Shown one piece after another: positions 1 to 64,000 of a stretch of DNA of 64,000 nt. The translations under genes and the position numbers were made by a program. How positions within the stretch are numbered: the first letter of the stretch is position 1; the number at the start of each line of letters is the position of its first letter. This DNA is from a virus, in the IMG/VR virus record IMGVR_UViG_3300009155_000051, positions 1-64,000 of that record; one strand, 5' to 3'. The notes under the pieces were generated by a model that did no database searches, was not told the origin of the DNA, and was given only the letters and a program-made list of their open reading frames with translations.

Positions 1-62
1 ATCTCATCAACTTTATTGTCAGTTATTATACGTAACAGACATTAAAAAAGTTACACAATCAT

Positions 63-236
63 TCATTTATTTTTCATTAATTCTTTCACAAATTCGTGAG
101 CCTCTAATAATTCAGGGTCAGTTTCCAAAAGATAACGAGTTTTCATATCACTGTAGTTCTCTCGGATATCTGATATACACCATCCGAAGAATACAAATAA
201 CAATCTAACTTTTATTTTTACCTTTATTAAACTCAT
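63..236 (-). CDS. Small hypothetical protein (57 aa)
   Basis: An unbroken 57-residue frame beginning MSLIKVKIKVRLLFVFFGW and ending in the charged stretch ELMKNK. The first third is basic and hydrophobic and may be a membrane anchor; the remainder is acidic-charged helix. It overlaps the end of the next minus-strand gene by 32 bases in another frame, so an internal ATG at residue 31 is an alternative start. No family recognised. Confidence 0.45.
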   Translation of the reverse strand: MSLIKVKIKVRLLFVFFGWCISDIRENYSDMKTRYLLETDPELLEAHEFVKELMKNK

Positions 237-315
237 CTTTTATCATAATTAACGCAAACATACAAATAATACCAATCAATAATGGTAACGGAGCGGAAGG
301 GTCTAAGTGTTCCAT
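205..315 (-). CDS. Small single-pass membrane protein (36 aa)
   Basis: A 36-residue frame with one hydrophobic helix (PLPLLIGIICMFALIMI) followed by a Lys-rich tail, the usual layout of a tiny phage inner-membrane protein. Its ATG overlaps the TAA of the upstream gene (TAATG), which suggests translational coupling. Function unknown. Confidence 0.5.
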   Translation of the reverse strand: MEHLDPSAPLPLLIGIICMFALIMIKDEFNKGKNKS

Positions 316-473
316 TACACCTTATTCGTTTTCTTTTTATACACTCTTTTCTTCTTGACCGGTGGTTCAATAACCACTTCCTCTTTAACCAATTGTTTAG
401 TTTTTTTCTTTACTAAATAAAGAACAAGCGATACTAAAATCGCGAGGATTGCGGCAGGTGCAATGAAATTCAT
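315..473 (-). CDS. Small single-pass membrane protein, basic tail (52 aa)
   Basis: Starts MNFIAPAAILAILVSLVLYLV, a clear transmembrane helix with the N terminus outside or periplasmic, followed by a strongly basic cytoplasmic tail rich in Lys. Sits upstream of and overlaps by one base another tiny membrane gene. No family recognised; a minor membrane or lysis role is possible but unsupported. Confidence 0.55.
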   Translation of the reverse strand: MNFIAPAAILAILVSLVLYLVKKKTKQLVKEEVVIEPPVKKKRVYKKKTNKV

Positions 474-488
474 TTTTGTTGGGTTTGC

Positions 489-806
489 TTATAGATTAGG
501 GAAGATTAATACATCTTCATCGGATAAATAGTCGTCTATTTTGCTTTGTTTTCTATTTTGAAAACTTTTCCCAATTTTTCTTATATTTTCACACTCTTCT
601 TTAGAATATTCGTGTGTTATTCTATAAATAAGTCCATCTTCGCTAATATTTAAGACAATCCCATTCTCATTTCTGATGTGGGGAACTTCATATGAAATCC
701 CATTTTGACTATCAACACAAATGGTGTTAAATACTTCACTAACAACACCTCTATTTATACCACCATACTTGGTGAATTGAACATACATATCCCCTTCTTT
801 AAACAT
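489..806 (-). CDS. Hypothetical protein, possible SH3-like beta barrel
   Basis: 105 residues. The N-terminal half has the pattern GDMYVQFTKYGGINRGVV...ISYEVPHI...GIVLNI, short beta strands with glycine turns as in small SH3/KOW-like phage proteins. The C-terminal 40 residues are helical and charged. The start is preceded by an A-rich leader rather than a ribosome binding site. Second ATG at residue 7 is possible. Function unknown. Confidence 0.65.
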   Translation of the reverse strand: MFKEGDMYVQFTKYGGINRGVVSEVFNTICVDSQNGISYEVPHIRNENGIVLNISEDGLIYRITHEYSKEECENIRKIGKSFQNRKQSKIDDYLSDEDVLIFPNL

Positions 807-812
807 ATTTTT

Positions 813-1205
813 TTAATTAGTTGGTTTGCAAATATAATACCACACGTAATCACTATACTCAACACCTAATGCTAATTTGCCCGGATTGTTTGTTAATGAT
901 ATAAGATATATGTTACAACGAATACCTTTTTCATCTAAACAATACCACTCACCACCTTTCTCAGTTTTATTAGCCATTGAAATCACATTATAAACTTGTG
1001 CGGTTTTTGAATAGATAGTTACTTTTGTCTCTTCTAATTTAATTAAGATATCACAACTTTTAATTGTGGTGTTATCCCACACAACTTGTTTGTTATAACT
1101 CATTGTTCCCGCTTGGAATGTCTCCGCTCTCATTAAGAATGGATTATCCTGTGAATACATTAATGTTGTTAAGAACAACGCAAATACCAATAATATTTTT
1201 TTCAT
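813..1205 (-). CDS. Secreted hypothetical protein
   Basis: 130 residues with a typical Bacteroidota signal peptide, MKKILLVFALFLTTLMYSQ followed by DNP, with predicted cleavage after SQ. The mature part is beta-rich with Cys at CDIL, WYCLDE, IRCN and YICKP that could pair in the periplasm. No family recognised. Exported to periplasm or surface by inference. Confidence 0.7.
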   Translation of the reverse strand: MKKILLVFALFLTTLMYSQDNPFLMRAETFQAGTMSYNKQVVWDNTTIKSCDILIKLEETKVTIYSKTAQVYNVISMANKTEKGGEWYCLDEKGIRCNIYLISLTNNPGKLALGVEYSDYVWYYICKPTN

Positions 1206-1209
1206 TTTC

Positions 1210-1572
1210 TTATTTTATTAAATTAATAACTATTATAGTTGCAACTATTCCAAAAATTAATCCAATTGTAAAAGCTTTAACTGAATAATCTGTTTTTACT
1301 GGTTCCGGTATAACCTCAACAGGTTTTGGTTTGTTGTATTTCTTTCTGTAATATGGTTTTTTCTTTCTAACCGGTTGCTCACCCTCTTTAATCACTCTTG
1401 GTTCTGATTGTGGTGGTGATAGTATTTCTTTTTTAATTTTAGGAGTTGTTACTCTTTTTTCTTTGTTGAATAATTCTTCTTCAACGTGTTCACTTAATTT
1501 TCTTGAACTCATTTTGTTTGATTTGTTTTTTTTAATTGATGACGCAATGGCCGGGATAATATTTGGTCTCAT
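1210..1572 (-). CDS. Lys/Pro-rich protein with C-terminal membrane anchor
   Basis: 120 residues: an extended basic region (KKKPYYRKKYNKPKPVEV) and a C-terminal transmembrane helix (FTIGLIFGIVATIIVINLI) ending at IK, i.e. tail-anchored with the basic part in the cytoplasm. ATG at 1572 overlaps the TAA of the preceding gene (TAATG); an alternative start is MSSRKL at residue 21. Function unknown. Confidence 0.65.
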   Translation of the reverse strand: MRPNIIPAIASSIKKNKSNKMSSRKLSEHVEEELFNKEKRVTTPKIKKEILSPPQSEPRVIKEGEQPVRKKKPYYRKKYNKPKPVEVIPEPVKTDYSVKAFTIGLIFGIVATIIVINLIK

Positions 1573-1718
1573 TAATGTTCTGATTTACTTACACCAATTA
1601 CAATAAAAACAATAGCAGGTATGGCAAATACCGCATTGACAGAAAACATTAAACATACACAACCTAAAGATAAAAGGTCGTATTTATTATTTACTATAAA
1701 GTTTTTTAGATTATCCAT
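1572..1718 (-). CDS. Small two-helix membrane protein (48 aa)
   Basis: Begins MDNLKNFIVNNKYDLLSLG and contains hydrophobic segments CVCLMFSVNAVFAIPAIVFIVIGV. The open frame extends further upstream, but that extension contains a terminator hairpin and a TATCTTTG promoter element ending 4 nt before this ATG, so I place the start at 1718. The transcript would then be leaderless. Function unknown. Confidence 0.6.
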   Translation of the reverse strand: MDNLKNFIVNNKYDLLSLGCVCLMFSVNAVFAIPAIVFIVIGVSKSEH

Positions 1719-1722
1719 AGCA

Positions 1723-1754
1723 CAAAGATAAACAAAAAACCCCAAGAATTCAAC
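1723..1754 (-). promoter_or_regulatory. Host-like promoter TAnnTTTG, leaderless
   Basis: Minus-strand TATCTTTG (1723-1730) with GTTG 20 nt upstream (1751-1754), matching the Bacteroidota -7/-33 pattern. The -33 part lies inside the terminator hairpin loop. The ATG of the 1572-1718 gene follows 4 nt after the -7 element. Confidence 0.55.
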
Positions 1755-1764
1755 TCTTGAGGTT
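1738..1764 (-). terminator. Intrinsic terminator
   Basis: On the minus strand a 10-bp stem (AACCTCAAGA pairing with TCTTGGGGTT, one mismatch) is followed by TTTTTTG. It ends the transcript carrying 1772-1951. Confidence 0.75.
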
Positions 1765-1771
1765 ATTTTTT

Positions 1772-1951
1772 TTAACATTTACAAATCCCGTCTCCACCTT
1801 TGGATGGGTTACAGACACATTCCTTCTTGGGTTTACCTGTAATCAGTGTATAATCGGGAAATAAAGTCATCAATGATTTAATCTCGTCAACTCTCCCGGC
1901 ACTATCAGTAATTGTGATAGTTTTATTTTCAGTATTAATTTTATATTCCAT
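1772..1951 (-). CDS. Small Cys-rich hypothetical protein (59 aa)
   Basis: MEYKINTENKTITITDSAG... then a C-terminal cysteine cluster CVCNPSKGGDGICKC with four Cys that could bind zinc or form disulfides. Start overlaps the 3' end of the next upstream small gene by 11 nt. Ends directly before an intrinsic terminator. No family recognised. Confidence 0.6.
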   Translation of the reverse strand: MEYKINTENKTITITDSAGRVDEIKSLMTLFPDYTLITGKPKKECVCNPSKGGDGICKC

Positions 1952-2036
1952 AATAATCCATTATTAATGCACCAGCAATTACTATTATAAGAACCACAAT
2001 AAAAATTTTTGACGGTAAATTAGATTCTTTTTTCAT
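1941..2036 (-). CDS. Small membrane protein (31 aa)
   Basis: MKKESNLPSKIFIVVLIIVIAGALIMDYYGI: one transmembrane helix with a short basic N terminus. It begins one base after the stop of the metallophosphoesterase gene, so it is probably co-transcribed with it. Function unknown. Confidence 0.5.
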   Translation of the reverse strand: MKKESNLPSKIFIVVLIIVIAGALIMDYYGI

Positions 2037-2037
2037 T

Positions 2038-2757
2038 TTATTTTTTGTGGAACTCTATTATTTTCCACTCACCTTTTTTTGTTTCAACAAGTGCGGTACA
2101 GTTCTCACACCAATCCCCACTATTCATATAATTATCTTTTAACTCCGGTTGATGAATATGACCACATACGGCAACATCACAACTTTTTTTGTAAGCCAAT
2201 AGTATTGCGTTGTGTTCAAAATCATTTATGAAATTAACGGCTTTCTTAACACCACTTTTAATATCTTTGGAGATGGAATAATAAGGTAACCCTCTCATCT
2301 CACGATATTTGTTATACACTCTATTCATCCATAGTGCTAAGTCATATCCTCTTGAACCAATGTGAGCCAACCATTTTGCTTTGGTAATAAACACATCCAA
2401 CACATCTCCGTGAAACACATACATCTTACGACCATCAAGGGATGTAAAGGTATAATCCTCCGTGATTGTTAGATTGGATAATTGGAATGGGATAAAATCT
2501 TTTAGGAACTCATCGTGATTTCCTCTGAGCCAAATAACATTCACACCCTTCTCACTCATCTTCATTATCTTTCTCAAGACTTTGGTATGACTTTCCTTCC
2601 ATTTCCCACCTCTTTTGAGAGCCCAACCATCTACGATATCCCCATTTAATATTAAGGTCTCTGTGGTGTTGTTTTCAAGAAATTCTATAACATCGTTGGC
2701 TCTACTTGATTTGGAACCCAAGTGAATGTCTGATAGAATTATTGTTTTGTATTTCAT
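2038..2757 (-). CDS. LpxH-like UDP-2,3-diacylglucosamine diphosphatase family metallophosphoesterase
   Basis: 239 residues of the calcineurin-like phosphoesterase fold. Metal-site motifs are in order: SDIHLG (residues 9-14), LNGDIVDGW (37-45), LRGNHDEF (about 78-85), FHGDV (about 115) and CGHIHQPE (about 199-206). Length and the GLPYYS and NSGDWCE segments match the COG2908 LpxH-type family, which cleaves UDP-2,3-diacylglucosamine in lipid A synthesis. Neighbouring genes encode a GT2 glycosyltransferase, suggesting envelope modification. The exact substrate is inferred, as related phage phosphoesterases may act on other substrates. Confidence 0.85.
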   Translation of the reverse strand: MKYKTIILSDIHLGSKSSRANDVIEFLENNTTETLILNGDIVDGWALKRGGKWKESHTKVLRKIMKMSEKGVNVIWLRGNHDEFLKDFIPFQLSNLTITEDYTFTSLDGRKMYVFHGDVLDVFITKAKWLAHIGSRGYDLALWMNRVYNKYREMRGLPYYSISKDIKSGVKKAVNFINDFEHNAILLAYKKSCDVAVCGHIHQPELKDNYMNSGDWCENCTALVETKKGEWKIIEFHKK

Positions 2758-2797
2758 ATTATCTTAATTTGTAATGTTTCCACACTTCATACCTTAT

Positions 2798-3106
2798 TTA
2801 CAAGAAATGATAATCCAAATACATAACCTCTAAATTGTAGTGTTCTTCAATCCATCTCTCCATTATGTTCTGAATTTGTTTATAATTCATACTAAAAAAA
2901 GATGATAAAAATGACCATATTTCATCATAATTGATAAAAACATCACCACTTTTTTTATTGTATTCAAATATAACCTGTTTCCCTTTTTTATATAGAATAA
3001 AATTAGGTCTGTCTTCCGTTTCATACGGTTCCAAATCACCAAAGTTATCGCTCAACCAATTAATGACAGCTCTCTCTAATTTACTTTCTGTTATTATAAT
3101 TTTCAT
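2798..3106 (-). CDS. Tagged hypothetical protein (MKIIITES N terminus)
   Basis: 102 residues. The frame is open to 3145 but the glycosyltransferase stop lies at 3108, and the ATG at 3106 gives MKIIITESKLERAVINWL, the N-terminal tag shared with several unrelated proteins in this window. The rest (DRPNFILYKKGKQVIFEYNK) is a small alpha/beta domain of unknown function. The (I)TE site in the tag fits an (I/L)xE prohead-protease site; packaging into the virion is inferred. Confidence 0.7.
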   Translation of the reverse strand: MKIIITESKLERAVINWLSDNFGDLEPYETEDRPNFILYKKGKQVIFEYNKKSGDVFINYDEIWSFLSSFFSMNYKQIQNIMERWIEEHYNLEVMYLDYHFL

Positions 3107-3107
3107 T

Positions 3108-3818
3108 TTAAGTCCAATAATTATGTTCCTTTGTAAAGAACTCATCGTTATTTCTATTAAACCAAGATTTAATCATCATCTTAACCATATAGAATAAACC
3201 TTTGTTCTTGAATCGTCTTGATGTGGTATAAACAATTTTGTCCGCTACATAAAACTTATTTGGTTTTATCTTTGAACTTAAATGATAATCCTCAGCAAAC
3301 TTATCATCCGGATTAAATCCTCCCAATGAATTGAATACCTCTAAATTAAATAACATAAATCCTCCAACCGCAAATGGTGTAAAGAATTTGGTTAAGTATT
3401 GGATAACATCAAATGATTTATATACATAATTATACTTACCATCGTCAGTTCTTATTTTGGTTGTGGATAAATGATAATCATTTTCTTTCATTTGTTCAAC
3501 CATCTCCTTCAACAAATTATAATCGTTCAGGTATATGTCCGCATCCAAGAATAAAACATAGGGTGTCGTTATCTTTTTGGTTCCATTGTTTCTGGCTTCA
3601 GCGGGAAATCCTCCCTTAATAATCTTTACATTAATATTGGTATGATATGAACCAAGAATACATTTTTGCGTATATCCGTTGTCCGTTGAAGAATCGGCAA
3701 CCATAACATTTACACCTTTGATATTAGTTTGCAGGTTTAACAATCCTAAAGTTTTCTTTATAATTAACCCCTCGTTTTTGCAGGGTATGACTATTGTTAA
3801 ATCTTTACTTAAACTCAT
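3108..3818 (-). CDS. Family 2 glycosyltransferase
   Basis: 236 residues. The N terminus LTIVIPCKNEGLIIKKTL and VMVADSSTDN are typical GT-A nucleotide-sugar binding segments, EARNNGTKKITTPYVLFLDADIYL carries the DxD metal motif, and FAEDYHLSSKI the acidic ED acceptor-site motif. No membrane helix, so probably cytoplasmic. It starts 3 nt after a TATTTATA element and lies 1 nt from the next gene. It likely glycosylates surface polymer or phage components; substrate unknown. Confidence 0.88.
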   Translation of the reverse strand: MSLSKDLTIVIPCKNEGLIIKKTLGLLNLQTNIKGVNVMVADSSTDNGYTQKCILGSYHTNINVKIIKGGFPAEARNNGTKKITTPYVLFLDADIYLNDYNLLKEMVEQMKENDYHLSTTKIRTDDGKYNYVYKSFDVIQYLTKFFTPFAVGGFMLFNLEVFNSLGGFNPDDKFAEDYHLSSKIKPNKFYVADKIVYTTSRRFKNKGLFYMVKMMIKSWFNRNNDEFFTKEHNYWT

Positions 3819-3821
3819 ACC

Positions 3822-3829
3822 TATAAATA
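3822..3829 (-). promoter_or_regulatory. TATTTATA late-type promoter element
   Basis: Minus strand TATATTTATAGGTATGAG: the octamer ends 3 nt before the glycosyltransferase ATG. Confidence 0.5.
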
Positions 3830-3877
3830 TACCGGAACTAAATTATTGGTGTGTATATTTATTGTTAAATATTAATT

Positions 3878-4465
3878 ATGAAAAACCTTTTATTAGTTTT
3901 ACTTACCCTGACCACATTCTCATCATTCTCACAAGCATTAAGAGATAGTATTGTGGTTAAAACTCCAATGTTTGAAATTGTATATTCAGAGAAATTGGAA
4001 CAACCTAAATTTATTCGTTATACCGTTCAGTGCCCAAATGGGACCGCATCAAGAACCGGAATGGATTTTTATGTTGATAAAACAATTAAAACATCTGATG
4101 CTAAAGATTACGAAAAAAACCCTTACGACAAAGGTCACTTAGCCCCTGCTGCCGATTTTAATTGTGATAGAGAAACTCTATATAAAACATTCACTTACCT
4201 AAACTGTTCACTACAACAAGAGAACCTTAACAGAACAACTTGGAGATTACTTGAAGTGAGAGAACGAGAACTAGCAAAAACACATAAAGTAGTTCAGGTT
4301 GAAATCAGATGTATCTTTGGACCAAAATCAATTCTTCTTCCAACCGGAGCAACAATCCCAACAGCTTACAGAAAAACAATTAAGTATGATGGTGTTACAG
4401 AAGTATACTACTTCAAAAATGAAAAACCATTATCAACCGACTTCACCAAATATAAAGTAAAATAA
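3878..4465 (+). CDS. Secreted DNA/RNA non-specific endonuclease
   Basis: 195 residues with a signal peptide (MKNLLLVLLTLTTFSSFSQ, cleaved after SQ). DKGHLAPAAD at residues 84-93 is the DRGH-type catalytic motif of the NUC (Serratia nuclease-like) family, with the catalytic His at 87; QQENLNRTTW near 113-122 supplies the Asn metal ligand. R in DRGH is replaced by K. It should hydrolyse nucleic acids in the periplasm or outside the cell. TATTTATT lies about 22 nt upstream and a terminator follows. Confidence 0.88.
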   Translation: MKNLLLVLLTLTTFSSFSQALRDSIVVKTPMFEIVYSEKLEQPKFIRYTVQCPNGTASRTGMDFYVDKTIKTSDAKDYEKNPYDKGHLAPAADFNCDRETLYKTFTYLNCSLQQENLNRTTWRLLEVRERELAKTHKVVQVEIRCIFGPKSILLPTGATIPTAYRKTIKYDGVTEVYYFKNEKPLSTDFTKYKVK

Positions 4466-4470
4466 AAAAA

Positions 4471-4490
4471 CCCCCTATTAAGGGGGTTTT
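4471..4490. terminator. Bidirectional terminator
   Basis: CCCCCT-ATTA-AGGGGG stem with an A-run on the left and TTTTGTTTTT on the right, between the convergent genes ending at 4465 and 4495. Works for both strands. Confidence 0.85.
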
Positions 4491-4494
4491 GTTT

Positions 4495-4848
4495 TTATAA
4501 TCCTAAAATTTCTCTTTTTGTTTTATCACTCTTTGCTCCCAACTCAACATATAGTTTTTGAATCTCACCATACGACTTATACCATCTTGGTATTGCACCA
4601 ACATATGAAATATAATATCCCATTAAACAAGTACTTAAACTTGAAGAGATATACGGATTACCACTTGAACTAATCATACTATCCGGTTTAGCACCATCCA
4701 ATAGATATGGATTACTCTTTCTAACTTTCTCAATGAACTCTAAAACATCTTCGTCTTTTGGGGGAAATCCTGTTACAGATAGATTTACCCCCTCATAAAT
4801 TAATAAAGACACAAAACCAACAATCAAAAATAACACTAATACTATCAT
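4495..4848 (-). CDS. Membrane-anchored hypothetical protein
   Basis: 117 residues with an N-terminal transmembrane helix (MIVLVLFLIVGFVSLLIYEG), then a mixed soluble domain with PPKDEDVLEFIEKVRKSNPYLLDG and a second mildly hydrophobic stretch LSTCLMGYYISYVGAI. It lies 9 nt downstream of the SPFH gene and is probably in its operon. Function unknown. Confidence 0.7.
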   Translation of the reverse strand: MIVLVLFLIVGFVSLLIYEGVNLSVTGFPPKDEDVLEFIEKVRKSNPYLLDGAKPDSMISSSGNPYISSSLSTCLMGYYISYVGAIPRWYKSYGEIQKLYVELGAKSDKTKREILGL

Positions 4849-4857
4849 AACTTTATT

Positions 4858-5697
4858 TTATTTTAATCCGTACATTGTGTTCGCTCCTGATGACAATTGA
4901 GTACTTGGAAGTGCTCCATCCCATTTCTCAATCCATTGTTGTTGTAACAACATCGGTGTTAAAGTAGATTGTCTCAACTTGTTTGATTCAGCCTCAGCTC
5001 TTGCGTTTGTTAACAAAGCCTCAGCATCTCCTTGTGCTTTCGCCACTTTAATCTTAGCTTGTGCTGTCGCAGTCTGTACTTGGTTCTCTGCAGTTAACGC
5101 CGCCTGTACCGCGTTGTTCTTAGCGTTAATCGCGTTCTTGAACGATGTTGGATATTCCAAGTTAGATGTAAATTGATTCACAATAAATCCTTCTTTAACA
5201 ACTTGTGATTCTAACAACTTTCGTACTTCAACTTCAAACAGAGCTCTATTAGAGATTAATTGTTCTGCGGTATATTTATTGGTCGCCAATCGGAATGCGT
5301 CATAGATAGCGGTCTTTAAAAATCCTTCCTCTAACTCCGGTAACGTTCTTCTATATTTAGCGAAGATTGATGGAGCTTTATCGGCACTTACAGAGTAGTT
5401 TAAGATAGGAGATACTCTGAACTCGGAACCATCTTTTGTGTTAACCGTGAAAGAGTTGTCACCATCCTCAGTATTCTTATACTCTTTGTGTTGGATAAAA
5501 GTTGGAAACTCATAAACCTTTGTTGTGATAGGATTATAAAATACCCATCCTGTACACGCTGTTACGTTATTAACTCCTTTACCGGAACCATACATATCAA
5601 CTTTAACCCCTACGTGACCTGCGTCAATTACTTCACAAGAACTGAACACTGCGAAAAACAATACTACTACACCTACAATTACTAAAATTCTTTTCAT
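4858..5697 (-). CDS. SPFH/prohibitin-family lipoprotein
   Basis: 279 residues. Signal sequence ends in FSSC with the lipidated Cys at 21. The SPFH (band 7) domain follows (VIDAGHVGVKVDMYG...GWVFYNPITTKVYEFP), then a long Ala/Glu-rich coiled coil (about residues 185-245, AQAKIKVAKAQGDAEALLTNARAEAE) typical of prohibitins. Such proteins form large membrane rings that protect or scaffold membrane proteases. A phage copy might modulate host membrane proteolysis or superinfection; that role is inference. Expressed from a host-like promoter 38 nt upstream. Confidence 0.88.
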   Translation of the reverse strand: MKRILVIVGVVVLFFAVFSSCEVIDAGHVGVKVDMYGSGKGVNNVTACTGWVFYNPITTKVYEFPTFIQHKEYKNTEDGDNSFTVNTKDGSEFRVSPILNYSVSADKAPSIFAKYRRTLPELEEGFLKTAIYDAFRLATNKYTAEQLISNRALFEVEVRKLLESQVVKEGFIVNQFTSNLEYPTSFKNAINAKNNAVQAALTAENQVQTATAQAKIKVAKAQGDAEALLTNARAEAESNKLRQSTLTPMLLQQQWIEKWDGALPSTQLSSGANTMYGLK

Positions 5698-5735
5698 TTT
5701 TTTACTTTTTTAATTATTAATTATTTAATTGGGTA

Positions 5736-5766
5736 CAAAGATATTACTTTATTCCGTACTACCAAA
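5736..5766 (-). promoter_or_regulatory. Host-like promoter TTTG-N19-TATCTTTG
   Basis: TATCTTTG at 5736-5743 with TTTG at 5763-5766, exactly 19 nt apart, reading leftward into the SPFH gene. Matches the Bacteroidota primary sigma consensus. Confidence 0.8.
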
Positions 5767-5772
5767 TTTTTT

Positions 5773-6012
5773 TTAATCTTTTTTTTCTTCTTCGTCTTTA
5801 TACGTGAAAACACCTTTCATATTCTTTAAGAACATAGCGATGTTATCCCCAAAATAGAATATTGGCCCCATCGTTATTGTCGCCAATAATAAAACACCAC
5901 CATAGAAAATATAGGTGTCCGACAAATCCATAAGGTAGAATGATAAATTAACCAACTCAACCCAAACAAAGAATACTACTAGTACTCCGATAAATTTTAA
6001 TAAGTTTTTCAT
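5773..6012 (-). CDS. Two-helix membrane protein
   Basis: 79 residues. Two transmembrane helices (LLKFIGVLVVFFVWVELVNL and YIFYGGVLLLATITMGPIFYF) and an acidic-basic C-terminal tail YKDEEEKKD. It follows the 6014-6229 gene by 1 nt, so is co-transcribed. Could be a small membrane regulator; no family recognised. Confidence 0.65.
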   Translation of the reverse strand: MKNLLKFIGVLVVFFVWVELVNLSFYLMDLSDTYIFYGGVLLLATITMGPIFYFGDNIAMFLKNMKGVFTYKDEEEKKD

Positions 6013-6013
6013 A

Positions 6014-6229
6014 TTATCTCTGAATTAACATATTAGTATTCGCCATTGGTACTCTTAACACCGGAACCACTCCTCCGTTTTCCCCTGATTTTTGCATTAC
6101 CTCGTAATACCCGTTCTCAACTTTCACAGTCGGAACATCTTTAAAGTTTAATAATTCTGTTCCTCTGAACCCTTCTTGAAGTACAACTGTTTTATCTGTA
6201 CTGTTAAACACTAATGTTTGCATATTCAT
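6014..6229 (-). CDS. Small hypothetical protein (71 aa)
   Basis: Beta-rich 71-residue protein (QTLVFNSTDKTVVLQEGF...PTVKVENGYYEVMQK) lacking membrane segments. Its ATG overlaps the TGA of the upstream gene (ATGA), implying coupling; a second ATG lies at residue 3. Function unknown. Confidence 0.65.
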   Translation of the reverse strand: MNMQTLVFNSTDKTVVLQEGFRGTELLNFKDVPTVKVENGYYEVMQKSGENGGVVPVLRVPMANTNMLIQR

Positions 6230-6981
6230 AATTTTAATTTTAATTTATTTAATAATTTATTTAATTTACTTACCCATTCTTTATCAACTTTTGGTCTTTC
6301 AATTACTCTCTGTTCTATAGAATAACTCATTTGTTGCCCACCACCAATATATTGATTTTTTGGTTCACTCTTTAAAGGATTACCATCATATCTTATTTGA
6401 AGAAACTCCCTTTGTTCTCTACCTCTATCCATATAAGAATAGGGGTCACCAGCTAATGAAGTTTTTTGTGTTACTCTATCATATTCTCTATATCTTGTAA
6501 CCCATTCTTTCATTTGTTGAATTCTTGGGTGAGATTCAATCACAACCCTAACATCCGACCATCTACGAGTGTTACTCATAGTAATATATTCATACAACAA
6601 ATCCAAATAAGTTTTTACAATAGTTCTGTATGGTGTGACAACAATAATATTAAAATTAACCATAGTAGTCAAGTCATACCATCTCAATACTTCATCCGTT
6701 GATTCTAAAACTGCGCTAATAAGAATTTCTGTTTGACTATACTCCTCTTTCATTTTATAAACAAAACAATAGTTACAAACACCCCAATACTTTGTGAAAT
6801 AAACCTCCGATAACATTGTATTGTCTTTATCAATATGATGGCCTAACTCCATATCAAGAAGTCTGTTGATAGTTTTAGTAGTTCTATCTTGGTCTTCACG
6901 GAAATTACGATGCCAATCGGGATTGACCTTATGTCCTCTCCCGACTAAATCTATACCATTATGTAATGCGTTTGATACCAT
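6226..6981 (-). CDS. Hypothetical protein, leaderless
   Basis: 251 residues beginning MVSNALHNGIDLVGRGHKVNPDW. The open frame reaches 6999, but the TATATTTG promoter element covers 6986-6993, so the ATG at 6981 is preferred. Mainly helical with a central hydrophobic beta section (FNIIVVTPYRTIVKTYLDLLYEY). No family recognised. It heads an operon of three small genes. Confidence 0.7.
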   Translation of the reverse strand: MVSNALHNGIDLVGRGHKVNPDWHRNFREDQDRTTKTINRLLDMELGHHIDKDNTMLSEVYFTKYWGVCNYCFVYKMKEEYSQTEILISAVLESTDEVLRWYDLTTMVNFNIIVVTPYRTIVKTYLDLLYEYITMSNTRRWSDVRVVIESHPRIQQMKEWVTRYREYDRVTQKTSLAGDPYSYMDRGREQREFLQIRYDGNPLKSEPKNQYIGGGQQMSYSIEQRVIERPKVDKEWVSKLNKLLNKLKLKL

Positions 6982-6985
6982 AGGG

Positions 6986-6993
6986 CAAATATA
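6986..6993 (-). promoter_or_regulatory. Host-like -7 element TATATTTG
   Basis: TATATTTG ends 4 nt before the ATG at 6981. No TTTG is seen at the expected -33 distance, so this may be a weaker or activator-dependent promoter. Confidence 0.45.
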
Positions 6994-7036
6994 AGACAAA
7001 TTATTTTATCATACTATTTATTAGTAAAATATTTTT

Positions 7037-7516
7037 ATGGAACATAGCGTATTTGAAAAAATGAGTGATAGAGTTATCTTCTCAGTTATTAAACAAATTA
7101 TCAATAATGTCGATATCGATATGGTTGAAAATTCAGCTGATTGGCAATTTTATCAAGTGGTTGAAAGTGTTTGTAAACTATTTTCAATTGACCCATCAAT
7201 TCAAGATACGGATTTTCTTTATAATGTTATTAAATTAAATGAAGATATTTTTGAAGAAAATTCTCTTAATTCGCCATTAAAAAAACCAACATTAAAAAAT
7301 TACGAATATGATTGGATTGTTACAATGAAGTCAATTGTTAATGAATATTATAAAAACACAATTTCATTATATTCCGATAAAGATGAGCTTAATGACCTTT
7401 TGTACACCTTAAAAAGTGAAGGTACTTTAGATGTTTTTGACGGAGATTTATACGAAGAAGATACTAGAGATAGTGAAATGTTAGACGATGAACTTGGTAG
7501 TGTAACTGAAATTTAA
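7037..7516 (+). CDS. Acidic hypothetical protein
   Basis: 159 residues, helical and strongly acidic toward the C terminus (LDVFDGDLYEEDTRDSEMLDDELG). Preceded by TATTTATTAGTAAAA about 17 nt upstream of the ATG, a late-type element. Adjacent to and probably co-transcribed with the Cys-rich repeat gene 5 nt downstream. No family recognised. Confidence 0.7.
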   Translation: MEHSVFEKMSDRVIFSVIKQIINNVDIDMVENSADWQFYQVVESVCKLFSIDPSIQDTDFLYNVIKLNEDIFEENSLNSPLKKPTLKNYEYDWIVTMKSIVNEYYKNTISLYSDKDELNDLLYTLKSEGTLDVFDGDLYEEDTRDSEMLDDELGSVTEI

Positions 7517-7521
7517 GAATT

Positions 7522-8340
7522 ATGGAAAAGCACAAATTATTAACCTTAGTAAAAAAAACAGGTAGAAGTTTTAAGAATCAAAGTCCTACCGGAGTATATA
7601 GAATGATATTAGAAAATAATCATTATGAAGCATTATCTCACGTTCTTAACGCTAAAGACTTGGTAATCTATTCATTATTGGCCCCACGTTTTAATATGGA
7701 ATCAGATATTGATGAAGACTACGATAGAATTGAATATAATATGTTCACAATTGAATTAGTTGAAGTGTATGATACTGAACCTGAGGTTGAATGTGACGAG
7801 TGTTACGGTAGTCGTTTTGAAAATTGTGACCAATGTGATGGTACAGGTGAGCAAGAATGTAGTCGTTGCGATAATACCGGTGAAGAAGATTGTGATTATT
7901 GTGATGGTTCAGGTGTTGATGAAGAAGGTGAAGAATGTGATATGTGTCAAGGAGCCGGTAAAACAACCTGCGGAAGATGTAATGGTGATGGTAACGAATC
8001 CTGTGGATATTGTGGTGGTGATGGAGATGTTCAGTGCGGATATTGTGATGGTGATGGTAAAATAGAATCAAAAGATTCTGCTGAAATAACTTATACTGAT
8101 TTTGTTTCTTGGAGTGGTCGTTGGAAAATGTATTTCTCAGGACTAAAACACGATGACCAAGTGGATAAAGAAGATGCTGATAATTTCTATAACAATAACC
8201 AAACTTTAATATTAAGAGACTACCGAGAAATTTCTGAAGATTATCAAGGTTATGAAAATGGAGATACTTTCTTATTTAATATGGAAGAAAAACCCAATAT
8301 TATTACTAGAGCTAACGGTAAAGGTGTTGTTGTTATTTAA
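7522..8340 (+). CDS. DnaJ-type zinc-finger repeat protein (eight CxxC repeats)
   Basis: 272 residues. Residues about 90-180 hold eight successive CxxCxGxG-like units (CDECYGSR, CDQCDGTG, CSRCDNTG, CDYCDGSG, CDMCQGAG, CGRCNGDG, CGYCGGDG, CGYCDGDG). DnaJ zinc domains have only four. There is no J domain; the N- and C-terminal parts are unrelated acidic domains. It probably binds about four zinc ions and acts as a protein-binding or redox scaffold, by analogy with DnaJ; this is inference. Stop overlaps that of the convergent gene. Confidence 0.85.
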   Translation: MEKHKLLTLVKKTGRSFKNQSPTGVYRMILENNHYEALSHVLNAKDLVIYSLLAPRFNMESDIDEDYDRIEYNMFTIELVEVYDTEPEVECDECYGSRFENCDQCDGTGEQECSRCDNTGEEDCDYCDGSGVDEEGEECDMCQGAGKTTCGRCNGDGNESCGYCGGDGDVQCGYCDGDGKIESKDSAEITYTDFVSWSGRWKMYFSGLKHDDQVDKEDADNFYNNNQTLILRDYREISEDYQGYENGDTFLFNMEEKPNIITRANGKGVVVI

Positions 8341-8882
8341 TCTGCAAAATTACGATAAGTCTCTAAATGTAATTTTATAACATTATAGACCTGTGGTAAA
8401 TAAAATCTTCTTATCCATCTATCATATAGAGCAAGATTCTCAAAACCATCTTTCCATTTAATAAATGTATAAGGTTCACTTCTATCTAAATCACCTTCAG
8501 TATATGAAAATTTATCATTAAAAAAATCAACACCATCATATGAATTGGTATCAACCGGAATACCATCATTAACATCCCAAAATGGTGTTGCTAACGAATA
8601 TGTAATTTCTTCTTTATAGTCACGCCAATTATCCTCAGACCAATCACAATACCAATCTACGGTACCACTAAATCCCTCAAAACTTATCTGACAATTTTTG
8701 TATTTCATTGGAAATAAACCCTCCTTAATTAAATCACCAAGAATATCATTTGCCATACTCAAATCAATATAACACTCACTTCGTCTAATTAATTCAAGTT
8801 TTGATAACCCTGTCATAGTAGATGATTTCTCTATTCCAAAGTCAGTAATTAAATCATTTAATACTTTTTTTCTATCTTTCAT
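8337..8882 (-). CDS. Acidic hypothetical protein
   Basis: 181 residues, rich in Trp and Asp (GFSGTVDWYCDWSEDNWRDYKEEITYS), with the N-terminal segment MKDRKKVLNDLITDFGIEKSSTMTGLSKLELIRRS likely helical. Its stop shares TTAA with the convergent upstream gene. CATATTTATTAAATAG, a late-type element variant, precedes the ATG by about 20 nt. Function unknown. Confidence 0.7.
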   Translation of the reverse strand: MKDRKKVLNDLITDFGIEKSSTMTGLSKLELIRRSECYIDLSMANDILGDLIKEGLFPMKYKNCQISFEGFSGTVDWYCDWSEDNWRDYKEEITYSLATPFWDVNDGIPVDTNSYDGVDFFNDKFSYTEGDLDRSEPYTFIKWKDGFENLALYDRWIRRFYLPQVYNVIKLHLETYRNFAD

Positions 8883-8911
8883 ATTCTTGTATTCTATTTA
8901 ATAAATATGTA

Positions 8912-8919
8912 TATTTATA
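8912..8919 (+). promoter_or_regulatory. TATTTATA late-type promoter element
   Basis: TATTTATA followed by GTT and then the ATG at 8923; a 3-nt gap, as at 3818 and 57662. Confidence 0.55.
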
Positions 8920-8922
8920 GTT

Positions 8923-9594
8923 ATGGTATCACAAAGATTAATAAAATTATATTACGACAAACTTAAAAAACCAACCATTATACACGGATTGGTGTTACAC
9001 CCATTTATGGTCGGTTATCAAATAAAGTGGGAAGTAGAAAACTCTAATGATGTTTCATTTGCCTCTACAGTAGTTGAAGGTCATCTTGAAGAGATGTTAC
9101 ACAACTTTTTAACATTAGCCGGTATTACAAATGCCCATTATCCTAGTTCAGGTCTTGATTGGTCACAACTATCAATAGATTATTGTAAATTAACTAAATC
9201 AGATGTTTATATCAATAAAGAAATTAGAAATAAAATAAATAGGTCATTTAATAATCTTAAAGAAATAACGTTAAATGATAGTGGTTCAATATTAATTGCG
9301 AAATGCTTTATTAAGGATTGGTCTATCGAATATGTTGAAACTGAAGCTCTTGGATTTCATTTAGATTTGGAACTATATAACCCTAAAATTGATAATGAAG
9401 ATGTTGATGACGACACATTACAAGATTATATTCAAAGTTTTATATATGACGATACAGCCCACGAACAAGAAACTGACATTATATGGAAAGCTGCGTCAAT
9501 AGTACAGAATGAGAAGAATCTTTTTGATGATGTTTATATGTATACACAAGCAATAATTGGTTATTACGATTCATTTGGAAATGGTTTAACTTAA
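8923..9594 (+). CDS. Hypothetical protein
   Basis: 223 residues. N-terminal basic segment MVSQRLIKLYYDKLKKPT, then mixed alpha/beta sequence and an acidic stretch IDNEDVDDDTLQDYIQ near residue 165. It is flanked by convergent neighbours on both sides and has its own late-type element. No family recognised. Confidence 0.7.
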   Translation: MVSQRLIKLYYDKLKKPTIIHGLVLHPFMVGYQIKWEVENSNDVSFASTVVEGHLEEMLHNFLTLAGITNAHYPSSGLDWSQLSIDYCKLTKSDVYINKEIRNKINRSFNNLKEITLNDSGSILIAKCFIKDWSIEYVETEALGFHLDLELYNPKIDNEDVDDDTLQDYIQSFIYDDTAHEQETDIIWKAASIVQNEKNLFDDVYMYTQAIIGYYDSFGNGLT

Positions 9595-9953
9595 TTAAAA
9601 GTTAAATCAACACAAACCATAGGTAAGAACTTTTCAATATTATCTAATATTTTATCTTCAATGTCATCTTTTACCCAACTTGGTAAATCCCCTATCATAT
9701 ATTTTTCCCAATCACCTTCAAATCCAACCATAACATCTGAGTCAAGATAAATAGTACCACTATATTTACAACCAGGTTCAGAATCCGTTGGACGAAGAAC
9801 AACACGGTTTACTGTAAACTTAATTTTCCAATCAGCATAATCATCATCCGAATGACTATACGGCATAGTGTATTGTCCCTCCATTTTATTGTCTTTATTA
9901 ACAATTCTACGGATTAATTCACCTAATTTATTTATTTTTTCTTTCGGTGTCAT
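9591..9953 (-). CDS. Hypothetical protein, tag-like N terminus
   Basis: 120 residues. Starts MTPKEKINKLGELIRRIVNKD, whose LGELIRRIV helix resembles the second half of the shared virion-type tag (for example MEELIRRILREE at 15628). The remainder is beta-rich with an acidic C terminus. The TAA overlaps that of the convergent gene; the ATG abuts the upstream stop. Function unknown. Confidence 0.65.
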   Translation of the reverse strand: MTPKEKINKLGELIRRIVNKDNKMEGQYTMPYSHSDDDYADWKIKFTVNRVVLRPTDSEPGCKYSGTIYLDSDVMVGFEGDWEKYMIGDLPSWVKDDIEDKILDNIEKFLPMVCVDLTFN

Positions 9954-10993
9954 TATATGTAATCAGGTAAAAACTCATTTATATATTTATCCACTAAACG
10001 ACTATCAGGGTAATCCGGTATTCTAAAATCAAGATAAGATTCATCACCGTTTTCCATTAAAGTATTCATCATTCCTATCCACGTACCAACACTGTCAATA
10101 TTATAATCATAATACCCCCAATTATTTTTTTCCGCAACATATTTGCGAATAGAGTCAACAACCTCATTTGGGTTAAATTTAATATAGTACACCTCTGTAA
10201 GTTTTTCAGGATTACCATATAACGCAACAGACTCCCATTTAGCACTTTTCATATCAAAGAATGTTTCCAATTCACTAGTAACATCATTATATACTTCCGT
10301 TTCATACGCACTATTATAAGCGTTTGAATGAATACCATATAAGTCACCTGACAAATCATCTAAATAATCATTATCAATTAAATACATAAACGATTCCTCA
10401 TCACCAATCACATTACCAACGTTTTCAGGTGTTAGATAAAAAATACCTTCATCATCAGCATAGTTATTAAACAAATCCGGACTATCATCATCAACCTCAA
10501 TTTTCCAATTGGTTAATCTATCTAAAATATATTTTTTTAATAGTTCCATATTTTCCGGATTAAGTTCTTCAATAACATCTCTATAGATATCATCTGTTGT
10601 ATTACCCCATCTTTCAAACATATCATTATCTTCCCCTAACACCGCTCTTGCAACATCTCTAGCTGTAGTGTCACGACCACCACCATAAAATAAATCAGCT
10701 AAGTCCTCTCTATCTCTAAGCCTTAAATAAAAGATACCATCTTTAGGTATTACATCAGATAGTTGTGCAATACATTTTTCTAATATTTCCTTATCATTAG
10801 CAATGTTTAACGAGTAATTTAATATCTCTATTTGATAATCACCTAAATTATTATCAAATGGGTCAATATAGTCCAATAAATCTTTTTTATGGAAAAATCT
10901 TAATATGTTTTCCACAGTTTCAAAATATGGTAATAATTCATCTATATCACCATTATTAAAGGCATTTACGTATTTTAAGTATTTCTCGTTCAT
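9953..10993 (-). CDS. Acidic hypothetical protein (346 aa)
   Basis: Strongly acidic, helical and Asn/Tyr-rich, with segments such as DLADLFYGGGRDTTARDVARAVLGEDNDMFERW and DLYGIHSNAYNSAYETEVYNDV. A similar composition is seen in the adjacent 10990-11511 product, suggesting a common functional module. Stop/start overlaps at both ends indicate one operon with 10990-11511 and 9591-9953. No family recognised. Confidence 0.7.
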   Translation of the reverse strand: MNEKYLKYVNAFNNGDIDELLPYFETVENILRFFHKKDLLDYIDPFDNNLGDYQIEILNYSLNIANDKEILEKCIAQLSDVIPKDGIFYLRLRDREDLADLFYGGGRDTTARDVARAVLGEDNDMFERWGNTTDDIYRDVIEELNPENMELLKKYILDRLTNWKIEVDDDSPDLFNNYADDEGIFYLTPENVGNVIGDEESFMYLIDNDYLDDLSGDLYGIHSNAYNSAYETEVYNDVTSELETFFDMKSAKWESVALYGNPEKLTEVYYIKFNPNEVVDSIRKYVAEKNNWGYYDYNIDSVGTWIGMMNTLMENGDESYLDFRIPDYPDSRLVDKYINEFLPDYI

Positions 10994-11511
10994 ATCTTAG
11001 TTTGACTTGTATAATCAGGTCTAAAGAATATTACTTTAATACCTGTTTTTGATGTTATGTTCTCTTTGAAATAATCATTGATTCCCCAATTTACCTCATC
11101 ACTTACTTCCCAACCGTAATCATCATTGTTTAGAGCATCATCTAAACTCATATGGTCACCACCTATATCAACACTACCAGCTAAATCATCAACCTTAACT
11201 TTAACGGTAACAAATGGTGCATCATCATTTAATCCCCATTTCTTAATATCGGTCACCTCAAAGAAAAAATTGTAAGCGCCAAAATTATTTATGTGGTGAC
11301 GATTTATAAGTAATAAGTTTTTAGCAAGGTCTTTTGATTGTTCCTCACCTCTCCATTCAATTAAGTATTTGTAGGCTTGGTCATAGGTAATCTCTTTATT
11401 ACCATCCAAACCAAATAGAGAAATAAAAGACTTATCTACACTACCACCATTTTTATCCCAATATCGGAATAAAATGTTTTTGTAATGAGATTCTGTAATG
11501 ATTATTTTCAT
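10990..11511 (-). CDS. Tagged hypothetical protein (MKIIITES N terminus)
   Basis: 173 residues starting MKIIITESHYKNILFRYW, the same eight-residue beginning as the 2798-3106 product although the remaining sequences differ. The body has acidic beta-rich segments (VTVKVKVDDLAGSVDIGGDHMSLDDAL). TATTTATAATTATAA lies 27 nt upstream, in the divergent gap shared with the DUF6915-like gene. Packaging by the tag is inferred. Confidence 0.72.
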   Translation of the reverse strand: MKIIITESHYKNILFRYWDKNGGSVDKSFISLFGLDGNKEITYDQAYKYLIEWRGEEQSKDLAKNLLLINRHHINNFGAYNFFFEVTDIKKWGLNDDAPFVTVKVKVDDLAGSVDIGGDHMSLDDALNNDDYGWEVSDEVNWGINDYFKENITSKTGIKVIFFRPDYTSQTKI

Positions 11512-11538
11512 TTATTATTTCGTTTCTTAAATTATAAT

Positions 11539-11546
11539 TATAAATA
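11539..11546 (-). promoter_or_regulatory. TATTTATA late-type promoter element
   Basis: In the 50-nt gap between divergent genes (11511 and 11562); minus strand reads TATTTATAATTA. On the plus strand the same site reads TATAAATAGTTAAAA 15 nt before the ATG at 11562. Confidence 0.4.
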
Positions 11547-11561
11547 GTTAAAACTATAGAA

Positions 11562-11912
11562 ATGGCACATCCAATTTTACATTCAAAATCCTCCGCTAAG
11601 AAGTTTGGTGGTATATGGGAAGATTATATCCACTTACATAACTGGTTGGACGAAACCAAAGGATGGTATGGACATTCATTACATAGAGTCTTTAGACATC
11701 ACTCTGAAGGAATATTTGAGATGGAGCAGAAGTTCGGCCCATCATTCATAAATAGTGACGGAAAAGTCGTCTATACTCGTTATGTGGGTGAACAACACAT
11801 CAAAGAGGACTGTTTTAATTACGTACCATCAGCAAAAGAGTGGATGTTAGCATTAGATGCTAAGGAAAAACCTGTATGGATGACTAGAACATTAGATATT
11901 AATGTAGATTAA
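11562..11912 (+). CDS. DUF6915-like protein
   Basis: 116 residues. The pattern MAHPILHSKSSAKKFGG...YIHLHNWLDETKGWYGHSLHRVFRHHSEGIFEMEQKFGPSFINSDGKVVYTRYVGEQHIKED is the conserved signature of the DUF6915 family, found in phages and bacteria. The many conserved His (HLHNW, HRVFRHH, GEQH) suggest metal binding, possibly a nuclease, but the family has no assigned function known to me. Followed after 22 nt by an acidic gene with its own element. Confidence 0.8.
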   Translation: MAHPILHSKSSAKKFGGIWEDYIHLHNWLDETKGWYGHSLHRVFRHHSEGIFEMEQKFGPSFINSDGKVVYTRYVGEQHIKEDCFNYVPSAKEWMLALDAKEKPVWMTRTLDINVD

Positions 11913-11914
11913 TA

Positions 11915-11922
11915 TATTTATA
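11915..11922 (+). promoter_or_regulatory. TATTTATA late-type promoter element
   Basis: TATTTATAGTAAAAAG, 12 nt before the ATG at 11935; the extended sequence is identical to the element at 57750. Confidence 0.55.
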
Positions 11923-11934
11923 GTAAAAAGATTT

Positions 11935-12633
11935 ATGAATGTACCACAATTAACTCCGGAAGAATTAAAAACTTTACAAGTATTTGCATATTATTGCCGT
12001 TCAAACGGTGCCGACGATGTATTTACAACATTTTATTTATCTGCTTGTAGCAGAGATTGGCAAGACGATGATTGGTCTTCAAATCAAATACGTAAATCTA
12101 TTGAAAGTTATGATAAAATTGATGAACTTATTGAAAAATTAGTTGATAACGAGTCAATTACTGATGAATTTACCGAATGTGATGGCTCACAACGAATTGA
12201 AGTTGAAATTGATTGTAAAGAAAGAATGTTAATAATAAACGCCTACCAAACTGTTTATGGTTCTGAACCACACGGTAGTGATTACAGTTTAGAAGATATT
12301 GAATCTAGCTATGGTGAGGAAGCATTAAAAGCTGTTGAAGAATTATTTGAAAGACTTGATGGAGCAAATGCTACCGTTGATTTTAGTGGTGGAGGTGACG
12401 ACGGTTACATTGAAGATGATATGATGATTGGTGGAGAACGATATGATATACCAAAACCTATTGAAGAATTACTTTATTCAATGTTAAACGGTAGTCACGC
12501 AGGATGGGAAAATAATGAAGGAGCCCAAGGAAGTTGGGAATTTGTCTCAAGAGATAAAACTGTAGTATTTGATTTTAATTATAACACCGAAGAAGAAGAA
12601 AGTGTTGACTTAGATTACATAATAAGATTCTAA
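11935..12633 (+). CDS. Acidic hypothetical protein
   Basis: 232 residues, very acidic. Contains TVDFSGGGDDGYIEDDMM and SMLNGSHAGWENNEGAQGSWEF, a pattern of a small beta domain seen in other uncharacterised phage proteins. Starts MNVPQLTPEELKTLQVF. A hairpin follows the stop. Function unknown. Confidence 0.7.
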   Translation: MNVPQLTPEELKTLQVFAYYCRSNGADDVFTTFYLSACSRDWQDDDWSSNQIRKSIESYDKIDELIEKLVDNESITDEFTECDGSQRIEVEIDCKERMLIINAYQTVYGSEPHGSDYSLEDIESSYGEEALKAVEELFERLDGANATVDFSGGGDDGYIEDDMMIGGERYDIPKPIEELLYSMLNGSHAGWENNEGAQGSWEFVSRDKTVVFDFNYNTEEEESVDLDYIIRF

Positions 12634-12641
12634 AAAAACAA

Positions 12642-12665
12642 AACCCCCACTGTTAAGTGAGGGTT
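12642..12665 (-). terminator. Intrinsic terminator (minus strand)
   Basis: AACCCTCACT-TAAC-AGTGGGGGTT stem (one mismatch) followed on the minus strand by TTGTTTTTTT. It ends the transcript carrying 12675-12794; its plus-strand side has no U-run. Confidence 0.75.
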
Positions 12666-12674
12666 AGGTTATAG

Positions 12675-12794
12675 TCAGGTTGGAAGTTCAATAAGTAAAT
12701 CAAAAAGAGTTTTAAGTTTTGACAAATTAATTTTGAACTGCTGAGTGTTGAGGTTTGAGTACTTTATCATCATCAAAACGTCGACGACTTTCAT
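12675..12794 (-). CDS. Small hypothetical protein (39 aa)
   Basis: MKVVDVLMMIKYSNLNTQQ...LSKLKTLFDLLIELPT, an amphipathic helical peptide with no rare features, followed 10 nt later by a terminator hairpin. It explains the otherwise empty 226-base interval 12634-12859. Coding status is not certain at this length. Confidence 0.4.
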   Translation of the reverse strand: MKVVDVLMMIKYSNLNTQQFKINLSKLKTLFDLLIELPT

Positions 12795-12859
12795 AATGAG
12801 TTTGTAGGTAATACGGAATAGTCCATATATATTACATTATATTCCTTCCGGACACTGAA

Positions 12860-13048
12860 CTATACTTTAGGAACCCCACACTCAAAACAAGTTTTAACAA
12901 TGATGAAATATCCACCTTCGTTATACAACTTTAAATATTCATCAGGGTTTTCCGGCTTAACATATTTGGTTGGTCTTAGATAAGTTCTCTCAACCGGTTT
13001 TTCTATATGACAAAAATCACATTCGTCAAACTCCACATCACCACTCAT
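12860..13048 (-). CDS. Small putative zinc-binding protein (62 aa)
   Basis: The open frame runs to 13144 but overlaps the upstream gene; the ATG at 13048, just after that gene's stop, gives MSGDVEFDECDFCHIEKPVERTYLRP. CDFC and the C-terminal CFECG make a CxxC...CxxC zinc ribbon. Likely nucleic-acid or protein binding; function unknown. Confidence 0.65.
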   Translation of the reverse strand: MSGDVEFDECDFCHIEKPVERTYLRPTKYVKPENPDEYLKLYNEGGYFIIVKTCFECGVPKV

Positions 13049-13049
13049 A

Positions 13050-13487
13050 TTAAATTTCGGTGATTTGATTATGGTTATCCAAAATATCTTGAATCTCTTC
13101 AATTTGTCCTTCCATATGTTTAACCATCTCGTCTCTCTCAACAATTGAGATTTCCGTCTCTTTCACAGCAGGTGTCTCACGATTTCTTGAGTAGTAATCC
13201 TGAACAATCCCCTCATTACAATCTAAGTTTTTAATTCTCGCAATCATAGACTTCAATTCTGACAATCTAAAAATGTAACCATACACCGGTCCATTTGCTC
13301 TGTGGATATTTGATTTAAGTTCCACTAACTCATTACTTTTTTGGTTAAGTAATTCCATTGATTCTTTAGCCGAATAGGGTCTAACATTCCCAACCTCAAC
13401 CGAGTTGTATGTTGCCACTCTAGTGTGTAAATCTAAAATCTCTTTAACCAATCGGTTTTTCTCTTTTAAAGCTTTCTTTATGTTCAT
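13050..13487 (-). CDS. DIP1984/septicolysin-like family protein
   Basis: 145 residues with the family layout: N-terminal helix ALKEKNRLVKEILDLHTRV, NELVELKSNIHRANGPVYGYIFRLSELKSMIARIKNL, and a C-terminal helix ending HNQITEI, parallel to the NWTTEL ending of the family. All-helical, probably coiled coil. Function is not established; the septicolysin name in some databases is not evidence of toxicity. Confidence 0.65.
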   Translation of the reverse strand: MNIKKALKEKNRLVKEILDLHTRVATYNSVEVGNVRPYSAKESMELLNQKSNELVELKSNIHRANGPVYGYIFRLSELKSMIARIKNLDCNEGIVQDYYSRNRETPAVKETEISIVERDEMVKHMEGQIEEIQDILDNHNQITEI

Positions 13488-13545
13488 AATAAAATTGTTT
13501 TATTGTTTGTTTGTATAGTATAATCAATTTAAATCAAAAGTCAAA

Positions 13546-13881
13546 TTACCACACCTCATATCCGAATACTTTGAACTCACTACCACGTAAATCTTTTGCC
13601 GATTCTTCCATAACATCTGTAATATGTTTTTTAAAATCATCCGGTGTCATCAACACTCCTTCCACAAAACCAAATATTTGTGCGGTAGTATTAACAAACA
13701 CTAATAAATCATCCTCTCTAGAATCCGGGATATTATTGGTCACTACAAAGAAATATTCCCTTGGCTCCGAATAACCCCAATGTAAATAATAGAACCGATA
13801 CTCAGGGTGTCTTCTCATTTGGGGAAACTCCTTGTATATCTCAGACAACAAGGAGTTTAGTCTTCTACAGTACTGTGACAT
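13546..13881 (-). CDS. Hypothetical protein
   Basis: 111 residues, aromatic-rich (HPEYRFYYLHWGYSEPREYFFVVTNN) then alpha/beta. It overlaps the upstream gene's stop by one base at 13881 (TAATG type), indicating an operon driven by the host-like promoter at 14649. No family recognised. Confidence 0.65.
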   Translation of the reverse strand: MSQYCRRLNSLLSEIYKEFPQMRRHPEYRFYYLHWGYSEPREYFFVVTNNIPDSREDDLLVFVNTTAQIFGFVEGVLMTPDDFKKHITDVMEESAKDLRGSEFKVFGYEVW

Positions 13882-14627
13882 TATATCATTTTTAAGATGA
13901 TTTCTGTCTTACCTTCCCATTTCTTAACCTGAGACTTAGGTACCCAAAATTCCATTTCGCCAATCTCTTCAACTCTTCTCAAGTAATCCTCACGGAATCT
14001 GTCAGCTTGACTTATGTCAGTGATGTAAGGGATTCTCATATGTTTAGCACAAGTCTTTCCAACTCCGGTTAACATTGAGAACTCATCAGTCAATGTTTTA
14101 GCACAACATCTACAAACTTTATTTCTCCCTACTGTCATCTTACCTGAAAACTTAATCGCTTTTGGTGAAACCGCCAACAATTTAGTAATATCTATAATCA
14201 TTGGGTTAAATTCTAATCCATAAGTCTCTTTCATTTGTTGACCAATCTTAAGTCCAACAGTTACAGTCTCTCCCGGAGTAGGTATTCTCAACTTGTGAGT
14301 GTTTGCCTTATCAATATCTTTTTGAATTTGATTCAACGTAGCGTTCACTTGTTTGTCAGACAAAGTTCCGTATTTAATTAACTTACTTTTGATTTCGTTA
14401 ACAAAACTGTTTGGTCCGTCATACTTAGCAATCTTTTGTAAGTCTTCTGACATTGTCTCAACGTTAACCGTTGTTTTAACACTTTTAAGTGCTTTCTCAG
14501 CAAATTCCATTTGTTTTGGTGTTAATTGACCCCATCTTTGTAAAGATGATTTAAGGTTTAATAAAAATTGGTTAGAACCTTCGTAATTTCTAACTCTTGA
14601 AACGGTGGTAGTAGTGGTAGTTGTCAT
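13881..14627 (-). CDS. DUF6011-like zinc-binding protein
   Basis: 248 residues. I start at MTTTTTTTVSRVRNYEG because the promoter -7 element covers the more distal ATG at 14651. Two copies of a helical SLQRWGQLTPKQMEFAEKAL/LIKYGTLSDKQVNATLNQI motif are near residues 25-45 and 77-97; a C-terminal CRCCAKTLTDEFSMLTGVGKTCAKH matches the DUF6011 zinc site. The pair of LTxKQ segments resembles proteins that accompany phage DNA metabolism. Role unknown. Confidence 0.75.
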   Translation of the reverse strand: MTTTTTTTVSRVRNYEGSNQFLLNLKSSLQRWGQLTPKQMEFAEKALKSVKTTVNVETMSEDLQKIAKYDGPNSFVNEIKSKLIKYGTLSDKQVNATLNQIQKDIDKANTHKLRIPTPGETVTVGLKIGQQMKETYGLEFNPMIIDITKLLAVSPKAIKFSGKMTVGRNKVCRCCAKTLTDEFSMLTGVGKTCAKHMRIPYITDISQADRFREDYLRRVEEIGEMEFWVPKSQVKKWEGKTEIILKMI

Positions 14628-14648
14628 AATATATCTGTTTTGTGAGTA

Positions 14649-14679
14649 CAAAGATAATACTTTATTTTATATAAACAAA
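14649..14679 (-). promoter_or_regulatory. Host-like promoter TTTG-N19-TATCTTTG
   Basis: TATCTTTG (14649-14656) with TTTG (14676-14679), 19-nt spacer; the -33 TTTG is the end of the terminator T-run just upstream. Drives 13881-14627, 21 nt downstream. Confidence 0.8.
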
Positions 14680-14684
14680 AAAAA

Positions 14685-14699
14685 GGAACTAAATGTTCC
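14685..14699. terminator. Intrinsic terminator (T-runs on both sides)
   Basis: GGAAC-loop-GTTCC stem with eight T on each strand. On the minus strand it ends the 16425-14708 operon. Confidence 0.75.
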
Positions 14700-14707
14700 T
14701 CTTTTTT

Positions 14708-15628
14708 TTAATTTGTTAATTCTATCACCGTGTTACCATCCGTTAAGTATTTTGGGTAAGTCCTCAGTATGTCTTGTTTAATTGTTTTCATAATGTTTTC
14801 CACTAGTTCAGGGTTGTCTTTGAAGTTGGAATCCGGAATCATTTTTCTATCAACCATTTTACCTGCTTTAAGAATTTTAACATATAGTTTAATCTTACCG
14901 TCAACCTCTTCAACATCGTTAATCATAAAATTAACTCTGTGAGCATTTTCCCCCCAACCACCACTAATTAATTTTGATTGGTTAGTTACACTATCTTTAT
15001 TCCCAACAAAGTTTGTAACTCTATCCGTATTAACTCTTTCAAGATTATAACGACCATCCATAAGACGTTCTATTTCACCCTTAGTTACACCAATAACATC
15101 TGAGTTTAAGTTTGAATCAAATTTAACAGGGTTGACTTGACTCATTTGTTTTATTGTTGAACTAGAATAAGTATCTAAAGTTCTATACCATTGATTATTA
15201 ATGAACAAGAATACTGGATACCAACCATACGATTTAATCACATAGTACCAATCATTATTATTATTCACATCCCATTGTCCTTCAACATTTGAACCTTTGA
15301 ACGGCATTCTAGCTGAAGCGTATTCATAAGCAGAATTGTTTGCAACTTTCTTTTGTTTGAATTGTTTAAAATCCTTAAAGTTTTCTTTGGTTATATTTTC
15401 GTAATCACCTTCCGGTCTGAAATTGGCGGTATAAACTTCATAATAAAAATTTGACTGATTAGACGATAAACCAAGAACCGGCAACATAGACTTAAGAAAT
15501 TTTAACATTTCCGGTTTAGTCTTAGTCTCCTTTTTATGTTTATCAATATACTTGAATAACATAATTTCCTTTTTAGTTAAAGGTCCTTCTTGTTCTTCTC
15601 GTAATATACGTCTAATTAATTCTTCCAT
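14708..15628 (-). CDS. Tagged hypothetical protein (MEELIRRILREEQEG)
   Basis: 306 residues. Starts MEELIRRILREEQEGPLTKKEI, equivalent to the second half of the shared tag with an LxE site. The body has a mixed alpha/beta domain with NNDWYYVIKSYGWYPVFLFINNQWYRT and a polar C-terminal domain. Part of a four-gene run with the ferritin-like gene. No function recognised; virion association is inferred. Confidence 0.68.
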   Translation of the reverse strand: MEELIRRILREEQEGPLTKKEIMLFKYIDKHKKETKTKPEMLKFLKSMLPVLGLSSNQSNFYYEVYTANFRPEGDYENITKENFKDFKQFKQKKVANNSAYEYASARMPFKGSNVEGQWDVNNNNDWYYVIKSYGWYPVFLFINNQWYRTLDTYSSSTIKQMSQVNPVKFDSNLNSDVIGVTKGEIERLMDGRYNLERVNTDRVTNFVGNKDSVTNQSKLISGGWGENAHRVNFMINDVEEVDGKIKLYVKILKAGKMVDRKMIPDSNFKDNPELVENIMKTIKQDILRTYPKYLTDGNTVIELTN

Positions 15629-15629
15629 A

Positions 15630-16094
15630 TTATTTTAAGAATCTTAATTTATATAACGTAGAATAGATTAATTCTTGAATTGTATCAATTTGATTTTGAA
15701 TGTAAGATTCTTTCACACTTTTTCTTTCTTTTTCAATTGCAAGGTCTAACGCTTTGAAGTATTTAATTAATTGTTCCACACTTTGATAATCTTCAAGTTT
15801 TATTGAATCATATCCTGTAATGATATCGTGTTTACCTTGATAACTTTCAACTAAACCATCTGTTAAATCACCAATACCTTCATAAAATCCACCCAAAGCC
15901 ATATGTTCAGCAAAAGATGATTGCGATTTTGTTTGCCAGTGAAATATGTGAACTTGGATTCTAGAGTGAAGTAATTTAGAAACTAATTTATTAATATTAC
16001 TTGTTTCAGTTTTTTCTTCTTGTTTAGTTTCCGGCTCTTCTTGTTCTCTCAAAAACATATCTTTTTTCTTGAATTGCATTAATTTTTTTTCCAT
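15630..16094 (-). CDS. Ferritin/Dps-like protein (DUF5856-type)
   Basis: 154 residues. Residues 33-154 form a helical bundle NKLVSKLLHSRIQVHIFHWQTKSQSSFAEHMALGGFYEGIGDLTDGLVESYQG, which matches the phage DUF5856 ferritin-like family with its conserved H..HW, H and E residues. The N terminus MEKKLMQFKKKDMFLREQEEPE is short, basic then acidic, and contains LREQE like the tag of the gene beside it. Could protect or bind DNA inside the virion by analogy with Dps, which is inference. One base from 14708-15628. Confidence 0.75.
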   Translation of the reverse strand: MEKKLMQFKKKDMFLREQEEPETKQEEKTETSNINKLVSKLLHSRIQVHIFHWQTKSQSSFAEHMALGGFYEGIGDLTDGLVESYQGKHDIITGYDSIKLEDYQSVEQLIKYFKALDLAIEKERKSVKESYIQNQIDTIQELIYSTLYKLRFLK

Positions 16095-16095
16095 T

Positions 16096-16425
16096 TTATT
16101 TTCCTATTATAAGGTCGCTATAACCTAGTTTATTCATTCCCCCAACTTCTTCGTCATTATTTTTTTTAAATTCATCATACATAAATGATTTAACAACTGA
16201 TGAAATACTTTGTTCTGCTTGAGCGATTTTACTTTCCATCCAATCTTCTAATTGGTCATCACCGTCATCTTCCATTTTTTCCCACATAGCTTGAGTCATT
16301 TTAGCAATGAGAAATAATTGTTGTTTTGCCATATATGAACCTTTTTGGTGGTCAGTTTCCGTAATGGTTTTCATTTTGGTAACCAACTTTTCAAGTTGTT
16401 TCTCTGTTAATATAATTTCTTTCAT
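16096..16425 (-). CDS. Tagged hypothetical protein (MKEIILTEKQLEKLV)
   Basis: 109 residues. The open frame begins at 16458 but a TATTTATA element lies inside that extension, and the ATG at 16425 yields the shared tag MKEIILTEKQLEKLVTKM. The remainder is a helical, acidic protein (MEKMEDDGDDQLEDWMESK...). The ILTE site fits (I/L)xE. Starts the operon 16425-14708. Confidence 0.72.
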   Translation of the reverse strand: MKEIILTEKQLEKLVTKMKTITETDHQKGSYMAKQQLFLIAKMTQAMWEKMEDDGDDQLEDWMESKIAQAEQSISSVVKSFMYDEFKKNNDEEVGGMNKLGYSDLIIGK

Positions 16426-16437
16426 ATTCAGTTTATT

Positions 16438-16445
16438 TATAAATA
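16438..16445 (-). promoter_or_regulatory. TATTTATA late-type promoter element
   Basis: Minus strand ATATTTATAAATAAAC, 12 nt before ATG 16425. Confidence 0.5.
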
Positions 16446-16460
16446 TCATAGAAAGCAAAA

Positions 16461-16507
16461 AACCCCCACATTATGTGAGGGTTAATTTTGGACCGACATA
16501 ATGTCGG
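16461..16507 (-). terminator. Double hairpin terminator
   Basis: Two stems: CCGACATTATGTCGG (16493-16507) and ACCCTCACATAATGTGGGGGT with a TTTTTTG tail (about 16461-16483) on the minus strand, below the gene ending at 16537. The ACAT cores are nearly the same in both. Confidence 0.72.
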
Positions 16508-16536
16508 CGACTCCACCATCCTATCTTTAAAGAGAA

Positions 16537-17040
16537 TTAGGAAAACTCTGCTGTTGATGATACTCGAAGACCATCAACCTCCTTATCATAATAATTTGAC
16601 ATATTAATGAAACTTGGTCTGTAATCTGGTTTTTTACTTTGTTCATTCATATAGTTTTCATCCAACACATATCCATCAGGTTGACCCCACTCCAACGCCA
16701 TCTCAATGAATTCTTCAACATTCTGTAATTCACCATACTCGTTAATTATTCTACCTGAACGAATGAACTTTAATAGTTCTTCTTTACTAGTGTAGTATTT
16801 ACCCTCTTGGAAGTTCCATAGAAATTTCCAACCTGAACTTCTCTTTCCTATATGAATTTTCATACCATCAAGGAACTCATCCCAAGCAGACCATTTCTCA
16901 AAACCTTTATTTGTGGTTCTAAAACCATTATAAATGTTCTCCGGACTCCATATATCCAAATCATTTATCTTATCAACCAAGTCAAGGTATTTAACTCTTA
17001 CCTCACCTGATTTTGGTATTCTGTAATAATTTGTGCTCAT
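16537..17040 (-). CDS. Hypothetical phage protein (HIGKRSSGW family)
   Basis: 167 residues with MSTNYYRIP... and KIHIGKRSSGWKFLWNFQEGKYYTSKEELLKFI, a pattern I recognise from numerous uncharacterised phage proteins. The central HIGKRS...GW and NEYGELQNVEEF segments appear to be its conserved core. Followed by a double hairpin terminator. Function unknown. Confidence 0.7.
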   Translation of the reverse strand: MSTNYYRIPKSGEVRVKYLDLVDKINDLDIWSPENIYNGFRTTNKGFEKWSAWDEFLDGMKIHIGKRSSGWKFLWNFQEGKYYTSKEELLKFIRSGRIINEYGELQNVEEFIEMALEWGQPDGYVLDENYMNEQSKKPDYRPSFINMSNYYDKEVDGLRVSSTAEFS

Positions 17041-17052
17041 ATCTTATTATTA

Positions 17053-17328
17053 TTATTTAGTTACTAATGCCTCTACTTTACTTCTCATATGGTCAGCCAA
17101 ATCGTAATCATTAACTGATGTTACGATGATTGAATCAACCAAGTGTTTGAATGGAACGTGAATTAAGAAGTCACTTCCGTTGAAGAAAGTTAAATCATTT
17201 TTCAATTCAAGACAACCCTGAACCATTTTCAAGAATAACTTGAATTGGATTGCATCCACAAATGTTTCGTGTAATAGTTTTCCGAACTTTTCGTTCTCAA
17301 TTCTAACGGAGTAAGTATTTGTTTTCAT
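17053..17328 (-). CDS. Hypothetical protein (91 aa)
   Basis: Compact 91-residue alpha/beta protein (MKTNTYSVRIENEKFGKLLHETFVDAIQFKLFLKMVQGCLEL). It is the first gene after a strong host-like promoter and precedes 16537-17040 by 12 nt. No family recognised; the promoter suggests early expression. Confidence 0.65.
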   Translation of the reverse strand: MKTNTYSVRIENEKFGKLLHETFVDAIQFKLFLKMVQGCLELKNDLTFFNGSDFLIHVPFKHLVDSIIVTSVNDYDLADHMRSKVEALVTK

Positions 17329-17348
17329 ATGTTTAATTTTCTATGGGA

Positions 17349-17379
17349 CAAAGATAATACTTTTATTTTAATAAACAAA
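17349..17379 (-). promoter_or_regulatory. Host-like promoter TTTG-N19-TATCTTTG
   Basis: TATCTTTG (17349-17356) and TTTG (17376-17379), spacer 19; TTTG is the end of the T-run of the adjacent terminator. ATG 20 nt downstream. Confidence 0.8.
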
Positions 17380-17384
17380 AAAAA

Positions 17385-17410
17385 CCTCAACAAATTTTAC
17401 TCTGTTAAGG
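17385..17410 (-). terminator. Intrinsic terminator
   Basis: CCTTAACA-loop-TGTTGAGG with TTTTTTTT on the minus strand, ending the Nudix transcript. Confidence 0.75.
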
Positions 17411-17479
17411 TTTTTATAATACCAACCGTAGAAAGGGGTTGTTGGCTGAATAAATAAATATACAATAAAATTAGAAAAA

Positions 17480-17905
17480 TCAATCTTTCTTTAAGATTCT
17501 ATTAATTAATTTACATAATTGGTCGGTTTTATCATCAAATGGTAGATTTTCAAGGTCAAAGTACCCACATTCAGTGTGTTCCTCACCATCTTTGGCGTTT
17601 TCCAAGTCCGGATTGATTTTTTCATCTGTTTCCATTAAGAACACATACATAAGACCTTTTACTTCTGAACCATCACGATTATATCTTTTAACAAATCCAA
17701 CTAATTTTAAATCATTATCTAATGTATAATCAGTTTCTTCTTTAAATTCTCGTTTAATTCCATCCATTGGATGTTCATCTTTTTCTAAATTACCACCCGG
17801 TATACTCCATTGACCAGGTAATGAATCTTTAGCATTTCTTTTACATAGTAACACCTCATCACCACATTTGACAATTACACCGGAATATCGTTTTACTTCT
17901 TTCAT
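17480..17905 (-). CDS. Nudix hydrolase
   Basis: 141 residues. Nudix box at 38-60, GGNLEKDEHPMDGIKREFKEE, matches GX5EX7REUXEE; the usual Gly near its end is Asp59. Family members hydrolyse nucleoside diphosphate derivatives, and DNA-phage versions often sanitise dNTPs or modify RNA caps. The lead-in VIVKCGDEVLLCKRN...PGQWSIPGG is typical of MutT-like proteins. Divergent from the DUF192 gene across a 29-base gap. Substrate unknown. Confidence 0.9.
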   Translation of the reverse strand: MKEVKRYSGVIVKCGDEVLLCKRNAKDSLPGQWSIPGGNLEKDEHPMDGIKREFKEETDYTLDNDLKLVGFVKRYNRDGSEVKGLMYVFLMETDEKINPDLENAKDGEEHTECGYFDLENLPFDDKTDQLCKLINRILKKD

Positions 17906-17921
17906 TTTATATTTTTTTGTG

Positions 17922-17929
17922 TATTTATA
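17922..17929 (+). promoter_or_regulatory. TATTTATA late-type promoter element
   Basis: TATTTATATGTATATGG: 5 nt between octamer and ATG 17935. Confidence 0.45.
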
Positions 17930-17934
17930 TGTAT

Positions 17935-18282
17935 ATGGAATTAAGTATAAACAAAAATAAATTCAAAGTCAAAACTGTTATATCATCCAAAGACACTAGT
18001 CAAGGAATGATGAACAAAAAATTTGATAATACCTTTAATGGTATGTTATTTATTATGTCCGAAGGACAACACTGTTTTTGGATGAAGAATTGTATAACAC
18101 CATTGGATATTATTATGATTGAAGATGATATTATAACAAAAATTCACCACAACTGTCCCCCTTGTAAAACCAAAGATTGTAGAAATTATTGTGGTGAAGG
18201 TGATATGATACTTGAACTTCAAGGTGGTACCTGTAAAGAATTAGGTATTAAGTCCGGAGACAAAATTGTTCATTACGATTGA
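17935..18282 (+). CDS. DUF192 family protein
   Basis: 115 residues. NTFNGMLFIMSEGQHCFWMKNCITPLDIIMIEDDIITKIHHNCPPC carries the signature FWMKNCxxPLDxxxxD of DUF192, usually a secreted small domain. This version lacks a signal peptide and has additional Cys (CPPCKTKDCRNYC). Start at the ATG just after TATTTATA; the upstream MCIYMY codons are within the promoter. Function of DUF192 is not established. Confidence 0.85.
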   Translation: MELSINKNKFKVKTVISSKDTSQGMMNKKFDNTFNGMLFIMSEGQHCFWMKNCITPLDIIMIEDDIITKIHHNCPPCKTKDCRNYCGEGDMILELQGGTCKELGIKSGDKIVHYD

Positions 18283-19676
18283 TTTATCTTCTCCTGTAAT
18301 AATTTTACAAACTCATTCTGAATCATTTTAGTAAACTTAACTGAAGGAGAATCTTCCGCCTCATTATATCTACTACTACCTTTTGGTGGTCTTTTTCCTC
18401 TACCTAAGTAACTTAATCCTGAAATATTTGTAATACATTTGTGACCCCCACTATTTGCTTGAATGAAATCCCAAACATTCACATTAATATTATCCAACAT
18501 TTGTCTATGTTCTTCAGGTAATTCTGAAAAAGGTTTTTCCATCATTTCACCAATGTGGATTAACTTCTCTTTACCATCTTCCATTGTTTTAAATTCTTTA
18601 CCATATAACGCAACAAAATCCTTAAATGTAAACCCAATTGATTCCGCATTAAAATCTTTTGAAGTTTCCGATACCCATTTAATAGTTGAAAGAGGTATTT
18701 CACGTTGTTTTAATTGGTCCTCCCATTTAGACAATACCTCTTGAGCTATCTCACCTAAATTAACACCTTTTAACTCTCGTTCTTTTTTGAAAGGATTACA
18801 AGATGCCTGAACTAATCCTAATGGCCAAGCAATAACTAAAAAGTCAGCTTCAGGATTATTTTTAAATGGTGTATATCTATCATAAGAACCTGGCTTAAAC
18901 ATTGACCCACCACCGTATTGAACGATAATATTACCTAATACTTTAACATTAGGACTGTCTTGCATTGATTTAACATACTCATCTTTATTTACTTCAAGTT
19001 GTTCCGGTTTTGCATAACCTTTTTCAACCATTATTGATTTAATAGTATTAAGAATATTCAATAACGATGGTGTACATTTCATTACCAAAGTTTCTAAGAA
19101 ACCTGGTTTATTTTTAAATGCCAATAATAGTTTGTTAACAACTAAACCCATTAACATTTTATTTTTTTCTAATGATTTTTCTTTATCTACATTGAATAAA
19201 TAAGATATAACTTGGTCCACACTAATTTCATTCATAGCGTAATTTGCCGAGTCAACCGTTGAAATAAGTAAGATATCTGAAGATGGAAATATATCTTTAG
19301 GAGATACAACTTGAGAAATTGTTTCAACATTTGAACGAGAACTTCTAAATGAAGTTGATTTAGTATCCTCAGCACCGGCTTGTCTATCGTGGTGGTCTGT
19401 ATGAATCACAAACATTGGTTTTCCGTGAGCAAAATCCACTAAGACAGGCATCACGTCCCCTTTGGCATCATTCTTCTTTACAGCGAATTCTTTATCACCA
19501 TATTGGATGATATGAGCATCAATTACATCAATACCGTTATTTTTAAGATACTCTTTCATCGCAATTGCTGTCGTAACACCATCTAAATCTTGGTGAAAAT
19601 ATATTTCAGCCTTAGGATATCTTTTAGCGAGAGCGTTAATATCTCTTAAACCACTTTCATTTATTAATTTTTTCAT
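18273..19676 (-). CDS. Tagged DHH-family phosphoesterase
   Basis: 467 residues. After a short tag (MKKLINESGLRDINALA) come HQDLDGVTTA (28-37, DHH motif I with D30 and D32), DFAHGKP (81-87) and HTDHHDRQ (92-99), the DHH metal site, and S..DSANY. DHH enzymes cleave phosphodiesters in nucleotides or ssDNA (RecJ, NrnA-like). The C-terminal domain is unassigned. The tag and location between 19679-20782 and the DUF192 gene suggest delivery with the virion; this is inference. Its end overlaps the convergent DUF192 gene by 10 nt. Confidence 0.82.
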   Translation of the reverse strand: MKKLINESGLRDINALAKRYPKAEIYFHQDLDGVTTAIAMKEYLKNNGIDVIDAHIIQYGDKEFAVKKNDAKGDVMPVLVDFAHGKPMFVIHTDHHDRQAGAEDTKSTSFRSSRSNVETISQVVSPKDIFPSSDILLISTVDSANYAMNEISVDQVISYLFNVDKEKSLEKNKMLMGLVVNKLLLAFKNKPGFLETLVMKCTPSLLNILNTIKSIMVEKGYAKPEQLEVNKDEYVKSMQDSPNVKVLGNIIVQYGGGSMFKPGSYDRYTPFKNNPEADFLVIAWPLGLVQASCNPFKKERELKGVNLGEIAQEVLSKWEDQLKQREIPLSTIKWVSETSKDFNAESIGFTFKDFVALYGKEFKTMEDGKEKLIHIGEMMEKPFSELPEEHRQMLDNINVNVWDFIQANSGGHKCITNISGLSYLGRGKRPPKGSSRYNEAEDSPSVKFTKMIQNEFVKLLQEKINQS

Positions 19677-19678
19677 AA

Positions 19679-20782
19679 TTATATTGCCGCCTTTACCGCA
19701 GTCCCAAACATACTTTTAAGTGCGTCTCCAATAAAGTCACCACCAGTTGATGCAACAGGTGCGGCAGGTGCCGATGTTACAGGAGCAACTGTCGTTGGTT
19801 GTCCATTAATAATACCACCAAAATCTTCCGCCCAAGATTTTTGACCTTCAGGTGTTTGATTAAATTGATTAACTTTTTCTTCTAAATCACTGTATTTTTG
19901 CATCAATTCATCCGGACCAACAAAATTCGCAACACCTAAAAAATCTAATAACCTTAAATACCATTTAGTTCTACCCATTAAAGAACGTGTTGCTCTGTTA
20001 CCAAACAATCTTGGAACACCTCCACGAACTTTTGACATAAATGATGCGTTCGCCAAACCTTTATTATCTCTGAATCCTCTAAACGCAGTATCTTTTTCTA
20101 TTTGTTTTATTAATCGTTTTTTTTCAAGTGAAGATAATGTTTTCCCTTCTAATTTCGCCAACTCAATTGAACGAGTACCCATTTTTGCTCCGGCACTTTT
20201 AAAAATTTGAATATATTCTTCAATAACTTTAACTAACCCTCTACCTAAAAATGGTACTCTACCAATTAACGCTTTTAACATATTAAGTAATTTAGTCCCC
20301 CAACTTGGTGCACTAGAAACCATTTTGGCAATAGGACCTCCCGCAGCTTTAGCCGTTTCCGCAATCTTAGCTGCATCACCAGCAACGGCCGCTGCTTTAA
20401 ACGCTTTAGTACTTGCCCCACCCTTTTTCATCACACCTATCGCCGTTTTACCAATTGCGTCACCAATAATTGGAACTGCGGATATTAAAGATAAAATAGC
20501 AAATAACTTATCCCCTTGTCTCCAATAACTAATACCATTAACAACATCAACAATACCTGTTGGGTCAAAAATACCAACAAGGTCACCCAATGTATTATAC
20601 CATTTAGCTTCTTTAAGAAGTTTTGATTTTTCAGGATAAGCCGAACGTAAGAACTCAACAACAAAAATTCTATCTTCTTTAGATAATGTATCCCATTTTT
20701 CTTGAAGTATTTTTTCCTGTTCTTCTTTATATATTTGAAGAATATGTTCTTTTAATTCTGATTCTGTTATAGTTTTTTTCAT
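19679..20782 (-). CDS. Tagged protein with toxin-like hydrophobic domain
   Basis: 367 residues starting MKKTITESELKEHILQIYKEE. Residues about 60-130 (LGDLVGIFDPTGIVDVVNGISYWRQGDKLFAILSLISAVPIIGDAIGKTAIGVMKKGG) resemble the glycine-rich membrane or pre-toxin regions of polymorphic toxins, which often precede a catalytic tail. The rest is basic and helical with a C-terminal Ala/Pro/Thr-rich linker. Forms an operon with the DHH gene 2 nt downstream. A virion-injected membrane-active protein is a hypothesis. Confidence 0.7.
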   Translation of the reverse strand: MKKTITESELKEHILQIYKEEQEKILQEKWDTLSKEDRIFVVEFLRSAYPEKSKLLKEAKWYNTLGDLVGIFDPTGIVDVVNGISYWRQGDKLFAILSLISAVPIIGDAIGKTAIGVMKKGGASTKAFKAAAVAGDAAKIAETAKAAGGPIAKMVSSAPSWGTKLLNMLKALIGRVPFLGRGLVKVIEEYIQIFKSAGAKMGTRSIELAKLEGKTLSSLEKKRLIKQIEKDTAFRGFRDNKGLANASFMSKVRGGVPRLFGNRATRSLMGRTKWYLRLLDFLGVANFVGPDELMQKYSDLEEKVNQFNQTPEGQKSWAEDFGGIINGQPTTVAPVTSAPAAPVASTGGDFIGDALKSMFGTAVKAAI

Positions 20783-20783
20783 A

Positions 20784-21143
20784 TTAATCCCAGCTTAAGA
20801 AAAATTTAATTTGATTATCTTCACATCTTAATTTTCCGGCACCCCATCCATTAATCCCTTTAAACTCAATCGCCTCACCAAGTTTCATCGTAACTTTATC
20901 AGTTAAACGAATCGCAGAACCAGTCTTAACAACAATTCCACCAACTGTGGGAGCACCTTTAACAGCAATTACCTGTAAAGCGTTTGTTTTAGGTAATCCA
21001 TAATCAGGATTTTTTTTAATAGCATTTAATAATGTATCAGTAAAACTATTTGCCCCACCCATCATTTCATCTTCGTTAATTAAATTATATCTTGAACGGA
21101 TATCGTTTCTTTCTTCTTCGGAAATTATAAATCTTTTTGCCAT
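20784..21143 (-). CDS. Tagged hypothetical protein (MAKRFIISEEERNDIRSRY)
   Basis: 119 residues. The ATG at 21143 is preferred because a TATTTATA element lies 15 nt upstream inside the longer open frame. MAKRFIISEEERNDIRSRYNLINEDEMMGG is a related tag form (ISE). The body is a beta-rich small domain (NPDYGLPKTNALQVIAVKGAPTVGGIVVKTG). One base from 19679-20782. Function unknown. Confidence 0.68.
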   Translation of the reverse strand: MAKRFIISEEERNDIRSRYNLINEDEMMGGANSFTDTLLNAIKKNPDYGLPKTNALQVIAVKGAPTVGGIVVKTGSAIRLTDKVTMKLGEAIEFKGINGWGAGKLRCEDNQIKFFLSWD

Positions 21144-21158
21144 AATAAATCTTTTAGT

Positions 21159-21166
21159 TATAAATA
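21159..21166 (-). promoter_or_regulatory. TATTTATA late-type promoter element
   Basis: TATATTTATAACTAAAAG on the minus strand, 15 nt before ATG 21143. Confidence 0.55.
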
Positions 21167-21180
21167 TACGGAAAATAAAA

Positions 21181-21200
21181 AAGAGGTTATACAACCTCTT
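21181..21200 (-). terminator. Terminator containing the methyltransferase stop codon
   Basis: Minus strand AAGAGGTT-GTAT-AACCTCTT followed by TTTTATTTTC; the TAA stop (21187-21189) lies in the loop and 3' arm. Confidence 0.8.
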
Positions 21201-22050
21201 CTTTTAATTCTAATTTTGTTTGTTTTCGTTCATCAATTAACGCTTGGACTCTTTTTCTTGCAATCTCAGTATAATCCGGAGACAACTCAATTCCAATCCA
21301 TCGTCTATCTAATAACTCAGCCGCAAATGCTGATGTTCCACTTCCCATAAAGGGGTCAAGAACAATATCGTTCTTATAAGACAATATTTTAATTGCTTTT
21401 GACGGGATGTCCATCGAGAATGTAGCTTTAGTTAATGACCTAGTGTCCGCAAAATATTCCCATCGACCAAACACCAAATTCATAAACTCTTTCTTGTCTT
21501 CGTCTTGATAAACCATTTTATTTTTAACCTTACCATCTTCAGTAGTAACCTCAGTTGGTGTTCCCAACCATTGTGAGACCCCTTTAGATAATTTTTTACT
21601 TGTTTTCTTATAAGCTAAAATTATACACTCTTTAGGATTGTAAACATAAGGTGCTGAAGCACTCATCCAAGAACCCCAAGCTGTCTGTCTAACTCTATGG
21701 GGACTATCTTCTGTAAGGTCAACTAACCCACTAAACTTAAACCCCACTTCTTTCATCATCATCCAAAACTCCGCAACAAATAATATTCTCCCACCTCTTT
21801 CTTGAACATTCAATTCATTTGGAACATTCACCGCAATCCTACCATCATCCTTCAATACTCGGAACGCCTCTCTCAACCAATCTTTTGACCACTCGTAATA
21901 CTCTTCCATTGGTAAATCATCCTTATGAACATCATAAGATATGTTTACGTTATATGGTGGTGATGTTACTAGTAAATCAATTGAACCTTCAGGAAATGTT
22001 TTCATTACCTCAATACAATCTCCATTTATAATCTTTCCTGTTTCTATCAT
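21187..22050 (-). CDS. Beta-class amino-DNA methyltransferase (N6-adenine or N4-cytosine)
   Basis: 287 residues. Motif IV TSPPYN (29-34) precedes motif I DPFMGSGT (232-239), the order of the beta class. SPPY is common among N4-cytosine enzymes but also found in N6-adenine ones, so the base is not decided. The target recognition domain lies between, around residues 100-200. It ends in a terminator and closes the operon 24846-21187. No partner endonuclease was recognised. Confidence 0.88.
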   Translation of the reverse strand: MIETGKIINGDCIEVMKTFPEGSIDLLVTSPPYNVNISYDVHKDDLPMEEYYEWSKDWLREAFRVLKDDGRIAVNVPNELNVQERGGRILFVAEFWMMMKEVGFKFSGLVDLTEDSPHRVRQTAWGSWMSASAPYVYNPKECIILAYKKTSKKLSKGVSQWLGTPTEVTTEDGKVKNKMVYQDEDKKEFMNLVFGRWEYFADTRSLTKATFSMDIPSKAIKILSYKNDIVLDPFMGSGTSAFAAELLDRRWIGIELSPDYTEIARKRVQALIDERKQTKLELKEEVV

Positions 22051-22051
22051 C

Positions 22052-22363
22052 TTACTCTTTTAATTGGTATTCCCAACCATCTTCTTTTTTAATTGGTATT
22101 ATTTCTAAATCTAAAAACACTGCGTTCTGCTCACCTGCGTGTAACCCTAATATATTATAATCGTAAAACTCTTCCGCTTCACCATAAGTCATTAGGTCTC
22201 TTTCTTGTAGTATATTTAATATCCCTTGTTTTGAATATAATATCTTTCTGCCCGAAGAACCAAACTCCTCAACAATCCCAACTATTGCACTTTCTAACCC
22301 ATCCAATAGAATCGCACCTTCTGCGTATTCATCAATATCAACAACCACTTTCAAGACGTTCAA
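22052..22363 (-). CDS. Hypothetical protein, widespread phage family
   Basis: 103 residues. YAEGAILLDGLESAIVGIVEEFG...MTYGEAEEFYDYNILGLHAGEQNAVFLD matches a phage family with the conserved pattern DGx(E)xAI(I/V)G and MTYEEAxEYFxFN. Function unknown. Overlaps the upstream DUF3310 gene's stop by 26 nt. Confidence 0.65.
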   Translation of the reverse strand: MNVLKVVVDIDEYAEGAILLDGLESAIVGIVEEFGSSGRKILYSKQGILNILQERDLMTYGEAEEFYDYNILGLHAGEQNAVFLDLEIIPIKKEDGWEYQLKE

Positions 22364-22574
22364 TTTTACGATTCAAATACCACAACGCTTTTTTCATATC
22401 CTGAAGTTCTTTATCAGAATCTTTCTTACCAGCTCTTGCGACATATTTTACAACATTGAAGATATAAGCATCTTTATCAAGACCCCAAGCTTCACACACT
22501 TTTACAACCTCATATGGATTGTCTTGTCCCCCGTAATGTTCCGGGTGATTTACCATTTCTTTATTTTCTGACAT
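22338..22574 (-). CDS. DUF3310 family protein (nucleotide kinase-like)
   Basis: 78 residues. VNHPEHYGG...EVVKVCEAWGLDKDAYIFNVVKYVARAGKKDSDKELQDMKKALWYLNRKIE is the conserved DUF3310 core with H-P-x-H-Y, a conserved Arg and a C-terminal helix. The family is common in phages and sometimes named nucleotide kinase, without proof. Sits between glutamine synthetase and a hypothetical gene, 1 nt from the former. Confidence 0.85.
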   Translation of the reverse strand: MSENKEMVNHPEHYGGQDNPYEVVKVCEAWGLDKDAYIFNVVKYVARAGKKDSDKELQDMKKALWYLNRKIERLESGC

Positions 22575-22575
22575 A

Positions 22576-23688
22576 CTATTCTTCTCTATATTCCCCTAAT
22601 AATTCTTCATTTGACATAATACCCGAGAATTGTTCTCTGATTTTTGATGTATCCACATCGTCATACATTGCGTGAATGGTTTTTTCCAATTGGTTAGCAA
22701 AAACCAATGCGTCATAAATAACACCAATAACTTTATACGGATTAGCGTTTGACGATGGTCTTCTATCCTCAAGGTAACCTTTCCAAGTTTCACCAACTGA
22801 TTTAGGAACTCTAATAGACGCCCCTCTATCCGATATACCCCAACTAAATTTGTCGATTGATTGTGTCTCAAATTTACCAGTTAATCTTAAATGATTATCC
22901 GAACCATAGTTTTCAATATGAATATTTTGTCTTGAATCAAATGAACCAAAAATTAATTTAAAATAATCTTCCCCACCTACTTCTCTCATCTTTTTGTTTG
23001 AGAAGTTTGTGTGTAACCCTGAACCATTCCACTCCCCAATTTGAATTGGTTTTGGATGAAGTTCAATTGCATAACCTCTTTTCTCGGCTAGTTTATGTAA
23101 GATGTATCTTGACATCCATAAGTCATCAGCTGATGCTAATTTACCTTTGGAGAATATTTGATATTCCCATTGTCCTAACGCAACCTCAGCATTGGTTCCC
23201 TCAACATTAATACCTAACTCAAGACAATAATTTAAATGTTCATCACTTAAATCTCTACCAACTATTTGTCCACCAACACCACAATAGTATTTACCTTGTG
23301 GGTCAACAGTTCCACCTCTTTCAAACCCTAGAACATCTTTGTTGTGAGCTGAACGAATAAAGTATTCTTGTTCAAACCCAATCCAAAAATCGGTATCTTC
23401 ATCACCTAACTTACTTCTGTCGTTTGTTTCGTGTGGTTTATTATCTTTATCCAACACCTCACATAAAACATAAACCAAATTAGTATTACCTTTTTTATAC
23501 ATTCTAACAGGTTTAAGGTAACAATCTGAAGAGAATCCTTCGGCTTGCATAGTTGAACTACCATCAAAACCCCACGCAGGAATATCACTAACCTCTTTTG
23601 GTAATGTATCAACAACTTTAATTTTACTTCTTAAATTTGGTTCCGGCTTGTATCCGTCAAGCCAAATGTATTCCAACTTCACTTTCAT
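22576..23688 (-). CDS. glnII: Type II (eukaryote-type) glutamine synthetase
   Basis: 370 residues, complete. Beta-grasp region WGFDGSSTMQAEG (39-51), GFEQEYF (104-110, metal and glutamate site), EGTNAEVALGQWEYQI (163-178), NGSGLHTNFS (221-230), NHLRLTGKFET (265-275), RGASIRVP (288-295) and YLEDRRPSSNANPY (305-318) are all present in order, so it is probably active. It makes glutamine from glutamate, ammonia and ATP in the cytoplasm. In a phage this is a nitrogen auxiliary metabolic gene, perhaps feeding nucleotide synthesis. Starts 4 nt before the upstream gene's stop. Confidence 0.93.
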   Translation of the reverse strand: MKVKLEYIWLDGYKPEPNLRSKIKVVDTLPKEVSDIPAWGFDGSSTMQAEGFSSDCYLKPVRMYKKGNTNLVYVLCEVLDKDNKPHETNDRSKLGDEDTDFWIGFEQEYFIRSAHNKDVLGFERGGTVDPQGKYYCGVGGQIVGRDLSDEHLNYCLELGINVEGTNAEVALGQWEYQIFSKGKLASADDLWMSRYILHKLAEKRGYAIELHPKPIQIGEWNGSGLHTNFSNKKMREVGGEDYFKLIFGSFDSRQNIHIENYGSDNHLRLTGKFETQSIDKFSWGISDRGASIRVPKSVGETWKGYLEDRRPSSNANPYKVIGVIYDALVFANQLEKTIHAMYDDVDTSKIREQFSGIMSNEELLGEYREE

Positions 23689-23906
23689 AATTTAACAATA
23701 TAATATTTATTTATTTTTATACTTTTTTTATAACCATTTCTTACAGAGAATAATGGTTTTGTTGTAACATTAATCCCAAACCCATCATTAAATCTAATAG
23801 ACCACCCGGATGGTGATATACTAAATAAAATAGAATACTTGAGTACTCTAATTATAGTTTGACTACAACCACTACCAATGTAATATGTTTTTTTAGATAG
23901 CCACAT
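23685..23906 (-). CDS. Hypothetical beta-rich protein (73 aa)
   Basis: MWLSKKTYYIGSGCSQTIIRVLKYSILFSISPSGWSIRFNDGFGINVTTKPLF. The ATG at 23906 lies inside the stop region of the wHTH-like gene, a tight overlap of 14 nt. Alternating polar and hydrophobic residues suggest a beta structure. No family recognised. Confidence 0.5.
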   Translation of the reverse strand: MWLSKKTYYIGSGCSQTIIRVLKYSILFSISPSGWSIRFNDGFGINVTTKPLFSVRNGYKKSIKINKYYIVKL

Positions 23907-24075
23907 AATATCCACCACTTAAAGTACTTTCTTTAACATATCCCTCAGATATCAAAATATCTAATTGTCTTTTTGTTTCATCCATATCTTTTCTAAGAAT
24001 GTATTTGGAGATGTAACTGATGTGGATTGGTTGTCGTAACTTATCCATCAATGATTTGATTTGTTTTTTGTCCAT
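23893..24075 (-). CDS. Small winged-helix-like protein (60 aa)
   Basis: MDKKQIKSLMDKLRQPIHISYISKYILRKDMDETKRQLDILISEGYVKESTLSGGYYVAI has the order helix, helix, recognition-like helix, then a two-stranded wing (VKES..GGYYVA), as in small wHTH regulators. It could bind DNA, perhaps controlling its operon; no target is visible. Confidence 0.55.
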   Translation of the reverse strand: MDKKQIKSLMDKLRQPIHISYISKYILRKDMDETKRQLDILISEGYVKESTLSGGYYVAI

Positions 24076-24078
24076 TTG

Positions 24079-24846
24079 TTATTCTATGTATTTTTTAAGA
24101 TTAATAGTTTGATTAATATACGCCAATACTCTTCTTTTGAAAATTGGAATCAATGTTTCTTCCAACGGGAATATGTCGCTACATAACACTTCAAAAATAG
24201 GAAAATCAGATTCATTATTTTTTTCGTATGTTTTAGAAAATTTAGAGATAATTTCTGGAATAGTCAAATCTAAATACTCACCATCGTAAATTGATTGCAA
24301 CGTAGTTTTTGTTTGATTATTTGATTTGTAGACTTTCTTTGTTGTATACATCCAAATATACAACTTTTCTTTAGTTTTATAATAAAAGAATCCGGATTTA
24401 CTTTGTAAATTCATTTTGTTTCTTTTTACGACAACTTCAATAGAATCGTAAACAATACTCCAAATAGATTTTGCGTAGTTAAAATAGTCGTGTAGTTGTG
24501 GTTGACAAGTTTTTAATATTTTTTCATACTCAATTAATTCCTCATCGTCTAATATAGGGATATCCTTAACTTTCAAGTCAGATAACACTAGTTCATCATC
24601 ATTGGAAGTTAATTTTCTATCCGTATATAAAATTTTGTTTTGATTAATTAGGGTTTGGATGTTCCCTAAATGTAATGAAAGTTCTATAAACATAGGATAA
24701 ACCTTCATTTCTTCTAAATATTTATTCATCTTTTGGAAGTAATCCAATAAGATGTATTGTTTCTGTTCAGCGTCAAGGATTCCCTCAAACAACCAATCAG
24801 TGTCCATAATAAAATTTACCTTCTTATTTTTTTGTTTTTTTTCCAT
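24079..24846 (-). CDS. Hypothetical phage protein (DTDWLFEG family)
   Basis: 255 residues. NFIMDTDWLFEGILDAEQKQYILLDYFQKMNKYLEEMKVYPMFIELSLHLGNIQTLI is a pattern I recall from many large Bacteroidota and marine phage genomes. Probably all-helical N-terminal and alpha/beta C-terminal. Function unknown. First gene of a packed seven-gene operon ending at 21187. Confidence 0.7.
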   Translation of the reverse strand: MEKKQKNKKVNFIMDTDWLFEGILDAEQKQYILLDYFQKMNKYLEEMKVYPMFIELSLHLGNIQTLINQNKILYTDRKLTSNDDELVLSDLKVKDIPILDDEELIEYEKILKTCQPQLHDYFNYAKSIWSIVYDSIEVVVKRNKMNLQSKSGFFYYKTKEKLYIWMYTTKKVYKSNNQTKTTLQSIYDGEYLDLTIPEIISKFSKTYEKNNESDFPIFEVLCSDIFPLEETLIPIFKRRVLAYINQTINLKKYIE

Positions 24847-24896
24847 ATATTATATTACTCAAAATATATGAAACTTATTTGTAAAAAGGAATAGTT

Positions 24897-26258
24897 TTAG
24901 TTAGTTCTCATAATATAATACGTCACACCGTTAACTTCTTCACTATCATATTGACCATCATAACTATTCATAATACCCCAACCATCAGAATCAACTAAAC
25001 CTTGAGCAAGTTCGTCTTCATCAATATATTCTTTAATATCTAAACCAAGATTTTTAAGATAATCTAATGGGTCTCTTCTTACGTCTCTAACAAGTTCCGC
25101 AACTTTAGTATCAATCATATCGTCAGTTGGTTCAGTTTCAACCTCAATACTATCTAACTCTTCTTGAAGAGCTTCAATTTGATTTTCTAAATCCTCATCA
25201 TAATCATAATAATTTTCATCATCAGAATCTAATTCAAGTCTCTGTTGATTTAAATCCTCAATTTGAGATTCAAGTTGTTCTATCCTTTCTTCTTGTTCAT
25301 CAGTCAATTGATAATCCTCATCACTGAAGTAACTATCCGGATAATCTCTAATTTGATAATCATAATCTTCTTCCGCCATATTAACAATTGCGTCAACATC
25401 TAAATAATCTTCAATAAATGATTCATTAAATCCATCAGCCCCAACATCATCAATATAAGATTTTGCGTATTGTAATGCCGCCTCGTCCATCTCTTCATAA
25501 GTTCCAACCGAGTATTCATTACCTTTAAATCCAGGTATTAAAACTTCAAATTGAGTTAAACCATAATGAGTATATCTTGGTTGTGGATACATCATATACA
25601 CATCTACATTATTCTCTTCTAATTCTTCAATTTCACTTTCAGTCTCTTCAATAGCATCAGTTAATTGACTCACCATATCATCGTCATCAGTCTCATCATA
25701 TCTTTTCTGTAACTCATCTAACTTAACTTTAAGAACTTTCAACTTTTCTCTACCATCCTCATCTAAAGCATCAATTTCACCAATACTTACTAAGTTATCA
25801 AATAACGCGTGAGCCTTTTCTCCGGTCTCATCACCTTGTTCTAAAGCCCACTCATCGCCATCACGAAGAGATTCTTGTTCACCAAGTTTAGCATTTAGTT
25901 CTTGTTTTTCTCTAATTCTCTCACGAGGAGAATTATGGTCAGAAATATATCCCTTAACTTTCATATCACCAAGATTGGACACATTAGTTCTACTAATATT
26001 CAATGACCCATCAATATAGGCAACATTACCTAAACTATCAGTTGGAGTACTATCAAGGGTTAAGTCACCAGTAATCCATAAAGGTTTACCTTCAAACCTT
26101 TTCATTTTAGTTATCGCTTTCCCGTGATAACTACCCAATCTCATTAATTCCAAATATTCTTCCGGAGATATTTTATAATATTCCCCCTCAACTTCTTCAG
26201 TAAGTTTTTTAATATACTTGGATAATGATTTCTCGTTAAGTTGTATTCTTTTATTCAT
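24897..26258 (-). CDS. Tagged acidic protein with coiled coil
   Basis: 453 residues. Starts MNKRIQLNEKSLSKYIKKLTEEVEGEYYKISPEEYLELM, with tag LNE; the true ATG is 26258 as it follows TATTTATT by 3 nt. Residues about 60-100 have GNVAYIDGSLNISRTNVSNLGDM, a short beta solenoid-like repeat, then long acidic coiled coils (EEERIEQLESQIEDLNQQR). Very low pI. Such proteins are common in large phage genomes; role likely virion or scaffold, inferred. Confidence 0.72.
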   Translation of the reverse strand: MNKRIQLNEKSLSKYIKKLTEEVEGEYYKISPEEYLELMRLGSYHGKAITKMKRFEGKPLWITGDLTLDSTPTDSLGNVAYIDGSLNISRTNVSNLGDMKVKGYISDHNSPRERIREKQELNAKLGEQESLRDGDEWALEQGDETGEKAHALFDNLVSIGEIDALDEDGREKLKVLKVKLDELQKRYDETDDDDMVSQLTDAIEETESEIEELEENNVDVYMMYPQPRYTHYGLTQFEVLIPGFKGNEYSVGTYEEMDEAALQYAKSYIDDVGADGFNESFIEDYLDVDAIVNMAEEDYDYQIRDYPDSYFSDEDYQLTDEQEERIEQLESQIEDLNQQRLELDSDDENYYDYDEDLENQIEALQEELDSIEVETEPTDDMIDTKVAELVRDVRRDPLDYLKNLGLDIKEYIDEDELAQGLVDSDGWGIMNSYDGQYDSEEVNGVTYYIMRTN

Positions 26259-26261
26259 AAT

Positions 26262-26281
26262 AATAAATATCAACAAAGATA
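26262..26281 (-). promoter_or_regulatory. Overlapping promoter elements
   Basis: TATTTATT (26262-26269, 3 nt before ATG 26258) directly downstream of TATCTTTG (26274-26281). The -33 TTTG is not at the standard spacing, so the host-like part is weak. Confidence 0.4.
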
Positions 26282-26349
26282 TAAAATATATTTACATATT
26301 ACTATTATCGTTGATATTTATGGTTATAAACGTTTAATAATTTAAAATT

Positions 26350-26508
26350 ATGGGCTGCGGATGTAAAAACAAAGCAAATCAATCACAACCGGTACAACAA
26401 TCGGGACAATCTCAACCTCAGGCACCGTCTCAGGCACCACAGCCTAAAACAGCGCCAATCCAAGAGTCAATCCGTAAAGTTGTAGAGAAATATTACAACA
26501 AAAAATAA
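26350..26508 (+). CDS. Small Gln/Pro-rich protein MGCGCKNK (52 aa)
   Basis: MGCGCKNKANQSQ, then a Gln/Pro/Ala linker and a C-terminal helix IQESIRKVVEKYYNKK. The N-terminal CxC could bind metal or be lipidated; the C-terminal helix resembles the second half of the ITES tag. Followed by a strong terminator, so it is a single-gene transcript. Preceded by TATTTATGGTTATAAACG. I believe similar small proteins occur in marine phages; function unknown. Confidence 0.6.
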   Translation: MGCGCKNKANQSQPVQQSGQSQPQAPSQAPQPKTAPIQESIRKVVEKYYNKK

Positions 26509-26530
26509 TATTTCATTATGTGAAAATTCA

Positions 26531-26548
26531 AAGGGACTTCGGTCCCTT
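26531..26548 (+). terminator. Intrinsic terminator
   Basis: AAGGGAC-TTCG-GTCCCTT with a TTTTTTTT tail, a UUCG-capped stem, ending the small gene 26350-26508. Confidence 0.88.
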
Positions 26549-26608
26549 TTTTTATTATCTATTTATTAATTAAATTATTTTCATTATTCATTGGTATAAT
26601 TTAAAAAT

Positions 26609-27427
26609 ATGAAATACATAAATGAAAATTCAAACAAAGGATTAGTTAGTATATTTGCTGACTTTTTAGTTAAAGAGATAAACAAAACACATAATTACGA
26701 TGTGGTAATTGAAGTTACAGACTGTGGTAAGTTTTTTGTCGTTAACGGTTTAACCAACTCTGATAAGATTTTGGATATGGTTCAAATGAAAGAAGAGTTC
26801 ACCAAAGAATATAAAACATTATTAGAGAAGTACGGTTACACTAATCTAAACATTATTGACCTGATTATTTATAGTCAGGAATTAGCGAAGAAAACAGATT
26901 ACACTTTTGACTTCTACTCATCAACAAGACCATCATATCACCACAAGGTTATTAATACTTTAGTTGATAACCCACAACCTTTATTCAACACTATTCAATA
27001 CACAACCAAATTGGAGTACGAGTTGGACTATTCAGAGAATAACACATCTAATTTACCGTATTTCACATACGCACCGTTAAATGTATCATCCGAATTTCCC
27101 CACGGGTATAGTTTAAGTATGGGAAGACAGGAGTATTACTATTCAGAATACATCTGTAATCAATTATTTGATGTAATACTAACCGATAAGTTAACTTTCA
27201 AATATTCGTCCGTTAAAGAAGATGAGGACAATCAAATTAATCTTTACTCAACGAGTTTATTCCCACGAAAAGATATAATCTCTATGGTCTTAGATGTATT
27301 TGATTTTGATATGTTAATCTTTAATGATAAAATAAAAGGTTACGATATTATGGAAGATTTAACTAAACCATTTGATAAAAAACCTTGGCTCGTAAAAGAT
27401 AAAGTTAAAGACCTGATATTATTCTAA
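26609..27427 (+). CDS. Hypothetical protein (272 aa)
   Basis: Starts MKYINENSNKGLVSIFADFLVKEINKTHNYDVVIEVTDCGKFFVVNG. Middle section has PSYHHKVINTLVDNPQPLFN and a Tyr-rich GYSLSMGRQEYYYSEYI. The form resembles the S-adenosylmethionine synthetase N-terminal fold (VVIEVTDCGKFFVVNG, GRQEYYYSEYI), but essential motifs are not clear, so I leave it unnamed. Terminator follows. Confidence 0.6.
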   Translation: MKYINENSNKGLVSIFADFLVKEINKTHNYDVVIEVTDCGKFFVVNGLTNSDKILDMVQMKEEFTKEYKTLLEKYGYTNLNIIDLIIYSQELAKKTDYTFDFYSSTRPSYHHKVINTLVDNPQPLFNTIQYTTKLEYELDYSENNTSNLPYFTYAPLNVSSEFPHGYSLSMGRQEYYYSEYICNQLFDVILTDKLTFKYSSVKEDEDNQINLYSTSLFPRKDIISMVLDVFDFDMLIFNDKIKGYDIMEDLTKPFDKKPWLVKDKVKDLILF

Positions 27428-27431
27428 AAAG

Positions 27432-27454
27432 AAAGTCCCCAATCAAGGGGACTT
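27432..27454. terminator. Bidirectional terminator
   Basis: AAAGTCCCC-AATCAA-GGGGACTTT between convergent genes 27427 and 27456; A-run and T-run flank it. Confidence 0.85.
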
Positions 27455-27455
27455 T

Positions 27456-27743
27456 TTATTTTTTAAAGTGTTCTTTAATAATTAACACACCATCGTCAAT
27501 GTCTTCATAATCTCTATCCGGAGCAAATAAGAAACTTTTTTCATTATCCTTATCCGGATTCTCAATAATCATAAATGCCGGTACAAAATCGTTTTGAGTT
27601 ACCTCAACAAACATTTCATACTCATCATTATGTTCAAAGATATCTCTCTCAAGAAAATCAATATTAGACTCTTTTAATTTATCTTTCATTTGAACACAAT
27701 ACGGACAACCATCCATTGTGAAGATAAACAATAACTTATCCAT
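27456..27743 (-). CDS. Glutaredoxin-like protein
   Basis: 95 residues, FIFTMDGCPYCVQMKDKLKESNIDFLERD with the CPYC redox site at 13-16 and a following cis-Pro (FVPAF, about 55-59). Reduces disulfides, for example of ribonucleotide reductase, in the cytoplasm. Overlaps the thioredoxin gene by 8 nt, so the two are translated together. Confidence 0.88.
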   Translation of the reverse strand: MDKLLFIFTMDGCPYCVQMKDKLKESNIDFLERDIFEHNDEYEMFVEVTQNDFVPAFMIIENPDKDNEKSFLFAPDRDYEDIDDGVLIIKEHFKK

Positions 27744-28059
27744 TGATTAGGTTAGTTACCAATTGTTTAATTTGACCTTCCATTTGCATTCCCGGCTGAG
27801 AATACACTTCTTTACCATCAGAAAATGATTTAACTGTTGGGATTGCTCTAATACCTAACTGAGACGCAAATTCTTTATTCTCTTCAACATTCAAAGTGAA
27901 TAATTGAACCTCTGAATTTTCTTTTCTATACTCCTCTGAAACTTTTTCAAAAGCCGGTTTCATAACTTTACAAGGTCCGCACCACGGAGCCCAAAAGTCT
28001 ACCACTAATTTTTCCCCATTGTTAATTTTTTCCTGTAATAATTCTTGTGTAATTTCCAT
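27736..28059 (-). CDS. Thioredoxin
   Basis: 107 residues. FWAPWCGPCKVMKPAF with active-site WCGPC at 26-30, and AIPTVKSF with the cis-Pro about residue 75. Full length for the family. Forms an operon with glutaredoxin. Supplies reducing power, probably to ribonucleotide reductase; in phage T7 the host thioredoxin is a polymerase processivity factor, so another role is possible. Confidence 0.93.
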   Translation of the reverse strand: MEITQELLQEKINNGEKLVVDFWAPWCGPCKVMKPAFEKVSEEYRKENSEVQLFTLNVEENKEFASQLGIRAIPTVKSFSDGKEVYSQPGMQMEGQIKQLVTNLING

Positions 28060-28061
28060 TC

Positions 28062-28382
28062 TTAATCTTTTTTTGTTAATCGTTTTATTTGTAGTAAAAT
28101 ATAATCTACCACGTTTTGTTTATCCACCTTTGTTAAAATAAATATCTTAGTCTCCGACTTTCGTAAAATTAAAATACCGGTAGAATCATATTCATATAAT
28201 CTATCATTATACACTATTTTGTGTTCATTATTCACAAAATAATTAAACCATAGTAAATGTGATTTATTTAAAAATTTGTCTGTATCTTCGTTAGAAATTG
28301 TTGGATACACCTCTATAATACTAGGGTGAACTCCAAACCTTTCTTTAAAGGTATCTACGCAATGTTGTGGTATTTCTTTCAT
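28062..28382 (-). CDS. Hypothetical protein (106 aa)
   Basis: The ATG at 28382 (MKEIPQHCVDTFKERFGVHPSIIEV) follows the upstream gene's stop by 1 nt and is preferred to the open frame start at 28430. Alpha/beta with a charged C terminus. Function unknown. Confidence 0.6.
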   Translation of the reverse strand: MKEIPQHCVDTFKERFGVHPSIIEVYPTISNEDTDKFLNKSHLLWFNYFVNNEHKIVYNDRLYEYDSTGILILRKSETKIFILTKVDKQNVVDYILLQIKRLTKKD

Positions 28383-28383
28383 A

Positions 28384-30141
28384 TTATAATGGGAAAACAT
28401 CATTATCATCCCAATTTTGAACTGGAACAATATTATAATTATACGAATTTAATTGCATAATTGAATCATTTTTCCAACATAATTGACGTTCAGTAGTGTC
28501 TTTTCCGGTTTTAGTTACAGAATATCTTATTACATCTTTTGACATCCAATCAGAGAACAATTCTCTTTTTTTGAACTCACCTTTAATCTGTAAGGTATCA
28601 AACAAATCCTCATATTGGTAAATTTTATTATCCAATTTGATTAATGCGTCATCCCAACTTTCATCCAATCTATCATTACGTTTACCCAAAGTTTGATATC
28701 TTTCTAAATCAAACGTGTTATGTAGTGAAGGTAAAGTAATACGATATTCAATTGACGCTCTCTCTTCAGTTTCTCCTTGACCTCGTCTCATAGATATCAA
28801 TAAGGAATCAATTCTTCTAACATATGTCTTAACACAATTAGATTGGAATGAGGACTCGTTGTTGTATCGTTTGGATGTTGTTAACACCTCAGGATAATAT
28901 GACCCATCTTTGGTTAAGATAACCTCATTTACTTTATCCACAAACTCTTGGTTGTAGATTCTAGTAAAGTCACCATTGGTGTAATGGTTATATTTCTCCG
29001 ACCAATCATAATGCTCTTGAACAAACTCATCGTGAGTTCTTGATGTCCATTTAACCGGTTCCATTTGGTCCAATAAACGATAAAATCTAAAGTGGTCTTC
29101 AATTACATTACTGTTAACTAACCCTTTTTGACATAATTTATATATCTCAAAGAAATTGGAAAACTCTTTTTTTGTTAATAACCCTTTTCCAATATTATTA
29201 TGAAATGTACTTTGTTTATTATGTTCCAATAATAATTGGACAAACTCATCCGATTGATTTAAAATAAACTTCTCACCAAATATTGAACAAGCGTTATTAA
29301 AATTAAGAACACCATCAAATGATTTAACGTTATGTAATACCCTCTTAACTTTATCCCCCTTTAAGTTATGAACCCTCATTAAAGCATCAATATACTTATA
29401 CCCACACTTCACCAAATCTTTCTTCTTTGGTTGGGGATAGGTATTCATAAGTTCAAACCAATTGTTTGGAACTTTAATTCCTTGAGCATCCAAGTATCTT
29501 TTGTAGATTCTTTGTTCAGGAAGTAAGTCAGCATATAGTTCAGTTCCGGGAATGGCGTTAACAAAGGTTGAGATAACCTGATTAACTATTGTTGGAATAT
29601 CCACTTTATCTTTATCAACTATTGAGTTGAATGATTCTCTCAAGTATCGTCTCATATTATTGATAGGGTCATTATTAAAAAGGACTCTTCTAATATTTTT
29701 ACGACATTTTCTCTTCAAATGGTAGTTGTCTAATGAACCGGTATATAACGCATTTGTTTTATAGTTGAATGTAATAAACTTACAATTAGTACTTAATCTA
29801 AACCATTTACCCGCAACACGTCTTGTTTTACTATAATTGAATACCTTGAAAGAAACTTTATCATTTTCTTTAGTCACACAGATAATCACCCTATTCAAAT
29901 ATAATTGAGCAAGTGGGTTCCCGTAATGTTCTACAAATTTTTCTTCTGTATCGTAATCCGCATTAAAAGTATAGTCACCCCAAGGCGTATAACTTGTATG
30001 CCTTCCTGAACTTAAACTAGTTTCAATCGTTCCCCAAAAATCATCCTCAACCTCTTTTTTAAGAGGACGAATAGGATTGGTATCCAAGTATTCAGACACT
30101 TGATACTTCTTTACGGTATAGTTAAATAATTCTTCTTTCAT
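28384..30141 (-). CDS. PcfJ-like protein
   Basis: 585 residues. The C-terminal half matches PcfJ-domain proteins: SRTHDEFVQEHYDWSEKYNHY..., then YPEVLTTSKRYNNESSFQSNCVKTYVRRIDSLLISMRRG..., where N-C-V-x-x-Y corresponds to the family's HCVxxY. PcfJ was named from a conjugative plasmid and is common on mobile elements; its function is not established. The start at 30141 follows a host-like promoter that covers the ATG at 30162. Long Tyr/Arg-rich N-terminal region unassigned. Confidence 0.65.
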   Translation of the reverse strand: MKEELFNYTVKKYQVSEYLDTNPIRPLKKEVEDDFWGTIETSLSSGRHTSYTPWGDYTFNADYDTEEKFVEHYGNPLAQLYLNRVIICVTKENDKVSFKVFNYSKTRRVAGKWFRLSTNCKFITFNYKTNALYTGSLDNYHLKRKCRKNIRRVLFNNDPINNMRRYLRESFNSIVDKDKVDIPTIVNQVISTFVNAIPGTELYADLLPEQRIYKRYLDAQGIKVPNNWFELMNTYPQPKKKDLVKCGYKYIDALMRVHNLKGDKVKRVLHNVKSFDGVLNFNNACSIFGEKFILNQSDEFVQLLLEHNKQSTFHNNIGKGLLTKKEFSNFFEIYKLCQKGLVNSNVIEDHFRFYRLLDQMEPVKWTSRTHDEFVQEHYDWSEKYNHYTNGDFTRIYNQEFVDKVNEVILTKDGSYYPEVLTTSKRYNNESSFQSNCVKTYVRRIDSLLISMRRGQGETEERASIEYRITLPSLHNTFDLERYQTLGKRNDRLDESWDDALIKLDNKIYQYEDLFDTLQIKGEFKKRELFSDWMSKDVIRYSVTKTGKDTTERQLCWKNDSIMQLNSYNYNIVPVQNWDDNDVFPL

Positions 30142-30159
30142 CAGGTTTATTTTGAACCA

Positions 30160-30191
30160 CAAAAGTAAGACATTAAATTTGAATATACAAA
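30160..30191 (-). promoter_or_regulatory. Host-like promoter TTTG-N20-TACTTTTG
   Basis: TACTTTTG (30160-30167) and TTTG (30188-30191) with a 20-nt spacer; 18 nt before ATG 30141. Confidence 0.7.
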
Positions 30192-30482
30192 TTAATTAAG
30201 GGAAAAATGAGCAAATTGTGTGTGATAAATTATGGACTTAATCTTATCCATATCAACCTCATCGTTCTGAGATTGTTTAAGAGCCACAACAATAGATATA
30301 ATTTGTTTTTGGGTTAAGGAAACATCCTCTCCGTTCTCAATATTATCTAATGATTGTTGTTTTACTCTGTCGTAGAAGTCATCCTTTAAAACATCCCCAA
30401 TTAACTCAAGTAAGTCATTGGGGTTGTTGTTAAAGAAAGTTATAAATTGATTAATGTAGATTTCAACGTCAACATTTTTCAT
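30192..30482 (-). CDS. Hypothetical helical protein (96 aa)
   Basis: Helical, MKNVDVEIYINQFITFFNNNPNDLLELIGDVLKDDFYDRV..., with no recognised motif. An upstream gene ends 22 nt away. Function unknown. Confidence 0.6.
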   Translation of the reverse strand: MKNVDVEIYINQFITFFNNNPNDLLELIGDVLKDDFYDRVKQQSLDNIENGEDVSLTQKQIISIVVALKQSQNDEVDMDKIKSIIYHTQFAHFSLN

Positions 30483-30504
30483 TTTTGTAGTTTTTTAGTT
30501 AATA

Positions 30505-31863
30505 CTAATTTAAATAATAGAATCCCATACCTTCATCATCAAGTCTATCTCGTAAACCTTGTGGTATATTAATGTTTGGATTAACATCTTTTAAGTTAAT
30601 AAACGCAAGATTTGGTAATTCTTTAATACATTCAGGTAAAGATTGTAAATCTTTATTACCCGGAAGAGCTAAGAAATTCAAATCTTTTAACTGACAAATT
30701 GTATCAGGTAATGTTTTTGCAATGTTTTGTAACATTAACGCTTCTAAGTTTTTAAATCTACCAATAGATGTTGGAACCTCTAACGCAATTCTTTCTTGAC
30801 TCTTATTATTGATTAACAATTTAGTAATTGTATCAGGTAAAGACTCAAATAATTCATCAAAACCATATAGAGCAATGAATTTACCTGAAGCACTATCCGG
30901 ATAGTTAATCTCAACAATATCACCACCACCACTTGTTAAACCTTTAGCAAATTGAGGTTTAAAATATTCCTTAAGTTCCGCACCTCTACCATTTAAGAAC
31001 TCTACTAAATTAATTCCTCTATCTCTTCTGTCCATATATTGATTAGATGGGAAGTGGAATTGATATCTTTCTTTAGGTAACCCTGTTTTTTTACCAAACT
31101 CTGTTGAACTATTAGGTAGTATTACATAATACGGACCATCTTTGATATAGTGACTAAAATAGGTACCATCAAGTTTTGATGTACACCAATTAGTTTCATC
31201 ATTCTCATCTCTAGTATCATAATAACCACCAAAATAAGCACCAGCGTTTTTACCTTCGTCATTATTTTCAGTAATTTTTACAATTGTCCAATCAGGTGTA
31301 ACAATTTCAATATTTGAACCGGGATATTGATATGGATTTTCTTTTGTAATTCTTTCTTCTTTAGATGATTTAGAATCTTTAGATAATTTAAATTCATCAA
31401 CAGCTAAAGATAATGTTGCCGGTGTATATTTTGCAATATCTCTTTCACCTTCAGGTAATCTACCTTTAAATCTTTCAAATTTTAATAAATCAACATTTAT
31501 TTTATCCATATCTTCTATGAATAAACGTCTATATTCTTGAGCCGCTCTCTTATATTCAGGTGTACCCACCTCATATTCCAATTTAGGTTGAACAAAGTTT
31601 CTCAACATCCATTGAACATATTTACCAACTTTAACTTTTGACATTTCTTCAAAAGTTGCACCTTCTTTATTAAACCCTTGAGGAGCTTTAGTATCAGGGT
31701 CTCCAAATATTATATTTTTTAATGTGTCAAAATCCATAATACCTTTTACCGGTCTTCCTGTCTCACTCTTTGCTTTTGGGTTTGGTTTAACAAACTTGTC
31801 GTAAAATAATTGTAAACGTGCGTTTTCAGTTATTAAATTAGATAGTAATGATGTAATTTTCAT
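30505..31863 (-). CDS. Leucine-rich repeat protein with tag-like N terminus
   Basis: 452 residues. Starts MKITSLLSNLITENARLQLF, a variant of the shared tag with an ITE site. Residues about 190-300 form a beta-rich domain (PDWTIVKITENNDEGKNAGAYFGGYYDTRDENDETNWCTSKLDGTYFSHYI). The C-terminal 110 residues contain leucine-rich repeats (FKNLEALMLQNIAKTLPDTICQLKDLNFLALPGNKDLQSLPECI). LRRs bind proteins, so it may act on a host target. Both a host-like and a TATTTATA element precede it. Confidence 0.78.
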   Translation of the reverse strand: MKITSLLSNLITENARLQLFYDKFVKPNPKAKSETGRPVKGIMDFDTLKNIIFGDPDTKAPQGFNKEGATFEEMSKVKVGKYVQWMLRNFVQPKLEYEVGTPEYKRAAQEYRRLFIEDMDKINVDLLKFERFKGRLPEGERDIAKYTPATLSLAVDEFKLSKDSKSSKEERITKENPYQYPGSNIEIVTPDWTIVKITENNDEGKNAGAYFGGYYDTRDENDETNWCTSKLDGTYFSHYIKDGPYYVILPNSSTEFGKKTGLPKERYQFHFPSNQYMDRRDRGINLVEFLNGRGAELKEYFKPQFAKGLTSGGGDIVEINYPDSASGKFIALYGFDELFESLPDTITKLLINNKSQERIALEVPTSIGRFKNLEALMLQNIAKTLPDTICQLKDLNFLALPGNKDLQSLPECIKELPNLAFINLKDVNPNINIPQGLRDRLDDEGMGFYYLN

Positions 31864-31878
31864 TTTAATTGTTTTAAT

Positions 31879-31886
31879 TATAAATA
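31879..31886 (-). promoter_or_regulatory. TATTTATA late-type promoter element
   Basis: Minus strand AATATTTATAATTAAAA, 15 nt before ATG 31863. Confidence 0.5.
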
Positions 31887-31928
31887 TTCGTTTTTTGTAA
31901 ATAATTCGCTAAACTTTATTCAAGAGTA

Positions 31929-31959
31929 CAAAGATAATACTAATTATCAACAATCCAAA
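31929..31959 (-). promoter_or_regulatory. Host-like promoter TTTG-N19-TATCTTTG
   Basis: TATCTTTG (31929-31936) and TTTG (31956-31959), spacer 19. Upstream of the LRR gene by 65 nt; the TATTTATA element lies between. Confidence 0.75.
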
Positions 31960-32808
31960 TTATTTTTGATAATTCATAATTAAAAGTTCTTCACCCATAT
32001 TTTGAGCTTTACCCTTCTTAGCCGCAGCCGCCTTAGCAAATTCTTTCTTCTCCCACACATATTGAAGTTGTGGGAACCAAGTGTGTAATTGTGGAAAATC
32101 ATAATACGATAATGAGAACTTACCTTGAATACCTTTTAAACAATCCGCCAATCTCTCGTGGTCCGTACTATCAAAGTCGTGGTTGTTGTAATAATTCTCA
32201 GTCTTCCAATATGGGGGGTCAGCATAAACATATGTAGATGGACCATCATACTTTTGAATAACCTCTTCAAAGTCCATATTCTCCACCTTAGTAACCTTTA
32301 AGAAGTGTTCCACCCAATCAGGTTTAGATAACTTATCTCGGAATGTAAGATACTTTGATTTATATTTCCCTTTCAAATCTATAAATGAACTTGTTTCCGG
32401 TTTAGACCCCGAAAATACCTGAGCCAATACATATGCGTATTTTGCAGCAACAACGTAATCGTAAGGTTGTACGCTGAAATTCTCGGCAAATATTTCAGCT
32501 TGGAAGCTGATGAATTGTTCTTTATAGATATCCGGTGTCGGAAACTCATTTCTTTGCTGACAAGGAATATTATTCACTTCTTCTAATAATCTCTCAGGAT
32601 TCTGAAGACACTGAAATAAATTGTAGTTAAGCGGATTGAAGTCGTTATAAACAACTTCTTTTAAATTGGGGTACTTGGTTAAGTCCATATTAAAGAATAC
32701 CCAAAACATCCCTGAGAATGGTTCTACGTATGTTTCAATGTCGTTAGGTATGAATGGAACAATCCATTTACCTATTTTAGATTTACCCCCGATGTATGAT
32801 AATGCCAT
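31960..32808 (-). CDS. DNA N6-adenine methyltransferase (Dam/D12 class)
   Basis: 282 residues from the ATG at 32808 (MALSYIGGKSKIGKWI). SYIGGKSK at the N terminus and VEPFSGMFWVFFN (28-40) form the D12-class SAM motif, and YVYADPPYWKTENYY near 180 the DPPY catalytic motif. Methylates adenine in DNA, probably protecting phage DNA from host restriction. The motif I reads FSGMFW where FxGxG is usual, a mild deviation. Neighbour genes are unrelated. Confidence 0.9.
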   Translation of the reverse strand: MALSYIGGKSKIGKWIVPFIPNDIETYVEPFSGMFWVFFNMDLTKYPNLKEVVYNDFNPLNYNLFQCLQNPERLLEEVNNIPCQQRNEFPTPDIYKEQFISFQAEIFAENFSVQPYDYVVAAKYAYVLAQVFSGSKPETSSFIDLKGKYKSKYLTFRDKLSKPDWVEHFLKVTKVENMDFEEVIQKYDGPSTYVYADPPYWKTENYYNNHDFDSTDHERLADCLKGIQGKFSLSYYDFPQLHTWFPQLQYVWEKKEFAKAAAAKKGKAQNMGEELLIMNYQK

Positions 32809-32906
32809 AATTTCTTTTTTATAAAGTATAAGAAATAAAAAGTGAAAAAGCAACTTTCTCTTTCAAATATTTTTAACTATATTTATTTTAAATTAAATTT
32901 ATAACT

Positions 32907-33134
32907 ATGGAAACTGTAGAAGGAGAAATCATTGACGTAACGGAAATAAACAAAAACGTTGTACCTGAACCCCCTAAAAAAAATTGTAAAACTTGTAAAC
33001 AAGGTAAAGAAGCTGTATCGTCTGTTAGACAAACTCAAAAAATACTAGTATTCGCATCTCTTTATTTTTTATTTGCCGGTATATATGGTACAATAAAATT
33101 GATTAAGGATATTCTACATTATTTTGGATATTAA
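32907..33134 (+). CDS. Small membrane protein with Cys pair (75 aa)
   Basis: METVEGEIIDVTEINKNVV..., then NCKTCKQG and a C-terminal transmembrane helix ILVFASLYFLFAGIYGTIKLI. CxxC near residue 26-30 may bind metal. Stop shares TTAA with the convergent DnaJ gene. Preceded by TATTTATT. Function unknown. Confidence 0.65.
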   Translation: METVEGEIIDVTEINKNVVPEPPKKNCKTCKQGKEAVSSVRQTQKILVFASLYFLFAGIYGTIKLIKDILHYFGY

Positions 33135-34054
33135 GTTCTATTGAATTTAATAAATTGATTAATATACATATCCCCGTTATTAAACCCTTTAGATTTTACT
33201 CTAAGGGGTTTTGAACTATCAAACTGACTTGGTAACTTTACTGAAATATTCCCTTTAGGGTGTGGGACCTCTAACATCTCTTTATATAAGTCACTTAAAT
33301 TAAAGTAGGCGTTATAAATCAAATCATCCCCATTTTTTTCAAAGTTATTTTCAGGTTGAACTTTAACACGTAAAACTAAATTACCGTACATACCATCTTT
33401 CCAATCACCTTTATTTTGAAGTCTTAAAAATTGTCCGTCATCAATTCCGTGTGGTAATTTAATTGTAATACTATCCACTGAACTTTTAGTACCCTCACCA
33501 CTACATCCTCCACATATTTTTGTAAAATTGAATCCTCTACCACTACAAGAGTGACAAGGTTGTCTGAATACCTGACTAAACATTCCCGTACCCATTCTTT
33601 GAACAATAAATCCGGAACCACTACAGATAGAACAATTTGTTTTATCTCCACCGGTACCACTACAATCCCCACACATATGTTTTCTTGAGTAGTTTATTGT
33701 TTTATCTTTAGCGTTATAACTCTCAAACACTCCAACATTAACATCAACTATCTTATCCGGAACCGCACGTTTTCTTTGTTGAGCTCCGTTGAACATATCC
33801 CCAAAAGGATTAAATCCACCACTAAATGGGTCAAACCCACCTCCCCCACCAAATGGATTAGAACGTTGATTATCGTATTGACTTCGTTTATTTTCGTCAC
33901 CTACCGTATCATAAGCTTCAGAAATCTTTTTAAATTTATTTTCATCACCACCTTTATCCGGATGATGTTCTACCGCCAATTTTCTATAGGCTTTCTTTAT
34001 CTCATCTTGAGTCGCGTTTTCATTAACACCTAATGTTTGATAAAAATTTTCCAT
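33131..34054 (-). CDS. dnaJ: DnaJ-type co-chaperone
   Basis: 307 residues. J domain 1-65 with HPD at 31-33, then a Gly/Phe-rich linker (NPFGGGGGFDPFSGGF), a zinc region with four CxxCxGxG repeats (CGDCSGTG, CSICSGSG, CHSCSGRG, CGGCSGEG) and a C-terminal substrate domain (IKLPHGIDDGQFLRLQNKGD). It stimulates Hsp70 ATPase and could redirect host DnaK to phage assembly or replication. Somewhat shorter than bacterial DnaJ (about 375). Confidence 0.95.
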   Translation of the reverse strand: MENFYQTLGVNENATQDEIKKAYRKLAVEHHPDKGGDENKFKKISEAYDTVGDENKRSQYDNQRSNPFGGGGGFDPFSGGFNPFGDMFNGAQQRKRAVPDKIVDVNVGVFESYNAKDKTINYSRKHMCGDCSGTGGDKTNCSICSGSGFIVQRMGTGMFSQVFRQPCHSCSGRGFNFTKICGGCSGEGTKSSVDSITIKLPHGIDDGQFLRLQNKGDWKDGMYGNLVLRVKVQPENNFEKNGDDLIYNAYFNLSDLYKEMLEVPHPKGNISVKLPSQFDSSKPLRVKSKGFNNGDMYINQFIKFNRT

Positions 34055-34094
34055 ACTTGTTTACTTATATTTAATATAAAACTAATTTTTTATT

Positions 34095-34736
34095 ATGAAC
34101 TATCTAATAGTATTATTCAAAAATAAGATAAAAAAGAAAATAATAAATAAATTTATAACTCATAAAAAGGCAAATGAGTATTATAAAAATTTGTTAATGG
34201 AAAGTGATTCCGTAATATTTGAACGGGAATATGAAAATGGTTATCTATGTAGTTATGAACTAGCAATATTAGAAAAAACGTCAGGTAGTTTTTTACCTAT
34301 TTTTTTAAAAGATGAATTAGGTAGAAAGATTAAAGTTAACTTAGATGACGACGATTACACTATTAATCTAATATCAAAATATAAAACAGAAGAATTAATA
34401 TTAGACACGACCACAAATAAAAAAATAAACTCAAAAGAGTTTATTAAATTATATTTAAGTGGTTCCGGACTTAAATTAGTATCTAAATTGAATAATAAAG
34501 TTGTTGTTCAAAATGATAACACCTTTAATTTATTTACCTTAAAGAATGATAACGACTCAAATAGATTTATTGATTCAATCTCTAATTATTTTATAGAACA
34601 AAAAAGGTCTGATTGTATTTTTGTTAAAGACTATTCAACCACACAAAGAAAATATTTATACAATCTTTTAATTGATAACGGATTCTCTAAGAGTTATCTT
34701 CAACGTCAGTCAACGACTCATCCAATAAAAACATAA
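34095..34736 (+). CDS. Hypothetical protein
   Basis: 213 residues, Lys/Asn-rich, MNYLIVLFKNKIKKKIINKF..., with beta-rich middle (FLPIFLKDELGRKIKVNLDDDDYTINLI). Its 3' end overlaps 50 nt with the convergent 34687-34938 gene. No recognised family. Confidence 0.65.
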   Translation: MNYLIVLFKNKIKKKIINKFITHKKANEYYKNLLMESDSVIFEREYENGYLCSYELAILEKTSGSFLPIFLKDELGRKIKVNLDDDDYTINLISKYKTEELILDTTTNKKINSKEFIKLYLSGSGLKLVSKLNNKVVVQNDNTFNLFTLKNDNDSNRFIDSISNYFIEQKRSDCIFVKDYSTTQRKYLYNLLIDNGFSKSYLQRQSTTHPIKT

Positions 34737-34938
34737 ATTCAACCCCCGACAAATCAATCTTAAATTGTTTATGAGAATGGTCAATTGTTCTGAAATTTTT
34801 TTGAACTTTTTTAAACTCATCTAATTTTAATTCAAGGGCGACAGCGATAACACCATTAGGAAAGAGTTCCTCCAATCCATCCGCAATTAACGCTAATTTT
34901 TCTATAATCCCATCAATACTTTTTGTATTCTCTGCCAT
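34687..34938 (-). CDS. Small hypothetical protein (83 aa)
   Basis: MAENTKSIDGIIEKLALIADGLEELFPNGVIAVALELKLDEFKKVQKNF..., alpha/beta. 37 nt overlap with the upstream coiled-coil gene and 50 nt with the convergent plus-strand gene. Function unknown. Confidence 0.6.
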   Translation of the reverse strand: MAENTKSIDGIIEKLALIADGLEELFPNGVIAVALELKLDEFKKVQKNFRTIDHSHKQFKIDLSGVEFMFLLDESLTDVEDNS

Positions 34939-35102
34939 AACGTTATTTTTTTAGGTGGTTCAGGTGGTTTCGGTAGAATATCCTCCCTCGTTAATTTTTT
35001 TAACTCGTTTATTATTTTCTCTTTTTCGGATTGGAGTTGTATTTGACTCTTTAGTGAGTCATTTTTTAGGAGTTCCAACTCCTTCAAGACTTTCTTCTTC
35101 AT
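34902..35102 (-). CDS. Small coiled-coil protein (66 aa)
   Basis: MKKKVLKELELLKNDSLKSQIQLQSEKEKIINELKKL, a heptad-like helix, then KPPEPPKK and an amphipathic C terminus ITLWQRIQKVLMGL. Overlaps both neighbours out of frame (44 nt and 37 nt), common in this phage. Could be membrane-associated through the C-terminal helix. Confidence 0.5.
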   Translation of the reverse strand: MKKKVLKELELLKNDSLKSQIQLQSEKEKIINELKKLTREDILPKPPEPPKKITLWQRIQKVLMGL

Positions 35103-35487
35103 CTACTAATTCTATTTTACCGGTTTTTAATTCAAAATTAAGATTTTTTAAACTAGTCAAGTCTTGTCTCTCAAATATTGATTTAAGCTCCTCAACTTTG
35201 TTTTGGAATAATCTATCTTTTTCTTCTCTGTCGTGATTGTATTTAATAATATTCTTTAAATTCTCCGACATTTTCTCCACCGACTCTTCATTTATTTCAG
35301 AAACAAACGAAAAGAATCTATGTCCATCAGCCTTACTTGTTTGTTCCATCACCTTATCTTCATCAACATATTTTTTAGGTAATTTCCAAGTAGTCGGAAA
35401 ACTAAGGTCAAAACTTAAATAACTCTCTAATTTTCTAACCGATTGTAAATAAGGTAACAACGCAGAAAATTCTTTATATAAACTCAT
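35059..35487 (-). CDS. Helical hypothetical protein (142 aa)
   Basis: Starts MSLYKEFSALLPYLQSVRKLESYLSFDLSFPTTWKLPKKYVDEDKVM at 35487, 2 nt after the upstream stop; the longer open start at 35517 overlaps it. C-terminal part is acidic and helical. No family recognised; the N-terminal FPTTWKLPKKYV segment looks conserved-type. Confidence 0.65.
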   Translation of the reverse strand: MSLYKEFSALLPYLQSVRKLESYLSFDLSFPTTWKLPKKYVDEDKVMEQTSKADGHRFFSFVSEINEESVEKMSENLKNIIKYNHDREEKDRLFQNKVEELKSIFERQDLTSLKNLNFELKTGKIELVDEEESLEGVGTPKK

Positions 35488-35489
35488 AA

Positions 35490-35678
35490 TTAATTTTGTA
35501 TTAAATAGGTTAAGCAATACGTTATTGCTAATCCAAGATATATAAGTTCCCCTCTATACCATTCAAATTTCTTTGGTGGGTTAGAAAATAGGGAACTCAT
35601 TATCCTAGCAACCGTTCTCAAAACGGTCAGTAGTGAAAAAATGAATACAAATAAAAATATTGTATTAATATTATTCAT
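35490..35678 (-). CDS. Two-helix membrane protein (62 aa)
   Basis: MNNINTIFLFVFIFSLLTVLRTVARIMSSLF...YLGLAITYCLTYLIQN: hydrophobic segments at 6-20 and 46-60 with a basic loop between. ATG overlaps the stop of the Hc1-like gene (TAATG). Function unknown. Confidence 0.62.
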   Translation of the reverse strand: MNNINTIFLFVFIFSLLTVLRTVARIMSSLFSNPPKKFEWYRGELIYLGLAITYCLTYLIQN

Positions 35679-35854
35679 TACTCGTCTCCTTTTCTTTCTG
35701 CTAAAATCTCTTTTCTAAGACTATCCAATAATTTTTTCAATTCTTGTGCAGATTTTCTAGCTCTTGTACCGGCACTTTTATTTCCGGCAAAGAATTTAGA
35801 TGTGTCAACTGATAATTCCTCAGTTAAAGACTTAATTTGTTCTAATGTTTCCAT
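35678..35854 (-). CDS. Histone H1-like protein of the Hc1 family (58 aa)
   Basis: METLEQIKSLTEELSVDTSKFFAGNKSAGTRARKSAQELKKLLDSLRKEI matches the Hc1 (PF07432) pattern FxGNKxAGTRARKxxQELKKLxxxxRKEI. Hc1 of Chlamydia and Bacteroidota homologues bind and condense DNA. A phage copy could compact genome DNA or shape transcription. Too short for the original track's cutoff but clearly coding, with an overlapping TAATG junction to the next gene. Confidence 0.8.
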   Translation of the reverse strand: METLEQIKSLTEELSVDTSKFFAGNKSAGTRARKSAQELKKLLDSLRKEILAERKGDE

Positions 35855-35935
35855 TTTAAATTTAGTTTAATAATTTATTTTATTATGTAAAAAATAATTT
35901 TTTTTATGTTATAGTAAACACTATAGGGGTTTTTT

Positions 35936-36403
35936 TTACTTTTTAACATTTTTATCTAACACTTTATATATAGTTGATACCATATCAATGTCTGATTTTG
36001 TAAAGGATTTTTTAACGTTGAATAGTTCTTTAAAGAATTTACCGATGGAACTTCTAACCTTTTCGTTCTTTTGATGATAAAAAACTTCCGTAAAGAACTC
36101 ATAAAAATAATCGTAATGTTCCCCGTTATTTTGAAAATTAATACCTTCTTGTTTGAAATTACTAATTATCTTACCCCAACACCATTCAAAATGTTTTTTA
36201 TTGTCGTTTTCCGTTAAGATAATTTTAGTTTCATTAGGCAAGTCATTTTCACCTAAATAAGTTTCTAAAATTAAAATATTAAGTGAATGGGCAAAATCAA
36301 AGTATAATTCCATTTTTTCAGGAATCATATTATTCACCCGGAACCAAACGTCAACGTCTTCCGGTGTTAAAGGTTTTGATATGTAGTTAAAAAAATTCTC
36401 CAT
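35936..36403 (-). CDS. Hypothetical phage protein (155 aa)
   Basis: MENFFNYISKPLTPEDVDVWFRVNNMIPEKMELYFDFAHSLNILILETYLGEN... This pattern appears in other large phages as I recall, but no function is known to me. The start codon lies in the 3' arm of a perfect hairpin followed by AATTTTTTT (see terminator entry). Confidence 0.7.
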   Translation of the reverse strand: MENFFNYISKPLTPEDVDVWFRVNNMIPEKMELYFDFAHSLNILILETYLGENDLPNETKIILTENDNKKHFEWCWGKIISNFKQEGINFQNNGEHYDYFYEFFTEVFYHQKNEKVRSSIGKFFKELFNVKKSFTKSDIDMVSTIYKVLDKNVKK

Positions 36404-36420
36404 AGAGTTCGTCTATGGAG
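36398..36420 (-). terminator. Terminator or attenuator containing a start codon
   Basis: Minus strand CTCCATAGA-CGAAC-TCTATGGAG, a perfect 9-bp stem, then AATTTTTTT. The ATG of the 35936-36403 gene (36401-36403) is inside the 3' arm. Confidence 0.65.
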
Positions 36421-36450
36421 AAATTATAAGTTATATTATGTGTTTGTAAA

Positions 36451-37719
36451 TTATTGAGTTATTTGATTATAACCCATCAACGATTTCATTCTATTAAATT
36501 CTTCACTAATTAATTTTTCTTGTTTTTCATTACTCTCAGTTTTAAGATGTAACCCATTTCCCGATTCTTGACCTGTTTTATCACTTATAACAGGTTGAGG
36601 GGCTTTATTGTATGCCGCTCTTTTAGCTTTATTGTACGCACCTTTCTTACGAGTTTTATTTAATTTTTTATTCTCATCAGTTTCAACAGCGTTAGCCCAT
36701 TCTGAATTATTTCCAGTTTTTGATGAACCTTCAATATTATTATCCATCCACTCTTCATTAGGATGAATTTCATCATAATCTAAAGTTTGCATCCCAGGTC
36801 TTAAGTAATCGTCAATAAATTCTTTACCATCGTCAGAAAGTTCATAAGCAGTTTTCTTCATTTTTTCTAACTCTCCATTCCCTTTAGGGAATACTTTTGG
36901 TTCCATTGAATATTCACCTTTAGAACCGTCTTTAAGGTAATCTTTCATTTTTTTAGTAACATCTTTAATGTAATCGTCATTTTCTTTACCAGAACCTTTG
37001 TGAGCCTTCTCATACGCCGAATAACCTTTAGGTGTTCCACCAATTGGTTTTAATTTTGTGTCGGTTGTTTTTTCAATCGCTTCAGTTTTTTGTTCTTTAA
37101 CAATTCTTTCAATCATAGATACTAATTCACTTTCAGTTAATCTATAAGATTCTTTAACCTGATATTCTTTACCATCCACTTCAAATGAATCTTCCCCACT
37201 TTTTTTAGCGTTAGCCAAGGCCCCTGAAAACGCATTACCTTCGTCTGTTTCAGTTTTTTTACCCTTTCTTAACATCTTAAAATCTTCAGCATCAATCTTA
37301 TTGTTTTTGTTTCTATCCAATCTTTTTTGACGACCTTTTAAAGATTCGTTCATATCTGAACCACAGAATTTTAACGTTCTTTCATCTTCAGGACCAAAAT
37401 TATCCATATGATATTTACAAGCATCTTCATTTTTAGAATCTAACTCTTCATTATCCGAATCACCTAACACCATATCTTCTTGGACATAGTCAAATTCTTC
37501 TGAATTATCAATGTCTTTAACATCGTAGATACCTTCTTCCATATCACCACTTTTATATCCACACTCATTACATTCACCTTCATACATTGTCCCACCGCAT
37601 TCGCAAACACTACCGGATTCCGTTAATTTAGAAACAATATTATCGGCTCTATCTTCTAAAGTTTCTTTTAAAATTTTAGATACCAAATTGTCTAAGTAAG
37701 TACTATTTAATTTTTTCAT
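36451..37719 (-). CDS. Tagged acidic protein with internal second tag
   Basis: 422 residues. N terminus MKKLNSTYLDNLVSKILKETLEDRADN is tag-like. A second tag (YRLTESELVSMIERIVKEQKTEA) occurs near residue 195 and the C terminus ends EEFNRMKSLMGYNQ. A small zinc ribbon (CECGGTMYEGECNECG) is at about 38-53. The acidic, low-complexity make-up suggests an internal virion or scaffold protein. Late-type TATTTATA 13 nt upstream. Function inferred only. Confidence 0.7.
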   Translation of the reverse strand: MKKLNSTYLDNLVSKILKETLEDRADNIVSKLTESGSVCECGGTMYEGECNECGYKSGDMEEGIYDVKDIDNSEEFDYVQEDMVLGDSDNEELDSKNEDACKYHMDNFGPEDERTLKFCGSDMNESLKGRQKRLDRNKNNKIDAEDFKMLRKGKKTETDEGNAFSGALANAKKSGEDSFEVDGKEYQVKESYRLTESELVSMIERIVKEQKTEAIEKTTDTKLKPIGGTPKGYSAYEKAHKGSGKENDDYIKDVTKKMKDYLKDGSKGEYSMEPKVFPKGNGELEKMKKTAYELSDDGKEFIDDYLRPGMQTLDYDEIHPNEEWMDNNIEGSSKTGNNSEWANAVETDENKKLNKTRKKGAYNKAKRAAYNKAPQPVISDKTGQESGNGLHLKTESNEKQEKLISEEFNRMKSLMGYNQITQ

Positions 37720-37732
37720 TTTTCTTTTTTAT

Positions 37733-37740
37733 TATAAATA
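37733..37740 (-). promoter_or_regulatory. TATTTATA late-type promoter element
   Basis: Minus strand ATATATTTATAATAAAAAAG, 13 nt before ATG 37719. Confidence 0.55.
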
Positions 37741-37755
37741 TATTAATCTTCAAGT

Positions 37756-38724
37756 TTATTTCTTAGGAAAGGTATTTTCATACTCATAAGCGATAATACT
37801 TTTAATTACATTTTCACTTATGTTATGTCTTTCACTTATATTTTTAATCGCATTTTTCACATTTTCATTCTCAAAAATCTTTAGAGCTTTAATATCACCT
37901 TGATTACAGTATGGAAATTTTTTACATTTTTTCTTAACTTGAACAAATTTACCTCCGGGAATTTGTGTTTTAGATTTTCCTCTCCAATCTTTTTTACTTG
38001 TTGATTTAGCCCAAGCCGCATTTGTCTCATAAGAACCTGAAGAACCTGAACCCGTCGCCTCTGTTGCTTCAACTTTTTTGGTTTCTCCACAAACACATTT
38101 AGATTTAACCCTATCACAAGAATCACAATATTCTTCTTTGTTTTCTTTCACACAATTAGGAACCATTTTACCATTTTTCTTTTTACCACCAATTTGTTTA
38201 TATCCTTTCCAACATTCTTCTTCCATTTCACCTTTAGTTGTTGAGAATAATGGAGCGGAAAATCCACCTGCAGAACCTGAACCGGTACTTTCTTTACTTT
38301 CTTCTTTACCAACTCTTTTATATCTGTTTTTTTTAATAAACGGGTCAGACACAGTTACATTTGGTGTACCAAATTCATTATCCTTTTCTTTAAACTTTTT
38401 AAAATCGGTGTCTGTTTGAATATCTTTCTGAAATTGTTTTTTACCACTTTTATCTTCCCCCATAATTGGTAATCCCATTGTTAATTTACCAATAGGTGTT
38501 TTCATTTTAGTCTTACCAACCAATTTATCAACAACCCCCGATTTAATAGGTCTTTTAATCATAACTTCTTTTTTATTTTTTTTATCAATATCCATAGACT
38601 CATTTGAGACTGATGATAAAGTTTCCGCGGCTATTGTAGCCGCCTCAACACCACCACGATAAACATTAGCATTACTAAATTCTTTTTCCATTGCGGCCTT
38701 TAAACTTGGAATTTTGTTTGACAT
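37756..38724 (-). CDS. Hypothetical protein with Gly/Ser linkers and Cys cluster
   Basis: 322 residues. Segments: N-terminal MSNKIPSLKAAMEKEFSNANVYRGGVEAATIAAETL, two related linkers (ESTGSGSAGGFSAPLF near 142-157 and EATGSGSSGSYETNAAW near 224-240), a CDSCDRVKSKCVCG cluster, and a basic C terminus with a helical domain. The GSGS pattern is familiar from virion-associated proteins of large phages. Location beside tagged proteins supports a structural or internal role; uncertain. Confidence 0.62.
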   Translation of the reverse strand: MSNKIPSLKAAMEKEFSNANVYRGGVEAATIAAETLSSVSNESMDIDKKNKKEVMIKRPIKSGVVDKLVGKTKMKTPIGKLTMGLPIMGEDKSGKKQFQKDIQTDTDFKKFKEKDNEFGTPNVTVSDPFIKKNRYKRVGKEESKESTGSGSAGGFSAPLFSTTKGEMEEECWKGYKQIGGKKKNGKMVPNCVKENKEEYCDSCDRVKSKCVCGETKKVEATEATGSGSSGSYETNAAWAKSTSKKDWRGKSKTQIPGGKFVQVKKKCKKFPYCNQGDIKALKIFENENVKNAIKNISERHNISENVIKSIIAYEYENTFPKK

Positions 38725-38727
38725 AAA

Positions 38728-38973
38728 TTAAGCGTTTTTAAGTCTTGGTTCCCAATAACTTCTGTTCATCCACATAAATTGATAGAATTCTCGGAACATT
38801 CGTAACGCAATTTCTTTAACATCACCTTCTAGTTTTCCTCGTTTAAGTTCTTTAGATATTGTATCAATTAATTTATTTTCATATTGTTGCATAGTACTAC
38901 TCCCAAAAAAATCTTTAATTTCTTTACGAACCATAACTTCAATATCTTTTTTTTCTGTCGCTGTTAGTGCCAT
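38728..38973 (-). CDS. Small conserved phage protein (81 aa)
   Basis: MALTATEKKDIEVMVRKEIKDFFGSSTMQQYENKLIDTISKELKRGK...MFREFYQFMWMNRSYWEPRLKNA. The C-terminal motif FREFYQFMWxxRxYWEPRLKNA appears strongly conserved in large phages from memory. All helical. Probably virion or replication accessory; unknown. Late-type CATATTTATTAATAG upstream. Confidence 0.7.
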   Translation of the reverse strand: MALTATEKKDIEVMVRKEIKDFFGSSTMQQYENKLIDTISKELKRGKLEGDVKEIALRMFREFYQFMWMNRSYWEPRLKNA

Positions 38974-38975
38974 AA

Positions 38976-39380
38976 TTATTTAACTATTAATAAATATGAA
39001 GTCGCCAATACACCTAAAAATGTACCGGCTTTATATATAAAAGATTTAAATTTAACCGCCTTTAATTCTTTCTGTAAATCCTTAGTCATCAGGTCATATT
39101 GAGTTATTTGTAAATCTTTTTGACCTATAATAAATTGATTATTTTTATCTTTCTTCTCTAATAAAGAAATGATTGTATCTTTCTGAACTTCTCTAGCCTC
39201 AACTTTAGTTAGTTTAAATTGAGTTAACGATAACTCTTGTTTACATCCATCAAATCTTAATAAGTCTTGATAGATTAATCTAGCTGTTTTAGTTGGAAGA
39301 ACTACTTTGGTTGTATCTTGCTGCGAATAACAGCTCAAGCTCAACATTACCAAAGTTATTAGCATTATTAACTTTTTCAT
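38976..39380 (-). CDS. Putative outer-membrane spanin-like protein
   Basis: 134 residues. MKKLIMLITLVMLSLSCYSQQDTTK is a signal peptide with a Cys at the possible lipidation site, followed by a coiled coil (QELSLTQFKLTKVEAREVQKDTIISLLEKKD) and a C-terminal hydrophobic helix (IYKAGTFLGVLATSYLLIVK). It overlaps the upstream membrane coiled-coil gene by 92 nt in another frame, like Rz/Rz1 spanins. The C-terminal membrane segment is atypical for Rz1, so the spanin role is an inference. Confidence 0.55.
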   Translation of the reverse strand: MKKLIMLITLVMLSLSCYSQQDTTKVVLPTKTARLIYQDLLRFDGCKQELSLTQFKLTKVEAREVQKDTIISLLEKKDKNNQFIIGQKDLQITQYDLMTKDLQKELKAVKFKSFIYKAGTFLGVLATSYLLIVK

Positions 39381-39654
39381 TTGTTTTTTCTTTTACGATT
39401 GTTAAATTATTATCAATATGATGAATTTCTTTAGTAATGTTGGTAACATTCTCTTTTACCTCCATAACTTTAGTATCTATTTGTTTATTAACTACTTGAG
39501 CAGAATCCACTTTAACTTGTATCCCCTCAATTTTCTTTTTATAACCACTAACGTCAGTTTTAATACCACTAGTTGTGAAAATATTCCAACCCACTAAAGC
39601 GGCGACGATAATTAATAAAATTGTTTGACTTTTACCTTGAGTAATATCTTTCAT
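39289..39654 (-). CDS. Putative inner-membrane spanin-like protein
   Basis: 121 residues: N-terminal transmembrane helix (QTILLIIVAALVGWNIFTT) followed by a long coiled coil (QVKVDSAQVVNKQIDTKVMEVKENVTNITKEIHHIDNNLTIVKEKTNEK). This type II topology fits an Rz-like inner-membrane spanin, with the following gene nested at its end, and the amidase gene just upstream. Other phage membrane coiled coils are possible. Confidence 0.6.
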   Translation of the reverse strand: MKDITQGKSQTILLIIVAALVGWNIFTTSGIKTDVSGYKKKIEGIQVKVDSAQVVNKQIDTKVMEVKENVTNITKEIHHIDNNLTIVKEKTNEKVNNANNFGNVELELLFAARYNQSSSSN

Positions 39655-40244
39655 TATTTCTCTGTTTTAATTGTTTTCTTTCTTGATGCCAATACTTTAG
39701 ACCATTTTACCTTAAATTTTTCATAAAACGCCTTTAATTTTGTTATCATTTCCAAAAAATCGTCATCGGTTTTAATCATATCACCGTTAATATATATCCC
39801 ACTCTCTTCCCCAATTGAAAGAAGGAATTCAATATCAAAATCAATAATTTTACCAGACCATTCAACATTATTTGGATAAAGATTAAGTTTATTAAAATCT
39901 ACTAAATCCGAAACTTCATTAACAAATTCATCCATAGTCTCTTGGAATGCAATTTTTTCATCTGTTGTTAACTCTAAATCAGTTTGTTCTTTACCGTGTA
40001 ATACTAACACACCACCGGAGATTCTATAAGCCTGTGACTTATCGTCATTAGTCTCTGTATCGTCCTCAATTGCATCATCAACTGATTGAGCAACATCGTA
40101 TTTTTTAGTTACATCATTATCCGCAACATCTTGTTCATTTAATAAACTATATTGTCTACGGATATCTTCATTAATATTATTGTCTCCCAATAATCTTCTT
40201 GAAGCATTTAATAATTGTTTGATTTCATCGTGTGAATTGTTCAT
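39654..40244 (-). CDS. Acidic hypothetical protein with tag-like N terminus
   Basis: 196 residues. N-terminal region NNINEDIRRQYSLLNEQDV resembles the tag of 20784-21143 (ERNDIRSRYNLINEDE). Acidic middle, then a basic C terminus (KWSKVLASRKKTIKTEK). Overlaps the amidase gene's end by 20 nt. Function unknown. Confidence 0.6.
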   Translation of the reverse strand: MNNSHDEIKQLLNASRRLLGDNNINEDIRRQYSLLNEQDVADNDVTKKYDVAQSVDDAIEDDTETNDDKSQAYRISGGVLVLHGKEQTDLELTTDEKIAFQETMDEFVNEVSDLVDFNKLNLYPNNVEWSGKIIDFDIEFLLSIGEESGIYINGDMIKTDDDFLEMITKLKAFYEKFKVKWSKVLASRKKTIKTEK

Positions 40245-40833
40245 ATTCTATTTTTTTTAAAAATTCTTCAAATTTAAAAGCCGGACTCACATCAGTAAAT
40301 TGAGAATCAAAATTACTTTTAGTCACAACCCCCTCGTATTTTTCAATACCTATTATTTTTGTATTGTGTTCTATTATTTGGTTCTTTATTGATACTTTAT
40401 CAAACAAATGATTACATAACGCCGCAGTAGATTCAAGTTGTTTATCAGTATAAGGTTGCCAAAAGAAATAATCTCTCCACTTCTTTTCAAACACATTACC
40501 TTTATAAATATCCCCAATCCAGTTAATGTAATAGTCACTTAGCGGTTCTTTTTGTAACCACCCTAAATTTTCTAATGATATGATAATTGAATTTCTATTA
40601 ATATTTGGTTCCGAGAAATATTCGGTGTGTTCATTGTTCTCTAAAAGTTGGAGAATTTCACCTTCTTTTGTTACAATGTAGTTTGGTACTCTTTTAAATT
40701 TCCCGTTGTAACGATATTTTAACATCATTAAATACTCACCCGAATTTCTTGAAGTATGGGTGAGTATTATTTGATTTTTTTTCTTTTGTTTTCCCGATGG
40801 CTTAAAGTCACCGTATTTTATTATGTCTATCAT
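40225..40833 (-). CDS. N-acetylmuramoyl-L-alanine amidase-like endolysin
   Basis: 202 residues of the amidase_2/PGRP type: IILTHTSRNSGEYL (first His near 27), PNYIVTKEGEILQLLENN, IISLENLGWL, YTDKQLESTAALCNHLF, and FTDVSPAF at the end. The usual late GHxDxxxxxxDPG segment is only partly visible, so catalytic metal ligands may differ. Cleaves peptidoglycan at the end of infection. Lies next to spanin-like genes, forming a lysis group. No signal peptide, so it needs a holin or other export. Confidence 0.75.
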   Translation of the reverse strand: MIDIIKYGDFKPSGKQKKKNQIILTHTSRNSGEYLMMLKYRYNGKFKRVPNYIVTKEGEILQLLENNEHTEYFSEPNINRNSIIISLENLGWLQKEPLSDYYINWIGDIYKGNVFEKKWRDYFFWQPYTDKQLESTAALCNHLFDKVSIKNQIIEHNTKIIGIEKYEGVVTKSNFDSQFTDVSPAFKFEEFLKKIEYEQFTR

Positions 40834-40855
40834 TTCAGATAACTTAATTATTTAT

Positions 40856-41677
40856 TTAGTCATTTGTTGGTTTAACATAACTTAACCTATTTGGACGTGG
40901 TGGTTCGTGTGTGTCCATTCCCGGACTAACATATTTATCTTCAATTAATTCGTCAAAGTAATCTTCTTCTTCATCGTTATCTTTGTTTAATTCAACCACT
41001 GCAACTTCAACAATCTTTTCAACCTCAACAATCTTTTCAACCTCAACAATCTTTTCAACTTCAACAATCCTCTCAACTTCAATAGGTACTCTAACTATTT
41101 TTTCAACAATCACTTCTTCTATTACCGGAACCTCTACGATTACTTCTTTAATAACCTCTTTTTCCACAATAACTTCTTTAATTATCTCTTTTACCTCATT
41201 ATTACCTGATTTTCCATCATCGTATTTTGTGAAGAAGTGTAGAGACGTTAATGAGATTACAGGAAGTAAACCTCCTTCTAAGAATGCCAACCATCTTTTC
41301 ATTGAGATAACGTCATTAGCTTTTGAACCTAACATTTCCCACACCGGTCCGGTAAGTTCCATCCACGATTTAAATAACTCCCCATTAGCATCAATTTGTT
41401 TATATGAATAGAAAATATTACCAATCATTTGGATGAAAGTAATTATCCCAAACATAAACCATACACCACCTTTGATTTTGTTAGTGGCCGCAACCAATGC
41501 GGTCATAGCACCTATCTCAATAGCAATTGATAAGTATATCGCCCAACTGATGGGATTGGCCAAATTATACCAAGATACAACGTGTGATATAGATATTCCC
41601 GCAACCAAAATTATAGGTATCAAGAACATCGCTCTGTTTGGGTGTTCCTTAACGGATGCCCATAACTTCTTAATCAT
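40856..41677 (-). CDS. Multi-pass membrane protein with VEV repeats
   Basis: 273 residues. Four or five transmembrane helices within residues 15-155 (FLIPIILVAGISISHVV, ISWAIYLSIAIEIGAMTALVAA, GVWFMFGIITFIQMIGNIFYSY, LAFLEGGLLPVISLTSLHFF), then a repetitive segment (EVIKEVIVEVPVIEEVIVEKIVRVPIEVERIVEVEKIVEVEKIVEVEK) and an acidic tail. The location near lysis genes permits a holin role, but the long tail is unusual. A similar VEV repeat is found in the 49746-50381 product. Confidence 0.7.
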   Translation of the reverse strand: MIKKLWASVKEHPNRAMFLIPIILVAGISISHVVSWYNLANPISWAIYLSIAIEIGAMTALVAATNKIKGGVWFMFGIITFIQMIGNIFYSYKQIDANGELFKSWMELTGPVWEMLGSKANDVISMKRWLAFLEGGLLPVISLTSLHFFTKYDDGKSGNNEVKEIIKEVIVEKEVIKEVIVEVPVIEEVIVEKIVRVPIEVERIVEVEKIVEVEKIVEVEKIVEVAVVELNKDNDEEEDYFDELIEDKYVSPGMDTHEPPRPNRLSYVKPTND

Positions 41678-41942
41678 TAGATATTTTACTTATTTCTTGG
41701 TCAATTTGAGTTTGTCTTGTAACATCTAATATTTTTCTATCAGACGCTTGAATAGCTCTTTTCTCAGATTTAAGACCTTCAATCTTTATTTCTCTACGAA
41801 GTTTAACTGATAATGAATCAACACTATCATTAACGTCTTGGACTTTTGAATTTGTACTACAAGTCTTAAAAAATGTAATAATTACTAGGAAGAACATTAT
41901 TCTAATACCCCAAGTATCAATAAAATTTAAAATTGGTTTCAT
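41670..41942 (-). CDS. Small membrane coiled-coil protein (90 aa)
   Basis: N-terminal helix (WGIRIMFFLVIITFFKTC) then a coiled coil (VQDVNDSVDSLSVKLRREIKIEGLKSEKRAIQASDRKILDVTRQTQ). Rz-like topology with a Cys at the membrane border. It overlaps the next gene by 8 nt. It may be a second spanin-like component. Preceded by the sigma-factor terminator. Confidence 0.62.
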   Translation of the reverse strand: MKPILNFIDTWGIRIMFFLVIITFFKTCSTNSKVQDVNDSVDSLSVKLRREIKIEGLKSEKRAIQASDRKILDVTRQTQIDQEISKISND

Positions 41943-41975
41943 AATTTTTGTATTAAGTTTATTATAAAAGTAAAA

Positions 41976-42003
41976 AACCTTCTATTATAATAAATAGAAG
42001 GTT
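41976..42003 (-). terminator. Intrinsic terminator after sigma gene
   Basis: AACCTTCTATT-loop-AATAGAAGGTT, 11-bp stem, with TTTTTTAC following on the minus strand. Confidence 0.85.
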
Positions 42004-42012
42004 CTAAAGTTT

Positions 42013-42813
42013 TTACATATAATCAAACAATACGGAACTCTCATTCCTTAATTTTCGTAAAGCTTTTTCTTTAATTTGCCTGACACGTTCTTTTGTGAGG
42101 TTGAAATCCCCACCGATATCTTCAAGGGTTCTTGGTGTTCCGGATAATCCAAAATAATCCTCAATAATCAATTTTTCTCTTTCATCTAAAATATGTAATA
42201 GACTTAATAATTTAATCTTCAACATATCACCTGAATTAAATGACTCGTCGGGCATATCTGCATTATTGTTAACAATGATATCAACTAAAGTATCACCATC
42301 CTCATTAATATTCATATCCAAGTCAATCATTGATGGTAAGTTTTGAAACTTATCTTCTAACTTACCACCATTAGATTCAATTGCTTTCTTGGCTCTATGT
42401 AAATCCTGAACTACATTAACCGGTAGTCTTATAGTACGAGCATTGTCGTTTAATGATTGAAGAATGGATTGTTTAACCCACCATACCGCGTAAGATATAA
42501 ATCTAAGATTCTTAGACCAATCAAAGTTATTAATAGCTTTCATCAACCCTAAGTTACCTTCGGCAATTAAATCAGGAAAATCTAATCCTTGATTTTGATA
42601 TTGTTTAGCAACTGTAATAACAAAACGTAAATTCCCCTCAAGAAGTTCTTTTTGAATCTCCTTTCGTCTAGTATCACTAATCTCATTACCATTCATTAGT
42701 AACGCTAACTGACGTTCTCTTTCGGGAGTCATTACTTTAATCTTACGAATGTCTTTCAAATATAAGTTAATCTCTTCTTGGTTAATCGGTATGCCTGAAT
42801 TTTTTTCTTTCAT
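42013..42813 (-). CDS. RNA polymerase sigma-70 family factor
   Basis: 266 residues. Region 1.2 (NLYLKDIRKIKVMTPERERQLA), region 2 (EGNLRFVITVAKQYQNQGLDFPDLIAEGNLGLMKAINNFDWSKNLRFISYAVWWVKQSILQSL), region 3, and region 4 (LDEREKLIIEDYFGLSGTPRTLEDIGGDFNLTKERVRQIKEKALRKLR) are all present, as in host primary sigma factors but shorter. It would redirect host RNA polymerase. Promoter element TATTTATA is a candidate target. Upstream ATG at 42813 is followed by the 42815-43390 gene's stop. Confidence 0.92.
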   Translation of the reverse strand: MKEKNSGIPINQEEINLYLKDIRKIKVMTPERERQLALLMNGNEISDTRRKEIQKELLEGNLRFVITVAKQYQNQGLDFPDLIAEGNLGLMKAINNFDWSKNLRFISYAVWWVKQSILQSLNDNARTIRLPVNVVQDLHRAKKAIESNGGKLEDKFQNLPSMIDLDMNINEDGDTLVDIIVNNNADMPDESFNSGDMLKIKLLSLLHILDEREKLIIEDYFGLSGTPRTLEDIGGDFNLTKERVRQIKEKALRKLRNESSVLFDYM

Positions 42814-42814
42814 A

Positions 42815-43390
42815 TTAATTTGAGTATTTATTTAGTTGTGATAATTCTTTTTCTGTTAGTGAATTTAAACCTTTATCTTTAATTTTTTCCAATAATTCAT
42901 CTAAAGATGGTATGCGTTGTTTATTTTTAATTTCATCAATGTCCGTCCACTCATCTTCATCATATTCAAAATCAAAATTATCAACGTTTAAGTTAAAGTT
43001 ATCTCGGATTTTGTCTTGTATCATTTTTCGTACCTCAAATTCTTCTGTATACGAATTATTTGGTTTTTCTGACATAAAGTCACTAATACCATCATTAAAA
43101 AGATGTTTAGATATTTTTTCAGGTAATCCATATGACAAATTGTCAGAGGTGTAAGGTAATAATATATACATAATATCACCCACGTCTAAAATCATATCAA
43201 TATAGTCTTTCACATCCTGATAAGAATCTAATGTTGATATTGTGAACACAGATGATTCTGGTCCGAAATAAAAATTAAGATTTGGTGAGTCAGAAATAAC
43301 ACATAATTCTTCTGCGATTTGTTCTGTAAATTCTTTTGGGTTGTCGTTTTTTGCAAAGACAAATAAAATGTATTTGGTTAAGTCATTCAT
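42815..43390 (-). CDS. Acidic hypothetical protein
   Basis: 191 residues, MNDLTKYILFVFAKNDNPKEFTEQIAEELCVISDSPNLNFYFGPESSVFTISTLDSYQDVKDYIDMIL. The central part is alpha/beta and the C terminus is acidic then SLTEKELSQLNKYSN. TATCTTTG occurs 31 nt upstream without a well-placed TTTG. One base upstream of the sigma gene, so possibly a cognate regulator; unproven. Confidence 0.65.
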   Translation of the reverse strand: MNDLTKYILFVFAKNDNPKEFTEQIAEELCVISDSPNLNFYFGPESSVFTISTLDSYQDVKDYIDMILDVGDIMYILLPYTSDNLSYGLPEKISKHLFNDGISDFMSEKPNNSYTEEFEVRKMIQDKIRDNFNLNVDNFDFEYDEDEWTDIDEIKNKQRIPSLDELLEKIKDKGLNSLTEKELSQLNKYSN

Positions 43391-43435
43391 ACGTTATACG
43401 TTTAAGTTAGATATTATGTTACAAAGATAGTGAAA

Positions 43436-45877
43436 TTATTTTAATAAAAACCCAAGTTCATAAACCATTGGAGTCATTTCTTTATCTAATTGTTCAACCA
43501 AACTCTCAATTAATACTACATTAGATTCAGACGCAATTTTTTTAAATTGTGAATATCCCATATCCCACGGATATTCAGTTGAATTTAAAATTGTTTCAAA
43601 ATAAATTCTTCTATACTCATCAATTATTTTTTTTGCAATAGTCGGAATCCCTTCATAAAAATTTTCATCAGATAATATTTTTGCAACAAATCTATCTTCA
43701 GATAAATTAAAATCATCATATAGTGACATCACTTGGTGTTTTTCCATATGTTTAGTTAGCGATTGTCTCATAAATGGAAAAAATTCATTTTTAACCCTAT
43801 AATTAACACCATTATATATTTTACTTATCCACGAAGTTTGATTAGAACCATTAGAAAATAAACATCTTATTAATGATAATTTTTTAAAAATATTATATTT
43901 TGGATGTTCTTCATCCGGTTTTAAATATTCATCTTTATGATTTAACCAATTATTTTTTATTAATTTTCTCGCATTAAACATCATTATTGCCTCCCAAAAT
44001 CCTTCTTCATTAAATGAAACTCCGTGTGATGAAGCAAATGGCATTGTATAAAGTCCAACATATTGAGAATTAAATTGTACACAATTTGAGTTATTATGTA
44101 AAAACCCAATAAAATTTGTTTTAACAGTATCTTTATTTTTACTATTTAGAACAGGAACATCATACCCATTTATAGTAGGAACAAATTGAGCATTATCAGA
44201 TTTTTCAATCCATTTTGATTTAATCCACGGTTTTGAAGATTCTAAATTATCCGTATTGTAAAACAACTTCACACCCTTATTAACAACATCAATCCCTTCT
44301 CTTTCCAATATATCAAACGCAAACGTATTTGAGTCCTCAGGTACTCCACATTCAAAAATAGCAAAAACTAATGGCCAAGATTTAACACCCGCAAATTCTT
44401 TAGCATTAATTAAAAACCCTTTTTTAAATTTATAATTTCTACCCATAAATTCTCTAAGTTCTTTAGTTTTCTCACCTGTGAAATAAATTGGTAACATAAA
44501 ATAACCAATATTAACTTTTTTACCGGTTTTTAAATATAAATTATTATTTTGATATAAGAATTGATTAAATAATTGGTCGCACGAATTACCTAGCCCGTCT
44601 TTTATCATTAATTTTCTAATGTATGTGTCTGAAACACCAGGTTTACTTGTTTTCCCATAATTTGCGGAGGTAAGGAATGGCGGATTTTCTAATTTATTTA
44701 TTACTTCCGCATTATCAATTAAATTTTTTACACTAATTGGCAATAAATCGTAATTAGTCTCCAAATAATCTATTTCTTCAACAATTGCACCTTTATTATA
44801 CCCCGATTGAATAATAGTATCAACATCCGCTCTATCTTTAGTTGATAATATTAAATTTGAGTATCTTCTATCTTTAGTTATATTAGCAGTTCCGGCACTT
44901 GAATCCCATACTAAATCAGTTGTTGATGTTCTATAATTTGGAAAAATTGATTCATAATATAAATCCGCTTGTTCAGCCCAAACAGATTGAGTATAAAATG
45001 CCCCTAATCTTCTTCTTTCAGAATCTTGAATTAAAGTATCTTGAGTTGATGTTATTTTCTTTTTTTCATTATTTGAAAAATTATTAACATTAAATCCGTT
45101 CATTAATAATTCAAAATTTGTTTTATTAACTTTAATTTTAGAATTTCCAAAAGATTCTGTAATCAGAGAACCATCATTTTTTTTAACATTTAATCCATTA
45201 CACATTGGATTAACAAATAAATGAACAAATAAATTAACTGAATCATTTGGTAACATTTTAGTTTTTAGAACATCTTCCTCCCAATATGAAAACGCTTTTT
45301 TAATTTTATTAGACGTTACTGGTCTTTTTTGTACACTATTTTTACAATAATTTAATATTCTATCATAAATTATTGGGAGATTAATTGCGGATATTGTATG
45401 ATATATAGGTATTAATAAATTATTATTTAAGTCATTTAAAACCAAATCATATAATAATGGCACTTCTTTCCAAGCATCAACGGCATTACTAGGCCACTTA
45501 ATATCTTCTGCTAAATAACTAAGAAGTTGATTTGTATGAAAATAAACAAATTCATTTTTATCTACAATTGCAACCACTTTAGGTGTCTTCAATTCTGTTG
45601 ATTCATCCATTCGATGTAAATAAACTAAAGCTTGCACAAGAGCTCTTACCAAAGATTTATTACTTGATAAATTTTCATCAAGTTTAAATTCAAACAAAAT
45701 ACTGACATACCACTTTTTATTTTTAGGTGATTCATCGTAAAGAACCCCATCATCCCCTCGGAATCTATTAAATAATAAATTACTTTTAGATTGGAAAAAT
45801 CCAATAATTGATTGTTGAACCACGCTTTCATTGTTTGCAATGGCTAAATTACTAATTGTTTGTCCTGTTGTTATCAT
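43436..45877 (-). CDS. Nuclease-like domain fused to N6-adenine DNA methyltransferase
   Basis: 813 residues. N-terminal D48...E63-x-K65 (LYDES...LFEFK) fits a PD-(D/E)xK core. LGAFYT (291-296) is a motif X-like segment, WDSSAGTAN (324-332) is SAM motif I and ENPPF (397-401) is the catalytic NPPF motif. The remaining 400 residues could hold target recognition. This architecture resembles type IIG restriction-modification enzymes. Starts leaderless behind a host-like promoter, suggesting early expression. It may attack competing DNA or protect phage DNA; catalytic status not proven. Confidence 0.75.
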   Translation of the reverse strand: MITTGQTISNLAIANNESVVQQSIIGFFQSKSNLLFNRFRGDDGVLYDESPKNKKWYVSILFEFKLDENLSSNKSLVRALVQALVYLHRMDESTELKTPKVVAIVDKNEFVYFHTNQLLSYLAEDIKWPSNAVDAWKEVPLLYDLVLNDLNNNLLIPIYHTISAINLPIIYDRILNYCKNSVQKRPVTSNKIKKAFSYWEEDVLKTKMLPNDSVNLFVHLFVNPMCNGLNVKKNDGSLITESFGNSKIKVNKTNFELLMNGFNVNNFSNNEKKKITSTQDTLIQDSERRRLGAFYTQSVWAEQADLYYESIFPNYRTSTTDLVWDSSAGTANITKDRRYSNLILSTKDRADVDTIIQSGYNKGAIVEEIDYLETNYDLLPISVKNLIDNAEVINKLENPPFLTSANYGKTSKPGVSDTYIRKLMIKDGLGNSCDQLFNQFLYQNNNLYLKTGKKVNIGYFMLPIYFTGEKTKELREFMGRNYKFKKGFLINAKEFAGVKSWPLVFAIFECGVPEDSNTFAFDILEREGIDVVNKGVKLFYNTDNLESSKPWIKSKWIEKSDNAQFVPTINGYDVPVLNSKNKDTVKTNFIGFLHNNSNCVQFNSQYVGLYTMPFASSHGVSFNEEGFWEAIMMFNARKLIKNNWLNHKDEYLKPDEEHPKYNIFKKLSLIRCLFSNGSNQTSWISKIYNGVNYRVKNEFFPFMRQSLTKHMEKHQVMSLYDDFNLSEDRFVAKILSDENFYEGIPTIAKKIIDEYRRIYFETILNSTEYPWDMGYSQFKKIASESNVVLIESLVEQLDKEMTPMVYELGFLLK

Positions 45878-45881
45878 AATG

Positions 45882-45913
45882 CAAATATAATCATAATTAT
45901 TTCAATAAACAAA
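45882..45913 (-). promoter_or_regulatory. Host-like promoter TTTG-N20-TATATTTG
   Basis: TATATTTG (45882-45889) and TTTG (45910-45913), spacer 20. The ATG at 45877 follows 4 nt after -7, so a leaderless mRNA is predicted. Confidence 0.75.
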
Positions 45914-45925
45914 AAAAATAATATT

Positions 45926-48295
45926 TTATTGGGAAACATAACTAATATTTTCTTCTTTTCTAATTCTTACCACGTTATCAGCCCAATTTGTTACTAATGG
46001 GTTGTGTGTAATAACAAATATCTTTTCAAAGTATTCTTTAATCTTACTAAAGAATTCTGATACCATCTCCAAGTTGTCGTTAGACATCTTCCCGAACACC
46101 TCATCAAACACAACAACGTTAGCTCTTGGTAATGAACATATTTTACTCAATACCGCTCTCAACGCTAGTGAAGCAATTGACCTTTCATATCCGGACCCGG
46201 ACGCCATCGGTTTCTCAACCTGAGTGTTGTTATCAATCATTAGGAAGTCAACTTCATTCTTATCGTTAATCTTAACTTCTAATCTGAAGTGACAACTATC
46301 TTCCAATAGTCTTTGAAGTTCACTATTGATAAGTGGCATCATCGTCTTCATTATAAGTTTGGTAACACCATTCTTACCGAATATTTCCAAATAGATTTTA
46401 TAGATTCTTTCTCTCTCCGCTTCTTCCGCAATCTTTCTAATTGTTTCCAAGTTAGATGTTATCTTGGTTGTTAGATTGGTAATCGTAAACTTATTGTTTG
46501 AGATACTAGTTTCAATAGTTTTCTTCTCACCCTCAAGTTCATCAATTCTAATCCCCGCTTTAATCAATAATCCATCTGTCTTATTGTTTTCAATAATCTT
46601 ATCCTGAACCTCAGAGTATCTTTCCAATTTGGTTTTCAACGCATCAATCATCAATTGGAAACGTTCAACACTTAATTCGTATTTCTCTTTGATAAGTTTG
46701 TTTTTCTCATACTCATCAAATTCTTTTTTAAGGTTAACAAAACCTAACTCTTTGCTGGTTAAATCCTGCATTAACCCCTCTAATTCCCCTTTGTGCGTGA
46801 TAAATCCTGCAAGTTCCCCAATTTTTGCATTGGTAATCGCCGCATTCATTAGTTCAATACCACAGTGTTCACATTTGATTCCACCATCAACAGAACTCTT
46901 AAGTTCTTCAATACTTTTAATCTTTGCGTTGTTCTCCGCTTGTTTAGTAATCAAATCTTTAATTTTCTGTTTCACCTCATCGTGTTTGTCCTCGTGGTAA
47001 AATTCAGATGGTTCAACAACCTTAACCCCATCTCTGTCAGAAATGGCTTTGGCTTTCTGTAGGTCCAACCCATTAATTTCCTCTTGGACTTTATCCGGAG
47101 ATACTAATGTTAAATCTCTATCAATATTGTGTTTGGATTTTAACAATCCATCACGATACTCCTGACCCTTAAGGATTCTTGCTTTAGCATCTTCCAATTG
47201 AGTATCTAAAGTAAGATTACTCTCCGTTAGAGTATCAATTGTATCTTGACTAGTTTGGTTATCCGTTTTAAGTTCTTCAGAGTTATAAATGTTTGACAAC
47301 ATTCCTTTGGAGAAGTCACTATAAATTTCTTTGGCGGCCTCTTCTTTACGTTTAAGGAAATCCAACCCCATAAACCTTGAAAGAACTTGACCCCTCGCCG
47401 TAGGTTTGGCGTCAATTAGTTCTTCCAAGTTGGTGGCAGTTGTTAGGATGGTCATTAAGAAGTCCTCTTTGGTCCCGATAGATGTTTTGATAAACGCCTC
47501 GGTCTCTCTTCGTTGTTCTCCGGTGAAGTTCTGCAAACTACCATCAGACAATCTTTTGTAAAAGTCCAACTCGGTCTTAACCGTCCATTCATTTTTCTTT
47601 GATAACTTTCTCTCAATATTTCTCAATATGATATACTCCTCACCATCTATTGTAATCTCACCTTTTACAGCAACTTTGTTTCTCTCTGTAAACCTGTTGA
47701 ATATCTCCTCCGCTTTAGATGTCTTGGTTGTCTCATTAAAGAATAAGAACATCAATAAATCCACAGTAAGAACTGTCTTACCCCCAAAGTTAGGTGGGTT
47801 TGATTCAACAACCGTAATCCCATCACACTTCTCAAAATCTATTTTCTGATTCTCACCATAGGATAAAAAGTTTGAGAACTCAATGTTCTTGATATACCAT
47901 CTCTTGAACGGGGCAGCATCAGTTTGAGTTTGTAACAATTTGTTATCCACAATACTATTAAGTTGGTAGATATCATCGTAGTGTTCCATATTCCCCTTTG
48001 ACTCCAAGAATGAACGAACTAACTCTAATTGATAGTTCTCATCCAAGATGTTAAAGGATATGTCTACGGTATGTGTGGTGTCGTCAGCAACCTTTGTTTT
48101 TGTTATTACATTGACGTTGGTTGTGTTATACTTCTTTTGAAAGTAATGACGAACACTCTTAATTTTTTCTTGAGTAAAGTTTTCAGCGTAATCCTCCCAT
48201 ACAATCTGTAAGTAAGGATTATCAAAACTTGTGATATCTAAATCTTTTATCATTATTGTGTAATTAAATTCTATGGGGGGATTAAATAAATCCAT
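45926..48295 (-). CDS. SbcC/Rad50-like recombination ATPase (T4 gp46-type)
   Basis: 789 residues. About 140 residues precede IEFSNFLSYGENQKIDFEKCDGITVVESNPPNFGGKTVLTVDLLMFLFF, an SMC ATPase head with degenerate Walker A (NPPNFGGKTVL; GxNGxGKST expected). Coiled coil arms flank a zinc hook CEHC near residue 475. Signature SGYERSIASLALRAVL and Walker B VVVFDEVF precede ITHN. Works with the SbcD-like protein encoded upstream in DNA end processing. The alternative ATG at 48253 (MIKDLDITSFDNPYLQ) is equally plausible. Confidence 0.87.
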   Translation of the reverse strand: MDLFNPPIEFNYTIMIKDLDITSFDNPYLQIVWEDYAENFTQEKIKSVRHYFQKKYNTTNVNVITKTKVADDTTHTVDISFNILDENYQLELVRSFLESKGNMEHYDDIYQLNSIVDNKLLQTQTDAAPFKRWYIKNIEFSNFLSYGENQKIDFEKCDGITVVESNPPNFGGKTVLTVDLLMFLFFNETTKTSKAEEIFNRFTERNKVAVKGEITIDGEEYIILRNIERKLSKKNEWTVKTELDFYKRLSDGSLQNFTGEQRRETEAFIKTSIGTKEDFLMTILTTATNLEELIDAKPTARGQVLSRFMGLDFLKRKEEAAKEIYSDFSKGMLSNIYNSEELKTDNQTSQDTIDTLTESNLTLDTQLEDAKARILKGQEYRDGLLKSKHNIDRDLTLVSPDKVQEEINGLDLQKAKAISDRDGVKVVEPSEFYHEDKHDEVKQKIKDLITKQAENNAKIKSIEELKSSVDGGIKCEHCGIELMNAAITNAKIGELAGFITHKGELEGLMQDLTSKELGFVNLKKEFDEYEKNKLIKEKYELSVERFQLMIDALKTKLERYSEVQDKIIENNKTDGLLIKAGIRIDELEGEKKTIETSISNNKFTITNLTTKITSNLETIRKIAEEAERERIYKIYLEIFGKNGVTKLIMKTMMPLINSELQRLLEDSCHFRLEVKINDKNEVDFLMIDNNTQVEKPMASGSGYERSIASLALRAVLSKICSLPRANVVVFDEVFGKMSNDNLEMVSEFFSKIKEYFEKIFVITHNPLVTNWADNVVRIRKEENISYVSQ

Positions 48296-48301
48296 TGGTT
48301 G

Positions 48302-48332
48302 AATGTCTAAAAAATGTCTAACGAATGTCTAA
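48302..48332 (-). repeat. Three TTAGACATT repeats at 11-bp period
   Basis: TTAGACATT occurs at 48302-48310, 48313-48321 and 48324-48332 (minus strand), exactly one DNA turn apart, in the 33-nt gap upstream of the SbcC-like gene. The first also forms the stop of the 48329 gene. Confidence 0.6.
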
Positions 48333-48598
48333 ACAGTTTCAGAAGTTACAACTTCTACATCTGTTACGTTAATGTCATTTGTTTCACCAACAATTACATC
48401 ACTAAGAACTTCAGTGTTCACATTAACTAGTTCACCATTTTCATTTTGGTATTGAGCTTTTAACTCTTCCATTTGTTTTTCAAACATTTCTTGATACTCT
48501 GCTTGAGCTTTTTTTCTTAATCCTCTAAGAGTGTTGTTTCTGTGTGTAACTCTTGTTTTGTGTGCCTTTGCACCACCACGTAATTTTGACTTTGGCAT
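48329..48598 (-). CDS. Small basic protein (MPKSKLRGGAKAHKTRV)
   Basis: 89 residues. Basic N terminus MPKSKLRGGAKAHKTRVTHRNNTLRGLRKKAQAEYQEMFEKQMEELK then an acidic tail. The beginning recalls a family of small proteins from T4-like and marine phages. Likely DNA- or RNA-interacting through the basic stretch. Function unknown. Confidence 0.65.
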   Translation of the reverse strand: MPKSKLRGGAKAHKTRVTHRNNTLRGLRKKAQAEYQEMFEKQMEELKAQYQNENGELVNVNTEVLSDVIVGETNDINVTDVEVVTSETV

Positions 48599-48606
48599 AA
48601 TTGTTT

Positions 48607-49116
48607 TTATTTATTGTTATTTATTTCGTTGTTAAATTCTTGTTGTATTTCTTCTAATGTTATTTCCGGTTCTTCGTCTACCATATCTCTAAGTTCTTGT
48701 GTTAACATATCAGTAATTCTTTGATATTGATTCTCAGTTTTAATTACTTTATCTCCCGGTTCTTCGTCATCATTCTTGTAAAAATCTAACCAATCAGGTC
48801 TTTCTTGAACTTTAATTTTATCAACCTTTTCAATCATTTGTTGAACTTCAGTTTTGGTTCCATTCAATATTTTCTTTAACTTAACTTTTCTTTCAAGTTC
48901 ATTCCATATTCGGTAATAACCCGCCGAACTGTTGTTATGAAAATTAACATCAATTTGATTGTTTTCCAAATACTCCATAATATCAATCATAACATCATCC
49001 TCTTCTATAATTCCCATATCACCACAAAGGGTAAATAAATCATCGGAAGTAATAATCCATCGTTGAGTTTTCTTTTCCTCAATTTTTTTTAATATAAATT
49101 CACCTAATTTTCCCAT
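48607..49116 (-). CDS. Hypothetical protein (169 aa)
   Basis: MGKLGEFILKKIEEKKTQRWIITSDDLFTLCGDMGIIEEDDVMIDIMEYLENNQIDVNFHNN, then a second charged region with PDWLDFYKNDDEEPGDKV and a helix. The first half resembles a DnaB/DnaC-type helical domain in feel, but I cannot assign it. Located in the replication operon, so DNA metabolism is likely. Confidence 0.6.
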   Translation of the reverse strand: MGKLGEFILKKIEEKKTQRWIITSDDLFTLCGDMGIIEEDDVMIDIMEYLENNQIDVNFHNNSSAGYYRIWNELERKVKLKKILNGTKTEVQQMIEKVDKIKVQERPDWLDFYKNDDEEPGDKVIKTENQYQRITDMLTQELRDMVDEEPEITLEEIQQEFNNEINNNK

Positions 49117-49119
49117 ACT

Positions 49120-49464
49120 TTAATTTTTTGTTGGTCTATTTTCTTCAAACCATTCTACCATCCCGTTGAACGCCCACACAAACCCGGAAGCAATCAGTCC
49201 ATCAAAGAACCAACTAATCCAAGTTGGCGTCCCAATAAGGAATGACGATGGTGAATAATAAGCAATTCCAAGGAAAAAACCAACCCACGTTGATGTACAC
49301 ATCATACAAGACAGTAAATCACCAAAAAATTTTCCTAATGAATTAAATGGTAACATACTATTTCCCCAATTTTGTAAACCATTTCTTAATCCTTGGAATA
49401 TTGACCCATAAACCAATATGTTCGTCATCCCATATGCCGCTAGTAACCAAATTAATATTATCAT
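49120..49464 (-). CDS. Membrane protein with CMMC motif
   Basis: 114 residues with two or three transmembrane segments (IILIWLLAAYGMTNILVYG, CMMCTSTWVGFFLGIAYY, WISWFFDGLIASGFVWAFNG). CMMC next to TSTWVG recalls DUF1360-type membrane proteins. Ends with a charged EENRPTKN tail. Function unknown. Confidence 0.62.
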   Translation of the reverse strand: MIILIWLLAAYGMTNILVYGSIFQGLRNGLQNWGNSMLPFNSLGKFFGDLLSCMMCTSTWVGFFLGIAYYSPSSFLIGTPTWISWFFDGLIASGFVWAFNGMVEWFEENRPTKN

Positions 49465-49465
49465 C

Positions 49466-49744
49466 TTATTCTCCTATATAATGTGTACTTATGTTCTCAC
49501 CTTCTTCAACTTCACTTATGAATTTTTGGATAGAACGAAATTCTTTTATTTTTTCAATTTGGTCATTTTCAGTTGAGGTCGTTTCAAAACGTAGTCTAGC
49601 ACTACCATCACCATCTACTGTGACCGGGATGGTTCTGTTAGACCCAACTGAACCTAAAATTTGTATCTTTGTTAGTAATTCAAGTAATTCTTGTATTTCT
49701 TCCTTACCACCACTAACCCTAATGTCTAAATAATAATTTTCCAT
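49466..49744 (-). CDS. Small hypothetical protein (92 aa)
   Basis: MENYYLDIRVSGGKEEIQELLELLTKIQILGSVGSNRTIPVTVDGDGSARLRFET, an alpha/beta fold. The ATG at 49744 lies 1 nt after the upstream stop, so preferred to the open-frame start at 49759. Function unknown. Confidence 0.62.
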   Translation of the reverse strand: MENYYLDIRVSGGKEEIQELLELLTKIQILGSVGSNRTIPVTVDGDGSARLRFETTSTENDQIEKIKEFRSIQKFISEVEEGENISTHYIGE

Positions 49745-49745
49745 A

Positions 49746-50381
49746 TTACATTGTATCATTTATGTTTGAACCTTTCAAATAGACAGCACCCTGACTAATC
49801 TTAATAGATTCTAATTGTTTATTTATTTCTTCTAATTGTTTAATCTCATCGGTCTTTGAGTTTAATTCTTTTCTTAAAGTTTGTAAAGTCTCTTGTAACA
49901 TTGTCATCTTATCATTTGATTTTTCTACCTCAATAATTGTTTCAACCGGGACTTCTTTAATTACCTCAACCTCTTTAATTGTTTCAATTATTTCCGGTGG
50001 TCTATCTTCCAACTGTTGTATTTTTAACAACAGTTCATTTACTTGAGTTTCGTCCCCAATTTTATCTATATTTGGGACAGGAACTTCAATTCTCACTTCT
50101 TTAATAACCTCAACTTCTCGGATTATTTCTTTAATGACCTCAACTTCTTTAATAACTTCTACCGGAACTTCTACCCGTATTTCACGAATTACCTCAATTT
50201 CTACCTGTTTTTCACCAACAATACCCGTTTTTCCCGAATCATCACCAAGTAATCCATATTTGTTAATGTTAAAACCTTCAGTGTAACATTTGGATATGAA
50301 CTTATCCACATCCTCAATATTGTTTAACTTACAATATTCTTGGACAGACTTTAATTGATTAGTTGTTAGTTTTATTTCCAC
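49746..50381 (-). CDS. VEV-repeat coiled-coil protein
   Basis: 211 residues. N-terminal helical domain (LTTNQLKSVQEYCKLNNIEDVDKFISKCYTEGFNINKYGL), then a repeat tract (EVPVEVIKEVEVIKEIIREVEVIKEVRIEVPVPN) and a second tract, then a coiled coil (MTMLQETLQTLRKELNSKTDEIKQLEEINKQLE). The repeat is very like that of the 40856-41677 membrane protein. Possibly an oligomeric or extended scaffold. Overlaps the SbcD-like gene by 23 nt. Confidence 0.68.
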   Translation of the reverse strand: MEIKLTTNQLKSVQEYCKLNNIEDVDKFISKCYTEGFNINKYGLLGDDSGKTGIVGEKQVEIEVIREIRVEVPVEVIKEVEVIKEIIREVEVIKEVRIEVPVPNIDKIGDETQVNELLLKIQQLEDRPPEIIETIKEVEVIKEVPVETIIEVEKSNDKMTMLQETLQTLRKELNSKTDEIKQLEEINKQLESIKISQGAVYLKGSNINDTM

Positions 50382-51156
50382 TATTAACTAATTTTTCAGT
50401 TCCGTTTATAATATCATCAAATGATTTCATCTTAAATGATAAGAAGGGTTTTGGATTATCCAAATCAACAAATGAATAATCATCTGTCTCAACATTATAT
50501 ATTCCAAATCCGTGTTTGGTTATTGTCTCACCATAGTTCTGTTGGATTGTTGAACCCACCATATATGCTTTTTTTCCACCCGGGATGTTGAAAGTTTGTC
50601 TTTTGTGAATATCCCCGCATAAAACCAAGTCACATCCGTTAAACTTATCTGTTTCAAATCCGGTTTCAAACTTATATCCGATGTCGGTTGTTAATCCTTG
50701 AACTGGTCCGTGAAATAATCCAATCTTTAATCTACCCGTTTTTTCAATCTCAGGTGGAATGTTATGGTCAAGTAATGAATACACCACCCAATCAACATTA
50801 TCATCCTCGTATTCTCCTCTGTTCTTCAAATAAACGATGTTGTTGTTCTTTAATGAATCAATTACCGGTGTAAGAGCATCCAATCTTGATGAGTTCGATT
50901 CCAAGAAATCGTGGTTTCCAATTATAACTATGGTTTTGGCAATCTGAGAACATTCCGTAAGAATCCAAGCAACAAACTCAATAAGTTCAGGTGTCATTTG
51001 ATTCTTAGAATGTACTAGGTCTCCGGTGAAAACAATCCTGTCCGGAGCAATCTCTTTGAATTGTTCCAACATATTGACTAAAATGCCACGATATAAGTCG
51101 TGGTCTTTAAATAATCGTATATGTAAGTCACTAAAGTGAACTAATTTTTTTATCAT
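50359..51156 (-). CDS. SbcD/Mre11-like nuclease (T4 gp47-type)
   Basis: 265 residues. Metal motifs FSDLHIRLF (D at about 9, H at 11), FTGDLVHSK (about 44-52), IGNHDFLE (about 86-93) and CGDIHKRQ match the Mre11/SbcD calcineurin-like nuclease. Works with the SbcC-like protein. The start at 51156 (MIKKLVHFSD) is right after the upstream stop at 51158. Part of the operon 53166-48329. Confidence 0.87.
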   Translation of the reverse strand: MIKKLVHFSDLHIRLFKDHDLYRGILVNMLEQFKEIAPDRIVFTGDLVHSKNQMTPELIEFVAWILTECSQIAKTIVIIGNHDFLESNSSRLDALTPVIDSLKNNNIVYLKNRGEYEDDNVDWVVYSLLDHNIPPEIEKTGRLKIGLFHGPVQGLTTDIGYKFETGFETDKFNGCDLVLCGDIHKRQTFNIPGGKKAYMVGSTIQQNYGETITKHGFGIYNVETDDYSFVDLDNPKPFLSFKMKSFDDIINGTEKLVNSGNKTNN

Positions 51157-51157
51157 C

Positions 51158-51373
51158 TTATTTGTCAAATAATTTAAACTCCTCATTTACGTGACCGCAA
51201 TCATCACATCTGTATGTTGGGAACGGAACTATAGTGTCTTCCGAACTTCCTGTTAACAATTTGTTAACTTTTTTTATCATCGTAACTTCTTTGAAGTAGA
51301 TACTATCACACTCCTCACACACTAAAGTAGGTTGTTGTTTTAAATCAATCTTTGGTTTTAATAAATCGTCCAT
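51158..51373 (-). CDS. Small zinc-ribbon protein (71 aa)
   Basis: MDDLLKPKIDLKQQPTLVCEECDSIYFKEVTMI...PTYRCDDCGHVNEEFKLFDK. Two CxxC pairs (CEEC, CDDC) form a zinc ribbon with a 30-residue gap. Located between RecB-like nuclease and SbcD-like nuclease, so probably DNA-related. Function not known. Confidence 0.65.
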   Translation of the reverse strand: MDDLLKPKIDLKQQPTLVCEECDSIYFKEVTMIKKVNKLLTGSSEDTIVPFPTYRCDDCGHVNEEFKLFDK

Positions 51374-51402
51374 ATTCTTTTTTTTATAAATTTAGTTTAT
51401 TT

Positions 51403-52266
51403 TTATTTCTTTGTCAAATATTTTGACATATCCATTTCCAAGATAGTATCTTGAACTGACTTAGGAACACGGAACTCTTCATATTGACCAATTTCTTTAA
51501 CAAGGACAATCACACACCCATACAATTTAATGTTTTCGTATTTGGTTCCTTGTAACATTTTAATAAGAAGTTTCCCATAAAATGGTAATTGAGTGAAGTA
51601 ATGACCCAATGCGTTGTTTGGTAACTTATCAAATGGATAATACATTTTTTTAGTAAAATGATTCTCTTCAAAGTTTTTTGGTTTATTACTTTTCCAGTCT
51701 GTTATGACCAACCCAAACTCAGTTTGTTCTTTATTCATAATTAACCACACCTTATCGGGTTGTCCCGTATACTTTAACTCGGGGTCACCCAACACAATCT
51801 CAGTATCCAATAACACGGCACCCCTCTCAACCATAAGGTTCAGATATGCAGTCCCTGCTGATATCATACTATCACCTTTTAAAATTTGTGTAAAATCGCA
51901 TTCAAAGATGGGTTGTCTTACTTCTTTGTAATCACCAAACATCTCAATGGTTTTCTTTTCCAACATATAGTGAACCCTACTTCCCATATTAGTTGAGTAA
52001 TCTCCGGCAGCCTTCCACTCATCCAATAGTTGTTGTTGAACTTCAGGGTCACCTTTAGCTTTCTTTAGTGAGATACCTTCCGTATCAAACTCCTCGTAAA
52101 AGTATTTCATCACTTTACTAACGGAGGGATAATCACTTCGGACTACACCGGTCTCATCCTTCATATAATAAGTGTGGGTGTCCTCAACGAATGTTAACTC
52201 AAGTTCCTCTCTTCGTTTATCCAATAACCCTCTAATCTCTTTTGCAACCTCATTTAAATCTATCAT
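51403..52266 (-). CDS. PD-(D/E)xK (RecB-like) nuclease
   Basis: 287 residues. GSRVHYMLEKKTIEMFG (about 100-116) with His, ETEIVLGDPELKYTGQPDKVWLI (D in GQPD), and LVITDWKSNK (DWK) are the RecB/Cas4-type nuclease motifs in order. Located with primase and SbcCD-like genes, suggesting a role in recombination or end processing. No Fe-S cysteines seen, unlike Cas4. ATG at 52266 abuts the primase stop. Confidence 0.85.
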   Translation of the reverse strand: MIDLNEVAKEIRGLLDKRREELELTFVEDTHTYYMKDETGVVRSDYPSVSKVMKYFYEEFDTEGISLKKAKGDPEVQQQLLDEWKAAGDYSTNMGSRVHYMLEKKTIEMFGDYKEVRQPIFECDFTQILKGDSMISAGTAYLNLMVERGAVLLDTEIVLGDPELKYTGQPDKVWLIMNKEQTEFGLVITDWKSNKPKNFEENHFTKKMYYPFDKLPNNALGHYFTQLPFYGKLLIKMLQGTKYENIKLYGCVIVLVKEIGQYEEFRVPKSVQDTILEMDMSKYLTKK

Positions 52267-53166
52267 CTATTTCATTGTATAAAAGTAATCACTGATATCA
52301 CCCCTTAAATCGGCAACATCGGCATCACCCGTTAATTTTATTATTTTAACTTTACCATATAATCTCCCACCATTTAAGTTGTGGAATAGTTTTACACCAT
52401 CATTCCAAGCATCACTATCCAAACAAATAATTATGTTACCATTTGCTTTCTCGTATAATGTATTAAGTAATAACTCCGACATATGTTTTCCCAACATAGC
52501 GATACTATTAGGTAGGAATATCGCATCAAACGCTCCTTCGCAAAGATGAATGTCGGCATTCCAATTAATTGTACTCTCAAAGAAAATTATCTCATCTTTT
52601 GATGCCTCAGGATTTTTGTATTTGGCTCTTGAGTTCGGGTCCCAACTTCGGGCAATAAAATAGTTTAACTCGTCCTTACTATCATAAGAAGGAATTATTA
52701 TCCTACCCGAGAACGCACCCTTATCACAGAATCCAATACCATACTTCTCAATAATCTTATCAGTTATTCCTCGTTGGGTTAAGTAATTGTACGCCTGACG
52801 ACGAACCGGATAAACCAAACTACTATCTTTGAATTTGGTAAATCCTTCAGGTAATCTTAATTTAGTAACTCGTTTTTCTTTTGGTTTGTGATTTTCAGGT
52901 TGGAGTAGGTTGTATATTTTTTTCTGTTTCTTATTACCAAAAGTGTCTATAAGTTTCCCAAGAGGTCCTTTGGTGTTATTCTCATCACCACAACTCCAAC
53001 ACTTATAAACGTGTTCAAAGTAATTCACCTCCATATTTCCTTTGTGCTGGTCTTCATCGCATACAGGACAGTCAAAAGATATTTGACCTTTTGACTCATA
53101 GTGAAGTTTTTCATCACCTAAGATATCGTGTAATATCTCCAATAAAATTTCCGCATCATCTGACAT
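52267..53166 (-). CDS. DNA primase (DnaG-type with TOPRIM)
   Basis: 299 residues. N-terminal zinc ribbon (CPVC...CWSCG, about 30-60), a linker, then TOPRIM motifs LCEGAFDAIFLPNS and ICLDSDAWNDG with the conserved Glu and DSD. Makes RNA primers for lagging strand synthesis; similar size to T4 gp61. A matching helicase is not in the window. Starts leaderless behind a strong host-like promoter, so likely early. Confidence 0.87.
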   Translation of the reverse strand: MSDDAEILLEILHDILGDEKLHYESKGQISFDCPVCDEDQHKGNMEVNYFEHVYKCWSCGDENNTKGPLGKLIDTFGNKKQKKIYNLLQPENHKPKEKRVTKLRLPEGFTKFKDSSLVYPVRRQAYNYLTQRGITDKIIEKYGIGFCDKGAFSGRIIIPSYDSKDELNYFIARSWDPNSRAKYKNPEASKDEIIFFESTINWNADIHLCEGAFDAIFLPNSIAMLGKHMSELLLNTLYEKANGNIIICLDSDAWNDGVKLFHNLNGGRLYGKVKIIKLTGDADVADLRGDISDYFYTMK

Positions 53167-53171
53167 ATAGG

Positions 53172-53202
53172 CAAAGATACGAATAAAATTATTATTATCA
53201 AA
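53172..53202 (-). promoter_or_regulatory. Host-like promoter TTTG-N19-TATCTTTG
   Basis: TATCTTTG (53172-53179) and TTTG (53199-53202), spacer 19, with the primase ATG 5 nt beyond. Confidence 0.8.
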
Positions 53203-53254
53203 ACTTTATTAGTTTTTTAATCCTCCTATATTTATTGGAATAACTTAAATCTAA

Positions 53255-53470
53255 ATGTCTACATTCATTAATATTAACGTAATCGCCGGCCAATCACCTT
53301 TTGATATCTACCTTTGTGATAACCCAATCACAAATTGTATATATATTGGCACCATTACTTCATTTCCATACGAATTTCAAATTCCTGTTGTAATTGAAGG
53401 TCAAAACGATTATACCTTAAAAGTTATTGATAATAATGGATGCGAATCCTTCAAAATTCTAACAACGTAA
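53255..53470 (+). CDS. Small tail-module protein (71 aa)
   Basis: MSTFININVIAGQSPFDIYLCDNPITNCIYIGTITSFPYEFQIPVVIEGQNDYTLKVIDNNGC. The pattern vIAGxSPFxIYxCDxxxxNCI and C-terminal VIDNNGC are shared with the first 65 residues of the 55048-57483 product, so it is a stand-alone tail domain. TATTTATT lies about 20 nt upstream of the ATG. First plus-strand gene of the tail region. Confidence 0.7.
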   Translation: MSTFININVIAGQSPFDIYLCDNPITNCIYIGTITSFPYEFQIPVVIEGQNDYTLKVIDNNGCESFKILTT

Positions 53471-53472
53471 TT

Positions 53473-54645
53473 ATGTCGTGTCCATCATCAATATATTGTA
53501 TTAGTAATACCGGAATACCTTTATATAACGATAGTTATGAAGATACTCTAACAAATTATAATGGTGTGCAATATTACACCGGTCAAACTAACGGATTATT
53601 TATTTACTATTCATCAGGTGACACACAATGGTGTTTGTCTGACACATTAGGTGGTACTTGTTTCTTATCAGGTAAATCACCTTGTTCAACAACTTGTCCT
53701 GACTTATGTGATGAATTATTTACTGTGGGAACTTGTCCCACACCAACACCAACACCAACAAATAATTGTGGTTCATTAGATTTCGCAGTTTTATTTGATT
53801 GTGATTTACCACCTACGCCTTCGGTTACACCAACTAGCACAGTAACACCAACAGTAACGGTAACACCAACATCAACAAATATTTGTCCCGTATCATTTAT
53901 TGATGCAACAATATTTTCATTAAGTCCAACACCAACTAGAACCCCTACACCTACACCTACACCATCAAGAAATGTTGAAAGGGATTGTACGTTTTCAGGA
54001 GCAGTATCTTTTGATATGATAAATGATGAAATTATTTGTCCATTTTCAAATGAATTCCAAGATTGTTTCTCCGATGGAATTAAATATTTTACTTACGATT
54101 CAATTGAAAATCCTCAGGGGGGTCATATTCTTGAATTTCAGATTTTCAAAGCACTTGTAAACGGTCAAAGTAGATGTATACATTATGTTGGTATTAACAC
54201 CAACCCTCAAGAAATTTCAAGCATAACATTACTATCAGCCGGTTATGGTTTTTCAAATAGAGGAGAATGTCCAAATTGTAATAACGTTAATACCCCAACA
54301 CCAACATCAACACCAACAGTCACACCAACAATATCACTAACACCTAGTAACACACCACCAGTAACTCAAACACCGTCTATAACACCAACAAATACACCAA
54401 CACCATCTATAACACAAACGGTTACACCAACGGTTACACCAACAAGATTACCTTGTTTAGGGTATTTTCTTTCTGTAGAAAATCGCTCAGGTGAAAGTGC
54501 GAGTGTTACTTATTTAAATTGTTCAGGAGTTGGAGAAGTTACTGAAACTGTATATTGGGGTGGTAGTGTTGCATTTTGTGCCTCTCAAATTATTTCTGAA
54601 TCTTTAGGAACATACGGAACTCTTTCCCCAACGGGTAATTGTTAA
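53473..54645 (+). CDS. Cys-rich, Pro-Thr-linked tail/adhesin-like protein
   Basis: 390 residues starting MSCPSSIYCISNTG at the ATG after the previous stop; the open frame starts earlier. Alternates Cys-rich modules with P-T tracts such as TPTPTPTNNC, VTPTSTVTPTVTVTPTSTN and RTPTPTPTPSRN. Such PT linkers extend domains from a surface. No signal peptide. Probably a virion tail component. Exact role unknown. Confidence 0.7.
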   Translation: MSCPSSIYCISNTGIPLYNDSYEDTLTNYNGVQYYTGQTNGLFIYYSSGDTQWCLSDTLGGTCFLSGKSPCSTTCPDLCDELFTVGTCPTPTPTPTNNCGSLDFAVLFDCDLPPTPSVTPTSTVTPTVTVTPTSTNICPVSFIDATIFSLSPTPTRTPTPTPTPSRNVERDCTFSGAVSFDMINDEIICPFSNEFQDCFSDGIKYFTYDSIENPQGGHILEFQIFKALVNGQSRCIHYVGINTNPQEISSITLLSAGYGFSNRGECPNCNNVNTPTPTSTPTVTPTISLTPSNTPPVTQTPSITPTNTPTPSITQTVTPTVTPTRLPCLGYFLSVENRSGESASVTYLNCSGVGEVTETVYWGGSVAFCASQIISESLGTYGTLSPTGNC

Positions 54646-54655
54646 CAATCAAATT

Positions 54656-55051
54656 ATGATTAATTTAATTAAAAGTATTGTTAATACTAAAGATGATGTG
54701 GTATTTGTTGGTAGTACATATTTATGGTACTTAAATTTAATAAAAAAAGCTAACGATATAGATATTGTTGTTAATGATTTAAACGGATTAGAAGTTTTTG
54801 GAGAAATAACTACTTGGGAAACAACATCACCAATGAGTTTAAGCGGGAAAAGAGCGCATATTAAACGAGATGATTATAGTATAGATATTTTTATTGAGCC
54901 TATATTACCAAAATTTAATATAATTGATGGTATTAAATTTAGAACAATAGAAGATTACAAATTATTTATTGATTCACTAATTGAATTAACTGAAGGTGAG
55001 TTTAAAAATAGAATGATTGATAAAAAGAGATTATTAGATTCAATAATATGA
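54656..55051 (+). CDS. Nucleotidyltransferase-fold protein
   Basis: 131 residues. [27 protein letters not shown] has GS then DxD (DID), and [17 protein letters not shown] the third acid; these match the minimal nucleotidyltransferase fold. Located between two tail genes, which is unusual; ATG of the next gene overlaps its stop by 4 nt. Could modify a nucleotide or a protein, or be an inactive fold. Confidence in the fold is moderate. Confidence 0.6.
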
Positions 55052-57483
55052 GAGTAATAGAAATTCCATTAATATCGGGTTTAACTAACCCATATTTCGT
55101 TCAAGTTTGTGATGTGTATGGTAGTAATTGTGCATTATTATCTCAAATTTTTACCACAGTACCACCAACAACCACAATCTATCTTCCACCTCAATTTGAA
55201 TCATCTCCATCAGTTATGGTTAAAGTATCCACCTTAGATGGTTGTGTAAAATCTAGAATTGTTGATTGTATTAGTGTTACCCCTATTATTGTGGATTGCG
55301 TTAGTTATGTTACCACCGGAAGTACAGATATATTTAAATATAACATTGATACTAATGTTTTAACCCTTTTAACATTTCCTTCACTACCATCAATAGGTGA
55401 TATTGCCAATAATTATAATAAATTTTGGATAACCGATATTAATAATCCTCAAACAATAACAGAATATTATATTAACCCATCACCGTTTGTTGCCGTATAT
55501 AATAGAATATTATCCCCATCACAACCTTTATTGGGACTATGTGTTAAAGACGATAATACTTTAATTTCAACAATAACCGGAGTAAGTATTGGTGATTCAT
55601 ATATTATTGTTGAAGCAGACATATCAGGAAGTGTTCCTACAATAACTAATAAATTTTCATTACCGGGAACAGGTAGAGTTCTTGGTGGTGATTTATTCTA
55701 TTTTCCATCAACAAATAAATTATTTGTTTCAAATATAAATGGTGGTAATACGTATTTAACCCAATATAACTATACCACAGGTGTTGTTGAATATGATACA
55801 ATCATTAGTCCGTCAATCAACGGAGTTTACGGATTATCATCAAAGAATGATAACCTTTATTTATTTGAATACTCAACAGGAAAAGTTTATCGCCTTGATG
55901 ATATAACAATACCAACCTTTACATTAGTTCAAACAACAATTCCGGGTGTCGGAGCCGCATCATCGGATGTTAGTTGTGTAACACCACCACCATCTTTTAT
56001 ATCGGTATGGAGAACAACAGGTTCATCTGAATCAATTACGTTACCTTATTATTCAACAGGGACATATAGTGGAACCATAGATTGGGGCGACGGAAATTTT
56101 TCCGCCAATACTTACGCAAACAGAACACACACATACTCATTTGCCGGTGACTATATTGTCACAGTTTATGGTGTACTTGATGGTTGGTCATTCTATAATG
56201 GAACTAGACCTGAAGGTGTGGATAAATTAAAAATTAGAGAAGTTTTAAAATGGGGTCCTTGGAAAAGTGTTCACGAAGCAACATTTTGGGGATGTACTAA
56301 TCTAACATTATTAAATGTTGTAGATACACCTGATTTATCCGGTTCAATTAATTTAACTTATATGTTTGCAGGTTGTTCGTCAATCACCACAATTAATAAC
56401 TTAAATTCTTGGGTTGTAACTAATACTAACACATTTGAAGGAATGTTCTTAAATTGTTCACAATTTAATAGTGTTGTATCTAATTGGGATGTTTCAAACT
56501 CCGATAACTTCTATAATATGTTCGGATTCTGTACCCTATTTAATAATGGTCTATCATCCGGAACTTCAGGTAGTGGAATGAATAATTGGGATGTTTCTTT
56601 TGCAAATACAACTAGACGTATGTTTGTTGGATGTCAATCATTTAACCAACTTATTTCATCTTGGGATGTATCAAACGTTACTAATATGGAAAGTATGTTT
56701 AACGAGTGTTTTGTGTTTAACCAACCTTTATCTAATTGGGAAAGAACTACACCAACAACTTCCACACTATCAAATGTTCAAACTATGTCACAAATGTTTT
56801 CCAACACTTATATATTTAATCAAAATATTAATAATTGGGATGTGAGTAGTGTTCAAACTATGTTAGGAATGTTTGAAGAATCTCGTCTATTTAATCAACC
56901 TTTAGATAATTGGGACACATCTTTAGTACAAGATATGTCAGGAATGTTTAGAAGAGCCGGTGGTGGAGGAGGAACAATGGTATTTAATCAAAATATTGGA
57001 AGTTGGGACACATCTTCAGTTACAAATATGTCAACTATGTTTCAAAATTCTGACGCATTTAATAATGATAGTAGTTCAGACATTAATAATTGGATAACGT
57101 CAGGAGTTACAAATATGAGTAATATGTTTTATAACTCAACATTATTTAATCAACCAATAGGAAATTGGAATGTTTCAAATGTTACAAATATGGGAGCAAT
57201 GTTCTTTAATTCAACAGCTTTTGACCAAAATATAGGTGGATGGAATGTTAGTGGGGTTACCAACTTCACCGACTTTATGTCATTTAAAACATTCACAGAT
57301 TACTCAACAACGAATCTTAACTCAATTTATAATGGATGGAGTTCTTTACCAACATTAACCTACGGTATTAATATTAATTTTGGGTCAATTAAATATACTT
57401 TATCCGGACAATCAGGTAAAAATCAATTAGAAGGGACCTCTATTGGTCAGTATGGTTGGGTAATAACTGACGGTGGAATTTAA
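55048..57483 (+). CDS. Tail adhesin with DUF285 repeats
   Basis: 811 residues. Residues 1-70 share the small module of 53255-53470; residues about 80-315 look like a beta-propeller ([18 protein letters not shown]...); a PKD-like domain follows ([34 protein letters not shown]). Then about eleven DUF285-type repeats ([47 protein letters not shown]) make a solenoid, as in surface proteins of Mycoplasma and Bacteroidota. Probably receptor binding or tail fiber. No cleavage signal. Confidence 0.8.
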
Positions 57484-57662
57484 TTAGTTAATTTCTTAGG
57501 TGTTTTACTCAAATTTTCATATATCCTTAGAAGTTTTAAGGACTCGTAATAATTTTTTTCCAATCTATCAAGTTCCCTTTCCGGAACACCTTTGTCACAA
57601 GCAAGTTCATAAGCCTCTTTGGCTTCAGTCACGACATTTGATATTGTATCTATAAGTTTCAT
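57480..57662 (-). CDS. Small coiled-coil protein (60 aa)
   Basis: [51 protein letters not shown]. Helical, charged. The ATG at 57662 follows TATTTATA by 3 nt and is preferred over the upstream GTG. Its stop shares TTAA with the convergent adhesin gene. The only minus-strand gene in the tail region. Function unknown. Confidence 0.6.
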
Positions 57663-57665
57663 ATC

Positions 57666-57673
57666 TATAAATA
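57666..57673 (-). promoter_or_regulatory. TATTTATA late-type promoter element
   Basis: Minus strand GATATTTATAGATATG: octamer, 3 nt, ATG 57662. Confidence 0.55.
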
Positions 57674-57712
57674 TCACCTAACTCACCATTTATTAACGTA
57701 GTTTATGAATTA

Positions 57713-57720
57713 TATTTATA
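57713..57720 (+). promoter_or_regulatory. TATTTATA late-type element, first of two
   Basis: TATTTATAGTAAAATAAA upstream of the 57774 gene; a second copy follows 37 nt downstream. Confidence 0.5.
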
Positions 57721-57749
57721 GTAAAATAAAAAAAAATCAAATTTTTGAT

Positions 57750-57757
57750 TATTTATA
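57750..57757 (+). promoter_or_regulatory. TATTTATA late-type element, second of two
   Basis: TATTTATAGTAAAAAG, 16 nt before ATG 57774; same extended sequence as at 11915. Confidence 0.6.
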
Positions 57758-57773
57758 GTAAAAAGAAAAACTA

Positions 57774-59900
57774 ATGGCTTGTAACTGCTACTTAATACAA
57801 AACGATTCACCAACTTCATACGGTTATTTTAACTATAAAGACTGTAATACAGGGATATGGTCGGGAGAAATTGAAGTACCACCTGCACAACCTGAAACTA
57901 CAGGCCCTACAATTGTATATTACTGTTCGTTAGAAACTCCTATTGACGGTTCGGCGGAAGGTTTAATAATTAGCCCATCCGTATCAAGTTTTTGTGGTGG
58001 ATGTGTTTGTACTTGTGACACATTTATAGGATTTTATTATAAAGCAGGACCCGGCGTTGCCAATATTAATTATACAGATTGTAATAACAATCCACAAACC
58101 GTTACAGTTAGTGTTGGACCTCAAACCGGTCCTCCCGGTGGTCAAACATTATATTTATTTAGTGAAAGTATCAACAATATTCCCGAACCTTGTGTTAAAC
58201 ACGGAACCACAATAACTAGAACAATTATTAGTGGTAGTTTAAACGCATTTAACCCCCAATTAGAAGGTTGTTGTGCAATATCATACGCAACTTTTTTAGT
58301 TGCAGATTGTTGTGAGATAAAACCCGATGGTTATATGTCTTTACCCAACACACTTACTGTTGGTCAAGTGGTTGGTTCTTCAACAGACAATAATTGTTAT
58401 ATAATTATTGATGTCGCAGAAGCAATACCAACATTAGATTGGGATGGTACTGAATTTCTATCACTTAACGGATGTCAAGATTGCCAATTACAAAACCAAT
58501 ATTTGTGTCCACAAGACCCACCAACACCCACACCAACTAAAACACCAACACCAACACCAACTCTAACTCCAACTATAACACCTAGTGTAACCCCAACCCA
58601 AACACCTCAAAGTAATACAATATATTTTCAAAAATGTTGTACACCATCAAAATATATTGGTGTTAATAATTATAACGGGTTACCTATACCACAAAATTCG
58701 TCAGTCTCAATTACAGTAAATAATAATACATTTTGTGTTAAATTAATACCAACAAAACCTCAAAACGTAATACTATACGATTACAATAATGTTGAGCTAG
58801 TAAGTTTTAATAGTTGTTCAGATTGTTATAATGAGCATCCTTGTCCTCCTGCCCCATCAAAACAAATTATGGGATACGAAAATGAATGTGGTGTAATTAC
58901 AATTTTTCCATTGGAACTTGAATGTAAGAGTATAAACCCATCTTCTATCACAGCAAACGATGGTATGGTATCGGTAAGTATTACCGGAGGAACACCTCCT
59001 TATAAATATTATTGGTCAGGTCCCGGTATTGGTGAAACTAATAATAACTCAGCAGCAATTGAATACGTACATATTGGTGATTATACCGTTACTGTTGTTG
59101 ATTTTTACGGAGATTTTACCGCAACAACAGTTTGTACTATAACCGCAGAAAAAGATTGTGCGTTTAGTGGTACTGTTGTAGAATTTATACCACCAACACC
59201 AACACCTACCCCTACTCAAACAAAACCACCACAACCGTGTAACTGTAAAGAGGGGACTATTTATATTGGACAAGCGGATTTAGACGCGTCAGAAGATTCA
59301 ACAGTATATCTTAGTTTTACTGAGTGTACTAACTCAATACAATCTTCCGCTAAAATTATTGGTGGATATCCATTTACCACTTCAGGTCAATCTGATTATA
59401 ACCCTTGTATTGATATTACAACAGGTGCTATTGTACCATCATTATTCATTATGGTTAATGGTTCTCCTCAAACATTACCATCTAATGCAGATTCATATAT
59501 CACGTTAGGTAATTGTTGTACACCTCCACCACTTCTTAAAAACTATAGTTGTGTTGTTGGTGTATGTACTCTTGTAGAAACAGGAACAGGTGATTACATT
59601 TCTTCTAATTGCGATAATCAATGTGGTTTAACATATAAAAGTTGGAATGTTACTTGGAGTTTTAACACTAAGTGTGAACAATTTGACATTTGTTCATTAC
59701 AAGGCTCAACTCCATTAACAGTGTACACTAATAGTTCTGTTAATAGTTGGAATAATGGTGATTTAGTTTACACTGATTCATTGTTATCAAATCAAATTCA
59801 ATCCGGTAGATACTATCAAAATCAAGGTCATCTATGGACTTACGGACCAACAGGATTACAATGTTTTTGTATAATTGGTAATACACCTTGTAGTTGTTAA
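57774..59900 (+). CDS. Cys-rich modular tail protein with SprB-like and Pro-Thr segments
   Basis: 708 residues. Multiple Cys-rich modules, for example CCEIKPDGYMSLPNTLTVGQVV...CQDC near 180-240, which resembles a segment of the 61251-63959 product. A PT tract lies near 247-278 (PTPTPTKTPTPTPTLTPT). An SprB-like repeat (SITGGTPPYKYYWSGPG...YTVTVVDFYG) is near 400-450. Probably surface-exposed tail or fiber protein. SprB is the flavobacterial gliding adhesin, so host-surface mimicry or common ancestry is possible. Confidence 0.72.
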   Translation: MACNCYLIQNDSPTSYGYFNYKDCNTGIWSGEIEVPPAQPETTGPTIVYYCSLETPIDGSAEGLIISPSVSSFCGGCVCTCDTFIGFYYKAGPGVANINYTDCNNNPQTVTVSVGPQTGPPGGQTLYLFSESINNIPEPCVKHGTTITRTIISGSLNAFNPQLEGCCAISYATFLVADCCEIKPDGYMSLPNTLTVGQVVGSSTDNNCYIIIDVAEAIPTLDWDGTEFLSLNGCQDCQLQNQYLCPQDPPTPTPTKTPTPTPTLTPTITPSVTPTQTPQSNTIYFQKCCTPSKYIGVNNYNGLPIPQNSSVSITVNNNTFCVKLIPTKPQNVILYDYNNVELVSFNSCSDCYNEHPCPPAPSKQIMGYENECGVITIFPLELECKSINPSSITANDGMVSVSITGGTPPYKYYWSGPGIGETNNNSAAIEYVHIGDYTVTVVDFYGDFTATTVCTITAEKDCAFSGTVVEFIPPTPTPTPTQTKPPQPCNCKEGTIYIGQADLDASEDSTVYLSFTECTNSIQSSAKIIGGYPFTTSGQSDYNPCIDITTGAIVPSLFIMVNGSPQTLPSNADSYITLGNCCTPPPLLKNYSCVVGVCTLVETGTGDYISSNCDNQCGLTYKSWNVTWSFNTKCEQFDICSLQGSTPLTVYTNSSVNSWNNGDLVYTDSLLSNQIQSGRYYQNQGHLWTYGPTGLQCFCIIGNTPCSC

Positions 59901-59922
59901 TAACCTAAAATAAAAATAAAAA

Positions 59923-61215
59923 ATGAGTAGATATTATAACGTACATATAACAGCAGGATTCACGTCACCAGGTCCATATACCATATATTGGAGTACGGTA
60001 TCATCCGGTAGTATTGCAACAATATATGGGACATCCTTACCCGCAAGTGGTTTGACTTTACAACAACTTACCGGAACAACCGGTATTAATGTTATGGTTC
60101 CAGATTCAACCACGTCTATTATTTTATATAATACGTATTGCAATCAACCACAATATTTTAACGCCACACCAACAGAAAAACTTTACGACTTCTGTATGAA
60201 CATATTAATTCTAGACACAAGTAACAATACAATCCACTTTAATCCGAACGGTGTTGATAATAACGGAAAAAATAAATGGATTTCTGATGACACAGTATAT
60301 CAAATTGTTTGGAGTACTTCCCTAAATAAATGGGAGTTACAAACTTGGCCTTGTCTTGGTAGTATTTGTCCAATAATAACATCAACATCCTCTTATCCAC
60401 CTTTAACAAATTGGACAATTAGTGGGTTACAGGGAACAGTAACAGTAACCGAAGGTGTGTGTTCACCATCAACATATTTAAAACAAATTAATTCGTCAAA
60501 TAGTGTTAACCAACCTAAATGTGGATGTGATGGTAATATTGTAATTAACACAAAAAACTTAAGTAATACTGTACCTCCATACACATATTCTATTGATAAT
60601 GGTTTAACATACAGTAATTCACCATTTTTTAATAATTTGTGTACCGGAATCTATAATATAAAAATTAAAGATTCGTATAACTATATTATTGGTAACGTTG
60701 CAACATTAAATGAACCAACACCACCAACAACGTATTCAATCTCATTAAGTACTACAAACACAACAATAACAAACACGACATACACATTAACTAAAGAATA
60801 TAAAACAACAATTAATATAACACCACCATTACCTGATGGAGTTACATTATCATTTGATTTAATACATAACAATAATTTTAATTCATCACCAAACAATAAT
60901 ACATCAACAATAAGTACAAATACATCATTTGATAAAAACAACACTCTTATAGTTCGTGATAGTTATTCAACAACAACAGGAACAACAGTTAATTTTAAAC
61001 CTAGTTGTCAAGATTTATTAGTTTATCAAACAGGTAGAACTGAAAGTTGGATTTCTCAAACAATTACAAATACCGACACAATAATCATTACAACATCAAC
61101 AAGTGTCACTAAATCAGAATATGAACTTTGTACTGTTGGTGAGAGCGCGGACACCTATTCATTATTAAACGCAAATATAAGTGGTTGTGATTGTTGTAAT
61201 ATTATTATAACTTAA
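59923..61215 (+). CDS. Tail/adhesin-like protein with SprB-like segment
   Basis: 430 residues. N terminus MSRYYNVHITAGFTSPGPYTIYWST... is related to the small module of 53255-53470. Near residue 200, CGCDGNIVINTKNLSNTVPPYTYSIDNGLTYSNSPFFNNLCTGIYNIKIKDSYNYI follows an SprB-type repeat. The remainder is Ser/Thr/Asn-rich beta sequence. Likely virion tail. Ends GCDCCNIIIT. Function inferred from context. Confidence 0.7.
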   Translation: MSRYYNVHITAGFTSPGPYTIYWSTVSSGSIATIYGTSLPASGLTLQQLTGTTGINVMVPDSTTSIILYNTYCNQPQYFNATPTEKLYDFCMNILILDTSNNTIHFNPNGVDNNGKNKWISDDTVYQIVWSTSLNKWELQTWPCLGSICPIITSTSSYPPLTNWTISGLQGTVTVTEGVCSPSTYLKQINSSNSVNQPKCGCDGNIVINTKNLSNTVPPYTYSIDNGLTYSNSPFFNNLCTGIYNIKIKDSYNYIIGNVATLNEPTPPTTYSISLSTTNTTITNTTYTLTKEYKTTINITPPLPDGVTLSFDLIHNNNFNSSPNNNTSTISTNTSFDKNNTLIVRDSYSTTTGTTVNFKPSCQDLLVYQTGRTESWISQTITNTDTIIITTSTSVTKSEYELCTVGESADTYSLLNANISGCDCCNIIIT

Positions 61216-61250
61216 AACAACACAAAAAGAAAAAAACAATATTTATCATT

Positions 61251-63959
61251 ATGAGTTTTATATTAAAAAATACATCAGGATTAATTAACACGAGATTGAC
61301 CGACATAGGTAGACAAAAACTATCTCAAGGAGGTTTCAATATATCGTATTTTCAAGTTGGAGATAGTGAGGTTTCATATACTTTAACAGGAACATCATAT
61401 AATCAATTTAATACTAACATATTAGTACCAAATTTTAATTCTCAAAATGACGCTCCGGGTCAACGTAACAAACAATATGTGAAATACCCATATTATGTTG
61501 ATGGAATTACCGGTAATACTTATGGAATACCATTTTTAGCATCAGTTGTTCAACCTATCTATAATAGAGCCGCTATGAGAGGTTTTTTTACAGGTGACAC
61601 AACATTAGATACTATCAATTGGAGTGCGTTAACTAATAGTCAATATACAATCAATTCTAATTATGTTGTTGATATGTCAACATTAACCGGTAGTACTATT
61701 ATTGATGTAACATTTTCCGGTTGTAATACTGACATTGTTAGATTACCAATGGTTGGTGACCTAATCACAATTTTCTTTGATGGTAGTGGGAAAACTAATT
61801 GTGACTGTAGTTACATTCCAACACCGGAACCAACACCAACATCAAGCCCCGCACCTGTAAATTATCAAACATATTATGTTACAAATTGTAACGGTGTTAG
61901 TCCTGACGGTATAATCTCATTACCTAACACATACGGTAGTTGGGAAGTTGTTACAGACATATATAATCAATGTTATTTAGTTAATTACCCAATTGGTGGT
62001 CCCGCAAATTTAATTTGGAACGGTGGTGATTATGGTAGTAATGAAACTGCTTGTACAACTTGTTTGTCAAGTCAAGTTACCCCAACACCAACACCAAGTT
62101 CAGGGTTTGCTTGTACCCCACACGTAACACCAACACCAACCTCAACATTCTGTACGACACCAACACCTTATTACTGCCCTCCACCGGCACCTGCTGAGTG
62201 CGAGATGTCAGTAAGTAGTTGTTACACAATATTAACTTATAAAATTGTTGGTATTTGTGGTACACAAATAACTCTTGATAGACCAACACCTGATTTTTCA
62301 ATGTTCAGTGATTGTTGTTATGCTAGAACTATTGTATACCCACCAAATATGACATCATTATATGATAGTGTTACACCTACACCTCATTGGAAGGAAGATG
62401 TAATTAATTTTGAATCTGTATGTGATAGAGACCAATTTGACGTTAAAGTTTGGAATATGAATATTCCTTGGTCAGAAAATCCTGCCGGTCTATACGATAA
62501 CGTTAATTTACCTTACCCATATTTTGGCTCCGCATCATATATTGGAGCTAAAGAATATTTTGGTTATATGTCAAATAGTGGTCAAACATTTATTGACGTA
62601 AATGATAATGTTGAACTACCAACTTATTATTTTAATTCATTTGGTAACACGGTTTATGTAGAACCTAAACAACAAAAAGCTATCGCAATAATTCACTACA
62701 CTAATCAAAGTATAGATTTCTTTTATGGTGAAAAATTTGCATTAGAACCTTACGATATATCAAACCCTAATAATACAACGGGAGAAGCAAGAAACTTTAA
62801 ATTACACATACCAACATTAATGTGGCATAAAAACCCTGAATGTTGTTTTGGTGAAACATTTTATGTTGACCCACCTGATTTTGACGAGAAATTAGGATTA
62901 TTTAAACCCCATTACATAACATCAAAGAAAAACTCAGATATGAATAATCCTGGGTTAAGATATTATCAATTATGGGATACACATCCAAACCCAAATCCGG
63001 GACCAAATTTTGGTAAACCTAATAGAATTGGTAGAGTATTCCCTGATGACCAAATTATCATTATTGATGATGAAGAAATCATTGCGGCAATGTCTTACAA
63101 ATCAAATAGAAACTGGACTTTACCTGCACCAACTATTGGATTAACTACACCTAATACTTGTGGTTCCAATGGTGAAACAACATTAGGTTTATTAACAGAC
63201 TCCACAGAATATTTTTATGTAACATATAGATTAACTAACGATAATTCTTACACAAATTCATTACATTGTAACTATTACACCGTAATACAAGGACCTGATT
63301 TATCTTGTAACCCAACATCTACTCAAAACGTAACAATTAGATTTGGTAGTGAATTTGGTTGTTTAAATCAAATACCTGAGTTATCACCATCACCCGTGAC
63401 TTGTGATTTAACCTCAGGATTCTTTGGTGAAAGATTTGAAATTATTTGTCAAAGAGTCACCGGAGACACTAGACCAAATTCTTCTGAATGGAAAATTATT
63501 GATGTAACATCTCAAATTAGTGGAGATAGTATTAACGGTTATATCACACAAAGTGGTATTACAGGTAATACATTTGTAATCAGTGAAATTGATTATGAAA
63601 ACGCACCTTATTATAATTTAGGTAATGATGTGAATAACCCTTCAATTGATAACTACGGATTGTCTTTACCAATTACCGGTCAAACAGGCACCACATTAAA
63701 TTTTGGTGATGAATATTATTTTTATGGTTCATTAGAAACTGATATTCAAGCAACCATTTATGAGATGAGATATAAGATAAATCTTGGTCAAGCAGAATTT
63801 TTAGCTCCCTCAAATCCTAGTTGGAATGTTAACACACCTTCATATATTTCTGAAATTGGTCTTTACGATTCTGATATGAATCTTATGATTGTATCAAAGC
63901 TACAATCTCCTGTACAAAGACAGGGAATTCAACAGTTTTTAGTAAAATTTGATTTCTAA
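61251..63959 (+). CDS. Large tail/baseplate-like protein
   Basis: 902 residues. N terminus MSFILKNTSGLINTRLTDIGRQKLSQGGFNISYFQVGDSEVSYTLTG resembles tail-collar or baseplate proteins of T4-like phages (LTxxGRxxLAxG...FxVGDSE). PT linkers near 195 and 280-310 and a Cys-rich module (CNGVSPDGIISLPNTYGSWEVV...CTTC) link it to neighbouring adhesins. The C terminus (GLYDSDMNLMIVSKLQSPVQRQGIQQFLVKFDF) is tail-fiber-like. Most likely a virion tail structural protein. TATTTATC, 3 nt gap, then ATG. Confidence 0.78.
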   Translation: MSFILKNTSGLINTRLTDIGRQKLSQGGFNISYFQVGDSEVSYTLTGTSYNQFNTNILVPNFNSQNDAPGQRNKQYVKYPYYVDGITGNTYGIPFLASVVQPIYNRAAMRGFFTGDTTLDTINWSALTNSQYTINSNYVVDMSTLTGSTIIDVTFSGCNTDIVRLPMVGDLITIFFDGSGKTNCDCSYIPTPEPTPTSSPAPVNYQTYYVTNCNGVSPDGIISLPNTYGSWEVVTDIYNQCYLVNYPIGGPANLIWNGGDYGSNETACTTCLSSQVTPTPTPSSGFACTPHVTPTPTSTFCTTPTPYYCPPPAPAECEMSVSSCYTILTYKIVGICGTQITLDRPTPDFSMFSDCCYARTIVYPPNMTSLYDSVTPTPHWKEDVINFESVCDRDQFDVKVWNMNIPWSENPAGLYDNVNLPYPYFGSASYIGAKEYFGYMSNSGQTFIDVNDNVELPTYYFNSFGNTVYVEPKQQKAIAIIHYTNQSIDFFYGEKFALEPYDISNPNNTTGEARNFKLHIPTLMWHKNPECCFGETFYVDPPDFDEKLGLFKPHYITSKKNSDMNNPGLRYYQLWDTHPNPNPGPNFGKPNRIGRVFPDDQIIIIDDEEIIAAMSYKSNRNWTLPAPTIGLTTPNTCGSNGETTLGLLTDSTEYFYVTYRLTNDNSYTNSLHCNYYTVIQGPDLSCNPTSTQNVTIRFGSEFGCLNQIPELSPSPVTCDLTSGFFGERFEIICQRVTGDTRPNSSEWKIIDVTSQISGDSINGYITQSGITGNTFVISEIDYENAPYYNLGNDVNNPSIDNYGLSLPITGQTGTTLNFGDEYYFYGSLETDIQATIYEMRYKINLGQAEFLAPSNPSWNVNTPSYISEIGLYDSDMNLMIVSKLQSPVQRQGIQQFLVKFDF

Positions 63960-63964
63960 AAAAT

Positions 63965-64000
63965 ATGAAGAAAATACTTAAAGAAAGCCCTAAAGTTTTA
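63965..64000 (+). CDS. Partial gene, tag-like N terminus
   Basis: MKKILKESPKVL runs off the window. Its start is 5 nt after the previous stop, and MKKILKES resembles the shared N-terminal tag (MKKLINES). Too short to assign. Confidence 0.5.
   Translation, partial: MKKILKESPKVL

Follow-up and report, generated by a model that had tools for sequence, protein, structure and literature searches.

Short N-terminal (I/L)-x-E leaders on unrelated proteins of large freshwater phages as probable capsid-targeting peptides

Do the similar peptides at the start of otherwise unrelated phage proteins label them for loading into the head? This question is raised by the window analysed here, 64,000 nt of the IMG/VR virus record IMGVR_UViG_3300009155_000051 (positions 1-64,000). 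Proteins that are injected with phage DNA are known for few cultured phages. Because the tag resembles the head-loading label of T4, the injected proteins of uncultured viruses might be listed from sequence alone. The eleven N-termini quoted in the sequence-only reading (genes starting at 3106, 11511, 16425, 19676, 20782, 26258, 31863 and 37719 and, in looser form, at 15628, 21143 and 63965) are all present in the DNA, and all of these genes lie on the minus strand except that at 63965 (Table 1). The eighth main example, at 37719, is the weakest, its first [IL]xE being LKE at residues 17-19. Further candidates start at 57662, 16094 (..MFLRE/QEE), 40244 (..NINE/D..LLNE/Q) and, on the plus strand, 26609 (MKYINE/NS). 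At least 599 related stretches are present in IMG/VR; these viruses are an abundant freshwater phage group, and the large tag-bearing ones seem to infect Bacteroidota bacteria. They are probably the bS21-encoding large phages of freshwater Bacteroidetes described in the accessible text of PMC9723584.

Table 1. Tagged and candidate proteins of the window. A slash marks the putative cut point after Glu. Class A, the most frequent form, is M-K-x-I-I-T-E followed by S, N or D, with a leader of seven residues.
Protein	Coordinates	Strand	Leader	Remarks
Class A tagged protein, 102 aa	2798..3106	-	MKIIITE/S at 3086-3106	from the tagged paralogous group with the most members
Class A tagged protein, 173 aa	10990..11511	-	MKIIITE/S at 11491-11511	6/6 orthologues found are tagged
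Protein with class F leader	14708..15628	-	MEELIRRILRE/E at 15596-15628	
DUF5856 protein	15630..16094	-	..MFLRE/Q at 16044-16094	PF19174, E 6e-17; PHROG: starvation-inducible regulator, Dps-like
Tagged protein	16096..16425	-	MKEIILTE/K at 16402-16425	
DHH-like protein	18273..19676	-	MKKLINE/S at 19656-19676	PF01368, E 1e-4, below cut-off
Tagged protein, function unassigned	19679..20782	-	MKKTITE/S at 20762-20782	called a toxin-like membrane protein in the sequence-only reading
Protein with class C leader	20784..21143	-	two sites, IISE/E and LINE/D, at 21072-21143	
Acidic coiled-coil-like protein	24897..26258	-	MNKRIQLNE/K at 26232-26258	
Candidate with short tag	26609..27427	+	MKYINE/N at 26609-26626	weak
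LRR protein	30505..31863	-	class E, MKITSLLSNLITE/N at 31825-31863	PF23598, E 5e-6, below cut-off
Acidic protein	36451..37719	-	several [IL]xE sites: ILKE/T, KLTE/S, LTE/SELVSMIERIVKE	
Protein with two-site leader	39654..40244	-	NINE/D and LLNE/Q at 40134-40244	
Small class E protein	57480..57662	-	class E leader at 57624-57662	
RuvC-like protein	63965..64000, runs on to 64564 in the record	+	MKKILKE/S at 63965-63985	

Our scans confirmed that the N-terminal tag is more than chance. In 2161 proteins pooled from seven related large-phage records, the motif [ILV][TNS]E[SANDQK] was seen 90 times starting at residue 5 against 2.6 expected from protein interiors, with a further 24 at residue 7 and 15 at residue 11. 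Over residues 2-17, with the expectation taken from the interiors of the same proteins, the counts were 9 against 1.5 in the window's own 89.5-kb record (G000), 24 against 4.3 in G001 (214.8 kb), the nearest of its large relatives, 30 against 7.0 in G002 and 37 against 7.5 in G003, while three Bacteroidota phages whose heads are not T4-like, each scanned over 50 kb, gave 1 against 0.7 (crAss001), 2 against 1.6 (phi14:2) and 3 against 0.9 (phiST). The contrast is weaker for the broader version [ILV]xE[SANDQK] (17 against 7.6 in G000 and 70 against 29 in G002, but also 14 against 7.6 in phi14:2; 2 against 3.9 in crAss001 and 6 against 7.8 in phiST). When N-termini were shuffled, 13 of the 101 G000 proteins stood against a mean of 3.8 (maximum 9), and 42 of 334 in G002 against 12.5 (maximum 24). 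The cultured relative Flavobacterium phage immuto_2-6A (NC_055915; host Flavobacterium sp. LMO8; immuto) showed no excess by this test, since its 12 of 216 proteins (shuffle mean 7.3) fall within the shuffle maximum of 15. A DNA pattern for MKxIITE with an S-like residue following was found in at least 120 IMG/VR stretches, compared with 29 in total for the permuted MKxIIET. A tblastn search of 50,697 phage records with short tag peptides gave no match at E 10, a result of little weight given the 24-residue query, and we found no title or abstract opening that reports such tags in these phages. The loose rule for calling a protein tagged also takes in the ordinary N-termini of a thioredoxin (27736-28059) and a DnaJ (33131-34054), and a glutaredoxin (27456-27743) via an internal Met. 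Mixed tag status is found in 49 families, which include pattern look-alikes; as a whole they are not taken as evidence, and we use individually named cases.

The claim that the bodies behind the tag are unrelated was borne out. The 93 proteins with the class A tag fall into 31 BLAST families, which profile merging reduces to 26 groups, the largest holding 37 proteins. One body stands behind three different leaders (MKVIITE/T, MKLINTIKILIE/N and MSLQDTIRRILRE/E) and a second behind two (MKDLIRKILRE/Q and MNLQENINRIHQMMGGLITE/E). The G032 orthologue of a tagged HExxH protein starts 13 residues later, right after the tag, an exact tag loss. Two immuto proteins have a leader in common (70% identity over residues 1-33), beyond which only a weak 19-residue match is found. 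Candidate tagged genes of immuto lie at 25061, 111675, 113188, 117631 and 118632, with the putative cleavage motifs ILSE, IITE, IIKE, FLTE and FLVE. Judged from these comparisons, the tag behaves as an exchangeable module with several leader classes, being gained, lost or swapped on unrelated domains. A G002 relative of the window's coiled-coil-like protein carries MGRKLRLTE/S, the BLAST family of the LRR protein uses three leader types, and homologues of the DHH-like protein in 634- and 642-kb phages have T4-like leaders. The motif is absent from the G032 relative of the DUF5856 protein and from the G032 orthologue of the RuvC-like protein, which starts MTKKTLQNN, and the G036 orthologue of the 19679..20782 protein is without the tag.

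One tagged protein (L123, 18348-18911) is Acb1-like. The 19679..20782 protein has no significant family match in Pfam or PHROG, and the RuvC-like protein has none in Pfam; a 37-protein scan that included the G001 orthologue of the latter returned RuvC-like/Holliday junction resolvase PHROG matches, the matching member not being named. In an AF2 model of the 2798..3106 protein, residues 1-4 have pLDDT below 50 and a helix begins at residue 7, and the leader is placed outside the fold; Foldseek with this model gave no match in the PDB at E 0.001. The model of the second class A family (10990..11511) was unusable, with a pLDDT of 38. Tagged genes neighbour each other more often than the shuffle mean in 6/6 large records, but G025 and G036 are the only ones to pass the highest shuffled count. 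There is no strong purging of further motif copies from tagged bodies (152 seen against 142 expected, a ratio of 1.07, compared with 1.24 in untagged proteins).

The presence of a gp21-like protease was confirmed for relatives but not for the window's record: neither the 89.5-kb record nor G001 has a match to PF03420 (gp21-type protease) or gp23, and both are probably fragments. PF03420 lies above cut-off in 2 of the 20 relatives first searched (G002 and G003), many of the others being fragments. Of 33 tag contigs, 12 have it, and exactly those 12 have gp23. The S77 protease gene lies at 28476-29201 in G002 and at 124660-125241 in immuto. When contigs are size-matched (55-121 kb), PF03420 occurs in 4 of the 20 that carry the tag pattern, compared with 1 of the 9 that carry the permuted one, a small and weak control. 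The gp23 capsid protein of the relatives carries LINE at 80 of 80 loci, followed by A in 79 and S in one. This site aligns with E65-A66 of T4 gp23, with E-A in all four aligned sequences; excerpts of PMC5694885 give the T4 gp23 propeptide as 65 residues. By homology, the predicted protease specificity fits the tag, the same motif standing at the capsid protein site. In motif density, the gene after the portal ranks 4th among 277 families, the capsid protein 11th and the gene between protease and capsid protein 14th, whereas the portal (PF07230) is depleted (rank 276, 4 seen against 12.5 expected). The capsid protein places 3-4 of its 4-6 motif sites before residue 60, in the propeptide, and two motif-rich unnamed genes of the head module lie where T4 has its prohead core and scaffold. 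The family richest in the motif is glutaredoxin-like, and no role in the head is known for others near the top.

We consider it probable that the tags act as capsid-targeting peptides, loading tens of proteins, one of them Acb1-like, and that the prohead protease cuts them. An ordinary fold element might give similar N-termini, namely a beta strand and helix N-cap (T-E-S) opening one big paralogous family plus a few look-alikes. T-E-S/N ahead of a helix is a common N-cap, and a single group takes in 37 of the 93 class A proteins. We nevertheless regard this reading as unlikely: the tag is common to 25 other groups, peaks at residue 5 relative to protein interiors and is lost exactly in the G032 orthologue of the HExxH protein, and the one good AF2 model shows a loose leader that takes no part in the sheet.

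The peptide could also bind the core only, so that tagged proteins are prohead core parts consumed during maturation rather than injected. The resemblance of several of them to folded enzymes (DHH-like, RuvC-like, HExxH and Acb1-like) makes this quite improbable, despite the many copies of the same motif in two head-module genes. The 36451..37719 protein, which has no PHROG match and only weak Pfam matches (EF-hand, E 0.0065), may itself belong to the prohead instead of being injected. Least probable, in our view, is another sorting or expression signal that binds a phage compartment, the polymerase or the ribosome, with I/L-x-E as a coincidence. Some jumbo phages do use further compartments (PMC13282480, available portion), but the tag residues match the conserved capsid-protein site and YxxFIxE leaders replace the tag in other giant phages. 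Synonymous codons vary at the tag, so an RNA signal was rejected.

For the capsid-targeting reading, we infer that tagged proteins are packaged, cut at the tag and injected, and that the cargo disarms the host early. The tags would be short, exchangeable N-terminal propeptides drawing proteins into the prohead core; a phage S77 (gp21-type) protease would cut after the Glu of (I/L)-x-E; the mature protein would be left inside the head and ejected along with the genome; and the Acb1-like and HExxH proteins, for instance, would act early to disarm the host. We lean, by less, towards a wider reading, a general modular head-export code in T4-related large Bacteroidota phages up to the 634-735-kb giants, in which exchangeable (I/L)-x-E leaders of several classes would make virion cargo of tens of unrelated proteins in each genome, among them LRR proteins, nucleases, metalloproteases and an Acb1-like anti-CBASS enzyme, and the injected arsenal of uncultured phages would be readable from sequence. 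With such a rule, candidates for first-minute effectors could be named in abundant freshwater phages and in the 634-735-kb phages. Each of the three T4 internal proteins blocks one type IV restriction enzyme, according to excerpts of PMC12373910, so a genome with tens of tagged proteins, among them the Acb1-like one, would be a rich counter-defence source. The tags could also provide loading peptides for giant capsids.

Other large phages offer partial parallels. The inner-body or ejection proteins of phiKZ and SPN3US are head proteins that a related protease cleaves behind Glu, and some of them are ejected into the host (PMC5694885 and PMC13282480, in the parts available). The motif is S-x-E in phiKZ and A-x-E in SPN3US, where several propeptides exceed 100 residues, whereas the leaders here are short, with (I/L)-x-E within about 7-28 residues. 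The excess described above was scanned for as [ILV]-x-E in the first residues and differs from the phiKZ/SPN3US pattern of S-x-E or A-x-E with mostly long propeptides. The authors of the bS21-phage study suggest that bS21 may be packaged, and the accessible text mentions no tag (PMC9723584). In G002, a reverse-strand bS21 gene lies between portal and protease. N-terminal extensions of bS21 are reported in huge phages in the available text of PMC7162821; bS21 as a tag carrier was rejected here, as it is present in 9 of 10 records and extended in 0 of 9, G002 included. The bare motif occurs within ordinary bS21 starts (IKE/G in L463, VDE/K in L464), so the motif alone proves nothing.

The closest likeness is to the capsid-targeting sequences (CTS) of T4 IPI, IPII and IPIII, which, as far as excerpts of PMC9026906, PMC3012670 and PMC12373910 go, are also short and N-terminal, place I-x-E before a small residue and precede non-homologous bodies. 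Here too, a short N-terminal peptide common to non-homologous proteins ends in (I/L)-x-E with a small or polar residue next, and some relatives share with T4 a gp21-type protease and a protease site in the capsid protein. The proposed role as a T4-like cleaved targeting signal is partly supported. The unrelated bodies, the protease in relatives and the capsid motif at the T4 cleavage position favour it; the window's tags leave the T4 targeting residues 4 and 7 unmatched, and there are several tag classes instead of one. IPII and IPIII have Y4/F7, whereas class A leaders have seven residues without Y4/F7; leaders of the form aromatic-x-x-hydrophobic-[ILV]-x-E number 0 of 101 proteins in G000 and 0-2 per large relative. 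T4 has three internal proteins, compared with tens of candidates per large record here, in several leader classes, whose packaging and cleavage are predicted from sequence. T4 internal proteins are variable, but contrary to expectation the tags here are no commoner in accessory genes (66 of 522 in single-genome families against 61 of 526 in families of all six large records). The best reading is that the tags would work like the T4 CTS, as candidate rather than established members of that class. T4-like aromatics are kept, in contrast to the window's tags, in the leaders of the 634-735-kb phages, the Mahaphage clade in the accessible text of PMC7162821, whose PF03420 matches lie below cut-off (E 1e-4 to 7.5e-6). 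There, Y/F/W-x-x-F/Y/W/L/I/M-[ILV]-x-E leaders stand on many proteins. In the 735-kb phage, 30 of the 514 proteins of its first 400 kb have one (shuffle mean 1.8, maximum 6), and in the 634-kb phage 22 of 541 do (mean 2.1, maximum 7). A 41.6-kb stretch of the 642-kb phage counts against such an excess, with one T4-like leader in 64 proteins. The DHH body found in the window stands, in the phages of 634 and 642 kb, behind a YxxFINE leader, MISKYNQFINE, comparable to MKTYQEFIAE of T4.

The eleven N-termini listed by the sequence-only reading are all present in the sequence, and a motif of this kind is concentrated near protein starts. Gene models, chosen by a mechanical procedure as ORFs of 40 aa or more taken greedily by length, covered the source record (G000) and six related large-phage records (G001, G002, G003, G025, G032 and G036). 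Among the 2161 proteins of at least 60 aa from these seven records, 90 carry [ILV][TNS]E[SANDQK] with its first letter at residue 5; for residues 7 and 11 the counts are 24 and 15. Protein interiors predict 2.6 per position. [ILV]xEQ is in excess at about residues 13-27 (11 at the peak position, 1.1 expected). Three Bacteroidota phages lacking T4-like heads, each sampled over 50 kb, gave observed/expected counts for the narrow motif at residues 2-17 of 1/0.7 (crAss001), 2/1.6 (phi14:2) and 3/0.9 (phiST); the broader [ILV]xE[SANDQK] was also raised in phi14:2 (14/7.6). The DNA pattern for MKxIITE.. retrieved at least 120 IMG/VR stretches, and the permuted MKxIIET.. retrieved 29.

At least six leader classes were distinguished by eye (table). 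A strict rule assigns 93 proteins to class A, 4 to 19 per record. They form 31 BLAST families, or 26 groups once the bodies are merged by profile-profile comparison, which upholds the claim that one tag precedes differing bodies, and the largest, a paralogous group, holds 37 of the 93. A looser rule yields 298 proteins (15 to 56 per record) and also takes in ordinary N-termini, such as those of thioredoxin, glutaredoxin and DnaJ.

The leader is a module. A HExxH protein (HEVTH or HEITH; ImmA/IrrE-like by eye, with zero Pfam matches) begins MKLIITE↓S in four records (↓, putative cut), and its 44% identical orthologue in G032 starts 13 residues later. One body follows three leaders, MKVIITE↓T.., MKLINTIKILIE↓N.. 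and MSLQDTIRRILRE↓E.., and a second follows two, MKDLIRKILRE↓Q.. and MNLQENINRIHQMMGGLITE↓E... Three leaders also occur in the LRR family, which was assembled by single linkage: class E, class A and ..LLRRVIVE↓Q. A RuvC-like protein opens with MKKTLKE↓S or MKKILKE↓S in six records; in G032 it opens with MTKKTLQNN. Two proteins of the cultured Flavobacterium phage immuto have a common leader, 70% identical over residues 1-33 (E 3e-12), and, past it, just a weak 19-residue match; the adjacent immuto genes with T4-like leaders (table) offer a possible test system. An AlphaFold2 model built from 11 sequences for the largest class A group (window 2801-3106) has a mean pLDDT of 91; its residues 1-4 score below 50 and the first helix begins at residue 7, so that a cut after E7 would remove the loose end only.

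Leader classes and located features (↓, putative cut after Glu)
Feature	Position	Leader or basis
Class A		MKxIITE↓S/N/D
Class B		MKKxIxLTE↓SDLxxIIxxIxxE↓Q
Class C		xxIISE↓EExxxIxxxYxLxNE↓Q
Class D		MNLxENIxRIxxMMGxxxE
Class E		MKLxxTIxxIITE↓A
Class F		MK(D/E)LIRxILRE↓Q
HExxH protein, with and without 13-residue leader	L098:7601-8056; L404:590-1003	
Acb1-like anti-CBASS protein	L123:18348-18911; G036 position 29610	class D
Adjacent immuto genes	NC_055915 117631-118931	MADNFNLRSFLTENK and MENFDLKKFLVENK, T4-like
DnaJ gene	window 33131-34054	domain search
DnaJ-zinc-finger-like gene	window 7522-8340	by eye only
Glutamine-synthetase-like gene	window 22576-23688	by eye only
Prohibitin-like gene	window 4858-5697	by eye only

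The window takes up positions 1-64000 of an 89,538-base IMG/VR virus record; beyond it, the genes resemble, by eye, those for tail, baseplate and ribonucleotide reductase. Long proteins close to the tail genes carry PTPTPT-type repeats (window 53440-63959, record 64605-69528). The baseplate protein has at least 599 related stretches in IMG/VR, and only six matches among phage records (24-27% identity), four being immuto isolates or copies and one a 484-kb uncultured phage. In the 272-kb relative G002, a bS21 gene on the reverse strand separates a T4-like portal (PF07230) from the protease, an arrangement also described for freshwater Bacteroidetes phages by Chen et al. 2022 (PMC9723584).

A gp21-like protease, which the sequence-only reading proposed to look for in the remaining genome, turned up in relatives and not in the record itself: PF03420 scored above cut-off in G002 and G003, two of the 20 relatives first searched (the other 18 being mostly contigs below 110 kb), and neither it nor gp23 was found in the source record or in G001, the nearest large relative. 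In 33 further contigs with the class A DNA pattern (all those of at least 55 kb among the 80 matches listed of at least 120, without G002 and G003), gp23 occurred in 12 and the protease in the same 12; both were present in seven of the eight contigs of at least 165 kb, and at least one strong phage-group marker, with baseplate and DHH proteins added, in 26 of the 33. The 15 permuted-pattern contigs, which are smaller (25-116 kb), gave the protease in one and the DHH protein in none; two matched the baseplate protein weakly and in part (E about 1e-8). Within 55-121 kb, 4 of 20 tag contigs and 1 of 9 controls have the protease, which do not differ clearly, and 13 of the 20 have a strong group marker of some kind. 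The contig test therefore links the class A pattern to the phage group, and by way of the group's long records it links the protease to that group as well; it does not show that tag and protease go together across phages. In the record G028 (IMGVR_UViG_3300032296_003307, 268,739 bases), the gp23-like capsid gene and the gp21-type protease each occur twice, at 31-35 kb and 233-238 kb, which would reflect either a second head module or chimeric assembly.

The capsid protein carries ENQAS(F/H/Y)LINE in 80 of 80 loci, and the next residue is A in 79 of them and S in the other. On alignment, the E and A of LINE↓A fall on E65-A66 of T4 gp23, and this pair is invariant across T4, G002, immuto and the 484-kb phage; the T4 gp23 propeptide has 65 residues, and the T4 portal is not processed (PMC5694885). 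When 277 protein families were ranked by composition-corrected density of [IL]xE[ASGNQ], the motif was over-represented in the gene after the portal (4th), in the MCP (11th) and in the gene that lies between the MCP and the protease (14th). The portal came 276th (4 observed, 12.5 expected). Pfam names neither the gene after the portal nor the protease-MCP gene, which by their place would be prohead core and scaffold. Five MCPs have sites at 4, 49 and 58, two of them also at 42, and the mature part adds one or two more. A glutaredoxin-like family ranks first and further top families lack a known head role, so the ranking lends support without being specific.

Most of 37 representative tagged proteins received no name from Pfam, NCBIfam or PHROGs. 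DHH-like, LRR, SLT/endolysin-like, metalloprotease and RuvC-like matches involve one member each, and several further family matches look spurious. The G001 protein matching Acb1 (anti-CBASS; 33.4 bits, cut-off 27) has the leader MNLNEELSKMKSIMGINE↓NK and a close relative in G036. T4 57B, annotated as an RNA ligase and which we take to be the Acb1 of T4, starts without such a leader. The tagged bodies are consistent with an injected arsenal and are no proof of timing.

From these sequence comparisons, we consider it probable that the leader works like a T4 capsid-targeting sequence (CTS). The leaders are not filed as T4 CTS members, because the aromatics that serve targeting in T4 are absent from the window's leaders, tags are no commoner in accessory genes than elsewhere, tagged bodies show no clear purging of further motif copies, the immuto tag count lies within the range of N-terminal shuffles, and one paralogous group makes up so much of class A. 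The short and multiple leader classes, their number per genome and their occurrence in these phages were not reported in the titles, abstract openings and text passages covered; the leader principle is already known from T4.

T4 IPII and IPIII begin MKTYQEFIAE↓A and IPI begins MKTFKEFTSTTTPVSTITE↓A, the cuts being placed in this analysis. For IPIII, ten residues are enough, with targeting mainly by residues 4 and 7 and processing by 8 and 10 (PMC9026906). The T4-like pattern [YFW]xx[FYWLIM][ILV]xE near the protein start occurs in 30 of 514 proteins from the first 400 kb of the 735-kb giant-phage record LR756501 (shuffles 1.8, maximum 6), in 22 of 541 from LR745206 (shuffles 2.1, maximum 7) and in 1 of 64, the DHH protein alone, from a 41.6-kb stretch of LR756502. 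PF03420 matches fall below cut-off in these three (E 1e-4 to 7.5e-6) and above it in the 484-kb LR756508 (W04), where the match is split into two segments, with about 1 kb between them, within one 576-aa open frame (156507-158102), an apparent in-frame insertion. The window's DHH protein begins MKKLINE↓SGLRDI.., and its homologues begin MISKYNQFINE↓EVGLRNI.. in LR745206 (634 kb) and MLRKYGQFINE↓EVGFKNL.. in LR756502 (642 kb); thus one body bears a T4-like leader in giant phages and a short form here.
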